From positions 82,082 to 146,081 of the forward strand of contig JARBJD010000187.1 in NCBI GenBank assembly GCA_033064195.1: a DNA stretch of 64,000 nucleotides, read 5' to 3'. The notes below the pieces were generated by a model, which made no database searches, was not told the origin of the DNA, and was given only the letters and a program-made list of their open reading frames with translations. The DNA comes from Blattamonas nauphoetae (lineage: Eukaryota > Preaxostyla > Oxymonadida). Of the stretch, positions 1 to 64,000 are shown piece after piece (within the stretch, counting starts at the first letter, position 1; every line of letters begins with the position of its first letter). A program made the position numbers and the translations under genes.

Positions 1-120
1 GGTGACGGAGTCAGTGCGCGCTGAAATGTCCCTTTCGACGGCGTGTGCACTCTCGGCGACCATTGGTTGTGCTGCATGCAACTACAAAGGCACCATATGA
101 TTGATTAGATGTGTTTTCAG

Positions 121-185
121 AAACCGGAGGTGCAATCAACCTTGACATAGGTGTGGGTGGAGACGGGGGATCTATTATTGATTAG
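121..185 (+). CDS. Possible last exon of a gene entering from the left
   Basis: A pyrimidine-rich acceptor-like sequence ends at 120 (gttttcag) and is followed by a short open frame reading TGGAINLDIGVGGDGGSIID and a TAG at 183-185. The glycine-rich GGAI style resembles beta-helix surface proteins, of which a clearer relic lies at 10.5-11.9 kb. The upstream part is outside or not readable in one frame (positions 1-110 are open in frame 2 up to a TGA). From 186 to 608 I see no gene, only a short direct repeat. This is a weak call based on one splice-like site and a short peptide. Confidence 0.2.
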
Positions 186-564
186 AATCTCCTGCCAGAC
201 AAATTGAGTTGTTAGTTATGCTAAATAAAGGAGAAGACTTCACCACTGGGAATTGGTTGGAGTATGTGATCGTACGCAATTGAAAGTGTTGCGTTGACTT
301 GTGGTCGCGTTGATTAGAAGGAAAAATGATCCAAAATTTACATAGTTGGCGATGGGTTGAGAGAGTGGCACCATCCAGTGAACAGAAAGAGAGTTGAGGA
401 TGAAAAATTTCCGACTGAATTATTCGGATCAAACAACCCTTTCTTTGGATAATCGTTCCACACATTCTGAACTCGATGTGAATTGCAAAGCAACTGCGGC
501 TACTATCACATGAACCTGACTTAGCGACCCTCTCGATGAATTATTGACAAAAAAGTTTATTGTG

Positions 565-597
565 AATTAAACCGGTTTTATAAATTAAACCGGTTTT
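565..597 (+). repeat. Direct repeat AATTAAACCGGTTTT x2
   Basis: The 15-mer aattaaaccggtttt occurs at 565-579 and again at 583-597, three bases apart. It lies just upstream of the first gene of the window and contains the self-complementary core aaaccggttt. It could be a promoter element or a small duplication. Function is unknown. Confidence 0.5.
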
Positions 598-608
598 GTG
601 GAGGGTCT

Positions 609-3202
609 ATGAGACACATGCTGTTCTCATGTCATCGAAATGGGTGCCAATCGTCACATCTCTTCTTCTGTCATTCAGGCTCAGAAATGTTTCTGAACGT
701 CATTATCCAATCGTCTCAATTTGTGACATTTCTCATCTCAAATCGATTCGTCCTCAATGAAAACTTATCTCGCTTGTTCATGCTTCTATTGGTAATCATC
801 CTTCTTGTGGGCCAATATCACCTTCCAACATTGGAATTTGTTCTCGCTTCTCCATTTGTTATGGCACTATCAAGTTGTCTCTCATTCATCGAATACTGTA
901 GTCCTCTCTGGAGGACTCTCGATGAAATCAAAGCATCGCTGGAAGGATGGAAGGAAGAAGATCCAGAAGTGGTCCAATCTGGAAAACGATTGTTCCAAGC
1001 TCTGTTTTCGGAAAGCTTCGAAGACACACTCGAACAGCTGTTGCTGTACAACAAGGATGAAGCGACTGCCCTCCACATTGTCCGACATATTTGTTCAAAC
1101 TTGTACTTGCTGGGATCGAATGTGGATGATGTTGAACAGTGAGATCTCGACTCAATTCTCTTCATCATTTCTTTCTTTCTCTCTTCACCATCTCATCAAA
1201 TCAATATTCAAAGTTTGTTTTGTGGTATTCATTCACTCATCCAGATAAATACTCTATTTCCTTCTCCAATTGACCAGAAACGGTTTTCTCTTTGGATATC
1301 ACCGATCTCAACACCTGTGACATTCATCATCAAGAACAATCTCTCCAACACATTCTTTTTCGCTCACCTTCTGAAAATGTTGAAGAGATTTAACTCACTT
1401 ACATCCACATAACTTTAAGACTCTTTTAGGACAGGAGAGTCGAAACTTTTTTGAGGATGATTTTGTTCTGGTTCGATCACATTTTGTCCAAATGATACCC
1501 ACCCTCGACTCGGTATGTAGTTGTCCGATTCTTTATCTTTACTCTTTCTTCCATGATCTTTCATCACCATCTTTTCTCATTCATTCAGCATCTTCAGTTC
1601 GATTCGAATCAAAGTTCGAAGGTCTGAATCTTCCTTATTTCAACATATATAACTCCATTTCTCATGTTTCAGAAAGAAACCACAATTGACACCACTATTG
1701 AAGCCTTGGAAGGTGGAATGTCACAACCAGACACTGTTGTGCACTCAAGAGTTTGGCTCAACATTCCGATTCTACTCCGAGATTGTGACCTGCTGGAAGA
1801 GAAGAACATACCCAAAATGGACAGACTAATCCAGTCAATCTTGCAGATTCTCACCGTGTGCTTGAGGAATGACATCTCCATCATCAATCGAAGCTTGCTT
1901 CATTCCTCACTCTCCACTCTCGCCACATCCCCCACTCTTCCCAAAACGATCCGTGTTTGTGTTGAACAGTGCTTGGTCTCCTTGAATTCTCATGAGGATG
2001 GTCATTTCGTTCTCGTCGATACCGACGAGTTCAAATCGATGAAAGAAGCTGCCCTTCGGAACTTGGAAACAACTTCGAACCAAAAAGAGGAGATTAACCA
2101 GCTCAACCAGACCATCGCCACTCTCCGACAGCAACACAAGGAGGAGAAAGAGAGGCTGACGAAAGATCATGAAGAGGCCAGTGAAATTGCTCGAAAAGAT
2201 GCTGAAACCAGAATCGAACAACTCCTGATTGAGAAACAGAATGTGGAGAACACTCTGAAGGAATCAAAAGAAAGAGAGAAGAAAGCCGAGGAGAGAGAGA
2301 TGATGGCTCATGCGGACAGAAGGCAAGCAGAAGAATCTCGGATGAAGATTGAAGAAGAGAAGAAGAAAGCAGAAACTGAAAGAGGGAAGATAGAAGAGAA
2401 GAAGAGAAAGGCAGAAGAGAGAATAAGAAATGCCGAGGAAGCGAAGCGGATGGCAGAGGAGAGACAGAAACACGCAGAGGAACTGAAAGGACAGGCCGAG
2501 AGAGAGAAAGAGAAGCTATCAGATGAATTGAAGGGAACTCGCAAAGAGCTTGGAGATGCTCGAGAAGGGATGGCTAAGAGTGAGCGAGAGAAGACAACAC
2601 TGAAATCGCAGAACGACGAATTGAAACTCCAGCTGGCCAATCTTCCGATTTGGGTTGGAACAGAATCTCTCCAAACATTCGACAGCACAGCTCACCAACT
2701 CACTCCAACAACTCTCACACAAATTATCAAACTTGAAGGAACCAACGAGTGTAGAACCGCGTTCACTTTCCCGATCTACGATGGAGAGTGTGAACTTAAA
2801 ATCAGAGGAAACAGCACACGTTGGAAGAGGAGTATGTTATTCTCTCTTCTCATCTTTTCAGTGCTTGGCTTCGTCAGACATCCTCTTCCTGACGATGCCA
2901 CGCAACACTCTGGAGGATCCTATCACATTGGGATTGGAGGTGATTTCGTTCTTTGGGATGGCAGAATGTGGCATGCTGGGAAAGAATTCAAGCCAGCAGG
3001 AACGAACAAGAAATGTGATAAAGAGGGGCAGACAGCAGCAATTCGAGTGAACATGTCGACTCGAGAAGCTCGACTGTTTGTGGACGATGAGGAACAGCCT
3101 GGGATCTTCACCGGTATCCCTTCTCCTCTCTGCCTTGGAATCACTACATGGGACCAGAATGCACAAATTGAAGTGCTGTGGTTCAAACAACAAAGATCCT
3201 GA
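609..3202 (+). CDS. Helical / coiled-coil protein with C-terminal SPRY-like domain
   Basis: A multi-exon gene. The first exon block (to about 1133) encodes a helical segment reading ...SFIEYCSPLWRTLDEIKASL..., closed by a donor gtgaga. A middle exon around 1456-1512 reads EDDFVLVRSHFVQMIPTLDS and ends at gtatgt. The main exon starts at 1673 after tttcag and encodes a helical domain, then about 170 residues of charged coiled coil (E/K/R-rich, about 2080-2640), then a SPRY-like beta domain ending FKQQRS. A 30-nt intron at 2832-2861 is invisible as a stop because it keeps the frame; removing it restores RMLGFVRHPLPDD. Junctions between 1133 and 1456 could not be resolved, and the true start (609, 861 or other) is open. 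SPRY domains usually bind proteins; no enzymatic motif is seen. The architecture is characteristic of large oxymonad gene families (inference). Confidence 0.65.
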
Positions 3203-3502
3203 CGATTCTTGCATGATCCAGACAGACCACTTTGATTACAGATGATCAACGAAAACATACAATTGGCCTCTCTCCTGTCATCTCTTTTTTCTTCATCATC
3301 AAACTTGCATTCATGTCATTCTCTGCCATCCGTTTCACAAACTTCTCCCATTTTCACAGTGTTTCTATAAATTTCGAGAGATTCACTTTTTTGCTGTTTT
3401 GGAACTGGAGCCTCGACATAACGGTGCATTTTTGTTTGTCTCTCGTGGGACAACCAAAAAAACACATCTTATGGGCAGCTTCTGATCAACAAACCTCTCT
3501 TG

Positions 3503-6500
3503 ATGTTGAAGACACCGACCAGAGTTTGTTAACTTCATCATTAATTTCCTATTTTCTATCCTTCTTACTCAACTATTTCAGACACCGGCCGCACACACGC
3601 AAAGTTTGCGAAGACAGGCTCAAACTCCTCCAACTGAGACACTTACAGCCTCAATTCAAACATTGTCAAAGGAAAACGAAGAATTGCGTGCTTATGTTGA
3701 TGTCTTGAAGGAGGCACTGGACGACAAAGCATATCGAATCGGCCTAGGCGATCTCAAAGTATGTCATCTTTCAATTCCACACCATAAATTTTTTCTTTCA
3801 TCAACAATATAGGGTGTTGTACTTCGAGATCTTGAAGTACTCAAACATCAGTGCCGAGCCTTTGAAGAAGATAATGCGCGAAAGGCGGAAGAAATTCAAT
3901 CTCTCAACTCTCAAATAACATCCCTCAACTCAGATCTTTCCATCGCTCACAAACAAGGGAAAATGTCATCAGATCAAGAATTCCAACTTAACAAAAAATA
4001 CTTTGATATGGAATCGCAAAACCAGCAGATCGTGGAAGAAAATAAAAAGCTGGTCACTGAACGCGACACTCTCAAAGAAGCCATGGAACAGTTGGAAAGC
4101 GAGCACACTGTTCTTCGAGATACACATACAACAGTTTCGGACACGTTGGAACAAGTGAAGGAAGCTAAGAAAATATTGGAGAAAGTTCAGGAGCAAACAG
4201 AACAGAATCTGGAGAAGGCACGAGAAGATATCAATGCTCTTTCTCATAGTCTGGCAAAGAGAGATTCCGATTTATCTGCTCTTCGCACAGAGAACGAGAA
4301 ATTCAAAAAGGAGAACAAGTCGATGAAAGATGAACTTTCTGAACTTGGGCGGACAGCCGAAGAAGCCCTTGCTCTTCAGTCCGATCTTGTTCGAGCCCAT
4401 TCGGAAATGAAAGAGAATCTCGAGACAGCGGAGGGAGAGATGAGTCGAATGAGGAAGGAACATTCTGAACGTCAACAAGAGTATGAAACTATCATCGAAA
4501 AGCAGAAACAAAATCAACAGAATCTTGAACATCGAATTGAGGAGCTTCAAAATGATCTGAAGGCGGCCAAAGAAGCGATGAAAGACGTCGAAAAAAACCT
4601 GAAAGAAACGGAGAAAAAGCTCACAGCCAAAGAAATTGAAATGGAAAAATTCACCCATACATCACAGCATTCATCCCAAACACTCTCTTCACAGGTAGAA
4701 TCTTTGAACGCAAAAATAGCTGATCTACAGGAGACGAACAATGAATATAAAACACGAACCAACAACGCGATCTCACAAATGGAAAAGGCAAACAATGAAC
4801 TCTTTGTTATCAAGGCAAAATTGGAAGGAACAGAAAAAGATAAAGCTATCCTCGAACGTGAGAACTCCGAACTCCATCTGACAGTGAAGCAACTCAAAGA
4901 AGATCAGAAATTGGAACGGACTCTGCAGAATGGATCAATGCACAATCTCAAAATGGAGAAGAAACAGGTCGAGGATTCCCTCAGAGAAGCAGAATATGCC
5001 CAACAATCTCTCCAAATCGAAGTCAACGGTTTGAAAGCTGAAATCGCCAAGGCAGAGCGAGATTTCGACAGTAAACTCTCTTCTGTGACTGATGAACGAG
5101 ACAGACTCCAATCTATGCTCGAATCTCTCAATGCTGATCAGCGCTCAGTCATGAAAGAGAAACAGGAAGCAACGGAAGAAAAACTTCGAACAGACACAAA
5201 ATTAGAATCTGCCCTTCTGAAAAATACTACATTACAACAGGAAAACGCAAAATTACTTTCAGAACTCACCTCTCTCAAACAGGAACACGCCGATCTAGTT
5301 TCTGAACACAACAGCCGTGAACAGGATACTATCCAAGCCAAACTTACCGCAGACGCCTGCAAAACCGAAGCGGAACAATGCCGTCTGGATGTTGAACGAA
5401 TTACAGGTCAACTTGAAGAAGAAAGGCGTGCGTTGATTGGACAGATGCAGCTGCTCAGTGCCGACAAAGACCGAGCAGAAGAGGAACGAGCCCAACGTGA
5501 ACGAGAGCTGGACGAGATCCGACGTCGCATCGGAAACGAGAAAGATTCTGTCGTCGCCGAGAATCTTCAGTTGCGCCGATTCTCAGAAGAGGCGAAGACC
5601 CAAATTGCAGATCTGAAACAGACAGTGTCGGAGATGAAGAAAAGCTCCGAACAGGACCGAGCACGACTTGAGGCAGCAGGGGAGCAGAAGATGAAAGACA
5701 CCAACGCCCAGTTGAAACAACTCCAATCTGACATTCTTGCGAAGGAGAGGCAGATCGGTGATTTGCGACAGGAGAATGCGTCGCTGGCGGAGAAGCTTGC
5801 TTCGACGAGTCGGGATCTTCAGCGGATTGAGCAGGCACTTCATGACGAGAAGATTGAGAGGGATGAGGAACGGGCTGTGTTTGAGAGACGAATTCACGAA
5901 ACAGGAAATGATGAATCGTTGGCTGTCACACAAAGGATCGAAGCGGAAGATCAACTGAACGAGCTGCGGAGGGAGTTGGAGGCCACTCGACAGGAGCGAG
6001 ACAGACTCGACAGCGAGCTGCAATACAAGAACGAGCAAGCAGGGAACCTGCAGGAGGACATGGCACAAGTGGCGAAGGTGAAATCCGAGTTGGAGACTAT
6101 GTTTGAGCAGATGAAGGAGGAGAGACACCAACGAGCCATCGAGATGAAAGTGTTGAGGAAGGAGATTGAGGAGCTGACGGACGAGTCGGACAGGCTTCGT
6201 CTGCAGCTGGGAGAGGAGAAGAAGGCGAGGACACGGAACGCAGCTGAGTGGGAAATGAAAGAGAAGGAGATGTCGACAAAAATCGCGATGTATGAGAAGC
6301 AACTCGGAAACACAAAAGAATTGCACAAGACGGGAAGCGATCAACGCACACTCGCCGAACAGGATGCGCGAAATGTGAGGGAACAACTCGCCATTCTGGA
6401 CGCAGAAAAGGCAGCACTGGAAAACGATTTGAGTGTGGCTGTGCAAGAACTGGAGAATTACCGCGAATCTCTGACGCTGAGTGAGAGCGCTCGTGAAGCG

Positions 6501-7124
6501 ATGAAGAGAGATTGGGACGAAAAGGATCGTATGCTGACACAGAGACTTCAGGAATGTGAGGAGGAGCTGAGAGAGAGGGGAAGAAGACTCATCGAGGCAC
6601 AGGAGCAGCTGAACACGAAGGACAAGGTGTTGGAAGAGATGGAAGCTCTGTACGACGACATCGTCCTGCAGAACACGCGTCTTCAGAGCGAGAACATTCG
6701 AGTGAAGGAAAGTGTGAACATCCCACTCACCGCTTCAATCACACGAACACCTCACACACGCGAACCTCTCCGTTATTCACAGATGGCGAAGGAGGAGGAG
6801 AGGAACTTGTCTGTCTTCAGCACAAAAGCAACCACAACACCAACAGCCATTCGCACGCCAGCCACAACACTCCGAAATTCTGGTGCGAACCACACTGGAC
6901 AAACTGACCTCCATTCTTCATTTCACATCGATCGCTCCCAGCCGATCAAATCGTCTTCCTCTCCCTCTCACTCCAACCACCAGGGTCTCGTCACAACTCC
7001 TCCACTCAAAGCGCAGACAGGCCCACACACACCGACATCCATTCGACAGAACCAGCCGGTGCTAAATTCGCGATTTGACGAACTAGATCGACTGGCCAGC
7101 CTCACAGATAGTTTTTCAGGGTAA
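3503..7124 (+). CDS. Long coiled-coil protein, about 1,169 residues, three exons
   Basis: The start ATG at 3503 opens a 21-nt first exon (MLKTPTR). A 58-nt intron follows (3524-3581, gtttgt...ttcag), then exon 2 (3582-3758), a 54-nt intron (3759-3812, gtatgt...atatag) and exon 3 (3813-7124). Phases match throughout and the sum is 1,170 codons. The N-terminus is rich in T-P pairs (KTPTRTPAAH...QTPPTE), possible proline-directed phosphosites. Residues about 40-930 are nearly continuous heptad-like E/K/Q/L coiled coil with no globular domain. The last 120 residues are S/T/P-rich and disordered, with more TP motifs, and end LASLTDSFSG. The layout suits a centrosomal, basal-body, cytoskeletal or golgin-type scaffold, but no family-specific motif was recognised. 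The neighbour on the left runs in the same direction. Confidence 0.8.
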
Positions 7125-7469
7125 ATTAGGATATTATGGTCTTAATTTCAATTACTCATCTCACAGATCTCGTTTCTTCGCAGTTTTGATCGTGGCCGGT
7201 CAGAAGGGAGAACAGTGTCTAAGAGTCGTTGTTTGAAGTGACCAATGGGAATGTGAGGAAACAAGATTAAATAGAGACTACAAGATTGAACAAGAACCGG
7301 GTTTTGACCAGCCATTTTGAGAAAACACGCTGCACAGAGAGGTTCAGCAAGCCGGGAGAGAAAAAGAGATGAAATAATCATTGCAAGAAACACTCGTTGG
7401 AAGGTCCTCCGGGGAGGCAGGAGAGATTGAAAAAAGACGTGAAGTGCTCTTCGGAAGTAAATGAAGATT

Positions 7470-8889
7470 TCAGAGTCGAGAACGGGTATAGGAAATATTG
7501 ACTGGTCTGTCACCAAGCAAGGCTTCGTGTAGCAATGCCATAACGTTGTTAGACGCTTCAATACTTGGTAGTTGTACAATGGCCATGCCTTTATTTCCTT
7601 TCGATAGCAGCTGGACTTTGACAGGCTCTACAACCTTTGAAACAAATGAAACGATTTGATCGAGCGATGTTGATCCAGGAAAGTTGCTGAGGTGGAGGTA
7701 TTCTGTCGGAGTAGCGACAAATTTGGGCCCCACAATTCCAGACCAAATGGAGCGAGTTCTCTTCAATTCTGTGTTGTCGAATTCTAACAGTCGTCCTGAC
7801 TCTGTTGCAGGGAGGGTGTTAGTGAGGAGGACAGTCTGATATTTTGAGAAATGGATCTGTAAGACATTCCCGAGGAGAGGAGTACCGTTGAGTGCTGTTT
7901 GCGCATCTGATGCCTGAGATGCTGATGCAAATTGGATAAGTGCGGTACCAGGTTTGTCGCGGAGAAGCTTAATCCTGTGGATGATTCCGTAATTAGAGAA
8001 TAAATTGAAGAGTTCGTGGCAGCCCACTGTATCTTCTGGAAATCCGGAGACAATCAAAACCAATTTCTCATCTCCTCCAATCAGATGTCCAGGTGGGGGA
8101 ACAATGAAGCCTCCTAAACCTGTTAAAGGCGTCAGGTAGCTGCTCGGGTATGAAGGAAGCTTCGTTGGTTTATAACAGGTGTAATCATGTGCTTTATCTG
8201 AATTAATTGTGATATTTAGGTCAGTAATGGTGCTAAATTGGATGTGGAGTGTGCAGGAATGAGCATATATGTTCTTTCCATTGAGGTCATTCTTCGCATG
8301 CATGGCTGCTGCTACAGTACTGAACTGGACGAGGGCCTGGAAACCTGCATCTTTTGAAAACAGAATTATTTTCCGAACAGAGCCAGGCATTGTTGGCTCA
8401 TATGGAGCAAAGATTCTGTTGAGGTTGTCGAGCGTAATCTCGTAGAGTGGCTTGACGACGCTGACGAGGAGGACAGGCGAGACTTTATCGTATTCTGTTG
8501 ATGTTTTCTCTTTTTGGATAGTGTTGTGGAGGGATGGCTGGACATAGATAGGATGTGTTCTGGTTATTCAAGAGAATGAGTTGAGAGAGTTTTGAGACGC
8601 AAAAAAAGAGAGAGACTGGAGGTGTAAAGCCATTCCATCAAATTCATTGATGAAGCGTGAACAGTCAGCTTCGGTCTCAAACTGAACTAGTGCCTGTTTC
8701 TTTCCATGAAGGAGAAGGACGTCTGTAACAAGTCCAAAGCGTGAGCAGAGTTGAACGAGATCGGTCTTGATGAAAAATAGAGAAAGGAGGTTTTCATACC
8801 TGTGTGACGATGGGAGAGATATTTCGAAGATGTGCTACTCGTGTATTATGCTTAACCGACGACTGTTGTGGATCCAAGTCTCCTTCCAT
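7470..8889 (-). CDS. PTBP: Polypyrimidine tract-binding protein homologue (four RRMs)
   Basis: Three exons: 8889-8800 (30 codons from ATG, in-frame TAG four codons upstream), 8765-8617 and 8559-7470, with introns of 34 nt (8766-8799) and 57 nt (8560-8616). The spliced product is 442 residues. RRM1 contains RVAHLRNISPIVTQ and TDVLLLHGKKQALVQF. RRM2 follows IYVQPS and carries KIILFSKDAGFQALVQF and the GKNIY...CTLHIQFS segment typical of PTB/hnRNP L. RRM3 has LIVSGFPED...LFNLFSNYG. RRM4 ends in the final strand VNISYTRSRL, like the C-terminus of animal PTB. PTB proteins bind CU-rich RNA and regulate splicing, polyadenylation and translation, mainly in the nucleus. Domain order and inter-RRM spacing match the family, so the call is firm. 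Its target introns here would be unusually short. Confidence 0.93.
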
Positions 8890-9012
8890 AAAGTAATATT
8901 TCTAGAGCTATTCACGCAAGGAGATAAAAAAATAACGATGACATACTGTGGATCACGAGGTATGGAGTGAAATTCGCAAGAAGAGTGTCCCGGAGCTTGA
9001 TCAAACCTTCAC

Positions 9013-10130
9013 AATTGATTAAGTATATGTCCAACTGTACTATGCACTCTCACCCACTTCACTGCAACCATTGAACATAAAAAATAATAAACCGAGAGTG
9101 AAACTTGTATATATGTCTTCTGTGAGAAGAAAAGTGAAATATGGTATCGACTTGATCCAGACGATTCTCCCAAACTCAGCTCGAATGACTGTTGATCGTG
9201 ACTTTGTATGAAGTATCATTCCATTATCTTACAATTCCAGACAACTTTTACTACAATGAAACCATGATTGGCTGTATTTCACCATCAAGTCTCTAGTGAG
9301 ATCATTGTTGTCATTAGGACTTGAAACTCTCGTTTCAAGCGCGAACAACGGAGTACGAGTGGGAAAGAGCATCGAACATCAGTCAAACACAACCTTTAAA
9401 ACCTGATTAGGCTTTATGGACATGAATTCCAAGAGTTTCCTCGAATCATGAACACCCTTGATTCAATAGTCACGGTTTGTCTTTCTATTTTCAATAATCT
9501 CCTGAAAGGCACAAGATGGATAACACAATTTCTCCGACTTAGTCCAGTTGGTTTGAAATCAAAGTCATCAGACGGCTGAACCAATTGCATTCTCTACATC
9601 TTTATCGAACAGAAACACACATTGTCAGACATGTCAGTGTATCAATGTTTGCATTATTCCGTTTCATCTCGCCAGAAGCACAATTCAAACCGGAATTGAT
9701 GACTCAACATGTTTGATCTGAACATTTTCTTCATTCATATCGATTCGAAGGTGATATATCTGATGCCTATTGGACATCAATATCATCTCCAACCGAACCG
9801 AAAGTATTTAGTTCTGTCGTCAAGTTAGAATCGAAGAACAGGGACAGAAAGACACATCGTTCATTACCACCAAATTTCACGAAACAAACAGCTCGGAAAA
9901 GACGTTGATGTCGCAGAAGAAGCATGTAAAGTACTTGATCAATGAATGAAGACCCTACAAGTCTAATTGACAGTAAAAATGGAGAAACAGTGAAAGGATC
10001 CATCTTAGGTTTTCTTCTCACAGAAGACATATATACAAGTTTTATTCTCGGTTTATTGTTTTTTCTGCTCAATGGTTGCAGTGAAGTGGGTGAGAGTGCA
10101 TAGTACAGTTGGACATATAATTACTCAATT
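9013..10130. mobile_element. 1.1-kb element with 121-bp terminal inverted repeats
   Basis: Sequence 9013-9133 is repeated inverted at 10010-10130 (positions pair to a constant sum of 19143) with a handful of mismatches. Shared blocks include ccaactgtactatgcactct and gtcttctgtgagaagaaaa. The 876-bp interior has no convincing coding region. A third, diverged copy of the terminal repeat lies at about 54,340-54,428. This looks like a non-autonomous DNA transposon or fold-back element. I see no clean target-site duplication, so the exact ends are uncertain. Confidence 0.65.
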
Positions 10131-10475
10131 AAACTGACTTCTCACTTCATCGACATCTAGGCACAACTGTAGTGTCAGGAACCGAATGAAAGGAATATGA
10201 ACGTAAAACAGAGGATTCACTCGCTTAGCTTGCTCATCTCTGTCTGCAGCCTTCTCTTCTGCTTGATCGAACTCACTCTTCATAATCTTGCTTGCCTCGT
10301 CTCTTTTGCATATATTATCCTTCGCTTCTTTGTATACTATTTCGATTGAATCCTCGTCAACTGGACAAACTATCGAACTTTCGCTATCTGGATCGTTTTC
10401 TGTGCATCTTTCTGTTGATTCCGTCTCATCTTTGATTCTACTTTTATCTCTTAATTCGGCACTCACCATACCCAT
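10125..10475 (-). CDS. Small acidic ORF, uncertain
   Basis: A 116-codon ATG frame on the minus strand encodes an E/D/K/S-rich peptide (MGMVSAELRDKSRIKDETES...). Its last codons run to the edge of the right inverted repeat of the neighbouring 1.1-kb element. No domain was recognised. It may be a remnant exon or chance ORF. It overlaps the upstream end of a beta-helix-like relic on the other strand only slightly, if at all. Confidence 0.2.
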   Translation of the reverse strand: MGMVSAELRDKSRIKDETESTERCTENDPDSESSIVCPVDEDSIEIVYKEAKDNICKRDEASKIMKSEFDQAEEKAADRDEQAKRVNPLFYVHIPFIRFLTLQLCLDVDEVRSQFN

Positions 10476-10485
10476 TATATTTCAT

Positions 10486-11928
10486 ATGAGTTCAGGAACT
10501 CTCTCCCTCTCGTTTTATTCATTTGAGTCAACTCTCAAAACCGGCCATGTGAATCAATCTTCGAAACAAAAGTTGATTTATGGATCATCAAACGGAGGCC
10601 CATCCGAAAGCATGTTGTATCATTTCTTCCCTCGCACGATCACCGAAACGTCACTCTCAGTGTCAGAAGAAGGATGGGACCACAGACTGTGTGGAGTTGC
10701 GATTCTTCCCTGTTTCTCTCTCACCACTGGCCTCTCGTCACTCAAATCAACTGGATCTGCCGTTCAACTCCAAACAGACACCAAATAGACAGTTTCCTTT
10801 CGCCATTTTAGGATAAACGAACAACTACAATCTGCAATTCGAATCAGGAAACAATCACTGTCACACAAAACGAGCTATTTTTTCCTGAAACTGGTCATTT
10901 CTTGATTTCACTCATCGATTTCACAGAAGCTGACTCGTCACTCTCAAATTCGGAACAACGAACCCTTCCTCTCTTCTCAGTTTCGGAAACAGGATAATTG
11001 ACAGTTTCGTCAGCACGTCATCTGGAAAGATCGCGCTGTCTGGAGTGTCATTGGTAAACTGCAACGAAGAGTCTCAGGCAGTCGGAAGATTGGTTCAGAG
11101 TTGTCGAACTCTATTTGAGACTGGAGATGTTGTGATGAAAGGATGTCGATCACGAAAACGAAGGAAGCAGAAAACCATGAGATTATGCTTTCGGGGAAGT
11201 ATGTTGGATCTGCTGTAACGCTGTCGTCGTTCTCAGACACATTTGGGAAGAGTGGAGTGATTTCGCTTGTTGGAAGTCCTTCGCCCTCAACGACGTTTGA
11301 TTTTTGGAATTGTCGTTTTGAGAAGAACATTGGAACCGAATCTCAAGATATTTTCGTGTCGGGTGGATGGAGAGAGTTTTTGACTCGCGAGAACTTCACG
11401 AACAGTTTCTCCGACAGTGACTTTGATCATGTTGTGATTGGATCGAATGCAGGCAACGATCTTCTTCCTTTCTCGATTCTGAAAGTGAATGAGGAGAGAG
11501 ACGATCCGTTTGCTCTTCGTCTAATTGAACTTGAAACTGACATTGTTGAATCCGATCAATTGTCGATTGGTTCGAAACGGATTGAACTGTTTGGATCATT
11601 GCAATGTTGTGTTCTGGGATGCAGTCATTCTGACACGCTTCTGACGATTTCGACAGGCTCTGGATTGATCCACACGCTCACCCTCTCCCACTCGAACCCC
11701 TCTTCGCTCTGTCCGTTCATGGCGCTGACAGATTCTGGAAAACTCGCTCTTCAATCAGTTTATGTGACTGTCTCACCAATGCCTCTCTGCTCACCTCTGA
11801 TCTCGTCGTTATCTGGATTGGTGCCGCTTTCGATGAGCAACAGAAACAATCTTTATGTTATCTCATCACTCATGACATCAAGAAAACCATCGCAAACCCA
11901 GTTATTTCCGATACTGGCAAAATAAGTT
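10486..11928 (+). pseudogene. Broken beta-helix-type surface protein gene
   Basis: Fragments in successive frames read like one protein. About 10,490-10,788 gives ...GPSESMLYHFFPRT...DHRLCGVAILPCFSLTTGLSSL. About 11,015-11,130 gives SSSGKIALSGVSLVNC. The 11,143-11,925 frame gives GVISLVGSPSPSTTFDFWNCRFEKN and then VVIGSNAGNDLLPF. The CG..LPC.SL..GL..L signature and the repeated short S/T/F/V-rich strands with FxNCxFxxN turns resemble right-handed parallel beta-helix (pectin-lyase-like) surface proteins. The frame is broken by a TAG after 10,788 and by at least one frame change near 11,140, with no plausible introns there. I call it a decayed gene; no signal peptide or membrane anchor is visible. 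Confidence 0.45.
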
Positions 11929-12122
11929 TCAAAAACCTGTCTGTGTTGCCCTAACCGAACGGTTCGCACTCCATCTCTGTCTATCAGGATCCAGTTGCTC
12001 ACATTCCATCGGATTCTTCAAAGGATTCACAACCTGTCTTTCTCGAAAGTCGTTCCAGCAGCAATCATCAACAGTCCCCTCAAACGCTCCATCTTCGTCA
12101 ACTTCGTTTGGGAAGCAGTGGT

Positions 12123-12851
12123 TCACGCAGGTGTCCCCATATTCCCCCCTCCTGGGCAGACCAAGTGGACTGGACGGAGTGTGAGTCGCCTTCGAAAGCG
12201 GACGTCCAAGTCAGACCCGTCGAATGTGCTCTGAAAAGTTGTTCTGGCTGCAGTTTCTGAATCTGGCCACCGATCGAAGACAGAAGCACCTGATCGGACT
12301 CTCTCCGGCATCCTCGCCCGTTCGCTGGGCGTCCTTGTTTCATCGTGTTCGATGGCTGGATGATACACAATGCGCCAGTGGATCTGGTCCATCATGCTCT
12401 CGTAATCGTGTCCGAAAGATCCATCAGCAGGGTCGATGTAAATTTGATGTATTCCAGTTGTGGGGAAGTCTGGAACCCGAAGAAGGGTGTCGAAGTCGAG
12501 CTGAACGAGAAGTTGGAGAGGGCTCTGAGTTGTGCATTCGCCTCCAATGTTGTTCTTCTGCTGTTTCGATGGATTGGACTGAACTGCGGATGGACTCACT
12601 GTAGGGTATGCGAAACTTGATGGAAGATTCGGTTGTCCACCAATTTTGTTGTCAAATGGACCGGTCTTTTGTGGGACGAATGCCAGAGGCAAGCATGGAC
12701 CTGTTGTCTTCTCTCCCGAAGTATTGACTCGTGATGTTGGAGACACGAAAATCGATCCGAAAGACTTCGGGAAGCAGAAGAGAGGAGACCCAACTGGCAT
12801 GGGGTGGAATGATGCGCCCTCCAAAGCCGAGAAGAGAATGCGGATCTCCAT
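12123..12851 (-). CDS. YwqG-family (DUF1963) protein, possibly truncated
   Basis: A 242-codon frame. Residues about 67-75 read FDNKIGGQPN, followed by LLVQLDFDTLLRVPDFP, then TTGIHQIYIDP, and later IHWRIVYHP. These match the YwqG/DUF1963 pattern (sKxGGxPxLP ... LxQxxF..lp.lPxxGixQfYid ... fkVxYh). The family is found in bacteria and protists; its biochemical role is not established. After about residue 165 the sequence becomes arginine-rich and loses family likeness, and frames beyond 12,123 continue with similar composition, suggesting a frameshift in the C-terminal half. The first 35 residues overlap, on the opposite strand, a segment shared with the 3' end of the NTPase gene at 19.2 kb. 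Confidence 0.55.
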   Translation of the reverse strand: MEIRILFSALEGASFHPMPVGSPLFCFPKSFGSIFVSPTSRVNTSGEKTTGPCLPLAFVPQKTGPFDNKIGGQPNLPSSFAYPTVSPSAVQSNPSKQQKNNIGGECTTQSPLQLLVQLDFDTLLRVPDFPTTGIHQIYIDPADGSFGHDYESMMDQIHWRIVYHPAIEHDETRTPSERARMPERVRSGASVFDRWPDSETAARTTFQSTFDGSDLDVRFRRRLTLRPVHLVCPGGGNMGTPA

Positions 12852-13000
12852 ACCACCAAACTGAAAGAATCCGCCAGATCATTCCTACTCTCTTCGATCT
12901 CGCACGATTCCCTCCAATCTCAAACAAGCAAGGACCAGGAAATGATCGGGGAAAAGAATTAAGACCATTACACAAAACCATTTCATATTTGTATACCTGT
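12755..13000 (+). repeat. Copy of the 3' end of the 14.6-kb NTPase gene
   Basis: On the plus strand, 12,767-12,849 reads DFGKQKRGDPT...SKAEKRMRI. It is matched in the same strand and frame at 19,160-19,248, the C-terminus of the NTPase gene, which reads KFGKQKRGEPT...SKAEKRMQI. Similarity continues past the stop codons (aatgatc...gaattaagacc against aatgatc...gaatcaagacc, then accatttca). The shared tract therefore includes coding end and 3' flank, which points to a relic of a second NTPase gene or an ectopic copy. The same bases are read in the other direction by the DUF1963-like gene. Confidence 0.55.
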
Positions 13001-13009
13001 CTGACATGA

Positions 13010-14568
13010 CATGACAGACCTATTTTTCGCAAAATCGTTGACATGTCATGACATGAAGGTTTTATTTTATGGGTCCGAGATCTTTTCACTTTTCCTTGAA
13101 TAAGATGATAATCAAGTCAATTCGAAATCCACCAGACATTATTGTGACTTTAGTCCAGTTTTATGTGGCACGTGTTGTAATTTACTGCCTTCTCAGTCAG
13201 ATGATAACATCTGTATGTGAATCATGGGATGATCGTGTGCCACATGCTGAACAGGCTATTTCTGCTCTTCTATCGGATTTCTTCGATACCCCGTTGTCCA
13301 TCAGTGCATTCTGATTAGGAACTTAACACAATCTCATCCTGGTGGCGACAATCGATTTCTTGATGACTTTCCGTGTCTTTACGACAAGATTGGAACGATT
13401 CTGTATGAATTTTCCCTGTTCACAGCATCATTATGGTAGTTTTCCAGATTTTGGTCATCACACTCACACCGATCACAAGTCGTCTCCAAGTCATCTGAAA
13501 GCTGTCATTATCCTGCAAAGAACAGAACCATGAGACGCAAATTTGCTTTTTTTCACAAATACACATCAAATCGACATCCTTCTTTTATACAAGCGGACCT
13601 AGACTTGTTCAATCCCCATTCCACATGTGCCTCTGTCAAAACATCATCCACGATTCTTGAATTCGCTCGTTAATTCGTCTGAATGTTCATTCAACCGATA
13701 TTCTCATGATCTGTATGCTCTCTTGACTACTTTTCTTCATTATTTTCCCGTTGATCACCCTGTTCTATCACAGAACAGCGAGTCTCTCTACGTTGCCAAA
13801 AAATCCGGTGATAGCTGCAAGAGAAGAGGGATTCAAACCATGTTCCTGCTTTTTCAGTGGTATATCGCATTTTTTCATCATTCATCTTGATTAGAGTCCA
13901 CATCTCTCCTCCTCACCGTGACAACGTTGATTTTAATTCACATGGTTCAGTGAACCGACCTCGACTCTTCAATGATGAAAAAAGCGATATTTGTGATCCA
14001 ATCAAACCATCTCTCTTGTCTCTACAGTCTTGATCCGTCTGTCACACGATCCAACTACCAACCTACTTTTTCGCATCATCTTTGAGATATATCTCAACAA
14101 ACGGTCTTATTCTGTCTTTTTTGACATTGTATGTTCCAATACAGGAATTTTAAAATCACATTTCATCATCATTACATTGTTGTTTTGAATTTTTCATCAA
14201 GCACTACCGCATCAGTCTCTACCGGAATTGCTTTCCAAATCGAAGGAAAATGAGATTTCAACATGTTTCAAACTACCCAGAGCACAATCCGAGAGCTTGA
14301 CAAGATCATGTTGTGATCAAATCCCATAGACCGAAATAATTGACATTTTGACATCCAAAAAAACTCTGTCACACAGGTATACATATTTGTTTTCTTCCTT
14401 TTCAAGTCTTTGTTCTGTGAACCTGCTTCAGATCGAAGCGATGACTCCACTGAATGGGATTCCCTTAATAATTAACAATTACAGCTCTACCTCTCTACTG
14501 AAACACAATTCATTAAATACGCTACCTTTACGTCTGCCAACAAATCACTTCCTCTTCAACTCAAATCA
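13010..14568. other. Intergenic stretch without a supported gene
   Basis: Only short ORFs are present, none with a recognisable domain, splice pattern or conserved partner elsewhere in the window. The interval contains AT-rich tracts and the repeated motif tgacatgacatgaca / tgacatgtcatgacatg near 13,005-13,055. It probably includes the upstream region of the NTPase gene starting at 14,569. Confidence 0.5.
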
Positions 14569-17500
14569 ATGCCTAAAACATTCTTTGGTTCCTTTTTCAC
14601 TTGGTGGTCGACTCTCAAACGCAACTTTCATCCTGAAGGATCTCATCAAGATCATTCTCACTTACGGAATGGCTTGGAGTCGATGGAAACGAAATCGACA
14701 CTCGAAATACAGAGACAATTGGAGACTAATCAAGAGATCTTCAGAAAACTACAGATTTCGATTGATTCATCAATTGTTCCACTCCACCAATCGGAGATCC
14801 CGAATTTTGAAGAAGAAACAGAACATGTGAAGCCGTTCAACAAAGCCAAATATATGTACAAGTCTATCTCAACATTCCAGGGCGCAAACAATTTTGTCAA
14901 CCCGCTTGTCGACATTCTCTTTCGTCCATCGATCTACTCGTTGTTTTCTCACATATTATTCAGCTCCAATGGATTTGCAAAAACTTGCTGCGAATCGCGA
15001 AGGGCGAAGAGACGCATCTTTCATATTGTGACTGGAACACCTGGTATTGGGAAGTCTTCGCTTCGAATGCCGCTAATTACTTTGACTATGAGTTGTGGGG
15101 TCAATGTGTGTTCATTTTGTTCCATTTCCACTTTTTTAGGAAGTGAAAACAGTGCGAGAAGGTGAACCATCATTCCTCTTTGTGAATCGGAATCCGATCT
15201 CCCCTGAAAAGGATCTGATTCCTTGTGATTATGATGAGCGATCGTTTCAAAAAAGGCCATCACCCAAAACCGGAGAGGCATCGATCACACTCAACAGAAA
15301 GCACCGTCCAACCATTCGCATAACAAGAAATACATTCTGCTACACGTACAACGTCTTCATGTTTCAACCATCATCACAAAACGAAGTGTATGACCCTGCA
15401 CAAGTGTTTTCATCACATACCTTTATCGGAGAGGTTACCGTGCCAAGCATCCATCACTTCCCACACTTCTTCAAACTCTTTGTGAATCAAGCCAATAAAA
15501 TTGAGAATCGACTTCGAGGAACAAGTTGGCATATTGTGGATGAGTATCTTTGCTCTTTTCTTCACATTTTCCCTCTTCCAACAGCTTTGTTCTGCACAGC
15601 TCGAAAATACCTCCACGTGAACATGTTGTTCTCCTGACATCTCCTAACAAGGATAGATGGAAAGACATCACGACGCCCAAAGCGTTGATGGATCCCACTT
15701 TCATGTACAATGTGCCGACACCGTTATTTCCTGAAATGATTCACATGTTCAATGCGATTCCGTGTCCCTACGAATACGACCCAAAACCAACCTCGTTGAT
15801 GATGAGATCACAAAATTCCATCCCCCTGCAAGGAATGATTCCACGGGATGTGTTCACTCCATGGCTCCGGAATGACATGCATCGATACATCCACCTTTCA
15901 TCTCCGCAATTTGATCCTTTGAACTGGTTCACACAACATGCAACTCTGGACGCATCCCAAATCGTCCAAATACGAACAACCGTAACGATGACCAAATTTA
16001 TGGGACTGCACCTGATCACGCCTTACAACGAACTTCTGGATGCAGCGCAATTTGGCAAAGGCCAGAACGAAGTTTTCTTGAGTGCTGTGGAGAACGGCCT
16101 CACATTGACACAATTGCGACCGATTGCATCACGCACAATCAACTCGCAAACTGTTTCGTTCCCCAAAACGAAGTCCAGCCTTGTTGATGTGATGAGCGGT
16201 CGTTGGAACAACGAAACAATTACAATTCCAGATGCTGTGTCTTCCGACACGCATGAGGCTCAGGCGTACACCCCACAATGGGATTACCTGTTCCAGTGTT
16301 GCCTTCGCAAAGAAGCTCTGGCTGGTTTTTCCCCTCCAAACGATGCGGACGACACGCTGGACACGGACGAGGATTTCGTGACTGGAGAACATCGTGCACA
16401 TTGGGCTCGACTGCAAGTGGTGACAAGTCACCTCGTCGTAAATATTGAACAAAATGCAGTGTTTGATTCGATCCTTGTGATGTTCAGGTACCAGAAGGAG
16501 TCAAATGTGCTGCATTCGCTCGGTGTATTCTTCGTCAAAAACTCGACTGCGTCGAAATGCGAAATCACCGACGAAGGTATGCAGCTGATGAAGAGATGGT
16601 GTTTCATCCTGAAAACACTGTATCGTTTGAAGCGAGTGCAGATCTTTCCGTCGTTCATCGTCGTCGCTGATTCGAACAACTATCCCAACTTTAGACTCCA
16701 AAACATCCAAAAGCTGAGATCGTTCATTGCTGGGCAGAACATGTGGGTTGCACAGCTCGAAGCAAAACAACAGATTGATGTTGGAGACGTCGGAATTCCT
16801 GCGATGACGGCAAGCACCACTCCCGTCTCGGCTCGCTTCATTGATCTGGAAGTGAACCACAACCCACAAGCCGTCCGCTGCGGCTTTTGTAGATCGCTCG
16901 TCACTGAGAACTTTGCCTACCATTATTGTCAAGCGATGAGTGATAATATTCCCAGAATTCATCTGAACCTCCAGCTGTTTGATCTGATTTATTCAGGCCA
17001 ACAGAAACTTCAGCCAGGGGAAGAACACATTCAGATCAAACGACGGAATCAAGGAAGGCTTTCTTTCAAATCGGGAAGAATCGTGTTTCAGGAGACCCAA
17101 CTCAGCACAGGGAAGACTCAAAAGAAGGACCAATTGGCGAAAGCGAAGACTGTTGAGGTATTTGGAGATATTGTATCAATTGAATCTGACATCCGACACA
17201 AGAAGATGAACAGTGGATTATGGCCAACACTTCGATCAGCATCCAATGAAACTGATTTTGTTCGGATCACATGCACGAGTGAGATCCCTGGGACGCCAGA
17301 TTTCTATCGCCTGCCATTCCCTCCATACCCATCAGCAATGAGGGGAACAACCTCAACACCACATGGTGCCACTCGTCGTTGTGTCTCTACTCAGCAGTCG
17401 TCAGAATCTCCAGATGATCCATCAAACATCGTCGAAGCACATTGTCTGTGGAGTGAAGGTTTCAAACTGAGTTATGAGAAAGTGGGCAGATCGCAATACA

Positions 17501-19272
17501 AAGTGATGAAGCTTGCAGAACAGCCATACCAATCGTTGGAGTTTGATGTGCCAAGTGTGGATATCACAAACCACAACCACAAAGCGCAATTCATGCTTCC
17601 TACTGGCACAAAAGTCGGATTGGGTTGCATCCCTGTTCGCCCGGAGCAAGGGACTGCTTACGTACAAAACAAACGCATCGAATACGAGTCTTTTTGGCAA
17701 TCGCGGAATCGGAAGAATCCCCCTGTTGGTCTGGACGATGCACTTCAGGCGGATCAAACCACACTGACAGAAAGGATCCAAACATGTCAAAACGAGACAG
17801 AGAAGTCACAACTCACATGTATCTCAGCGAAGGGACTCCTTCTGAGATCCCGACTCTCTCTCCAATCTGGAGATATCACAACCGCCATGTCAATTTTCGG
17901 TGAGTCGAAGCAACAAATGGTGCTGAATGACACGGCTGAGGTGGAATATGAACTGATAGAAGGGATCCGAGATTACGAGAACAAGACCATGAAATCACAC
18001 CCGACATCTCTTGAAGCAAAAGATCTCCTTCTGAAGTCACGAATCTCTCTCCAATCTGGAGATATCAAAGCAGCAATCCTTTCTTTTGAACAGTCGAAGC
18101 AGCACATGGAGCTGAATGGCAGGGCTGAGGTGGAGTCTGAATCGATGCTCGCTCACAGCAGCGGTCCTGCGACGAGCTCTCATGAATTTTCCGAACTGGA
18201 AAGAGTAATCGTGAATGCTCGAGACTGCTTCGGGATCGATTGGGAACAGTGGATTCGGGAAGGCCAGAATCTGCCGATCCTCTTGAACCCGTCCTTTCAC
18301 ATTCTCCAACACCATCTCCGACAGGTCCAAGATCACGTGGAAGCATTGGGATCGTGTCTGGAGACGTTTGTTGTGGAAATTCCCGCGACAGAAGGATCTT
18401 CTCAAGACACTCCTGGAAGCACAAACACTGACGAGCAGCACACGAATGAAGCCCGAAGAGCAGAGATGGTGAACACTCTTTTGCAAGCACTGAGGGAAGG
18501 ATTGAGTTTGCAGTTGCGAATTGCGTGGAGGACGGGCAGTCGGGATGAGGTTCATTTTTTTCATTATGAACTGAGTTCGATCAATGAGATCCTCGGATGC
18601 GCGAACATTCAGCCCGATCCCGCAACATTCAAGTCTCAAACGGAGCAAATAGAGGGGCTGAATATAAACGATGTGATCAATGCTATCAACGATGTCATCA
18701 GTTTAACCGATCATCACTATGGCGTGTGGCATGCTCTTGTCAGAGGACACCAACACTCTCTCAATTCAGCACATCCACCCTCAGACATCATTGAAGGGAC
18801 AGGAAACACAGACAAAGCGAGTATACTTGGAGGCAATGCTTCAATTTCTGGTCCTCTTCCTGATCCCATTCCCATTTCAAAGAGCGTCCAACACGTGATT
18901 CAAATGCGTGCTCAGTTCCTTGTTGACAGGTTTTCTGCGATTATCGCAACGTGCCATCGTAAATTGCATGCAACAGATAACGATTATATGATCAACGATT
19001 TATACGAGGCAATCTCCATTCTGATCTCTCTTGTGACAAGGATTTCCAATCTTGATGCAAATGTGGGAAACACTGAGGACGAAATATCTGAAGCCATGAT
19101 GGTTGAATTGGAGGAAGAGACAGATCGTCATGCCGATGCAGGCGCCAAATTCGATGAGAAAAAGTTCGGGAAGCAGAAGAGAGGAGAACCAACAGACTTG
19201 GATGAGTACGGTGTGACTTCCAAAGCCGAGAAGAGAATGCAGATCCCCAAACAAACAAATACCAGAAAATGA
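14569..19272 (+). CDS. RHS/Crinkler-like P-loop NTPase, 1,542 residues, three exons
   Basis: Exons 14,569-15,105, 15,140-15,543 and 15,585-19,272; introns of 34 nt (15,106-15,139, gtgtgt...tttag) and 41 nt (15,544-15,584, gtatct...acag). Walker A is TGTPGIGKS at about residues 155-163, directly before the first intron. A Walker B-like WHIVDD is assembled across the second intron. A zinc-binding-like C-x2-C-x10-H-x3-C (CGFC...H..C) lies near 16,876-16,930. Two TPR-like repeats (LLLRSRLSLQSGDI / LLLKSRISLQSGDI) occur at 17.8-18.1 kb, and the C-terminus is charged. The GTPGIGKS motif and its context resemble the ATPase of trypanosome RHS proteins and of Crinkler-type effectors; no nuclease domain was recognised, so function is unknown. 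It is a diverged paralogue of the two palindrome-arm NTPases, sharing both intron positions. Confidence 0.8.
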
Positions 19273-19373
19273 TCAAATAAAGGAATCAAGACCTATCCTT
19301 AGAACCATTTCACGCTAATTGTCATCCTTTTCAACATCTCACCTTGGGTCGGATCATCAACACCGTTTCAATT

Positions 19374-20180
19374 TCAACACAATAAATCAACAGTAGGCCG
19401 GATTATCGCATTTCTCGTCGCCACAACCGGGATGCTCGTGATGATCATGTCGTAGAGGGCTGCCTCCTCGATCATCGACACAACATTCGCCTCGTCTCCC
19501 ACGGCCAAGCACTTCGATCCAGTGTGTGCGTGTTCAGGAGGGCTCCCACACTCGCACTCTTTCCGTGAGAATCCAAACACTAGGACCAGCCGCCTTCATC
19601 ATCTCCAAGGTGGGGACACACTCGTCTTCAATCCGATCCTCGCGATCGGAGAGAGAGTTGATGGCTTTGTCGAGCTCTGTTGACCACTCTTTGAGCTCCG
19701 CCTCTCCGACCGAGTGAGGGCACTTCCAGCTGCTTTTTCTTCATCTCCAGCTCTCCCCCCAACTTCAGCTTGCTCCGTTTCGTCCAAATCCGCTCGCTGG
19801 CGTTCCGTCCCAATTGAGCGTAGTCCCACATTTGCCATTGTCCAACCGTCCGATAGCAGACATTCTACCTCGCTCAGACGAGAACTCCAGTCATCGTCAT
19901 GGATGGATGAAAAGTGAAGGAAGGAGAGGGAATGCAGTGAGGATCCTGATTGATGTCACACTGATGGAACAACGAAGTAAACACGCAGGATGAGAAGGAA
20001 AAATACTATTTTGTCTACTCGTTCCACTCTTCTCTGACACTCTCAGCTGCTCCACACGATCCAACCTCAACTCCATCGATGATGCATCCCACACCATCTC
20101 TGCGACTTCATGTTTATGTGCCTTCCCACTCACACGCCTCCGAAGTTGACTCTGCCCCTCGTGATTGCTCATCATGACGA
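19374..20180 (-). pseudogene. Decayed coiled-coil gene fragment
   Basis: Minus-strand frames give convincing pieces that do not join. About 20,175-20,000 reads HEVAEMVWDASSMELRLDRVEQL. About 19,830-19,720 reads NASERIWTKRSKLKLGGELEMKKKQLEV. About 19,700-19,560 reads AELKEWSTELDKAINSLSDREDRIEDECVPTLEMM in another frame. About 19,550-19,374 reads GDEANVVSMIEEAALYDMIITSIPVVATR. Frame changes occur without good splice sites, so I read this as a pseudogene. It may be the downstream end of the decayed cyclase locus that continues to 24.3 kb. No family was recognised. Confidence 0.35.
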
Positions 20181-20237
20181 GAATCGAGTTGCTTGCCGGA
20201 GTGAGGATGACAGACTTGATTGTGGATGTCGTGTCTT

Positions 20238-20520
20238 GGGGGCCGACTATATCTCATCAAGCATTCCATCTATATCTCATCAAGATTTGATCAGACTCTT
20301 ACTCTGTCCCTTAATAGTCTTTTCTCAGGTGATGAAGAAACGATTTTCCATCTCCAACACATCATTCTTCTCTTCATCTCACTGTAATTCTCTCTATTTT
20401 CAACTTTTTTGGTGAAATCAACTCACTTCTGTTGTTTCAAACAAACGATGATGATCGAGCCATTGATTGTTTCATTCTGTCTTCAAGCCGTTGTGACAGC
20501 TGGACTCTTATCAGTTGTTA
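20238..20520 (+). repeat. Left partner of a diverged inverted duplication
   Basis: This segment, starting with gactatatctcatcaagcat, is repeated inverted and diverged at about 22,265-22,555. Both copies can be read as SSSIPSISHQDLI plus hydrophobic residues. Substitutions and indels run along the length, so it is old. The pair brackets the cyclase-domain remains at 20.8-21.8 kb. Confidence 0.55.
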
Positions 20521-20835
20521 TTGTGGGATTGAGACAGTTTTCGTGAAAAAGTTCAATAATATTGGTCAAATAGTACGAGACACTCTTCAGGATCCTTCTC
20601 CAATCTCTTTCCTCTCTATCTCGTCTTTCTCCTTCAAATGATCAAAAACATCCTCGCAACTCATCTGTCCACTCTGTTTCGACTTCGAAATTCTTCAGAG
20701 AGGTTATTATTGATGATCGAATCACGGTTGACGCACAAATGGTAAAGATATACTTCTCTTCGTCCGCCCTCCCTGCTCCTCCGCCTGCATCGGGAGTGTG
20801 GTGATGGTGTCGAAAGGCACGTTCTGCTGTCCGTC

Positions 20836-22760
20836 CTACAGCCCCAACTCCTCCTTCATCTTCTTCTGGTGCATCCAGTCGCGATAACAGTCAACCACAA
20901 ACGTGCGGAATGGATCTGCGAACCCTTTCACACGCTGCGGGGCAAGCTCGATGACAATCTGTTCGGCCTCTTCGATCATCCGCTTCGTCGACTCGCTGAT
21001 CACAATCTCGTCCGGTTTTGCGAGCGAGCTCAACCGCGACGCCAAGTTCACATCATCACCCACCATCGTCCACTCCAACCTCATCCTCGCCCCCAGAAAC
21101 CCAGCGATGGTCCTCCATGTACTCAGTCCGATGCTGACACTGAGTTGCCTCGGTGGGAGGCACATGTAGATGTTCTGTGTGGTGTATTTTGAGCCAAATG
21201 TCGAGTGCTGCTCGCACGGCTTGGATTGTGGTCAGTTGAGGCGACTGTTGGATGATCCGCTGCTCCCTCCGAATCTCTCTCCCGTCTGTTGTTTCCTTTT
21301 CGGCGCCTTTGCTCATAGAAATCGGCACGTCATCCTTTTCCTCCGACTCATCGCTTGTTCTTTCGTCTCCGGCAAAAATATGACCTCCCCAAGTTGCCAT
21401 AATGAATTCATCGATGAACTTGTCCAAAATCCCGTTGTGGTCGAAAATAATCTTCACACCCCGTTCAAAGAACGCACTCAGCAGGAAAAATAGAAGAGTG
21501 GCATTGGTGACTCCATTGTGCCCAACAGAGTGGATATATTTGTCGACGTTGTTCAGCTTTGCGAAAATGATGGTAGCGTGCTCCACTTCCAGACTTTCGC
21601 GATGAACATGCAGCAAACCGTGAATTCGATCTTTGTTGTTGAAGTTTCGGCTGTGGTTGATCGACATTTCAGCATTTAATGAAGAATTCCGGAAAAAGTG
21701 GACGAGCTGAGAGATATCGAAGGGTGGAGACCACGTTGGCTTCCAGTTTCCTTTCCTTCCCTTCATCTTCCTGCTTTGTTTTTAAACGTGCAAGGGAAGG
21801 CAGCTGACTGACATCGGACGTGATCAGATGCTTCATGGCTTGAAGATGTCAAGTGCGGGGTCAGACTTGTTTTGCGTCTGTAGGGAGAGAGAAGAGAGAA
21901 AAATGAAAATGAGCAAAGAACAAACACGTTGCGCTTCTTTCAAGAACTCTTTCATCATCACGTCATCCACATCGATATCGGGCAGATGCAGTCTGTCGAT
22001 GTTGTCACTCGAGAATACCTCCACCAAGTCGACCAGAAGCATCAACAGGAGAAAGGGTACAACTCTGCCTAGCAGGCCAAAAAGCGTCAACAAACCATCC
22101 CAATACATTAACATACAAATATTGACTGATGTAGATGAACGTAAATAAAAGGAAGATGAAAGGACATTGGTGTGGGAATGATACGAGAAGGAGAGGTGGC
22201 AGAAGAGTTCTGATTCTGATTTCACCCTTGGTGTCACGATGGTTCACACAGTAATAGTCCACAAACTTCGAGATAACGAAGAGGAGTCCACTGTGACTGA
22301 TTCTCGATGAAGGAAAGAACCAATCAATGGCTCGATCAACGTAAGTTGTTTGAAACAACATAAAGGAGTGTATTCCTCCAAAAATGTCGAAAATATGGAG
22401 AATGACAGTGAGATGAAGATAATAATGATGTGTTGATTCTGAATAAGAGAGGATTCATTATGGTAAAAAAAAAGACTATTAAGGGAAATAGAAAAGCCTT
22501 GATCAAATCTTGATGAGATATCGATGGAATGCTTGATGAGATATAGTCGGTCCCCGTCTTACTCACCACTTCGCCAGACTGCAACAAGAACACGATCGTC
22601 AGGACGTCCACAACTCGCCACTGTTCATCCAGCCTCCTTTTCCTTCATCAGTGATGACGTTGTGTTTGGAACGAGTTCACCACGGTTGATGGACGCATCA
22701 TCGAGTGTGCCTCGGAAGAGGGGCCTTTTCGTGAGTCTGACAGGAGTCTTCTGATTGTGA
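20836..22760 (-). pseudogene. Class III nucleotidyl cyclase gene with disrupted frame and altered metal site
   Basis: The catalytic domain is clear in two frames. The first (about 21,620-21,190) reads ATIIFAKLNNVDKYIH, ILDKFIDEFIMATWG and AVRAALDIWLKI. The second (about 21,150-20,836) reads LSVSIGLSTWRTIAGFLGARMRLEWTMVGDDVNLASRL and SLAKPDEIVISESTKR. These match the cyclase landmarks FADIxGFT, DKFIGDxIMAxFG, IGIxTG and GDTVNxAxRL. Both metal-binding aspartates are changed: FAD to FAK, and GD to DE. The N and R of VNLASRL are kept. A one-base frame change near 21,150 lacks a convincing intron. Upstream (22,000-22,760) are membrane-spanning hydrophobic segments with further frame breaks. It resembles a multi-membrane receptor-type cyclase that has lost activity. 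An assembly error at each break cannot be excluded. Confidence 0.55.
22265..22555 (-). repeat. Right partner of the diverged inverted duplication
   Basis: Reverse complement of this segment matches 20,238-20,520 with many differences. On the minus strand it is preceded (22,611-22,556) by VVDVLTIVFLLQSGEV and a gtgagt donor, so it may be the membrane portion of the decayed cyclase gene. The duplication probably copied part of that gene. Confidence 0.55.
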
Positions 22761-22920
22761 GCAGCCTTCATCGTCCATTGTGGGACGTCCGCGTTCTTTT
22801 CGAAAGGATAAAATGTGTTGAAGAAAGTTCTTGTTATTCATTTATCTTCTCGTCAGTGCATTGAAGTGGGAAGAAGGAAAATGTCTCAAAATCATCAAAA
22901 TCACCCTCCTCTCCTCGTTC

Positions 22921-24337
22921 CTACTCTTCGAGTGTCGGACTTCGGACAGACATCCCATCGTCCCAATCGAAGTTTTCATCTCCTTCCGATCTACTGCGTG
23001 TCCGCGGTTCTTTGTTCACTTCAACGTGGTCGGTGTCAGCTGCTGAAACGCATTCGGAACGCAGCCACGACGAGCTCACAACAAGACGAGACTTGTTCGA
23101 CGGAAGAGCGTCTTCCTCACTCCCAATCACTTCGCGCAACTTCCGAATGGCTGCTTGTTGACGCTCTCGTTGTACTGTCTCTTCTCTGGTGGGAGGGACA
23201 AGCATGGACCAGTGAAGCGGATTCTCACCCATCCACCACTCTGCGTCTCTGGCTTCCCTGTCTGCCGCGACCAGCTCCAGCTGCCTCTCGTTTTCTTCAA
23301 GTCGTGACAGAACAGTCTCGGCCATCGCACACAAGTCGATCGTGTTAACTTCGTTTCCACACTCACACATGCCCAGCTGTGTCCGACTCACAATCTCAAT
23401 CGAATCGTTTTCCGTCACCATTCCTCTTCCCTCCCACAACACCAGCTCCTCATCTGCAATCACACGCAGTGCTCTGCCAATCCCATGCATCAAATCAAAA
23501 CATCGAAGAAGAAAAAAGAATGAGAGATGAGAAAAGAAAGAAGCCACACCTGACAAAGACGACGAGAGTTCCATCAGAATCCAATCCATCCTCCGCCACG
23601 CAGTTCCCACACTCCAAAGAACACCGAATCAGACTGTTCGGGAGACGAGAGAGCGACGTGTCCAGATGAACGCCATCAGAGCGAGTGAAGACAGCGGTCG
23701 AGGACACTGTGGGCACTCTTCTTCCACTTCTGAAGAAGAGAGAAAAGGAAGGATCATGGTGAAGAAGAGAAAAGTGATAAAAGAGAAAGACGAGGAAGGG
23801 AGGAAAGAGAAGAGATGAATCAAGAAGATACATGACAGCGACGACTTCGTTCGGATTCACGACACCTTCCAAAAACACTCCCACTGACGCACTGAAGCCA
23901 GTCAGGAAGGGATGGAGAGAGCGAGCGAGCACGAGATTGAAGGGATGGCTGAGACTAGGGCTAAGAACAGCACCTGTGAAGATCACAACGAGAGAGACTG
24001 ACACGACCCATCTGGAAACAGAGAAGAGTGGTGAGGGACGATCGACAACTCGACAGGGAAGAGCAGCTCGGTCAGAGCACGTGGGGACAGCTCAACGAAA
24101 CACGAGTCGCACAGAAACTTCCTGCGAAGAGAGGAGAGAGGAGAGGAGAGAGAATCAGAATCAGAACAGACACACTCCAAGTCCAGCCCATGAATCGCCG
24201 ATGCAGCAAAGAGTGACTGCTTCGAGGCACACGACGCATGGTAGAACTTCCCACACTTCACACACACTCTTCTTTGGAACGCCTTTTCCTCATGTTCAGG
24301 ATGACGTCGGACATGATCGAACCGAACAGCAGGGCGA
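22921..24337 (-). pseudogene. Cys-rich / membrane protein fragments, probably part of the decayed locus
   Basis: A likely exon begins after ttcatttag near 24,338 and reads NRPAVRFDHVRRHPEHEEK. It continues into a Cys/His-rich segment CVKCGKFYHASC ... CVCSD ... FLCDSC, a PHD- or RING-like metal-binding pattern without enough ligands to assign. Downstream, about 24,000-23,820 is hydrophobic (VVIFTGAVLSPSL..., membrane-like). About 23,700-23,580 reads LIRCSLECGNCVAEDGLDSDGTLVVFV. About 23,460-22,921 encodes a charged domain ending DDGMSVRSPTLEE. GC content is higher than in neighbouring intergenic DNA, as expected for coding sequence. Whether this is one spliced gene, the upstream part of the cyclase gene, or a relic is not resolved. 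Confidence 0.35.
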
Positions 24338-24339
24338 TT

Positions 24340-25296
24340 CTAAATGAAAGGTTACCTTACACTATGGAGCGTCGGTCAAAATCATTTTTTGTGTAATTAT
24401 CAGTTACAAGCCCTCAAGACGGATGAAGGCAAAATTATGCCGATTTTGTCATGATCGCGCTCGAGAGAGCACTTTTTTGAAAGTCGTCTTTTGTCACATT
24501 TTTTGAACCAAAAAGCGTCAGAAAATCAAGAGGTCGTGTGAAATGACAAAAAAGAGCGTTGATGTGAATGACAGCAACAAGATATGCATGAATTGTAGAA
24601 ACAGACAAAAAAGTTCGGAATGTCTTGTTCATTCTATTTGATAGAGGTCGTCTTGAAAATTGCTGGCAGTGTCCAAACAATGTTTTTTGTGATAAATAGT
24701 GAACGAACGCTGGCTTTGAGGGGTAGTGGAGCAGATGGAGGATGATCGAAGAATGTCAGTGAATTTTGGTTGAAGACGAGAAGAAATGGCTGAAAACAGA
24801 GGGGTCGGTGAGCGGAAAATGTCGAAAATATCCGATTGTGTAGATATGCAAGGATTTGTCCTGCTGCTTCGACTGATCTTTCGTATGTTAAAAAGTGGTT
24901 GAATATCTGAATGAAAGAACAAAAAACGAACCACAAACGGTGTGGTCCACTTCTACTTAACTGTCTAAGGCCGATTCAATGAAAGATTGGAACAATATAT
25001 GAATAATAATGAGTGTGGAGTCGCTTCAACGGGCAGTCTGGAAAAAATTGAGGAAAAAGAATGAATTGAAGAAATCAAACTGTCAACATGTTGATATCAT
25101 CTGTACATGGGATCTGCTTGGATTTCTTGATGATCCTCGATGTAGAGACGAAGTTGCGACGCGGGTAACATTTCATTCAGAGTGACCCAGCTACGTGAGA
25201 TGGAAAAGATAACTGTCTGCCCTCATTTTCGTTTCATTCTCTATTTTCCCTCCATTTATGATTTTAGTGCGAATCGAACTCGTCTTCACAGAATCT
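24340..25296. other. Non-coding stretch
   Basis: AT-rich sequence with scattered short ORFs that show no domain, no codon-like pattern and no splice structure. I see no RNA gene or repeat in it. It ends at the target-site duplication of the fold-back element. Confidence 0.5.
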
Positions 25297-25304
25297 TTCT
25301 GACG

Positions 25305-26207
25305 CAGGGCGAGCCCAACCACTGTCCCAACCATAATTCGTGTTTTTTCGATCGATTCTCCAAGTTCTAATCATCATCTTGTTCTTTCTAAGCAAGCTCC
25401 TAAATCGTTCACAGAGATCATAAACGGCCTCTCATTGACTTTCAAGGTTTGATGATCTCCATTCATTCCACCTTTCGTTTTCACTTTTTTGCCTGATTTC
25501 AATCTCCGTTTGTTCACTTCGTTCACCTTTTCCATTATGATTTTCTTCAATCATTATCCATTTCTTCGTCACTTTTCAAATTTCATTCTTGAATTCTCAT
25601 TTTTCATTCGGTTATCACACGTCATTTTTGATGCGGTTCTCTCTCCTCAATATGACTTCCCTTGCCTTCCTCACGCTTTCTCTGATTACCAACATGACAT
25701 CCCGTTCTTTCTTACTCTTCTTTCCGTCCATATTCTCAGATACAATTCAGCAATCTGAACCACATCTCGAACGTTCACATCCATTTGTCATAGTCTCCTT
25801 AAAAACGCCTCAGAGTTTCCTAACCATTTTGTGAGGACGCTTGGCGATCTGTAGATGCAATTTCTGAATAATCATCGAAGAACAACACTGATTCTCAAAT
25901 GTACTCTAAAAGAGAGAATTCAAGAATGAAATTTGAAAAGTGACGAAGAAATGGATAATGATTGAAGAAAATCATAATGGAAAAGGTGAACGAAGTGAAC
26001 AAACGGAGATTGAAATCAGGCAAAAAAGTGAAAACGAAAGGTGGAATGAATGGAGATCATCAAACCTTGAAAGTCAATGAGAGGCCGTTTATGATCTCTG
26101 TGAACGATTTAGGAGCTTGCTTAGAAAGAACAAGATGATGATTAGAACTTGGAGAATCGATCGAAAAAACACGAATTATGGTTGGGACAGTGGTTGGGCT
26201 CGCCCTG
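25305..26207. mobile_element. hAT-like fold-back element, 294-bp perfect inverted repeats, 8-bp TSD
   Basis: Arms 25,305-25,598 and 25,914-26,207 appear perfectly complementary along their length (positions sum to 51,512), with a 315-bp loop. The element begins CAGGGCGAGCCC and ends with its complement. It is flanked by ttctgacg at 25,297-25,304 and again at 26,208-26,215. A CAGGG terminus plus an 8-bp duplication is the hallmark of hAT-superfamily insertions. There is no transposase, so it is non-autonomous. Each arm contains an exon-like frame (RASPTTVPTIIRVFSIDSPS ... FTEIINGLSLTFK followed by a gt donor), suggesting captured host sequence. Perfect arms imply recent origin or conversion. 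Confidence 0.88.
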
Positions 26208-26609
26208 TTCTGACGGGATGCGTACAAAGAGATTCGAGTACTATCTCTCATGAAAATACTGAAGTCTCAGTTCATCGTATGCCCCTCTCTTATTTTTATC
26301 TCGCTGATTTCCCTCAAATCTCATTACAAGGCCTTGGATCACAGGATCAGGGTTCCGTCAGACTCGATCAAACTGAACTGAAATACGAGATTGTGAAGAA
26401 GCCAGTTTGCTCCAACATCTATTGATTTTCTCATCTTTCACATCTTATCTTGATTTAGCAGAGATAGAACTCGTTTTCTTGAAGCATCTCTGAAAGGATG
26501 AAGAACAATGGAGAGATAGACCCTACCCATTCCCAGATAACATCCTTCTGAAGTACTCTCCTGTTTGTCGATAATTTTCTTCTTTATTTCCGAATAGATC
26601 TCATATTCA

Positions 26610-26860
26610 ATGCAAAACACCCACGATCACTTCGTCAACTCGATCGAGAGTGACGAACAGAGCATACACCCAAGAAGAAAGGAGGAAGAAAGTGAGGATG
26701 ATGAAAGAGATGAGCCAAAAGTCAAACAAAAACGAGAAAGAGTCGACAGAACCAAGAATGGAAGCGATAAAAAACATGAAGAGAGAGCGAGCAATGAAGA
26801 GAAAATAGTGAAGTGGAAGACGGAGGACATTTATGTGTGTACCTCATTTATTCTCATCAA
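26610..26860 (+). CDS. Possible exon of a low-complexity charged protein
   Basis: From ATG 26,610 the frame encodes an E/K/R/D-rich peptide (RRKEEESEDDERDEPKVKQKRERVDRTK in outline) and runs to a gtgtgtacc donor-like site at about 26,837. No domain was recognised and no downstream exon could be placed. Regions 26,216-26,600 and 26,890-27,590 show no supportable gene. Confidence 0.2.
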
Positions 26861-27603
26861 GACAAAACTGACTGTCACCCAGTGACTACCAAGGATCTAG
26901 TGAAAAGATAAACACACCACATCATCCTTTTGATCGGACTGGGGTTGACTAGAGGCGCAAACTCATCGTCGTATCGTTGAACAATGAAGCCTCTTTCCCG
27001 TCACTCCAATCTCCGTCGCCAGGCCCAGTTGTATTCAAGCATTGTTTGCTCACCGAACAAACCTTTCGGTTTGAGCCGCGTGACTTGCATGAATCTTCAG
27101 ATTCTGTCACTCCACTTGTCATAGAAACAACGGACTCGCCTTTTGCTGGTTCTCACTCCGACCATTAGTTCTCCCCATCGTCTGCCGCATTCACCCACTC
27201 CTCAAAAGTCATCTTTACTCCGAAGAACAAACAAGTCACATCATTGCTCACATAACAATCGTCACCAGCATCCAGTGTATTTGTGAGTCAATTCCACCCT
27301 CTACATCGGACGATTCGTGTTCCGTCAGAACCGAAACAAAAAGCGAAGGGAACAGCTCGTTGGATATCATCTCCACTCCAAATTCGATATTCACTCCCTC
27401 CTTCCCCCACTTTAATGCAACCATTTCCTCTTCAACACTCAAGGACGAAGCTCTGATCCAAAGAAAGAAACTCACCCCAACCTCGAACACGTTTGTCCCC
27501 CGTCTCGAAATTAACAATAATCAGAAAACGGTGAATCGTTTAACTTCAGTCCAAGTTCCTCATTCGCAATTGTTTCTTCTTTCTCGCGCTTTCTTCCACT
27601 CGT

Positions 27604-28394
27604 TCATGGCAAGTCGCAACTCGCCTAATATTCGTTGTTTGAATGCCCCTCTCGACACAACGGCCGACATCGACGTTGCTGCTGGGTTGATAGACAAGAA
27701 GCGCGTTCTGTCCGTTCTGCACTCGAATGTCACCAAAACTTTCTAGGAAGACTGCGCTTTCCGCCGCTTCACGATTGCGAGCCGCTGCCGATATTATCCA
27801 CCTTTCCGTTCCTCTCGATTCCAATCGAGCTTCTTTCTTGCGAGCCACTGCCGTTTCTGTCTCACTTTATGCTCGAAAAGGCTGAATGCCTCCTCCGCAC
27901 GGATCTCCTCTCCCAACTTTTCGACATTACCCAGTCTGACAACCCAGAGCTCGTGCTGTGTGTGACAGGCTCATTCCCGGCGTCCCTGTCCCTTTCCACG
28001 TCCGACATCGACGTAGTATTCGAATCCAAGGAGCAGTGGAAATACATCACACGCACAGCGTATCACCCGTGCCATCTTCCAGTCTTGGTTCGGTGAGACC
28101 TTCACTCCGCCCGAGCCAGTCACCGGCAGCCCTCTCCTCCTCCACGCGTCGATGATCCAGACCGGGCTCTCCTACCTCAACTCACCACACATCCGTTCGT
28201 GTCCGACGTGCGATGCTGGGATGTATCAACACAAGTGCAGCTGCGAGTGCAGGCTGGCTCCCAAGAATCAAAAGTCAGCCAACACACAGTTGTCTGTGCC
28301 AGAGCCGAACAACGACAACACGGATGCCATAACATTTAGCGATGATACCATCTTCACGCTTCACCGTCACGTGAAGAGCTTACTGCTGCAATGA
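27604..28394 (+). pseudogene. Nucleotidyltransferase-like relic
   Basis: A frame across 27,870-28,050 reads LVLCVTGSFPASLSLSTSDIDVVFES. This resembles the GS...SDIDxxV active-site signature of the DNA polymerase-beta nucleotidyltransferase fold, best known in Trf4/Cid1-type non-canonical poly(A) polymerases (GSFxTGLxLPTSDIDLVV). The frame then stops near 28,096. A different frame continues with RAIFQSWFGETFTPPEPVTGSPLLLHA, a Cys-rich CPTC...CSCEC segment, and a stop at 28,394. No intron fits the frame change. The relic is broken or a frameshifted gene; the remainder of a poly(A) polymerase is not seen. Confidence 0.4.
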
Positions 28395-28687
28395 GTGTGT
28401 TTTGATTGTTCTGTCTTCCTCACCCCCTCGAAACTTCGACTAATTCATTCTCATTTCTCGTATTTGTGTTATTTGTGGTCCGTTTTTGGTGTTCATTTCT
28501 TTCCAAACTTGATCGAACCTTCATAATTAAAAAACAAACCCTGTTCGAACAAAATTCACATTTTTCGCTTCTGACTGATCATAAACGAACGTAAAAACGC
28601 AATCTGAGGTGCTAAAACTGTGAAAAGCCTCATATCGCATCATCTTCAGATATTTTCAACAAAACCCTCTCATCGCCTAATTAAGCG

Positions 28688-28726
28688 CCAAAAACCAGTG
28701 TCCTATGATAGGACACGGGTTTTTGG
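28688..28726. repeat. 39-bp hairpin near the outer end of the left arm
   Basis: Two 19-nt arms around a single central base: ccaaaaaccagtgtcctat, g, then its complement with one mismatch (a against c). RNA or single-stranded DNA of this segment would fold almost completely. The same hairpin is perfect in the right arm. It sits 74 bp inside the palindrome edge. Confidence 0.85.
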
Positions 28727-29267
28727 AGGCGGACATGCCGACGCAAGGTAAGTTGTAACTGTTCTATCCGTCATGAACGACTCATCTGACACAAAATGAG
28801 CACTCCTCGGGATCACTGATTGTTATGATATATGTGACCTTGCCTCATCTTCACCGCCTTGGAAAGAGTAGATTCCCCCGATTCTTTGATTTTTTGACTT
28901 TTCAGTGAAGGGAACCGTGCAAATCATAAGATTATCCGATTCTTCAACAAAGTTTTCAAGACTCTCTCCCAACTCAATTCAACATCGAAATCTCACGGTT
29001 CACTGGAAACTGATTCAGTTTTTGTTTCAAATCAGGAGATGTTTCTTTTTCAATCACTTTACACAGATAGTTGATGACATTTCAGATCCCATTCATTGAA
29101 TCACCGAAACCAGCTCGTCGAAATTATGTCTCTCCAGAAGCTCTGTTCCAGACCGAAGAATCTGTTTCTACGACGTATATTTTTCCAATATTCTGTCCTT
29201 GGTTTCAGAATCATTCAAATCAGAGGGAAACGGTCTTTGGGCGTTAGGAGTCTCTTTCAAGAGTCGA

Positions 29268-29625
29268 TTATTGGTTATCAATCCACATCAGCTCATAGCG
29301 ATCAAGATTGAATCTCTTTGTGTCAGGTATTCTCATCATGTCTTCATTGCCTTCAGTCGATCTCACCATTGACCAAACAAGAATTCCCTTTCTGATCGCA
29401 GACGAAATTTGAATATATCTCAACACTACCCCGTCCAGAAGTTCGACGCCAACACATTTTTGTCCTTCCTTCGCAGAAATGCGATTCAGTGAGGAGTGAA
29501 CAGCCTCAGAAAGATTCGACATTGTCACTCGTCGATGAAGCAAAGCGCTAGCTTGCTGAGCAGTTTCCAAAGGATTCTGAAAAGAAGAAGCTAGGGGTTA
29601 CGTTGTCAGTTTGTGAAATGATCAT
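29268..29625 (-). CDS. Small unknown gene, left-arm copy (frame altered by one base)
   Basis: Minus-strand copy of the gene at 49,482-49,838. The conserved part (from about 29,577 down) reads NPLETAQQASALLHRR, later KCVGVELLDGVVLRYIQISSAI, and ends YELMWIDNQ. The left arm has gaaaagaag where the right has gaaagaag. If translation starts at the shared upstream ATG this is a frameshift; if the region is an intron ending ttttcag/tttcag it is neutral. No family was recognised. An antisense frame (29,603-30,052) overlaps the upstream side and contains CERCLDLNCFSRP, but is not supported as a gene. Confidence 0.35.
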
Positions 29626-30464
29626 CGATTACAGCTGCGAAAGGTGCCTCGATTTGAACTGCTTCTCTCGCCCATCCTCAGCCGCAGAAATGCTTCCTGA
29701 TCGTTTCTGGAAGATTATTGCAGCGACTAAACCCAAAATTCAGAAACAACCAACAAATTCCAACACTGAGAAACGGCAATCTCCACGCCACGTCGCAACT
29801 TCGCAGATCCCTCCAGACACACACGACGACAACGACGAGATGGACGAAAACGTGTTCCCCTCACCGTTGTCGGTGCAGAGGTACTCGCCACAATTGCATC
29901 CCGGATGGGAAAGCGGGTATCCTAAAAGATACCGTCAGTGTGAAGAAGAGATTTGGAAAAACCAGCAAGCCAGCCTCTTCCTGTTCAGCCCACGCCGCCA
30001 AACACTGCAAAGACTCCATCAAGCGCAGAGACACTCCACTTGCTCCTCGTAACTTCCAACATCGTTGCCATCCACAGCTCATTTCCATATTCGACTATCA
30101 TTGAGCAATCATGATCTTTATTGACATAAAAAAGAGAGTCTGATACCAAAACAAGAGTGAATAAGATGAAAAAGATGAAAAGGTAATCCACAATGGTGTG
30201 ACAAGAGTTGAGATGTTGATCAGACCCAAAGGGAACAGTGAAAACAGTGAGTGACTACTGACACGGCTTTTTGCCATGTCACCCATGAAAACTCATGTAA
30301 AAAACCGAGTTTGTGTTTCTCATGATCTCGTTTACAGAGTATTCACTTCCAGAGAATGAAAGAGTGAGATTGATCGGCCCTTTGTTTTCGAAACAGGTCA
30401 GATCAAACAAATACCCTTTTGCCTCTGTGTCTCTTCTTTCTTCCTTTTCGCTCACTGTGCCCGC

Positions 30465-33400
30465 ATGGGAAACACAATAAACGAACGCCTGCAGGAGAAC
30501 CGTCCCGAACCCTATGTGCTTAGTGACGATGAGCTCATCACTCTTTTAAGACGTCTCCAAATCATCGTTGATTCTTGTGTCGGAGTTTTGCACCGCAATG
30601 ACTTTCTGGATTTTGATCGTGACCTTGATAATGACAAACTTCGCAACCTTTCACGTTTCCTCTATCTCTCATTCCCCACCATTCGGGACAAACGAAATGA
30701 ACTCGCGGCTTTGAAACCTTACCTCTTCCGGTCCGCTATACTCTCCATCTTTGGGCATATAGTAGTGAATGCAATGACGTACATCAAGCGGGGCACTTTG
30801 AATACCGGTAAGGAAGCAAAAGAGTCTGACACCTCACGAAAACCATTCCTTCATGTGGTCACTGGTACGCCTGGAATCGGAAAATCGGCAAGTCGATATC
30901 CGTTCATCACGTTGCTGATGGGTTTCGGAGTCGAGGTGTGTTTTTATCAGAAGTTCAGTTCCATCTAGGCCATCACAACGAAGAGATCTGGTGAATGTGC
31001 ATTTCTGTTTGAACGAAAGAGCAAATCAAAGGCTGGCATCGCGACAATAACCACAAAGGGTCCATACAGGGAGGATATTGAACATTATATCCAAAGCTAC
31101 TTGAATTATTACAACGTGTATAAGTATCCATTGGATCAAGGAACAAAACCAAACGACTCATCCACAGGTGGAGACATCTACTTTCCGGCAGGACTTGAGA
31201 AGGACCAAGTTCTTATGGGACAACTCATCGTCCCGAGTGTGGAATACTTCCCTCGTTTCCTCCATCTCGTGTTCGGGGGGACAAACTATGACTTTAAAAA
31301 GCCAGAAGAAATACAAGAAGACATCACTATTACGGCACAGTCAGTTCTCAAGAAGGGCTCAGAGATTGCTAAAGACTCCGTCTTACACGTAGTCTCTCAG
31401 ACTCTGATGAAACCGATGAAATTACGCGATACTACAACTCTTGGAAAACATTCAATTCTCTGTTCAGGGTCAGAACTCCTTGAAGAGTCGAAAGAACCAA
31501 CAAAAGTCGAGTCAGGATCGATTTATCTTCACCACGATATGGTCTTGGAAGCCAACTCAGTCATTGCTACTGGTTCGGTTCTGGTGCATCAAGGAAAGAC
31601 GCCAATCAAACGCTCTTTCTCAGAAACTCAAATTCTCGAAGATGACATCACAATCGGTCCAGGTTCGATAATCAAAGCTACATCGAACATTCTTCCTGAT
31701 TCGTCTCTCGTTCATGGGTACTCCGTCCAGAACAAACTCGAAAACACAAAATGGCATATCATTGATGAGTTTGTGTTCTTTTTCGTCATCGTTCTCAGTC
31801 TCACAATCGCAAGCGAAACTGGCCTCCCAGAAACAAACCATTGTGTCCTCTTCACTTCGCCAAATGAAGAGAGGTGGCACAAAACGAACGAAGATGGGAG
31901 AAGCATGCATTATTTCATCGCTGAATATGTTGTCCCAAAGTATTCGCTTCAAGAGGAAGCAGCATTCCTCAACGCGATAGGTCAAGATGCAGTGCTTCAG
32001 GAAACCCATCTGGCAGAACTTGAAAAAGGGGCACAATTGTTTTCGTTCATCCCACGCTTCATCTTGGACCCGGACTGTTCTAAAAGCGCGTTCGAATTAG
32101 TTCACACAAAGGATCCAAAGAAACTAACTGAGCTTGAAAGAGAAAAAATCTTTGGGTCATATGTCTCGCACAAACTCGTTCACTTCTCGTGTCCGCAATA
32201 TGACTGCCACAATTGGTTCGTCCAATTTGCAACAGACAACGCTCGACAATTTGTCTTGGATATGTTCAATCTCCACAGTACGAGTACGTACCATACTTTC
32301 CTCACATCGATGACAGACAATGTTGAGTTGAACCAAAAAAAGGGAGCCATCTTCCACAACTTTGTGTTGGATGCCATCGACGGCGGGTTCTACATCGACT
32401 CTCCGACCCGACTCGTCTCCGAAATACCTCTCCGTTGTCCTTCCTTCCATCTCCCAACGATCCTTGGGGAATCAAACATCTATCTCCGAAGCTCGACAAA
32501 CATCCGTCGTGCGTATCTTCCGGATATCTCTCGCATCGATCCAGACAGTCTCTCCCCGTTTCTAAACAAATACAACATCCTCTTCGAAAATCCGATGGAC
32601 CCATGTTTGTCGTTCTTCACCAATCACCGCGATCTGTCTGATTTGATGGATGCTCAAACTTCTGAATCTGTACCGCCCGTAGCAGGAATGGCAACCCGTT
32701 CCAACAGACAGATGATCACACCAACTCCCAACTCACCTCTCAATTCCTCAGATTCCACATCATCAGCCTCTTCTCTCCGTTCCGAAGCAGAGTTCTCGAC
32801 CCCTCTCTCCTCTTCCGAAGCAGAGTTCTCGACCTCTCTCTCCTCTTCCGAACCAGGGTCTCCAGATTTTTTCTCCTCTTCCGAAGCAGAGTTCTCGACC
32901 TCTCTCTCCTCTTCCGAAGCAGAGCCTCCAGACACTTCACTCAATTCCGAAGCAGAGTCTCCCGACGCCAAATGTTTCACTTATTCTCTGAATCCATTGG
33001 GGGCTAACAACGCTGGTTTTGACTCTATTATTCTTTTCTTCAAGGTTCACATGGATAAAACGACAATGATCGTCGATGCACTGTCTGTTATCTTCATCCA
33101 ATCAACCCTCGCACCAACACATAAAATCAGTCCATCTGGATCGAATTTAATGTTCCTATGGCTTCATCTGTTCTCCGACATCTACAATCTCAGCCCAAGT
33201 GTCATCTTCCCATTTCTCTTCTTTGTGAAGAGCCCATTCGTCGAAAAATTCTCCAAGGATGGTGACAACACAACAGAATTCTTCATGGATGAAAAAAACA
33301 TTTGGGTTATGAATGGATACGCAAAAACTGTGGACGAAGTGACAGTGAAATGCACTGGACGCTTGATTCTGGATTCTAACATCTCGCTGATACCGAACAC

Positions 33401-36400
33401 AAATCCATATTACTACAGGTGCTGCTTTTGTGGTCTGCTCTTGAAAGAAAATTTCATGAATCATAACTGCGATAGACTCCGCACAGGAATCACGGCCCAA
33501 ACGTCAGCGCACTTCATCTCTTCACCATGGAAGACATATGCTTCAGAAATGGGGCAAGTCGGGGTTTATGATCGTCTCAACCCACACGAACACTGGGCGC
33601 TGTTGCCTGGAGCCCGATCGGTGACGAATGTTGCCTTTCATCTAGCGATGGAAAGAGAACAAGGCCCCTGTCTTGTCCACTGCAGTCTCGCAAACTGTGG
33701 TCGTCGGGAGATGACGTTGAACTATCCAACAGTTGGATTCATCCCAAACTCTCGGAGCGGCCGCACCAACATAGACCCATTCGATATTATTCTAATCAAA
33801 CCAACGAAGGATAGGAGCAATCTCTTCCCTCTTGCCAACGTCTCATCAGAACCCGAGCCATACACGAGCTTATTTCGTGTTGATCACTATGGGCCAATTC
33901 TCGATCTTTTTTCGTACTTCCCACGACCAAATGTCGCGACGACTGTGCGCCATATTGTGGATTACCCACTCGTCCAAACAGATATCCCAAGACATGACAG
34001 TGGAGCCCGTGGAAACCAAACAGCCAACGAAAGACATGACAGTGGAGCCCGTGGAAACCAAACAGCCAACGAAAGCGCTGGACGCAATGAAGATCCGGAA
34101 GCTGCTCCTGCTGAAGTCAATTATTCAGAATATCGTATGTATGCATTGTTGAGCATGATAAGACTGTGGGGAAAGAAGAAAGCGATTGGGTTCACAAAGA
34201 TAGGAGAAACATCATATGTCTGTGAAGTGGACGACTTACAGCCATCAAACAAAGATGTGGTCAAGCTGTGTGAGGACAAATCCATTCCTCTGCCTCAACT
34301 GTATGTTCCGATGGACTGTCTGAACAGATTGCCTGTCAGCCTGTATGGCACACGCACACTCGTTCCTTTTGAGATCAAATGCCTCCTCGCTGGAGATTCC
34401 TTAGGAGATACATCCGATACGGAATACTTCTCCATAAAGAAACATCTCGAATGTGGACTGCAAATGTCATTAAACACTCTGAAGAAACTTGCTGGTGATG
34501 ACATCAACAAGAAACACCTCCTCACGAAATGCCTGAATCGTTTGCATTCTCTTCTAAAGAACATGGCACAGATCAGCATGAGTGATTTCCAGATGCTGGT
34601 GTCGTATGTGAATGGGTTGCCTCTCATCATTGCAGACATCCTGCAGTTATGCATAGATTATCTCTCTTGTTACGATCAACTCACTCCTCGTCAGCTGGAT
34701 TTCTTGATATGTTATCTCAAGAACCCCATCACACGCAAGAAGGAGATTATCAACGATCTAGCATCGTCAAATCCAGAAAAGAGGTTGCCCACTTGGAGTG
34801 ATTTACAAGTCTTACAAAATCGAGCATCAAAATCACTTAAATATTTTTCCACAGACAGATCTTCATTCATTGGAAGTCTCGATGAGGAACCGACATTCGA
34901 CGACTCGACTCTGCAAGAGATTAATGGTCTTTCACAGATTATTTCCAAAAAAGAACGTGGTAAACACAACCAAAACGTCCTTCTCGCGGAACTGGAATCA
35001 AAGAACCGACAAATCCAAATCAATCTCGATTTCATGGAAATTCTACTCAAGAATGGCATGACCATTGTGAAAAAACAGCTTCAGCTTTTTGTTGATCATG
35101 TGATTAAAGAAAAGCCATCAACGGATTTTACCGACGAAGATAAAGCAGTCCTGCTCGATCGGTTTCGAACAAACCCATTGTTGTATCCATGGCATCACTG
35201 TAAGCTGATTCCTTTTTTCACAGATGCTTCGCATATTCAGACACAGAAACCGTTTCTAATCAAAACACTCTCCTCCAAAGATCGCGAACTCCAACCACAT
35301 GAAACAGATTTACTGGTGGCATTTTTGACGATCCAAACTCCACTCAAAGATGAAGAAACCAAACGTCTGATATCTTTAGTGAATGACAGCAAGCTCAAAA
35401 ATCAGGATAGGCTCAAAAATCGGGACAGGCTCAAAAATGAGGGCAAGCTCGAAAATGAGGACAAGCCGTTGCTGATCAATCTGATTACTGGAGAACTAAA
35501 ATCAGGAGCAACAACGTACCACCGTCTGTCAAATACCAGTATCAAGAACTACGACAAAAAATGGAATGACGCAATGAGCAATCTTGAATCGAATGAGCTT
35601 CAGAAATTGGACAGAAACTTTCTGTGTGAATGTCTGAATAAGCAGAAACCATTGAACGATTACAAAATGAAAGAACTGTCATTAATCGTCGATCGCACCA
35701 CTTTATCAGCCTGTTCTGAAAGGAATACACTCAAGTCAATGATCACTGGGAAGCCACTATTCTCGTGTTCAGATCGACAAACGTTTGTCTGTTACTATCT
35801 CCGCCTTCGGGAATCGGGTCTGGACAAACCTGGCCGAGAAAGCGAACGCGAACAGGTGAACAAGGAACTTGCACGATCTGATCAAACAATTGCCATCAAA
35901 TGTGTCTTTTATCCTCTCCTCTCTGCAGAACGAGACCTGAGGTTGCTGTTCAGTCTTCTCAGAGGAACAGGACGTGCTAATGAACGACGACGAGAAGAAC
36001 TCATCACAAAGATGAGCCGAACTCGAGAATCAATCCTTCTGACAATGAAAGACCGGTTTAAACGTCTTGGAAGGGATCATTTGTTTTCCTGGAATGATCT
36101 CGCTTCTCTTCTATGTTGTCCGAATGGCAGCGAATCGAAATATCTGATCGGCATTCAATCATTGGTGGCTGCAAAAATAGTCCCAAAAGGCAAAGCTGTG
36201 ACAATAACCGATTTGCCAAGCCGTGCTCAGCCCACCATAACCAAGGACACCACCCGTGGTGTGTCAGAAACCATAACTCGTGACGCCAAGAGAGTCTTAC
36301 GTGTGACTAAAACTAATCTCGAAGGTATGTCAACGCCTTTGCCTCTTAAAAGGGTACAAAGCACCCCGACAAAACAAATCACTGATAAACGCCAAAGGCA

Positions 36401-36422
36401 TCATTCCGGGAGGGGACATTAA
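30465..36422 (+). CDS. RHS/Crinkler-like P-loop NTPase, left-arm copy, 1,964 residues
   Basis: Exons 30,465-30,935, 30,969-31,768 and 31,799-36,422. The introns are 33 nt (30,936-30,968, its terminal tag is an in-frame stop if unspliced) and 30 nt (31,769-31,798, stop-free and frame-neutral). Both sit at the same positions as in the 14.6-kb paralogue. Walker A VVTGTPGIGKS is at residues about 128-138, and Walker B-like WHIIDD is formed across intron 2. Further on come a serine-rich repeat block (SEAEFSTSLSS units, 32.77-32.97 kb), a CxxC..HxxxC zinc-like motif (33.42 kb), a 14-residue tandem repeat (33.99 kb, two units), a charged KNxDRL repeat (35.4 kb) and a basic C-terminus. The last third is helical and unrecognised. 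The role is unknown; the family resemblance is to RHS/Crinkler ATPases. Confidence 0.85.
33990..34073 (+). repeat. 42-bp coding minisatellite, two units (left arm)
   Basis: Two direct copies of a 42-bp unit encoding RHDSGARGNQTANE within the NTPase gene. The unit length is a multiple of three, so copy-number change keeps the frame. The orthologous site of the right arm has eight units. Confidence 0.93.
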
Positions 36423-36494
36423 ACATCCAAACGAACATTTTCTTTTTTTCTCATTCACTTCACTGAGAGGTCATCGTTCGTTGTCAGATATTCG

Positions 36495-38817
36495 ATGGAT
36501 GAAGTCATAGATGAAAGCAAGGGATTGTGTGGGACTGTTCTCCCCTTCCTCCAATTGTCATCAAAAAGATATGGGAGTTCACTGATTTTGTCTATGTCAC
36601 AAGAACAAGACCTGCCAATGACCATGCCTCCAATGGGAGATGGTCGCTTTCTGGAGCGTATGGATGATGCTCAAAATGTTTCGGAACAAGAACAACCCCT
36701 CGACAGTCCACCAATTGTTCTCCGCCTTCACAGGAGGAATGCTTGTGACCTGTCACAGTTCAAGGATCAACCTACCTCACAATTTCTGAGTATTGATACT
36801 CTTTTTTATTGACCACTTTCAGTTTCCCAGATGATGAGTTTAGATGAAATTCTTGTCGCTCTCGGAGAAGAGCAACGAGCAGACATTCCTGATCTCCTCC
36901 TTGTTCTTAACAAGATGACAGGTGTTCTATGATTATGTTCCTCACCAATTTTTCCTGAGCAGGTACTGATGAAAATTGCAGAAGACTCGTCCAACACAAT
37001 ACGATCCCGCTCCTCTCACAACTTCTGATGAGTTCACAAGATGAAAGAGTAGTAGTATGATTTATTTTTTCAATGTATTGGGATCAGTCTCTTCTTCTCT
37101 GGATACTCTCTGATATTGGTATGATTTATGCTCCTTCTCAATGTTTTACTCAAATTTTCGGAATTTTTAGTTGCATTGCCAACAGATGAAGTTCACCACT
37201 TTTTTGATGACAAGATCCTCCGGGTCATTTTTGGATTCGCTCGGAGCAGTTCGCTAGACGTGATGGAAACGGTTTACCTCAACCCGTTCTCTATTCTGAT
37301 TCAGGCTTGGTGGTTCCTTGACAATTTTACTGTCATTGACCATGATCAGCATGAATTTGTCAATCATCTTGTGCAACTGGGAATATTTGAAGTATTCACT
37401 CCAGCAATGATCCAACTTCACAATAGAACAATCCAACGACCTGCATGGCATCTTCGATCTCTAAACCTCATCGCAAATACCTCAGAATTGCAATTTCCAA
37501 TCATGACAATGGTCATACCAGATCATCCAAATAGCTGTCACCACCTCCTCAGAACGATCAGACGTATCGCCACCATCACTCAAACTCCCATCACGGCCGA
37601 CGTAGCGACATTTATCTTTATGGTGTTTGTGTCAGGCTGTTCTTTGGACATTGACAGTGCTGTGGATGTTCTTCTCTCAGAACATGGTCTCCTTCAAGAC
37701 CTTTCCTCAGTGATCTACCAAACACCAATGCCACCATTCTTCCCTCCGTACATCCAATCATTTCCACAGCTAACAATTTTGCTTTTATCGTATGCTTACG
37801 AGGGTCTTTCAAGCGGATATCAGACATATACAGTTTTGAACCAAGCCCAGACACAATACCACATTTCTGAGAGTCAAAATAAAGCTCTGGCCATACGGTC
37901 TTCTTCAGAAGTGCCTGATGAAGAGAATCTCAAGAATCAGATTGTTACTGAGCTCAACAACTATTTCTATATCGCAAGGAATGTTTTGATTCTGATTGGC
38001 ACAGCCATACCCGGAAGTGCTGAAGTAGCTGATTTATATCTCAATGTTGGTCTTGTTCCCGCCCTTGGAGAATGTATTCGCGTAGTTCAGACAATTCAAC
38101 ATGATGAACTGTCCCACGACTGTTCTCTCCTCACCATGACAACGGCAGAAGTTGCCGAAGGAAATCCTGGCGATTTATGGAGGAGAACACTGGAAGTCAT
38201 TTCTTCACTTGATTGCATGACACCTGCAACTGAGGAACAACAGCAAATGTCAACCTCATTTCTTCGTCCCAAATGTCACGAACAAATGAGACTTTCGAAT
38301 ATATATCCAAAGCATTTGAAAGAAGTTCATCACAATATCGCCCTCTGTCTGTCGAATATCTCAGGAATCACTGAATTACATTCACTGAGAGTCCTGAACG
38401 AAACATTCCCCGGACCAGATTCATCTCAGAAGTTTCTCCGATTTGTCTCTGATCGGCTTGTTGACGACACATCGACATCATTTTATGCGGATTTGTCAAT
38501 CGTTCATGGATTATTCTACAGTCGGAGTGCCCCAATCTTCGCCGAAATTGAGAAGAGCCCAATTCTCGCAGCAATCTTCACTTTCAAATGGTATCGGCAC
38601 ACTCATCCGATTGCAGACACTTCTGTCTGCATTTTTTTTCGAGATTCTTATTGCCTTAATCTTGAATGCATCTGATCCTTGCATCATATTCGATTATGTC
38701 CAGAATGATGTGATTGAACACAAAATTCTCAAATCAACCAAAAAATTCTCTGAAACAACAATGGAGACTATGAAAATCTACTATCAACATCTTGCTATTC
38801 TCAAACAATCCATCTGA
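36495..38817 (+). CDS. Armadillo/HEAT-like helical protein, left-arm copy, 3' frameshift
   Basis: Exons 36,495-36,789, 36,823-36,921, 36,963-37,054, 37,088-37,118 and 37,171 onward, with introns of 33, 41, 33 and 52 nt. All have GT..AG ends and matching phases. The spliced reading gives ILVALGEEQRAD, ENCRRLVQHNTIPLLSQLL, SLLLWILSDIVALP and then a long helical-repeat region typical of armadillo/HEAT scaffolds. A run of eight T at 38,632-38,639 (seven in the right arm) shifts the frame, giving a stop at 38,675 instead of 38,817. The full reading would be about 720 residues. It lies 72 bp downstream of the NTPase stop, same strand, so the two may function together (inference). Confidence 0.7.
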
Positions 38818-38940
38818 CAAACCAAAGCTGGGGCGATTGGTCGTCACGTCACGGGATAGTATCGATATTGTTTCTGTCAACATTTCACTTTCCATAGTAT
38901 CGTCCACTACTTTTTTTCAATGGAATCATTCATTGTGAAG

Positions 38941-39914
38941 CAGGGTGGACGGGCCCTTAGATGTGACTTAAGTCTCGAGAAAATGACTTAGATCGAAGTA
39001 ACGACTGGAAATGACTTCCTTACATGTCACTGGCCAAAAATGACTTACTTATATGTCACAGATTGAGAATTTTTGACCTGTTTCGATGAAATGAGATTAT
39101 CACGAAGAAAATGTTCACTTTCCTTTTCTCATATCTGTTCCTGCTTCCAATTTCAGATTTTCTTGACATTATCTGGTTTTGTTATTAAAACCACTCTATC
39201 CCGACGTCAAGATGGTTGATCGAGAGACCACCTTCGATGTTTGCTCTTTTTGAGTGTTGAATGGACTTTCCATTGCATAGAATACTTCACCCTTCTGATT
39301 CGATGAGATAATATTTCCAGATGGATCAGCAACAACGGGGTCACAGTCTCATTCCCAATCCAGGTCAGACTCGAAGCCAGCTCCGCCGACTCGCTTTTCA
39401 GCAACTCGCAATGCTGTCTGTGTCCTCTTTCTTCTTCAATTCATGTTGATGTCTTCCTTTTTTCTTCTTTTCAAAGAACAGGAGTGCATCTGTCCACAAG
39501 CCTTTGAGCTCGGCCTTCGCTATTTCTCTTCCCCTGATCTTGCTTCCAACCAGATTGCTCCACTTCACCGCTGGATATCTTTCATCCTTTTAAACAGTAT
39601 CGTCTTCTGTTGGTTTTGTGATGGATATATCTCGTCTGCCTCAATCATGCTGATCGACAGTCACTGGATTCTTTTTGGTCCTTATGTGAAATAAACAGGG
39701 ATTAACATCCCCAAGGAACACCATACTGTGTGGAAAGTGAACATTTTCTTCGTGATAATCTCATTTCATCGAAACAGGTCAAAAATTCTCAATCTGTGAC
39801 ATATAAGTAAGTCATTTTTGGCCAGTGACATGTAAGGAAGTCATTTCCAGTCGTTACTTCGATCTAAGTCATTTTCTCGAGACTTAAGTCACATCTAAGG
39901 GCCCGTCCACCCTG
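38941..39914. mobile_element. CAGGG/CCCTG inverted-repeat element at the palindrome centre
   Basis: The innermost 183 bp of both arms start CAGGGTGGACGGGCCC (38,941) and end with its complement (39,914), enclosing the 608-bp unpaired centre. The terminal tract is full of short repeats (atgactta / atgtcac), like subterminal transposase-binding sites. The termini resemble hAT ends and those of the two other CAGGG elements in this window. Because the flanks are themselves palindromic, no target duplication can be read. The 608-bp centre has only short ORFs (for example 39,443-39,694) and no transposase. Confidence 0.5.
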
Positions 39915-40037
39915 CTTCACAATGAATGATTCCATTGAAAAAAAGTAGTGGACGATACTATGGAAAGTGAAATGTTGACAGAAACAATATCGATACTATC
40001 CCGTGACGTGACGACCAATCGCCCCAGCTTTGGTTTG

Positions 40038-42360
40038 TCAGATGGATTGTTTGAGAATAGCAAGATGTTGATAGTAGATTTTCATAGTCTCCATTGTTGT
40101 TTCAGAGAATTTTTTGGTTGATTTGAGAATTTTGTGTTCAATCACATCATTCTGGACATAATCGAATATGATGCAAGGATCAGATGCATTCAAGATTAAG
40201 GCAATAAGAATCTCGAAAAAAATGCAGACAGAAGTGTCTGCAATCGGATGAGTGTGCCGATACCATTTGAAAGTGAAGATTGCTGCGAGAATTGGGCTCT
40301 TCTCAATTTCGGCGAAGATTGGGGCACTCCGACTGTAGAATAATCCATGAACGATTGACAAATCCGCATAAAATGATGTCGATGTGTCGTCAACAAGCCG
40401 ATCAGAGACAAATCGGAGAAACTTCTGAGATGAATCTGGTCCGGGGAATGTTTCGTTCAGGACTCTCAGTGAATGTAATTCAGTGATTCCTGAGATATTC
40501 GACAGACAGAGGGCGATATTGTGATGAACTTCTTTCAAATGCTTTGGATATATATTCGAAAGTCTCATTTGTTCGTGACATTTGGGACGAAGAAATGAGG
40601 TTGACATTTGCTGTTGTTCCTCAGTTGCAGGTGTCATGCAATCAAGTGAAGAAATGACTTCCAGTGTTCTCCTCCATAAATCGCCAGGATTTCCTTCGGC
40701 AACTTCTGCCGTTGTCATGGTGAGGAGAGAACAGTCGTGGGACAGTTCATCATGTTGAATTGTCTGAACTACGCGAATACATTCTCCAAGGGCGGGAACA
40801 AGACCAACATTGAGATATAAATCAGCTACTTCAGCACTTCCGGGTATGGCTGTGCCAATCAGAATCAAAACATTCCTTGCGATATAGAAATAGTTGTTGA
40901 GCTCAGTAACAATCTGATTCTTGAGATTCTCTTCATCAGGCACTTCTGAAGAAGACCGTATGGCCAGAGCTTTATTTTGACTCTCAGAAATGTGGTATTG
41001 TGTCTGGGCTTGGTTCAAAACTGTATATGTCTGATATCCGCTTGAAAGACCCTCGTAAGCATACGATAAAAGCAAAATTGTTAGCTGTGGAAATGATTGG
41101 ATGTACGGAGGGAAGAATGGTGGCATTGGTGTTTGGTAGATCACTGAGGAAAGGTCTTGAAGGAGACCATGTTCTGAGAGAAGAACATCCACAGCACTGT
41201 CAATGTCCAAAGAACAGCCTGACACAAACACCATAAAGATAAATGTCGCTACGTCGGCCGTGATGGGAGTTTGAGTGATGGTGGCGATACGTCTGATCGT
41301 TCTGAGGAGGTGGTGACAGCTATTTGGATGATCTGGTATGACCATTGTCATGATTGGAAATTGCAATTCTGAGGTATTTGCGATGAGGTTTAGAGATCGA
41401 AGATGCCATGCAGGTCGTTGGATTGTTCTATTGTGAAGTTGGATCATTGCTGGAGTGAATACTTCAAATATTCCCAGTTGCACAAGATGATTGACAAATT
41501 CATGCTGATCATGGTCAATGACAGTAAAATTGTCAAGGAACCACCAAGCCTGAATCAGAATAGAGAACGGGTTGAGGTAAACCGTTTCCATCACGTCTAG
41601 CGAACTGCTCCGAGCGAATCCAAAAATGACCCGGAGGATCTTGTCATCAAAAAAAGTGGTGAACTTCATCTGTTGGCAATGCAACTAAAAATTCCGAAAA
41701 TTTGAGTAAAACATTGAGAAGGAGCATAAATCATACCAATATCAGAGAGTATCCAGAGAAGAAGAGACTGATCCCAATACATTGAAAAAATAAATCATAC
41801 TACTACTCTTTCATCTTGTGAACTCATCAGAAGTTGTGAGAGGAGCGGGATCGTATTGTGTTGGACGAGTCTTCTGCAATTTTCATCAGTACCTGCTCAG
41901 GAAAAATTGGTGAGGAACATAATCATAGAACACCTGTCATCTTGTTAAGAACAAGGAGGAGATCAGGAATGTCTGCTCGTTGCTCTTCTCCGAGAGCGAC
42001 AAGAATTTCATCTAAACTCATCATCTGGGAAACTGAAAGTGGTCAATAAAAAAGAGTATCAATACTCAGAAATTGTGAGGTAGGTTGATCCTTGAACTGT
42101 GACAGGTCACAAGCATTCCTCCTGTGAAGGCGGAGAACAATTGGTGGACTGTCGAGGGGTTGTTCTTGTTCCGAAACATTTTGAGCATCATCCATACGCT
42201 CCAGAAAGCGACCATCTCCCATTGGAGGCATGGTCATTGGCAGGTCTTGTTCTTGTGACATAGACAAAATCAGTGAACTCCCATATCTTTTTGATGACAA
42301 TTGGAGGAAGGGGAGAACAGTCCCACACAATCCCTTGCTTTCATCTATGACTTCATCCAT
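40038..42360 (-). CDS. Armadillo/HEAT-like helical protein, right-arm copy, internal frameshift
   Basis: Mirror copy with introns at 42,033-42,065, 41,893-41,933, 41,768-41,800 and 41,685-41,736. Here the 3' end is intact to 40,038. However, the run after VHH is seven A on the plus strand (41,649-41,655) where the left arm has six T, which puts a stop directly after the start of exon 5. Each arm therefore has one broken and one good site. Either both genes are damaged, or these are homopolymer miscounts in the assembly. Confidence 0.65.
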
Positions 42361-42432
42361 CGAATATCTGACAACGAACGATGACCTCTCAGTGAAGTGA
42401 ATGAGAAAAAAAGAAAATGTTCGTTTGGATGT

Positions 42433-45400
42433 TTAATGTCCCCTCCCGGAATGATGCCTTTGGCGTTTATCAGTGATTTGTTTTGTCGGGGTGCTTTGTA
42501 CCCTTTTAAGAGGCAAAGGCGTTGACATACCTTCGAGATTAGTTTTAGTCACACGTAAGACTCTCTTGGCGTCACGAGTTATGGTTTCTGACACACCACG
42601 GGTGGTGTCCTTGGTTATGGTGGGCTGAGCACGGCTTGGCAAATCGGTTATTGTCACAGCTTTGCCTTTTGGGACTATTTTTGCAGCCACCAATGATTGA
42701 ATGCCGATCAGATATTTCGATTCGCTGCCATTCGGACAACATAGAAGAGAAGCGAGATCATTCCAGGAAAACAAATGATCCCTTCCAAGACGTTTAAACC
42801 GGTCTTTCATTGTCAGAAGGATTGATTCTCGAGTTCGGCTCATCTTTGTGATGAGTTCTTCTCGTCGTCGTTCATTAGCACGTCCTGTTCCTCTGAGAAG
42901 ACTGAACAGCAACCTCAGGTCTCGTTCTGCAGAGAGGAGAGGATAAAAGACACATTTGATGGCAATTGTTTGATCAGATCGTGCAAGTTCCTTGTTCACC
43001 TGTTCGCGTTCGCTTTCTCGGCCAGGTTTGTCCAGACCCGATTCCCGAAGGCGGAGATAGTAACAGACAAACGTTTGTCGATCTGAACACGAGAATAGTG
43101 GCTTCCCAGTGATCATTGACTTGAGTGTATTCCTTTCAGAACAGGCTGATAAAGTGGTGCGATCGACGATTAATGACAGTTCTTTCATTTTGTAATCGTT
43201 CAATGGTTTCTGCTTATTCAGACATTCACACAGAAAGTTTCTGTCCAATTTCTGAAGCTCATTCGATTCAAGATTGCTCATTGCGTCATTCCATTTTTTG
43301 TCGTAGTTCTTGATACTGGTATTTGACAGACGGTGGTACGTTGTTGCTCCTGATTTTAGTTCTCCAGTAATCAGATTGATCAGCAACGGCTTGTCCTCAT
43401 TTTCGAGCTTGCCCTCATTTTTGAGCCTGTCCCGATTTTTGAGCCTATCCTGATTTTTGAGCTTGCTGTCATTCACTAAAGATATCAGACGTTTGGTTTC
43501 TTCATCTTTGAGTGGAGTTTGGATCGTCAAAAATGCCACCAGTAAATCTGTTTCATGTGGTTGGAGTTCGCGATCTTTGGAGGAGAGTGTTTTGATTAGA
43601 AACGGTTTCTGTGTCTGAATATGCGAAGCATCTGTGAAAAAAGGAATCAGCTTACAGTGATGCCATGGATACAACAATGGGTTTGTTCGAAACCGATCGA
43701 GCAGGACTGCTTTATCTTCGTCGGTAAAATCCGTTGATGGCTTTTCTTTAATCATATGATCAACAAAAAGCTGAAGCTGTTTTTTCACAATGGTCATGCC
43801 ATTCTTGAGTAGAATTTCCATGAAATCGAGATTGATTTGGATTTGTCGGTTCTTTGATTCCAGTTCCGCGAGAAGGACGTTTTGGTTGTGTTTACCACGT
43901 TCTTTTTTGGAAATAATCTGTGAAAGACCATTAATCTCTTGCAGAGTCGAGTCGTCGAATGTCGGTTCCTCATCGAGACTTCCAATGAATGAAGATCTGT
44001 CTGTGGAAAAATATTTAAGTGATTTTGATGCTCGATTTTGTAAGACTTGTAAATCACTCCAAGTGGGCAACCTCTTTTCTGGATTTGACGATGCTAGATC
44101 GTTGATAATCTCCTTCTTGCGTGTGATGGGGTTCTTGAGATAACATATCAAGAAATCCAGCTGACGAGGAGTGAGTTGATCGTAACAAGAGAGATAATCT
44201 ATGCATAACTGCAGGATGTCTGCAATGATGAGAGGCAACCCATTCACATACGACACCAGCATCTGGAAATCACTCATGCTGATCTGTGCCATGTTCTTTA
44301 GAAGAGAATGCAAACGATTCAGGCATTTCGTGAGGAGGTGTTTCTTGTTGATGTCATCACCAGCAAGTTTCTTCAGAGTGTTTAATGACATTTGCAGTCC
44401 ACATTCGAGATGTTTCTTTATGGAGAAGTATTCCGTATCGGATGTATCTCCTAAGGAATCTCCAGCGAGGAGGCATTTGATCTCAAAAGGAACGAGTGTG
44501 CGTGTGCCATACAGGCTGACAGGCAATCTGTTCAGACAGTCCATCGGAACATACAGTTGAGGCAGAGGAATGGATTTGTCCTCACACAGCTTGACCACAT
44601 CTTTGTTTGATGGCTGTAAGTCGTCCACTTCACAGACATATGATGTTTCTCCTATCTTTGTGAACCCAATCGCTTTCTTCTCTCCCCACAGTCTTATCAT
44701 GCTCAACAATGCATACATACGATATTCTGAATAATTGACTTCAGCAGGAGCAGCTTCCGGATCTTCATTGTGTCCAGCGCTTTCGTTGGCTGTTTGGTTT
44801 CCACGGGTTCCACTGTCATGTCTTGGGATAGCTGTTTGGTTTCCACGGGTTCCACTGTCATGTCTTGGGATAGCTGTTTGGTTTCCACGGGTTCCACTGT
44901 CATGTCTTGGGATAGCTGTTTGGTTTCCACGGGTTCCATTGTCATGTCTTGGGATAGCTGTTTGGTTTCCACGGGTTCCATTGTCATGTCTTGGGATAGC
45001 TGTTTGGTTTCCACGGGTTCCATTGTCATGTCTTGGGATAGCTGTTTGGTTTCCACGGGCTCCACTGTCATGTCTTTCGTTGGCTGTTTGGTTTCCACGG
45101 GCTCCACTGTCATGTCTTGGGATATCTGTTTGGACGAGTGGGTAACCCACAATTTGGCGCACAGTCGTCGCGACATTTGGTCGTGGGAAGTACGAAAAAA
45201 GATCGAGAATTGGCCCATAGTGATCAACACGAAATAAGCTCGTGTATGGCTCGGGTTCTGATGAGACGTTGGCAAGAGGGAAGAGATTGCTCCTATCCTT
45301 CGTTGGTTTGATTAGAATAATATCGAATGGGTCTATGTTGGTGCGGCCGCTCCGAGAGTTTGGGATGAATCCAACTGTTGGATAGTTCAACGTCATCTCC

Positions 45401-48400
45401 CGACGACCACAGTTTGCGAGACTGCAGTGGACAAGACAGGGGCCTTGTTCTCTTTCCATCGCTAGATGAAAGGCAACATTCGTCACCGATCGGGCTCCAG
45501 GCAACAGCGCCCAGTGTTCGTGTGGGTTGAGACGATCATAAACCCCGACTTGCCCCATTTCTGAAGCATATGTCTTCCATGGTGAAGAGATGAATTGTGC
45601 TGACGTTTGGGCCGTGATTCCTGTGCGGAGTCTATCGCAGTTATGATTCATGAAATTTTCTTTCAAGAGCAGACCACAAAAGCAGCACCTGTAGTAATAT
45701 GGATTTGTGTTCGGTATCAGCGAGATGTTAGAATCCAGAATCAAGCGTCCAGTGCATTTCACTGTCACTTCGTCCACAGTTTTTGCGTATCCATTCATAA
45801 CCCAAATGTTTTTTTCATCCATGAAGAATTCTGTTGTGTTGTCACCATCCTTGGAGAATTTTTCGACGAATGGGCTCTTCACAAAGAAGAGAAATGGGAA
45901 GATGACACTTGGGCTGAGATTGTAGATGTCGGAGAACAGATGAAGCCATAGGAACATTAAATTCGATCCAGATGGACTGATTTTATGTGTTGGTGCGAGG
46001 GTTGATTGGATGAAGATAACAGACAGTGCATCGACGATCATTGTCGTTTTATCCATGTGAACCTTGAAGAAAAGAATAATAGAGTCAAAACCAGCGTTGT
46101 TAGCCCCCAATGGATTCAGAGAATAAGTGAAACATTTGGCGTCGGGAGACTCTGCTTCGGAATTGAGTGAAGTGTCTGGAGGCTCTGCTTCGGAAGAGGA
46201 GAGAGAGGTCGAGAACTCTGCTTCGGAAGAGGAGAAAAAATCTGGAGACCCTGGTTCGGAAGAGGAGAGAGAGGTCGAGAACTCTGCTTCGGAAGAGGAG
46301 AGAGGGGTCGAGAACTCTGCTTCGGAACGGAGAGAAGAGGCTGATGATGTGGAATCTGAGGAATTGAGAGGTGAGTTGGGAGTTGGTGTGATCATCTGTC
46401 TGTTGGAACGGGTTGCCATTCCTGCTACGGGCGGTACAGATTCAGAAGTTTGAGCATCCATCAAATCAGACAGATCGCGGTGATTGGTGAAGAACGACAA
46501 ACATGGGTCCATCGGATTTTCGAAGAGGATGTTGTATTTGTTTAGAAACGGGGAGAGACTGTCTGGATCGATGCGAGAGATATCCGGAAGATACGCACGA
46601 CGGATGTTTGTCGAGCTTCGGAGATAGATGTTTGATTCCCCAAGGATCGTTGGGAGATGGAAGGAAGGACAACGGAGAGGTATTTCGGAGACGAGTCGGG
46701 TCGGAGAGTCGATGTAGAACCCGCCGTCGATGGCATCCAACACAAAGTTGTGGAAGATGGCTCCCTTTTTTTGGTTCAACTCAACATTGTCTGTCATCGA
46801 TGTGAGGAAAGTATGGTACGTACTCGTACTGTGGAGATTGAACATATCCAAGACAAATTGTCGAGCGTTGTCTGTTGCAAATTGGACGAACCAATTGTGG
46901 CAGTCATATTGCGGACACGAGAAGTGAACGAGTTTGTGCGAGACATATGACCCAAAGATTTTTTCTCTTTCAAGCTCAGTTAGTTTCTTTGGATCCTTTG
47001 TGTGAACTAATTCGAACGCGCTTTTAGAACAGTCCGGGTCCAAGATGAAGCGTGGGATGAACGAAAACAATTGTGCCCCTTTTTCAAGTTCTGCCAGATG
47101 GGTTTCCTGAAGCACTGCATCTTGACCTATCGCGTTGAGGAATGCTGCTTCCTCTTGAAGCGAATACTTTGGGACAACATATTCAGCGATGAAATAATGC
47201 ATGCTTCTCCCATCTTCGTTCGTTTTGTGCCACCTCTCTTCATTTGGCGAAGTGAAGAGGACACAATGGTTTGTTTCTGGGAGGCCAGTTTCGCTTGCGA
47301 TTGTGAGACTGAGAACGATGACGAAAAAGAACACAAACTCATCAATGATATGCCATTTTGTGTTTTCGAGTTTGTTCTGGACGGAGTACCCATGAACGAG
47401 AGACGAATCAGGAAGAATGTTCGATGTAGCTTTGATTATCGAACCTGGACCGATTGTGATGTCATCTTCGAGAATTTGAGTTTCTGAGAAAGAGCGTTTG
47501 ATTGGCGTCTTTCCTTGATGCACCAGAACCGAACCAGTAGCAATGACTGAGTTGGCTTCCAAGACCATATCGTGGTGAAGATAAATCGATCCTGACTCGA
47601 CTTTTGTTGGTTCTTTCGACTCTTCAAGGAGTTCTGACCCTGAACAGAGAATTGAATGTTTTCCAAGAGTTGTAGTATCGCGTAATTTCATCGGTTTCAT
47701 CAGAGTCTGAGAGACTACGTGTAAGACGGAGTCTTTAGCAATCTCTGAGCCCTTCTTGAGAACTGACTGTGCCGTAATAGTGATGTCTTCTTGTATTTCT
47801 TCTGGCTTTTTAAAGTCATAGTTTGTCCCCCCGAACACGAGATGGAGGAAACGAGGGAAGTATTCCACACTCGGGACGATGAGTTGTCCCATAAGAACTT
47901 GGTCCTTCTCAAGTCCTGCCGGAAAGTAGATGTCTCCACCTGTGGATGAGTCGTTTGGTTTTGTTCCTTGATCCAATGGATACTTATACACGTTGTAATA
48001 ATTCAAGTAGCTTTGGATATAATGTTCAATATCCTCCCTGTATGGACCCTTTGTGGTTATTGTCGCGATGCCAGCCTTTGATTTGCTCTTTCGTTCAAAC
48101 AGAAATGCACATTCACCAGATCTCTTCGTTGTGATGGCCTAGATGGAACTGAACTTCTGATAAAAACACACCTCGACTCCGAAACCCATCAGCAACGTGA
48201 TGAACGGATATCGACTTGCCGATTTTCCGATTCCAGGCGTACCAGTGACCACATGAAGGAATGGTTTTCGTGAGGTGTCAGTCTCGTCTGCTTCCTTACC
48301 GGTATTCAAAGTGCCCCGCTTGATGTACGTCATTGCATTCACTACTATATGCCCAAAGATGGAGAGTATAGCGGACCGGAAGAGGTAAGGTTTCAAAGCC

Positions 48401-48642
48401 GCGAGTTCATTTCGTTTGTCCCGAATGGTGGGGAATGAGAGATAGAGGAAACGTGAAAGGTTGCGAAGTTTGTCATTATCAAGGTCACGATCAAAATCCA
48501 GAAAGTCATTGCGGTGCAAAACTCCGACACAAGAATCAACGATGATTTGGAGACGTCTTAAAAGAGTGATGAGCTCATCGTCACTAAGCACATAGGGTTC
48601 GGGACGGTTCTCCTGCAGGCGTTCGTTTATTGTGTTTCCCAT
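42433..48642 (-). CDS. RHS/Crinkler-like P-loop NTPase, right-arm copy, about 2,048 residues
   Basis: Mirror copy of the 30,465 gene, with introns at 48,139-48,171 and 47,309-47,338. It differs by six extra 14-residue repeat units. Visible replacements include AKES to ADET before Walker A, TSAH to TSAQ, HIVD to QIVG, GRNED to GHNED, GKKK to GEKK, and DHVI to DHMI. Here an additional in-frame ATG lies upstream (48,738), absent from the left copy where the base is different, so the start could be 32 codons earlier. I prefer the shared MGNTINE start. Both copies are fully open, which suggests both can be expressed and that frame is under selection. Confidence 0.85.
44782..45117 (-). repeat. 42-bp coding minisatellite, eight units (right arm)
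   Basis: Eight units of 42 bp (336 bp), the first encoding RHDSGARGNQTANE, the later ones variants IPRHDNGTRGNQTA and IPRHDSGTRGNQTA. The variants are arranged in blocks (three N, then three S), as expected from recent local duplication of units. It expands a hydrophilic, probably disordered linker. Confidence 0.93.
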
Positions 48643-49481
48643 GCGGGCACAGTGAGCGAAAAGGAAGAAAGAAGAGACGCAGAGGCAAAAGGGTATTTGT
48701 TTGATCTGACCTGTTTCGAAAACAAAGGGCCGATCCATCTCACTCTTTCAGACTCTGGAAGTGAATACTCTGTAGACGAGATCATGAGAAACACAAACTC
48801 GGTTTTTTACATGAGTTTTCATGGGTGACACGGCAAAAATCCGTACAAATTGTTTGTCATTTCTGTATCTCTGCACTTTGGGTCTGATCAACATCTCAAC
48901 TCTTGTCACACCATTGTGGATTACCTTTTCATCTTTTTCATCTTATTCACTCTTGTTTTGGTATCAGACTCTCTTTTTTATGTCAATAAAGATCATGATT
49001 GCTCAATGATAGTCGAATATGGAAATGAGCTGTGGATGGCAACGATGTTGGAAGTTACGAGGAGCAAGTGGAGTGTCTCTGCGCTTGATGGAGTCTTTGC
49101 AGTGTTTGGCGGCGTGGGCTGAACAGGAAGAGGCTGGCTTGCTGGTTTTTCCAAATCTCTTCTTCACACTGACGGTATCTTTTAGGATACCCGCTTTCCC
49201 ATCCGGGATGCAATTGTGGCGAGTACCTCTGCACCGACAACGGTGAGGGGAACACGTTTTCGTCCATCTCGTCGTTGTCGTCGTGTGTGTCTGGAGGGAT
49301 CTGCGAAGTTGTGACGTGGCGTGGAGATTGCCGTTTCTCAGTGTTGGAATTTGTTGGTTGTTTCTGAATTTTGGGTTTAGTCGCTGCAATAATCTTCCAG
49401 AAACGATCAGGAAGCATTTCTGCGGCTGAGGATGGGCGAGAGAAGCAGTTCAAATCGAGGCACCTTTCGCAGCTGTAATCG

Positions 49482-49838
49482 ATGATCATTTCACAAACTG
49501 ACAACGTAACCCCTAGCTTCTTCTTTCAGAATCCTTTGGAAACTGCTCAGCAAGCTAGCGCTTTGCTTCATCGACGAGTGACAATGTCGAATCTTTCTGA
49601 GGCTGTTCACTCCTCACTGAATCGCATTTCTGCGAAGGAAGGACAAAAATGTGTTGGCGTCGAACTTCTGGACGGGGTAGTGTTGAGATATATTCAAATT
49701 TCGTCTGCGATCAGAAAGGGAATTCTTGTTTGGTCAATGGTGAGATCGACTGAAGGCAATGAAGACATGATGAGAATACCTGACACAAAGAGATTCAATC
49801 TTGATCGCTATGAGCTGATGTGGATTGATAACCAATAA
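49482..49838 (+). CDS. Small unknown gene, right-arm copy, 118 residues
   Basis: ATG frame MIISQTDNVTPSFFFQNPLE...YELMWIDNQ. An alternative is an exon starting at 49,530 after ttctttcag, preceded by exons I could not place between 48,900 and 49,500. The composition is that of a folded alpha/beta protein, with no membrane segment or coiled coil. It faces toward the NTPase promoter region from the outer edge of the arm. Function is unknown. Confidence 0.4.
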   Translation: MIISQTDNVTPSFFFQNPLETAQQASALLHRRVTMSNLSEAVHSSLNRISAKEGQKCVGVELLDGVVLRYIQISSAIRKGILVWSMVRSTEGNEDMMRIPDTKRFNLDRYELMWIDNQ

Positions 49839-50379
49839 TCGACTCTTGAAAGAGACTCCTAACGCCCAAAGACCGTTTCCCTCTGATTTGAATGATTCTG
49901 AAACCAAGGACAGAATATTGGAAAAATATACGTCGTAGAAACAGATTCTTCGGTCTGGAACAGAGCTTCTGGAGAGACATAATTTCGACGAGCTGGTTTC
50001 GGTGATTCAATGAATGGGATCTGAAATGTCATCAACTATCTGTGTAAAGTGATTGAAAAAGAAACATCTCCTGATTTGAAACAAAAACTGAATCAGTTTC
50101 CAGTGAACCGTGAGATTTTGATGTTGAATTGAGTTGGGAGAGAGTCTTGAAAATTTTGTTGAAGAATCGGATAATCTTGTGATTTGCACAGTTTTCTTCA
50201 CAGAAAAGTCAAAAAATCAAAGAATCGGGGGAGTCTACTCTTTCCAAGGCGGAGAAGATGAGGCAAAGTCACATATATCATAACAATCAGTGATCCCGAG
50301 GAGTGCTCATTTTGTGTCAGATGAGTCGTTCATGACGGATAGAACAGTTACAACTTACCTTGCGTCGGCATGTCCGCCT

Positions 50380-50418
50380 CCAAAAACCCGTGTCCTATCA
50401 TAGGACACGGGTTTTTGG
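50380..50418. repeat. 39-bp perfect hairpin near the outer end of the right arm
   Basis: Arms ccaaaaacccgtgtcctat and its exact complement flank a single c. It is the partner of 28,688-28,726, with the one mismatch removed. Its place just inside the palindrome boundary in both arms makes it a candidate for a rearrangement or replication-stalling site. Confidence 0.88.
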
Positions 50419-51847
50419 CGCTTGATTAGGCGATGAGAGGGTTTGGTTGAAAATATCTGAAGATGATGCGATATGAGGCTTTTCACAGTTTTCGTACCTG
50501 GGTGCAAATTTTTGAAGTCGTAAAAAAGGATCATTTTTTCAGAGTGAGATCTCCTGATCTCAAATCATGCCATCACCAAGAGATTGCACGATTCATTCAA
50601 TTTAAGAGTATTTCAAAGTTGATTCATGTCTGTATGGAAAATATGTGATCGATCTACCCACATTTATTAAAAAAGTGTCATGAAAAGGTAATACAGTCCT
50701 TTCCAAAAAGTTGATCCACTGGACCTTGTGCAAAACGAGCCCATAGTTTCATAACATGTCGTTCCGTTTCGAAATAGGAGTCACGATTTCATCAACGATG
50801 CACTTGTTTCAGAAACGAATGTTTTGTTTCGCAAGAAAGCGAACTTTTTGAAAAGAAAAAAATATGGGTTCCAGATCAACCGGATCTGGACACAGAGTTG
50901 AGAGTGGTGCTGAACAGAGGTCTCACTGATTCTTGAACATGATAATAACCTCGTGACAGAATTATCAGCTCTTTTCAGATTCAGTTGTTCCGTTTGGATT
51001 CACATTTATCCACATCCTTTGTTCGAGATGATAAATCCATCAAAAAATCATCCTTTCGCTCTTTCTTAAGTTTCTCTTCCTTATCTCGTTGGTGAATGGT
51101 GAAATATCGTGGCGAGTATGAGGGTTCCGCTTGGTATGAATCTTGGTGTGATTTCTGGCAATAAGGCCTTGTGATCTGCCAACTTCGACATCTTTCCTTG
51201 AAGAACAATACCTCAGTTCTTGGTAATGTGAAGAGTTGAATCATTATCAGCGAAATCTGGAAAGATTCCCTACTCTGTTCAGATCGGAGCTGGATCTGAC
51301 AACATTGCATAGAAAACTGTGTGATAGCTTCAAAATGGATACTAGCGAGTATATAATTTTGAAGAAATGTGATCATACAGCCAAAACTCGTCGAGAATAC
51401 GACATAATGAGAGTTGGATTTTGACCAGTGATTTGTGAATGCTTCAGGAAGATTTGAACATGTTTTCGACTGCAAATTATCATGGAATCCAAGAAAGGAA
51501 GGTGAAGAGATTAGAAATGAGCGCAAAAACATGGCCAAATTGCTTGTTCACTTCGAGATTGGGGATCGAGGTGGCGAACCGCAGTAGATGAAAATGGTGG
51601 ATATACATGTTGTACGGCAGCAAGAAATCTAAATTGAAAGCGGTTGCTACATTTTTCGCTGACAATATCGACTTGATCCATCGTGAATGTCGACTTCTTT
51701 TGGATCACATTTCATTGATTGCGTTTGGATGGTTCCAAAGCGGAAAAATGACAAGTATAGTTGATGGAATTGCAGTAACAGCCTCCGACGAGTGGATAAT
51801 TGGACGAAAACATAGACTGAAAAAATATTGTTTCGAAACGATGGGAC

Positions 51848-52336
51848 CAGGGTTTTCCCAGTCACCGCTACTGGAACCCATGCTAAAGTTAAAAGGGAAC
51901 AATATTGACAGAATTTGACTTCACCTTTTTTTGAAGAGGAAGGCGACGACAGTACAAGTTCATGGAATGTGAGTACAAATTAAGCTGAGACGGTGCTGAA
52001 CCAGGACGAGACACTTTGTTTTTCCCGACCATAATTCGCATTTTTCAGATCGAGTCTCATCCATCTATTCTTGATCTATTCGATTGTTGCTTCCATGCAA
52101 ATGGTTCAAAACGGAAAGAAACGGTCTGTTTTGAACTAGGAAAGTTCAAGTTTATCTCATCATTCCGCATTTCAAAATCAAAAATTTACGTGATCTCGAA
52201 GTAGACTGATTTTTTTGTAATATGATAGTTTATCACGGTTTTTTCGTCATTTTTATCAACTTCCTCAAGCGAATTTTTATGAAAAAGCGCAATTTAAATG
52301 TGATCTTTGTGATCAGCGGTGACTGGGAAAACCCTG
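51848..52336. mobile_element. 489-bp hAT-like MITE with 22-bp TIRs and 8-bp TSD
   Basis: The left end cagggttttcccagtcaccg continues ct; the right end is its exact complement (22 bp perfect). The direct repeat gatgggac flanks it at 51,840-51,847 and 52,337-52,344. Removing element and one repeat restores a tidy host sequence of tttcgaaacgat repeats. CAGGG ends with 8-bp duplications define hAT-type non-autonomous elements. No protein-coding capacity. Confidence 0.9.
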
Positions 52337-52455
52337 GATGGGACTGTTTCAAAATCGACTGGACTGTTTCGAAACGATTGTACTGTTTCGAAACGATTCG
52401 GTCATTTCGCTAAACACACCCCGGTTGCTTTAACGTGTTGACTTTTGATACTATA

Positions 52456-54281
52456 CACTCGTTTCAAAAAAGGTCCACTGTTTCAAAAAGATGGTTGATC
52501 GAGTTGATACCCTCGCCCACAATACTGATTTTCCACTCCTGACCACTTTCCACCCCTGACTCATCTCTCGTTTTAGAATGCCTGCATGGACAGATAGTGA
52601 CAAAAAAGATGGTCTGTCTTCTTTTTCACAAAAAACGTGCACATTTTGTCGAGATTTTCAGCATTTTCATTTTTTTCATCATTTTGCTCTCATCCTTCTT
52701 CTTTCTTTCAAATAGAACAAGATCCTTCCTCCAATTGAGATCTTATTTGGTGAATCGCTGTTTGATCACTGATAAATTCATGCTTTGTTTAATTTCGATC
52801 TCGTCCAATCAGCCGTGGCAATTTGGAATGTATGTCAATTGTTTGCTCTTTTCTCATTGTTTTCCATCCTCGACTCCTCTGTTAGGCGCAGATCCAGATG
52901 GTCCGGTAGTTTTTGAACGGACTGCAGACTGTTCTGGGCTTATCTAACAACCTTCGTGACCATCTTTCATCGTATAGCCACTATTGCATTTTCATTAGGT
53001 TTATTGGTTTATTCTCATCATTCCATGCAGTCTTCTCAATCATGCTTTGTGTGTTCTATAGTATTCCTCGTGTTCCAATCTCGACATTGAAAACAAGTCA
53101 TATCATTCCAAGTATCCATATTTATGCTTGCTTTCACGGTTAGTCTCGTTCATTCTCTTTGATTAATCTCCTCTCTATATTTTTCTTGCAGTTTTATGAC
53201 ATATCAATTCAACAACTGTCTCTTCACGAAAGAAGATGATCTCTTCATTTGAGAAGTCAGAAACGCAAATAAAGTTAAATCAAGATGGAAATGAGTGTCT
53301 GTGTTGGGACCAAGAAATTGGATCGACAAGAAAAAAATGTTTCAAGGAGAAAAGAGATCAAAAAGTAATGAATCGAAATGTTGAACCGTATCGATTTTAT
53401 TTTCCCTTTTGACAAAAAAAATGAAGATAAATGATAATTTTTGTCAGAAAAATTTCAAGTCACATCAAATATCAAGTGTGCATCTAAAGATCTGGATGAG
53501 GATTGCGTGATGTGACTGTTTTGAAACAAGCAGGGAGTGTAAGAGCGATGAAAATGAGTGAAGAAGAGAATATACGAAGAGAATGACCGTGTTGGATTGC
53601 GAAATGAAGTTCTATGAGGGATATTGGCAGTGTATTGAGAGCTTTGTGGATACGAGCATGCAAGTCTTGGACAACTGATTGTTTTGCCAAAATTAGTTGA
53701 GATATCTATATTAAATGATGAGCATAAAAGAGAAAACATGTGAAAACCAGATTAAGGACAGTGACGAGAGAGCGTCATAACGAGAGTTCATCGATAGATT
53801 GTGAGTTTGATGTCACATTAGAACTGATGAAAGGATACGGGTAAGTGCCTAGATAACGGGCGTGTAATAGAGAAGATTGAGAAAAGTACAAACAATTGAC
53901 ATACATTCCAAATTGCCACGGCTGATTGGACGAGATCGAAATTAAACAAAGCATGAATTTATCAGTGATCAAACAGCGATTCACCAAATAAGATCTCAAT
54001 TGGAGGAAGGATCTTGTTCTATTTGAAAGAAAGAAGAAGGATGAGAGCAAAATGATGAAAAAAATGAAAATGCTGAAAATCTCGACAAAATGTGCACGTT
54101 TTTTGTGAAAAAGAAGACAGACCATCTTTTTTGTCACTATCTGTCCATGCAGGCATTCTAAAACGAGAGATGAGTCAGGGGTGGAAAGTGGTCAGGAGAG
54201 GAAAATCAGTATTGTGGGCGAGGGTATCAACTCGATCAACCATCTTTTTGAAACAGTGGATCAACTTTTTGGAAAGGACTG
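52456..54281. mobile_element. 1.8-kb Tc1-like element with about 390-bp inverted repeats
   Basis: 52,474-52,845 pairs with 53,889-54,260 (sum 106,734) almost perfectly. The outer tips are a degraded TIR after TA at 52,454 (cactcgtttcaaaaaagg) and the good 28-bp TIR ending at 54,281. The arms share a frame reading MTKKMVCLLFHKKRAHF on one strand. The unpaired 1.04-kb centre has no transposase; it looks like a non-autonomous derivative. Confidence 0.6.
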
Positions 54282-54306
54282 TACAGTCCTTTCCAAAAAG
54301 TTGATC
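54259..54306. repeat. 48-bp perfect palindrome made of two abutting TIRs
   Basis: gatcaactttttggaaagga and onward is followed, around a central gtac, by its exact complement (24 + 24). It consists of a right TIR ending at 54,281, a shared TA, and a left TIR starting at 54,284. This is two Tc1-like ends back to back. Confidence 0.9.
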
Positions 54307-54339
54307 AGGTGGGTGAATGTGGGTGCAACTGTCTTTGAT

Positions 54340-54428
54340 TATATCACTCACTTCATTTATTTCATTGAACATAAAAAACAATATACCGAGAGTGAAACTT
54401 GTCAAAACGTCTTCTGTGAGAAGAAAAA
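54340..54428 (+). repeat. Third copy of the 9.0/10.1-kb terminal repeat
   Basis: cattgaacataaaaaacaat, then accgagagtgaaacttgt and gtcttctgtgagaagaaaa, match 9,070-9,133 in the same order with several differences. It lies 56 bp inside the left TIR that starts at 54,284, linking the 9-kb element and this Tc1-like end to one repeat family. Confidence 0.7.
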
Positions 54429-54778
54429 CTCTGAGGGTATGCCACAAAACCCATCAAATCCACAAAACTCAAACGTCCAGGAAAAAAGGGAAGAACAGTG
54501 GAAGAGATATTCAGCCTCGAAGTGATAGCTTGCGCAAACACCTGTGGGAGGAGATGAAGGTGAATCTTTATGAGTTGATCAACAAGAAAAAAGTGCGTTA
54601 TGGGAACTGTTGAAAATCATTTTGCCGAATTATCCATTTATGAATCAATTATCATTCATTTATTGAGAAAATGTCAGAAAAATTGATGTGAAATGCATGA
54701 TTAGTGATATCAAAATAGATCCGCCCATCTTGTTCATCAGCTTCCTTTCTCAATCAACGGTGTGCTGTTCTCAGAATT

Positions 54779-55200
54779 TCATGACTTTTTCACATTCCAG
54801 TTTTGCGACTCATGGATAACTTGATCTCGTGTGCAAATGGTGTCTTTCACGTCATCAACAACAGTTGTTTCGATGCAGATGTCTGGACAGAACACAGATG
54901 ATAGCCATTGGAATCCGTCGTAAACCAGCTGATATGGAAGAATAATGAAATGATTTTTGAAAAGAGAGGGCATACTTCGTAGTCAAGTACGATCAGGTTA
55001 ATTGTGATGGTGAGACTGCTTCCTTTCAGCTGAATTGAAAAACTGCCTGAACGAAAGAGATCATAATTTCTGTGAGAGTGAAAACACATACATCAGCATA
55101 TCTGAGAATTTCGTTGATGAAGTGCCGGCTTTTGTTATTGTCTTTTCGGTTCTGTAAAATTTCAGTGTTCCACAATCACCCTCGAATCCCCTTCGCATCG
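54779..55200 (-). CDS. 3' part of a spliced gene of unknown function
   Basis: The last exon 54,928-54,779 reads LVYDGFQWLSSVFCPDICIETTVVDDVKD and ends WNVKKS. A 47-nt intron (54,929-54,975, gtatgc...atatcag) precedes an exon 54,976-55,029 reading LKGSSLTITINLIVLDYE. Upstream, a gtatgt donor at 55,091 closes an exon that can be read as NRKDNNKSRHFINEILRYAD (phase 0) or in another frame, depending on which acceptor is used. Introns and coding quality support a real gene or recent relic. No domain recognised. Confidence 0.45.
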
Positions 55201-55209
55201 AGTTGGACC

Positions 55210-56012
55210 TGCTAAGGTGATCGGAAACACAACTCCTTAGAGATTCAGGGAACTATCTTCATGGTTTTCTTCAAAGCTTGGAATGATCTTCAATATTTGG
55301 AGATCTTCTGCGAGATGATGGAATGGGAGAGTGTCGGCTTGTCCACACCAATAATGAAATTCCCTTGTTCTGAGTGAAGTGTTCCTTTAACTTCGGTGCG
55401 TGATATTCGTGTTGGGCGAGGTGAGATTTGTGTGATCCACTCGGCTAATTCTCATCTGCCTGTCTCCCTTAATTCACATTTTGTCAATTCTTCTCGACTC
55501 AATCCTGAGTGGACTGTGCCAAATATGTGTTCTTTCTTCTTGATCTTAACTGATGATCTGGTAGTCGGATCGTTCTCGGAAGAAGAATCGCTCGCTGAGA
55601 TCACATCAGAAAATGAACACGATTGAACGGAGTAGCACAACGGACTCTCGATCTCGAATCAGATCACTATCTCTGTCTTATTCACTGTATGATCCTCCTT
55701 TTCTCCTCAATCCTTTTTGATCCTTCTAGATCAAAGGAATGAGGATTTTGAGGTGATTGCGTTCTTGGAAGAGGAGACAATGAAATCAGTACAGTTCTCT
55801 GAATCTCATTGTGCTCTTCATATCGATCAAGTTTACTCAGATGATCAGAGACTGATTAAAAGAAGAGGATCATCGAATTCATGAAATCAAGACTCGAAGT
55901 GGAGAAGAAATGGATATTGAATCTCACAGAGTTGCGGACGCGTTGATTCAGAACAAGATTATGTTTGTACGCAGTAAATTAGGAGCAGACCTGTTCGAGT
56001 TCGAAAATCAGG
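55210..56012. other. No supported gene
   Basis: Short ORFs only; the plus frame 55,396-55,626 (ending EESLAEITSENEHD) has a polar composition but no start context, domain or splice partner that I can defend. Confidence 0.4.
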
Positions 56013-56540
56013 ATGATCCTGTCGGTCTACAGATACAGTAGGAGTTGCTCGATTCTCGGATACCCTCAGATCAGAGTGCAGGCTACCATTGATCGAGCAT
56101 TTGAGGCCGGAGTCGAGCAGGCAGACATCGAAGGAAACAACGGAATCATTACCAGTTTTGGAGTGTGTTTAAGAACCTTCAAGGAACGCCACCACTTCTT
56201 TGGTATGAATACACAAAGTAATGACGAATTTCGTACAGTATTCCGAGGAAAACCTCAGTTTCATCAATGGCACACGCCGATACAAGAATGGGCAACTTGG
56301 AAGGACATCAACCACCCATCAGGTGCGAATGGTGAATCGAAATCACAAAATAGCCCGCCTTTTGGCATATCTCAGCCTTTGGGTGGGGACAGGGGCAGTC
56401 CCGGACATATCCGTTTTCAGTCTGTCTATCATAACATTATCACTGTCTTTCTGCTTTATTCCTGAAGAAAAATGCTGCATCGAAACTTTCCCATCAAAGT
56501 TTGCTTCAACTGATCCACAATTCATCTTGTTAGGTCTGTA
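56013..56540 (+). pseudogene. Fragments of a possible membrane protein
   Basis: One frame reads IRVQATIDRAFEAGVEQADIEGNNGIITSFGVCLRTF up to a possible 36-nt intron (about 56,202-56,237, gtatga...tacag). A second frame (56,280-56,520) reads IARLLAYLSLWVGTGAVPDISVFSLSIITLSLSFCFIP, a hydrophobic membrane-like stretch. The two are not joined by a splice I can support. Family unknown. Confidence 0.25.
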
Positions 56541-56908
56541 AAAGTCCTTTGTTCAGTCCTCACCACTTGACCACCCCACATCCTGTTGCGATCACAGAGG
56601 AACCATAGCAGCATGTCGAGGAGAATGTCGTCAGACAACTTGTCAATGTCCCGCGTATCCCGCGTCCGGTCCTGATCCGCCTGATGCTGTTTTGAGCCGA
56701 GGCAAAGACAACCAAAGATGATTAAGAGCACGTAGATGATCCACAAAAACAAGGACAGTGTGTGCCAACGAACATGGAATCGCTTCCATCGCATACGTTT
56801 GTCATCATCCGCTCGACAGACCCGAAGGGCGATATTACAATGTCTGAAGATGCTGTGTTTGAGACAGTCTCCACAGGGCAGAAGTGAGTAGAGTTCACCG
56901 AACTGCAC
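56522..56908 (-). CDS. Possible single-pass membrane protein fragment
   Basis: A 128-codon frame with a cysteine pair (LPCGDC), one strong hydrophobic segment LSLFLWIIYVLLIIFGCLCLG (about residues 51-71), and a polar C-terminal part DIDKLSDDILLDMLLWFLCDRNRMWGG. It is antisense-adjacent to fragments on the plus strand. Coding status is uncertain; no family recognised. Confidence 0.3.
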   Translation of the reverse strand: MQFGELYSLLPCGDCLKHSIFRHCNIALRVCRADDDKRMRWKRFHVRWHTLSLFLWIIYVLLIIFGCLCLGSKQHQADQDRTRDTRDIDKLSDDILLDMLLWFLCDRNRMWGGQVVRTEQRTFTDLTR

Positions 56909-56962
56909 GATAGAGGGTATGTTCTCTCAATGCATCATTCGTAATGCTCTTTCTTCTCAGAT

Positions 56963-57645
56963 CATCACTGTTGGAAAAGTATTCGAACTCTCTCAACCAA
57001 AAAAACGGAAATTTACTGAATACAGAGAAACTCGACGAAAACAAGGAAGCGTGGATGGATGCTGTCGATATCTGCCCCGTCTTACTCTTCTCGCTTGTCC
57101 GACACTCGTTGAACAATGTGGAGCCGCAGACGTTCTATCACTTCATCTGCTCGGACGACGTCGGCGATTTCTTCTTCATTCTGAGTCTGATCGATGCATA
57201 CTCGTTTCACACGACCTTCAATCGATGTCTGTCACTCTGCTCGCAAAGCAAGCATCATCTGCTGGCTACGAATACAATGACAAATATGGAGAAGTGTCAG
57301 ATGGAAGAGGAGAGCCTGTTCAAGCACGTCTGTCTTCGTCCTCAGCATGGCCGACCAATAATGGAGAGAAGCACAGCAAGCCCGACTCGCAATCAGACAT
57401 GAAGAGTCCAGACGCAAACTCACCAGTGCAAAACAAGCATGCGACGCATTCCAACTGAAGAAAGCCCACCTCACTGAACAAAACTCAACCAAACCACTCG
57501 ACCCGCTAATCCAATCACACACATCAAAAACACTTCAGTTGCAGAATCTGACGAAGGGATGCACACAGCAGACAGTCAGCAAGGCGTTCACATCGCTGAA
57601 CGTGACACAAATGACAGCACCGATCGAGCAACACACTGTTGATTG
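56963..57645 (+). pseudogene. Broken helical protein gene
   Basis: After a ttcttctcag acceptor at about 56,960 a frame reads SSLLEKYSNSLNQK, then DAVDICPVLLFSLVRHSL and DDVGDFFFILSLIDAYSF. From about 57,355 the plausible coding moves to another frame (REAQQARLAIRHEESRRKLTSAKQACDAFQLKKAHL) and ends IEQHTVD at about 57,642. No intron explains the shift. Interpretation: decayed gene of unknown family, helical in its second half. Confidence 0.35.
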
Positions 57646-57810
57646 ACGGCAGAACGATCCACATCTCTGAATGCGCTCCAGACATAATCAGCACTCAAGT
57701 TCCCAAAAAGCGAGACCCACCTCCGGCACGTCTGGCACTCCCCTCTCAACATCAGACACTTCACAACACGCCGACGAACTCGGCTGTGACAACCGCTGTC
57801 GTCAAGTTTG

Positions 57811-58784
57811 TTAGTCAGAGGCAGCAGAGACTGCACTGAAGAAGAAGGGGAACTTGGTCATCAAACGACGCGAGGTCGAGCTTATTCCGCTCGACTCATT
57901 CAACTCAGCCGAACTGCCCTCGACGCAGAGTGGACTGTTCCATGTTCGGTCCACAGACACTCTCACATTCTCCAAACTTGAGTCATCTGCTCCGAAAACT
58001 CTTCCTTGCCCGCTCACTCTCCCGGTCACTTCGAAGGGACAGCCGCTGTAGTCCAGATCGCGTTCATCATCATCTCTCCCCCGTCGCAGTTCGGACAGGA
58101 GCTTCTGCTGGCCATCGAGCGCCTCGCAGACTAGTACGACTTCGGTCTTTACTCTGCAGTGCTTGGCGTCTCCAATTCAAAATGAAACAACGTGACTTCA
58201 AATGGACTAAGATGAGTCTGGACACGACAATAACACTCGCACTGACTCTCTCCCGCTGTCTGATTCTGTCTACAATGCTTTTTCGACTCGTCGTTTCTCT
58301 TAGTATCAGCTGAACGAACCGTGAAGAGTGAGCAGACATTCTACAAGGTGTGGAAGGTGAAGGATGGGACAGATGTCGGCGACAGGACGAAGATTACAGG
58401 AATGTGTCGACTGTACCTTTCGAACAGAGCGAGACAGGCCAGGCTGAGGAGAGACGCAGAGACAATCCAAAAGAACGTCCCAAATGAGAAGAAGATGACG
58501 ATGATCGAGTCTTTGTCTGCAGTCAATGGAGGACTAAACACCTTGACCAATTGAATCTCGAAACTCCACTCACAGTCGTCGTCTCGTCTGTCTTTCCAAA
58601 CAACAGACCGTGCGAAGATCGCAGTGATTTGCGTGACGAACGTCCTTCTTTCAGAATAACTTCGACAAGGCTGTGCTCACCCAGAAGGACAACGCCACAC
58701 GTGTGCTCAACAAGTAGATATTGGGTTTCTAGTGAAGTTTGTGGAGATGCGGGTCAATTTCGTTCTGTCGACCTGCCGATTTGA
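57811..58784 (+). pseudogene. Further decayed coding fragments
   Basis: 57,854-58,049 reads VIKRREVELIPLDSFNSAELPSTQSGLFHVRSTDTL. 58,050-58,130 reads VVQIAFIIISPPSQFGQELLLAIERLAD in a different frame (membrane-like). 58,321-58,551 reads KVWKVKDGTDVGDRTKITGMCRLYLSNRARQARL. Multiple frame breaks, same strand as the previous relic, and likely the same locus. Confidence 0.3.
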
Positions 58785-58789
58785 GAACT

Positions 58790-60260
58790 TGGACGAGGCT
58801 CGCTGACTGCCAGTCCTCTTGTTCTATCGCCGACGTCGATGCTCATCGTGTACATCGTTGTGTTTATTCACCGTATGGCATGCTGTAGATGCCAATCTGA
58901 GTTTGGACGTTGACTTTTGTAAAAAAGTTCATTTTACAAGATGTCCTTTGATGGTTTCGTGATTGTTGTCACTTTTTGTTTTCCCCTTTTCGGAAAGAGT
59001 CTTCGTCATTCAATCGGAGAGGTGAATCGCACTTTTCATTGACGAAAAACAGAAAGACAACGTTGGTCGACTCTGATCTATTAGTGACTTTTTCGACTGT
59101 TATTGTCGTTATTCTCGACTTATCGTCCACTTTTTAGATTGAACACCTGAAATATTCCGCCGATGTGAAAGTGTCTTTGATCAGACCCAGTCTGTCAGAA
59201 TCTTGAGAAAGAATGGGCTTCATCTCCCCCAGTTTCAAAACGCGCACCCAACTTGTGGTCCTCAACTATTTCTATTATGATTCTCTTTCACTTTTTTCGG
59301 GACGTTTGAGTTTTGTGGATTTGATGGGTTTTGTGGAATACCCTGATGTGTCTTTCCACTTTTGTTCATCTCTTGTGGTCTATCCGACATGTACTGTCTT
59401 CATTGCGTTGTTTGTTCATATAGTGCTTCTCTTGCGACAGCTTCTTGATTTCCGAGCGGTTTTCCGTGAAATTAGGTGCAGAAGAGCGATTAGACTTTGA
59501 GTCCCTTTTCTGAGATTTGAACTTGACTACAGGACCATATCCTTCTGGTTAGGTTGTGGACGATTGTGATATCGAATATTCTTCAGACTTCTCACCTTTG
59601 AATCGAAATGAACGTAGATATTGCTCAAATCATATATGTTGGATCATCAATTCCAGTAGATATCTGTGATGCTGACGATATGAACCTGAAAAATGTAACC
59701 CGTGATCCACAGACATGTGCGACCTTTGTTGTTTCGGTTCGACATAGAATTGGAGATTATTATTGAAACAAAGTTGTGATCTTCAAGCAGAGACAGAATC
59801 ATCTTCCCCTGTTCCTTGTCGACCTCGTTCTGGACACATCTTCGTGATATTTGTCACGAATAGTCATCCTGTGAGTGGGAGAAAAGAAAATGAAGAGAAT
59901 TGAGAGTGAATAGAGACTGTGCGAGAGGATTGGACGACTGTTGAGCAATGTCGGAACCATTGCCATAAACCTATTCCATCAAATCGTTTGAATTTTCGTG
60001 GCATCGAAGATCGACATCTGAACTGACAACTGAAGAAACGTCATCAGATTTGATGGAGCCATTAACGAGAGATGAGGTGTCCAAGTGGGCAACAGCCGGG
60101 ATGTTGGGAACCAACTATACTGACATGACTTGTCTTCTTTGTCCATCCACACATCATCACTATTTCATTCCTCCATTTTTTAAGCAATCGATACATTAAA
60201 TTGCTCTAACTGAGATGAAATGTGAAAAAGAGAATTTTATCAATTTAGGAGCATAAAAAT
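58790..60260. other. No supported gene
   Basis: AT-rich sequence with short ORFs. The best, 59,213-59,500, is a hydrophobic 95-codon frame without other support. No inverted repeat, RNA gene or tandem repeat was noticed. Confidence 0.4.
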
Positions 60261-60261
60261 G

Positions 60262-61338
60262 TTATTCTAGAAGAGATTCATGAGCAATATACTCCAATAA
60301 ATGTTTCCCCCTGGCTTGGCGCAAGTTGTAAGGGTGAATTGGCTCAGAATCGTTTGGATTCGGAAGATCCCAACCAAGCGTTGGGATCACGTCTCGATGT
60401 ATGAACTCCATCGTATCGGCGTTAGAATAGTCCACCATGAGAAAGGTGGCGACTTTCATCTTAAGGTTGTGGGTTCTTGCTGCATTTCTGACTTTTCCCC
60501 TTTTATGATGAGTATCACGCTGCACAGCGTATTCTATGAAGAGAGATTCCTGCTGAGGCGGCAGGTGGAGTGTTGTAATCATTTTAGATATGGATTCGAA
60601 GGAGAGGGTTGGGACATGACTTGGTGGAGGTGAAAAAGGCCGTTCTTTCGCGAAGGGAGAAAATGGACGATCAACTTCATCCGCACTTTCTTCCGCGTCC
60701 ACGACTACACTCTCGGTCTGAACGACGAGATTGGGGGAAGATGCTTGCGATGGTTGTGATATTCCCTTTCTGAGATCTGTTTTGAAAATGAAAACCAAAA
60801 AACGCAAACTGACCAGGGACAACACTACTGATTCGAGTGCAGGCGGAGTTCCAGGATAAGGGAGGTATTGCTGTGGGGTTGGTAGCTTGAGGCAACGACA
60901 AAGAATTTGAGTTGCGGTTTTCGTGAGATCATGGTATTCGGGAGGCATCTCATATTCAGGCGGAGTTGAAATTAATCTGTATGCTCTTGACTGTAAACTT
61001 TCTTCAATTTCCAATAATTCAAGTTCAGATTCTTGTTTGCTTATCCATTGTTGGATTGATTGTGCCATTGCAAGCATTCGTCGGTCTGTTTTGATGACCA
61101 AAGTGTAGAAGTCTTCAAACGTGTTTCCAGAGTTCCAATATTCGAACTCCAACAGTTTTATTGAGAGATGAGTTCGCCGTGCGCCCTGGTGACCAAAAAA
61201 GCCGCGTAAATGCGCCCACATTCCTTCGACGTTATTTGTATGCACTCCCGTGGCGTTGTCACGAAAAGTTTCAGAATGATTAACCGCAGCATGTGGATAG
61301 CCTTTCGATGGGAGTTGATCATATGCTTTCCATTTGGG
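60262..61338 (-). pseudogene. Merlin / IS1595-like transposase, C-terminal part
   Basis: Open frame from 61,338 (bounded by TAA at 61,341-61,339) to 60,262. Its N-terminal 50 residues read [44 protein letters not shown]. This matches the C-terminal half of the DDE domain in ISXO2/IS1595 and eukaryotic Merlin transposases (WxxYxxLxxxGYxHxxVNHSxxFxxxxTGVHTNxIExxWxxxK). The earlier part with the first catalytic aspartates is absent. Just upstream, another frame gives NGDGWFRCRLELFYDVKN, possibly a scrap of the zinc-ribbon N-terminus. The remaining 250 residues are a P/S/E-rich extension ([15 protein letters not shown]) of unknown role. No terminal inverted repeats were found. An inactive or domesticated copy. 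Confidence 0.75.
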
Positions 61339-61938
61339 TTAATATTTTTGACATCATAGAAAAGTTCGAGCCTACATCGAAACCAACCGTCGCCATTCTT
61401 TTTTTCAATTTTTCCTGTCTCTCTCCAACTACTCTTTCACACCTCCAATAGCTGCTAATAAGTGTTTTTTTTCAAAATCTTCCCGCCAGAAGTCTAATCA
61501 GACTGAGAAAAAACAATTGATGGGTAGATCTTTTCACGGGTGGCGATGTTCTCTCAACTATCGTCCTCACTACACTCGTTTTGTTTTTTGTGAGAAAGTT
61601 TTGATGCTGAGAGGAAACGAGAAGGATATAATCAAGATTCAATTAAGATTGTTAGTGATTTAGAGATATGAAAGTGACTTCAAGGATGAGGAATGAAAAA
61701 TGACTTTGGAGTGTTGTGAAGGAGATTTGGGGTAAGCTGAGAGACAAGGGAGATGGTTGGAGGACAAGGGAAGACAAAGGAAGTGATTGAAGGACGAGGG
61801 AAGACGAAAGGGGATGCTTGATTGACCAGTGAGGATAATAGAGTCGTGTGGAGAAGCAAGAAGTTGAAGGGGAGGAGGAGGAGAAACCGGGAAGTCGAGT
61901 TGAGAGAGTATGAGGGGGTTGACGAGATTTTTGAGGCA

Positions 61939-64000
61939 ATGGAGAGCGAAGTGGAGTGTTTGGTGGCGATGGAGAGCGAAGTGGAGTGTTTCGTGGCGAT
62001 GGGGAGCGAAGTGGAGTGTTTGGTGGCGATGGAGAGCGAAGTGGAGTGTTTGGTGGCGATGGAGAGCGAAGTGGAGTGTTTGGTGGCGATGGAGAGCGAT
62101 GGTGAGTGTTTGGTGGCGATGGAGAGCGATGGTGAGTGTTTGGTGGCGATGGGGAGCGATGGTGAGTGTTTGGTGGCGATGGAGAGCGATGGTGAGTGTT
62201 TGGTGGCGATGGAGAGCGATGGTGAGTGTTTGGTGGCGATGGGGAGCGATGGTGAGAGTTTGGTGGCGATGGAGAGCGATGGTGAGTGTTTGGTGGCGAT
62301 GGGGAGCGAAGTGGAGTGTTTGGTGGCGATGGAGAGCTATGGTGAGTGTTTGGTGGCGATGGGGAGCGATGGTGAGAGTTTGGTGGCGATGGGGAGCGAT
62401 GGTGAGTGTTTGGTGGCGATGGAGAGCGATGGTGAGTGTTTGGTGGCGATGGAGAGCGAAGTGGAGTGTTTGGTGGCGATGGAGAGCGATGGTGAGAGTT
62501 TGGTGGCGATGGAGAGCGATGGTGAGTGTTTGGTGGCGATGGGGAGCGATGGTGAGTGTTTGGTGGCGATGGGGAGCGATGGTGAGAGTTTGGTGGCGAT
62601 GGGGAGCGATGGTGAGAGTTTGGTGGCGATGGAGAGCGATGGTGAGAGTTTGGTGGCGATGGGGAGCGATGGTGAGTGTTTGGTGGCGATGGAGAGCGAT
62701 GGTGAGAGTTTGGTGGCGATGGGGAGCGAAGTGGAGTGTTTGGTGGCGATGGAGAGCGAAGTGGAGTGTTTCGTGGCGATGGGGAGCGATGGTGAGTGTT
62801 TGGTGGCGATGGAGAGCGATGGTGAGTGTTTGGTGGCGATGGGGACCGAAGTGGAGTGTTTGGTGGCGATGGGGAGCGAAGTGGAGTGTTTGGTGGCGAT
62901 GGAGAGCGAAGTGGAGTGTTTGGTGGCGATGGAGAGCGAAGTGGAGTGTTTGGTGGCGATGGAGAGCGATGGTGAGTGTTTGGTGGCGATGGAGAGCGAT
63001 GGTGAGTGTTTGGTGGCGATGGGGAGCGATGGTGAGTGTTTGGTGGCGATGGGGAGCGATGGTGAGAGTTTGGTGGCGATGGAGCGATGGTGAGTGTTTG
63101 GTGGCGATGGGGAGCGATGGTGAGTGTTTGGTGGCGATGGGGAGCGATGGTGAGAGTTTGGTGGCGATGGAGAGCGATGGTGAGTGTTTGGTGGCGATGG
63201 AGAGCGAAGTGGAGTGTTTGGTGGCGATGGAGAGCGATGGTGAGTTTGGTGGCGATGGAGCGATGGTGAGTGTTTGGTGGCGATGGGAGCGATGGTGAGT
63301 GTTTGGTGGCGATGGGGAGCGATGGTGGTGAGTTTGGTGGCGATGGGGAGCGATGGTGAGTGTTTGGTGGCGATGGGGAGCGATGGTGAGTGTTTGGTGG
63401 CGATGGAGAGCGAAGTGGAGTGTTTGGTGGCGATGGGGAGCGAAGTGGAGTGTTTGGTGGCGATGGAGAGCGAAGTGGAGTGTTTGGTGGCGATGGGGAG
63501 CGAAGTGGAGTGTTTGGTGGCGATGGGGAGCGAAGTGGAGTGTTTGGTGGCGATGGGGAGCGAAGTGGAGTGTTTGGTGGCGATGGGAGCGAAGTGGAGT
63601 GTTTGGTGGCGATGGGGAGCGATGGTGAGAGTTTGGTGGCGATGGGGAGCGAAGTGGAGTGTTTGGTGGCGATGGGGAGCGAAATGGAGTGTTTGGTGGC
63701 GATGGAGAGTGAAGTGGAGTGTTTGGTGGCGATGGGGAGCGAAGTGGAGTGTTTGGTGGCGATGGGGAGCGAAGTGGAGTGTTTGGTGGCGATGGAGAGC
63801 GAAGTGGAGTGTTTGGTGGCGATGGGGGAGCGAAGTGGAGTGTTTGGTGGCGATGGGGCGTGGAGTGTTTGGTGGCGATGGGGAGCGATGGTGAGTGTTT
63901 GGTGGCGATGGGGAGCGAAGTGGAGTGTTTGGTGGCGATGGGGAGCGAAGTGGAGTGTTTGGTGGCGATGGGGAGCGAAGTGGAGTGTTTGGTGGCGATT
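61939..64000 (+). repeat. 30-bp tandem satellite, about 69 units, runs off the window
   Basis: Unit gtggagtgtttggtggcgat + ggagagcgaa, with a second type ggtgag[t/a]gtttggtggcgat + gg[a/g]gagcgat. The first about 38 units (to about 63,080) are all exactly 30 nt. Later units contain small indels. The plus strand is G-rich and almost free of C. Because 30 is divisible by three and the unit lacks stops, forward frames stay open (for example 61,822-63,093, repeating MESEVECLVA), but no convincing start precedes the array, so coding is not established. A shorter imperfect repeat (gaagacaaagg/gaagacgaaagg with gaaggac) lies at 61,745-61,815. 61,345-61,930 has no gene. Confidence 0.95.

Follow-up and report, generated by a model that had tools for sequence, protein, structure and literature searches.

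How does a protist genome come to hold a ~22-kb palindrome with the same two genes in each arm, and is such a structure real? Blattamonas nauphoetae is a gut-dwelling, amitochondriate protist (an oxymonad), and the discussion of large gene-bearing palindromes centres on sex chromosomes and asexual animals. The palindrome lies in the window, by which we mean the whole stretch of 64,000 nt analysed here, at the end of contig C98 of this species. No report of it, or of the related palindromes described below, was named among the matches listed in our literature searches, and the string "palindrom" is absent from the main text of the genome paper (PMC10703272).

Structure of the Palindrome

An inverted-repeat search and an alignment of the arms confirmed the original prediction of a near-identical palindrome with arms of 10.5 and 10.8 kb around a 608-bp centre (Table 1). 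The search returned five collinear blocks of 491–4495 bp, each with 98–100% identity, which is far above chance. The aligned arms differ by 50 substitutions, three 1-bp indels and one 252-bp length difference, which corresponds to six minisatellite units and is in frame. Arm-specific sites also occur at 28611-28987. Both the minisatellite difference and the diverged island had been predicted and were found in the alignment. The outer flanks were also expected to be unique, and they are unrelated apart from short repeats, the longest of which is ~330 bp at 73%.

Table 1. Positions of the features in the window and of the two further palindromes.
Feature	Position	Strand	Description
Left palindrome arm	28607..39123	+	10,517 bp; inverted-repeat search, arm alignment
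Right palindrome arm	39732..50499	-	10,768 bp; six 42-bp units longer than left arm
Unpaired spacer (proposed fold-back loop)	39124..39731		608 bp
TTCC inner junction	39120..39123	+	4-bp inverted microhomology with GGAA at 39732-39735; dispersed element cut here
Dispersed-element remnant	39120..39917	+	Covers spacer and part of right arm
Dispersed repeat	28348..28751	+	Crosses left outer boundary unbroken; right arm has inner part only
196-bp repeat	50498..50693	-	Its end is the right outer boundary
Diverged island	30232..30276	+	19 of the 50 arm substitutions, against 48831-48875
42-bp minisatellite, left arm	33974..34075	+	Within NTPase coding sequence; 2.4 units
42-bp minisatellite, right arm	44780..45133	-	About 8 units
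NTPase gene, left copy	30465..36422	+	Open frames 30465-30968 and 31101-36422; deposited as BLNAU_17108, 1964 aa
NTPase gene, right copy	42433..48642	-	Open frames 48738-48139 and 48006-42433; protein homology from 48642
Armadillo-like gene, left copy	36624..38814	+	Homologous to P0005 end to end; longest open frame 37128-38675
Armadillo-like gene, right copy	40041..42231	-	Counterpart of left copy
NTPase-armadillo joint	36548..36597	+	C289 homology (NTPase 3' flank) ends at 36547; C185 homology (armadillo unit) starts at 36597
Second palindrome	C12:55852-63836/64245-72224		8.0-kb arms, 99.4%; spacer 408 bp
Third palindrome	C10:84848-93573/93736-102213		Arms about 8.6 kb, 97.6-99.5%; spacer 162 bp

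The Two Genes in Each Arm

The earlier reading of the first gene as an NTPase is borne out at the motif level, as the deposited model carries a putative P-loop, GTPGIGKS. The corresponding motif G[TAS][PA]G[IML]GK[ST] is present in 21 of 22 NTPase models. The window NTPase matched no Pfam family, and searches of Pfam, NCBIfam and PDB sequences with the NTPases gave no significant family except for tail domains of single models. Of these, we disregarded the EMB8-hydrolase and Sm-domain tails of P0025 and P0031, which seem to stem from fused gene models. Three matches to thioredoxin-like proteins (E 0.02–0.06) were taken as chance. The AlphaFold2 model of NTPase P0022 had a pLDDT of 37.7 and did not enter any fold search.

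Another large P-loop NTPase family in protists is that of the trypanosome RHS and Crinkler-RHS proteins (PMC5289972), from which the Blattamonas NTPase differs in its link to an armadillo-like gene and in that no nuclease domain was found in it. The trypanosome RHS profile TIGR01631 (cut-off 89.75 bits) gave sub-threshold matches in two of the 20 scanned models, P0027 (E 0.024, 12.8 bits) and P0016 (E 0.19, 9.8 bits). No scanned protein exceeded the PF07999 or TIGR01631 cut-off, the RHSP domain had no match in the Pfam scan of the NTPase models, and we do not assign the NTPase to this family. A PF07999 profile search of the genome also gave 0 matches, though its positive control gave none either. 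A viral origin was rejected, as none of 127 pattern matches in viral contigs was confirmed as a relative. All named database relatives of both genes are from Blattamonas.

The armadillo reading of the second gene was favoured by its paralogs P0004 and P0005 and drew no support from the window's own frame, P0002, which had no Pfam match. P0004 matched an armadillo fusion protein in phmmer (E 4.4e-10), and in Foldseek the predicted structure of P0005 matched a designed armadillo protein (E 9.4e-6). The armadillo matches of that model had identities of 9–16% and query TM-scores of about 0.24–0.43. The apparent likeness to importin alpha, Vac8 and designed ArmRPs lies in a mostly helical model and in these paralog matches. 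Unlike those proteins, the paralogs score below the Pfam Arm cut-off of 20.6 bits (19.9 in P0005, 16.5 in P0004), the Foldseek identity is low and P0002 has no PDB sequence match.

The pair had been described as duplicated intact, with the second gene starting 72 bp after the first. The former holds for the NTPase open frames and is less certain for the armadillo-like gene, where each arm has a homopolymer indel of its own (37199/41655 and 38632/40223). These indels look like polishing error. The 72-bp spacing refers to the first ATG of the open frame at 36495; by homology the gene starts at 36624, 201 bp past the NTPase stop.

A Gene Pair Found Across the Genome

The search for further copies that the original prediction called for found the pair linked elsewhere, in the other order. 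An NTPase gene lies downstream of the armadillo-like gene, on the same strand and within 3 kb, at 18 of 25 armadillo loci (at least 44% identity), which are not all independent, as C741 and C12 hold versions of one palindrome. The NTPase-then-armadillo arrangement is therefore atypical of the pair in this genome, and the joint listed in Table 1 would explain how it arose in the window. Selection for the pair, as had been proposed, or its joint duplication is supported in spirit by this linkage in one order, with the reversed order in the window as the part that does not fit. We infer that the two products may act together, most simply as an armadillo-solenoid scaffold and a nucleotide-driven switch.

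The NTPase family, undescribed before, comprises at least some 56 loci in this genome, 20 of which have an armadillo-like neighbour; all locus counts are lower bounds, since a divergent NTPase at 14692-16953 of the window was missed by the homology search. The armadillo count used 31 of 49 rows, leaving out same-locus fragments, a C321 fragment and a 22% match on C301. The NTPase count used 108 of 183 rows; most of the rest overlapped with, or were parts of, loci already counted.

Two Further Palindromes

The genome search also uncovered two more near-identical palindromes, unseen in the original prediction (Table 1). All three, on C98, C12 and C10, carry one cassette per arm; local duplicates of the cassette occur as direct as well as inverted copies. 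The C12 junction has a 7-bp inverted match and a 3–4-nt change, and C741 repeats the centre of this palindrome with an identical 3-nt left/right signature. The C10 junction lacks a clean short microhomology, and its arms diverge in the last 70–90 bp. Within each of these two palindromes the outer flanks do not match over the stretch compared, short repeats apart. Since C10 and C12 break in one common upstream region, they may not represent independent events.

As a control for palindrome frequency we used two gene families, kinesin and kinase, which makes it a coarse one. Among 37 kinesin loci (37 of 69 rows; further exons of a locus already counted were dropped) there were 0 inverted pairs within 25 kb. 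The kinase search (about 117 of 150 rows, with 117 of 2432 candidates scored) gave at least seven inverted pairs among the 116 loci listed. In three the scores were similar, and a comparison showed that these are not near-identical; the other four were excluded on their scores. The recurrence on C12 and C10 points to repeated fold-back duplication rather than to a one-off event or an assembly error.

The cassette could instead be a self-promoting element whose copying and inverted re-insertion are driven by the proteins it encodes or by a fixed end. It occurs on a large number of contigs, usually with its two genes in one set order, all three palindromes hold it in each arm, and two of the NTPases faintly resemble trypanosome RHS, proteins associated with retrotransposon hot spots. 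Against this, the copies compared share no termini. In 12 of 14, nucleotide homology begins at the armadillo start codon (36621-36624 in the window); C185 is homologous from 36597 on, and in C607 the homology starts within the gene. Pfam found no transposase, integrase or nuclease domain in the cassette proteins. We consider such an element very unlikely, and we give no higher odds to a new kind of gene-amplifying unit that lacks transposon ends, actively brings about its inverted duplication and normally spreads via palindromes.

Junctions of the Palindrome

The inner edges of the palindrome in the window point to a fold-back. Inverted microhomology of at least 4 bp at the spacer edges has a chance of about 0.02, and TTCC/GGAA provides 4 bp. 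Paralogs of the dispersed element on C287 (87%, collinear with 39120-39917) and C317 (80%, collinear with 39135-39905) run unbroken from the spacer into the right arm. They share ~287 bp further left with each other, a part that the window lacks. The element is thus cut at the left junction, and the single-copy spacer is continuous with one arm in unrearranged sequence, which is a fold-back signature.

At the outer edges, the repeat crossing the left boundary has copies of 83–86% on C288, C10, C46, C195, C619, C829 and C722. The 196-bp repeat at the right boundary has copies of 96–98% on C103, C257, C173 and C652 and a partial 88% copy on C67, and here the outer end of the copied arm meets unrelated DNA, as expected of a fold-back. 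The left arm is continuous with its outer flank and the right arm with the spacer, so a single simple fold-back requires a later inversion of the spacer or a second break.

Real Structure or Assembly Artefact

The genome was assembled from R9.4 Nanopore reads of DNA sheared to about 20 kb, using Canu with corMinCoverage 0 (PMC10703272), and for this reason palindromes near the read length deserve suspicion. Template-then-complement reads kept by Canu could have joined arm copies from different places. The library type, the lenient settings, palindrome sizes of 16–22 kb and the single-base indels in the arms, a sign of incomplete polishing, are all consistent with this. We still find it quite improbable. 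A folded single locus would mirror its outer flanks, and over the stretches compared the flanks differ at all three palindromes. The 19-substitution island and the in-frame six-unit difference are not read noise, and one junction signature occurs on two contigs, C12 and C741. In the methods of the genome paper "multiple displacement" has 0 matches and whole-genome amplification is not mentioned, which makes amplification chimeras unlikely as well.

The unlike flanks, the paralog-confirmed junction with its 4-bp microhomology and the two further palindromes thus favour the predicted real, non-chimeric structure. As judged from sequence, the palindromes are most likely real, recurrent fold-back duplications of an often-duplicating gene pair.

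Origin of the Palindrome

In our view, the palindrome in the window is likely a young, real inverted duplication from a fold-back event, and the same kind of event probably made those on C12 and C10. We infer a route, including the priming strand, in which a DNA end, broken or stalled inside the dispersed element adjoining the gene pair, would have folded back on itself. The short inverted match TTCC/GGAA would have primed synthesis across the 608-nt loop, the arm would then have been copied in mirror image, and the far end would afterwards have been joined to unrelated, repeat-rich DNA. Human constitutional inverted duplications similarly have a single-copy spacer, microhomology at its edges (2–8 bp, inverted, at 13 of 21 sequenced junctions) and a far end possibly joined elsewhere (PMC3907307). 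They differ in being megabase-sized, whereas the Blattamonas arms are about 10 kb and recur for one gene cassette. The human spacers span 766–70,466 bp (PMC3907307), and all three Blattamonas spacers (162–608 bp) fall below that minimum.

The arms could also belong to an old palindrome and owe their likeness to gene conversion, as palindromes of Y chromosomes or bdelloids do. The arm differences are clustered, with 0 substitutions in the innermost 4.0 kb, and possible recombination between the arms is suggested by how the spacer is oriented relative to the outer flanks. Among the 50 differing sites, paralogs agree with the left arm at 17 and with the right arm at 13, which would also fit. However, the clustering is modest once neighbours are merged into 9 events (P 0.013 for the inner end, P 0.13 for any gap as large as 4.0 kb). 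In ~2.6 kb shared by C12 and C741, same-contig arms (3 and 7 substitutions) are no closer than the corresponding arms of the two contigs (4 and 0), a level of likeness at which the comparison discriminates little. As the youth of the palindrome by itself explains the identity equally well, the sex-chromosome-like conversion originally proposed is reduced to a possible reading, and we regard it as unlikely.

If the fold-back origin is true, three near-identical one-cassette palindromes would form a natural series of such events in which paralogs show the unrearranged junctions. It is now testable whether the genome is generally palindrome-prone (for example, if meiotic pairing is absent) or the cassette is under dosage selection. 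Palindromic gene blocks have been described in Folsomia candida (11) and Adineta vaga (17), which likewise hold protein-coding genes as inverted duplications off Y chromosomes (PMC5490193). In contrast to these, the Blattamonas arms are 97.6–99.8% alike, and three palindromes carry one two-gene cassette.

The window palindrome and its arms

The palindrome claimed in the original prediction was borne out, with the NTPase and armadillo-like gene pair in each of its two mirrored arms. Protein records place the window in the oxymonad Blattamonas nauphoetae, and the left NTPase gene is matched by the deposited model BLNAU_17108. The arms differ by 50 substitutions, 19 of which lie inside one 45-bp island, by three single-base indels located in short homopolymers, and by one 252-bp minisatellite difference of six units within the NTPase reading frame. 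The reading we consider most likely, and hold to be probable, is that the palindrome is a real, young fold-back duplication. An assembly artefact is improbable. The window (C98:82082-146081) occupies the end of its 146-kb contig, and the assembly is described in excerpts of PMC10703272 as based on Nanopore R9.4 (LSK108) reads of DNA sheared to ∼20 kb, processed with Canu 1.7.1 (corMinCoverage 0), Nanopolish and Pilon.

No substitution was seen in the innermost 4,023 bp of the arms. When neighboring differences ≤100 bp apart were merged into 9 events, the probability of this inner gap was 0.013, and that of any gap of its size 0.13. At 17 of the 50 differing sites the paralogs side with the left arm and at 13 with the right; at the others they are mixed, unlike either arm, or without coverage. 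Arm-to-arm conversion, suggested earlier by analogy with sex-chromosome palindromes, is a compatible but less likely reading.

Inner and outer junctions

Paralogous sequences on contigs C287 and C317 are collinear with the spacer plus the right arm and have in common a further 287 bp leftward that is absent from the window. Thus, the left spacer edge is a break within a dispersed element. The sequence at this break, TTCC, is the inverse of the GGAA at 39732; an inverse match of at least 4 bp is expected in ∼2% of random joins. This anatomy is like that of human fold-back inverted duplications, which, in the portions of PMC3907307 consulted, have a single-copy spacer and, at 13 of 21 junctions, inverted microhomology of 2–8 bp, although the shortest spacer there (766 bp) exceeds all those found in the B. 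nauphoetae palindromes.

The left outer boundary is spanned without break by a dispersed repeat. The right arm ends at the start of a 196-bp repeat with 96–98% copies on four other contigs, and more repeats lie beyond. Judging from these sequences, the left arm therefore looks original on its outside and the right arm on its inside. One fold-back followed by inversion of the spacer would give such mixed ends, as would a second break on the right. Spacer inversion is an expected event between inverted arms.

Palindromes and repeats in the window and on other contigs
Feature	Location	Size, identity	Remarks
Window palindrome	window 28607-39123 / 39732-50499		spacer 608 bp
C12 palindrome	C12:55852-63836 / 64245-72224	99.4%	spacer 408 bp
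C10 palindrome	C10:84848-93573 / 93736-102213	97.6-99.5%	spacer 162 bp
C10 centre copies	C10:102992-103501; 104648-104799	510 bp, 99%; 152 bp, 100%	right flank
C287 paralog	window 39120-39917	87%	collinear range
C317 paralog	window 39135-39905	80%	collinear range
Left-boundary repeat	window 28348-28751		dispersed
MITE-like hairpin	window 28688-28726; 50380-50418	39 bp	in short repeat on at least 19 other contigs
Transposon-like repeat	window 50717-52400	92-93%	copies on C101, C35; split by 489-bp insert, itself repeated elsewhere
Perfect inverted repeat	window 25305-25598 / 25914-26207	294 bp, 100%	315 bp apart
Inverted repeat	window 52450-52856 / 53878-54287	∼410 bp, 97.6%	
Perfect palindrome	window 54259-54306	48 bp	
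Minisatellite	window 61935-64000	30-bp unit, ∼69 units	continues into contig end; crossed by long open frames; GC skew extreme (0.77, last 2 kb)
Divergent third NTPase relative	window 14692-16953 (+)	20-39% in pieces	open frame 15550-19272; outside palindrome, ∼9-12 kb to its left

Recurrence on the same gene pair

The palindrome itself is of an already known kind; what is unusual is that it recurs on a single, undescribed gene pair. In the assembly searched (88.3 Mb, 837 contigs), the palindromes on C12 and C10 each hold two head-to-head cassettes, and neither showed a match between its outer flanks over the 2.4–4.8 kb compared. An inverted match of 7 bp and a change of 3–4 nt mark the C12 junction, and this signature recurs on C741 with a different spacer core. 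Copies of the C10 centre lie in its right flank, as template switching would leave them. Both breaks fall in the same upstream region and these two palindromes may not have arisen independently, whereas the window palindrome differs from them in gene orientation and centre and looks independent of both. Two other gene families served as a rough control: no inverted pair within 25 kb was seen among 37 kinesin loci, and at least seven were seen among at least 116 kinase loci; three of the seven, similar in score, were compared by sequence and were not near-identical, and the other four were left aside on score.

The NTPase–armadillo cassette

An NTPase gene lies 0.5–3 kb downstream on the same strand at 18 of the 25 armadillo loci with identity of at least 44%. 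The window's two loci have it upstream instead, an order arising from a joint near 36548-36597. On C299 it is found only at 13 kb, with fragments closer, one copy on C741 extends past the contig end, and no NTPase was found at the C185, C204, and C321 loci. None of six loci at 30–32% identity is linked. The armadillo gene adjoins 20 of at least 56 NTPase loci found. The two genes form a cassette. NTPases beside close armadillo copies are 48–59% identical to the NTPase query P0022 and those beside 44–45% copies 35–41% (longest piece; only another query detected those on C319 and C441), as if both genes had diverged together.

The window's armadillo frame (P0002) alone gave no Pfam match and no PDB sequence match. 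Its paralog P0004 matched an armadillo fusion protein (phmmer E 4.4e-10), and the model of another, P0005 (pLDDT 71), a designed armadillo protein (Foldseek E 9.4e-6). Judged by these paralogs, the partner of the NTPase is a predicted mostly helical, armadillo-like protein. Source-named relatives are all Blattamonas among the matches listed (lists of 13, at least 15, and at least 21).

A Pfam scan assigned the window's NTPase model to no family. The motif G[TAS][PA]G[IML]GK[ST] is present in 21 of 22 NTPase models, and nine of the 22 start with MG, which would presumably suit N-myristoylation. Sub-threshold likeness to trypanosome RHS (TIGR01631) appeared in two of 20 models scanned (E 0.024 and 0.19). 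The gene family also occurs in direct arrays, with armadillo genes 10.7 kb apart on C22 and NTPases about 8 kb apart on C289.
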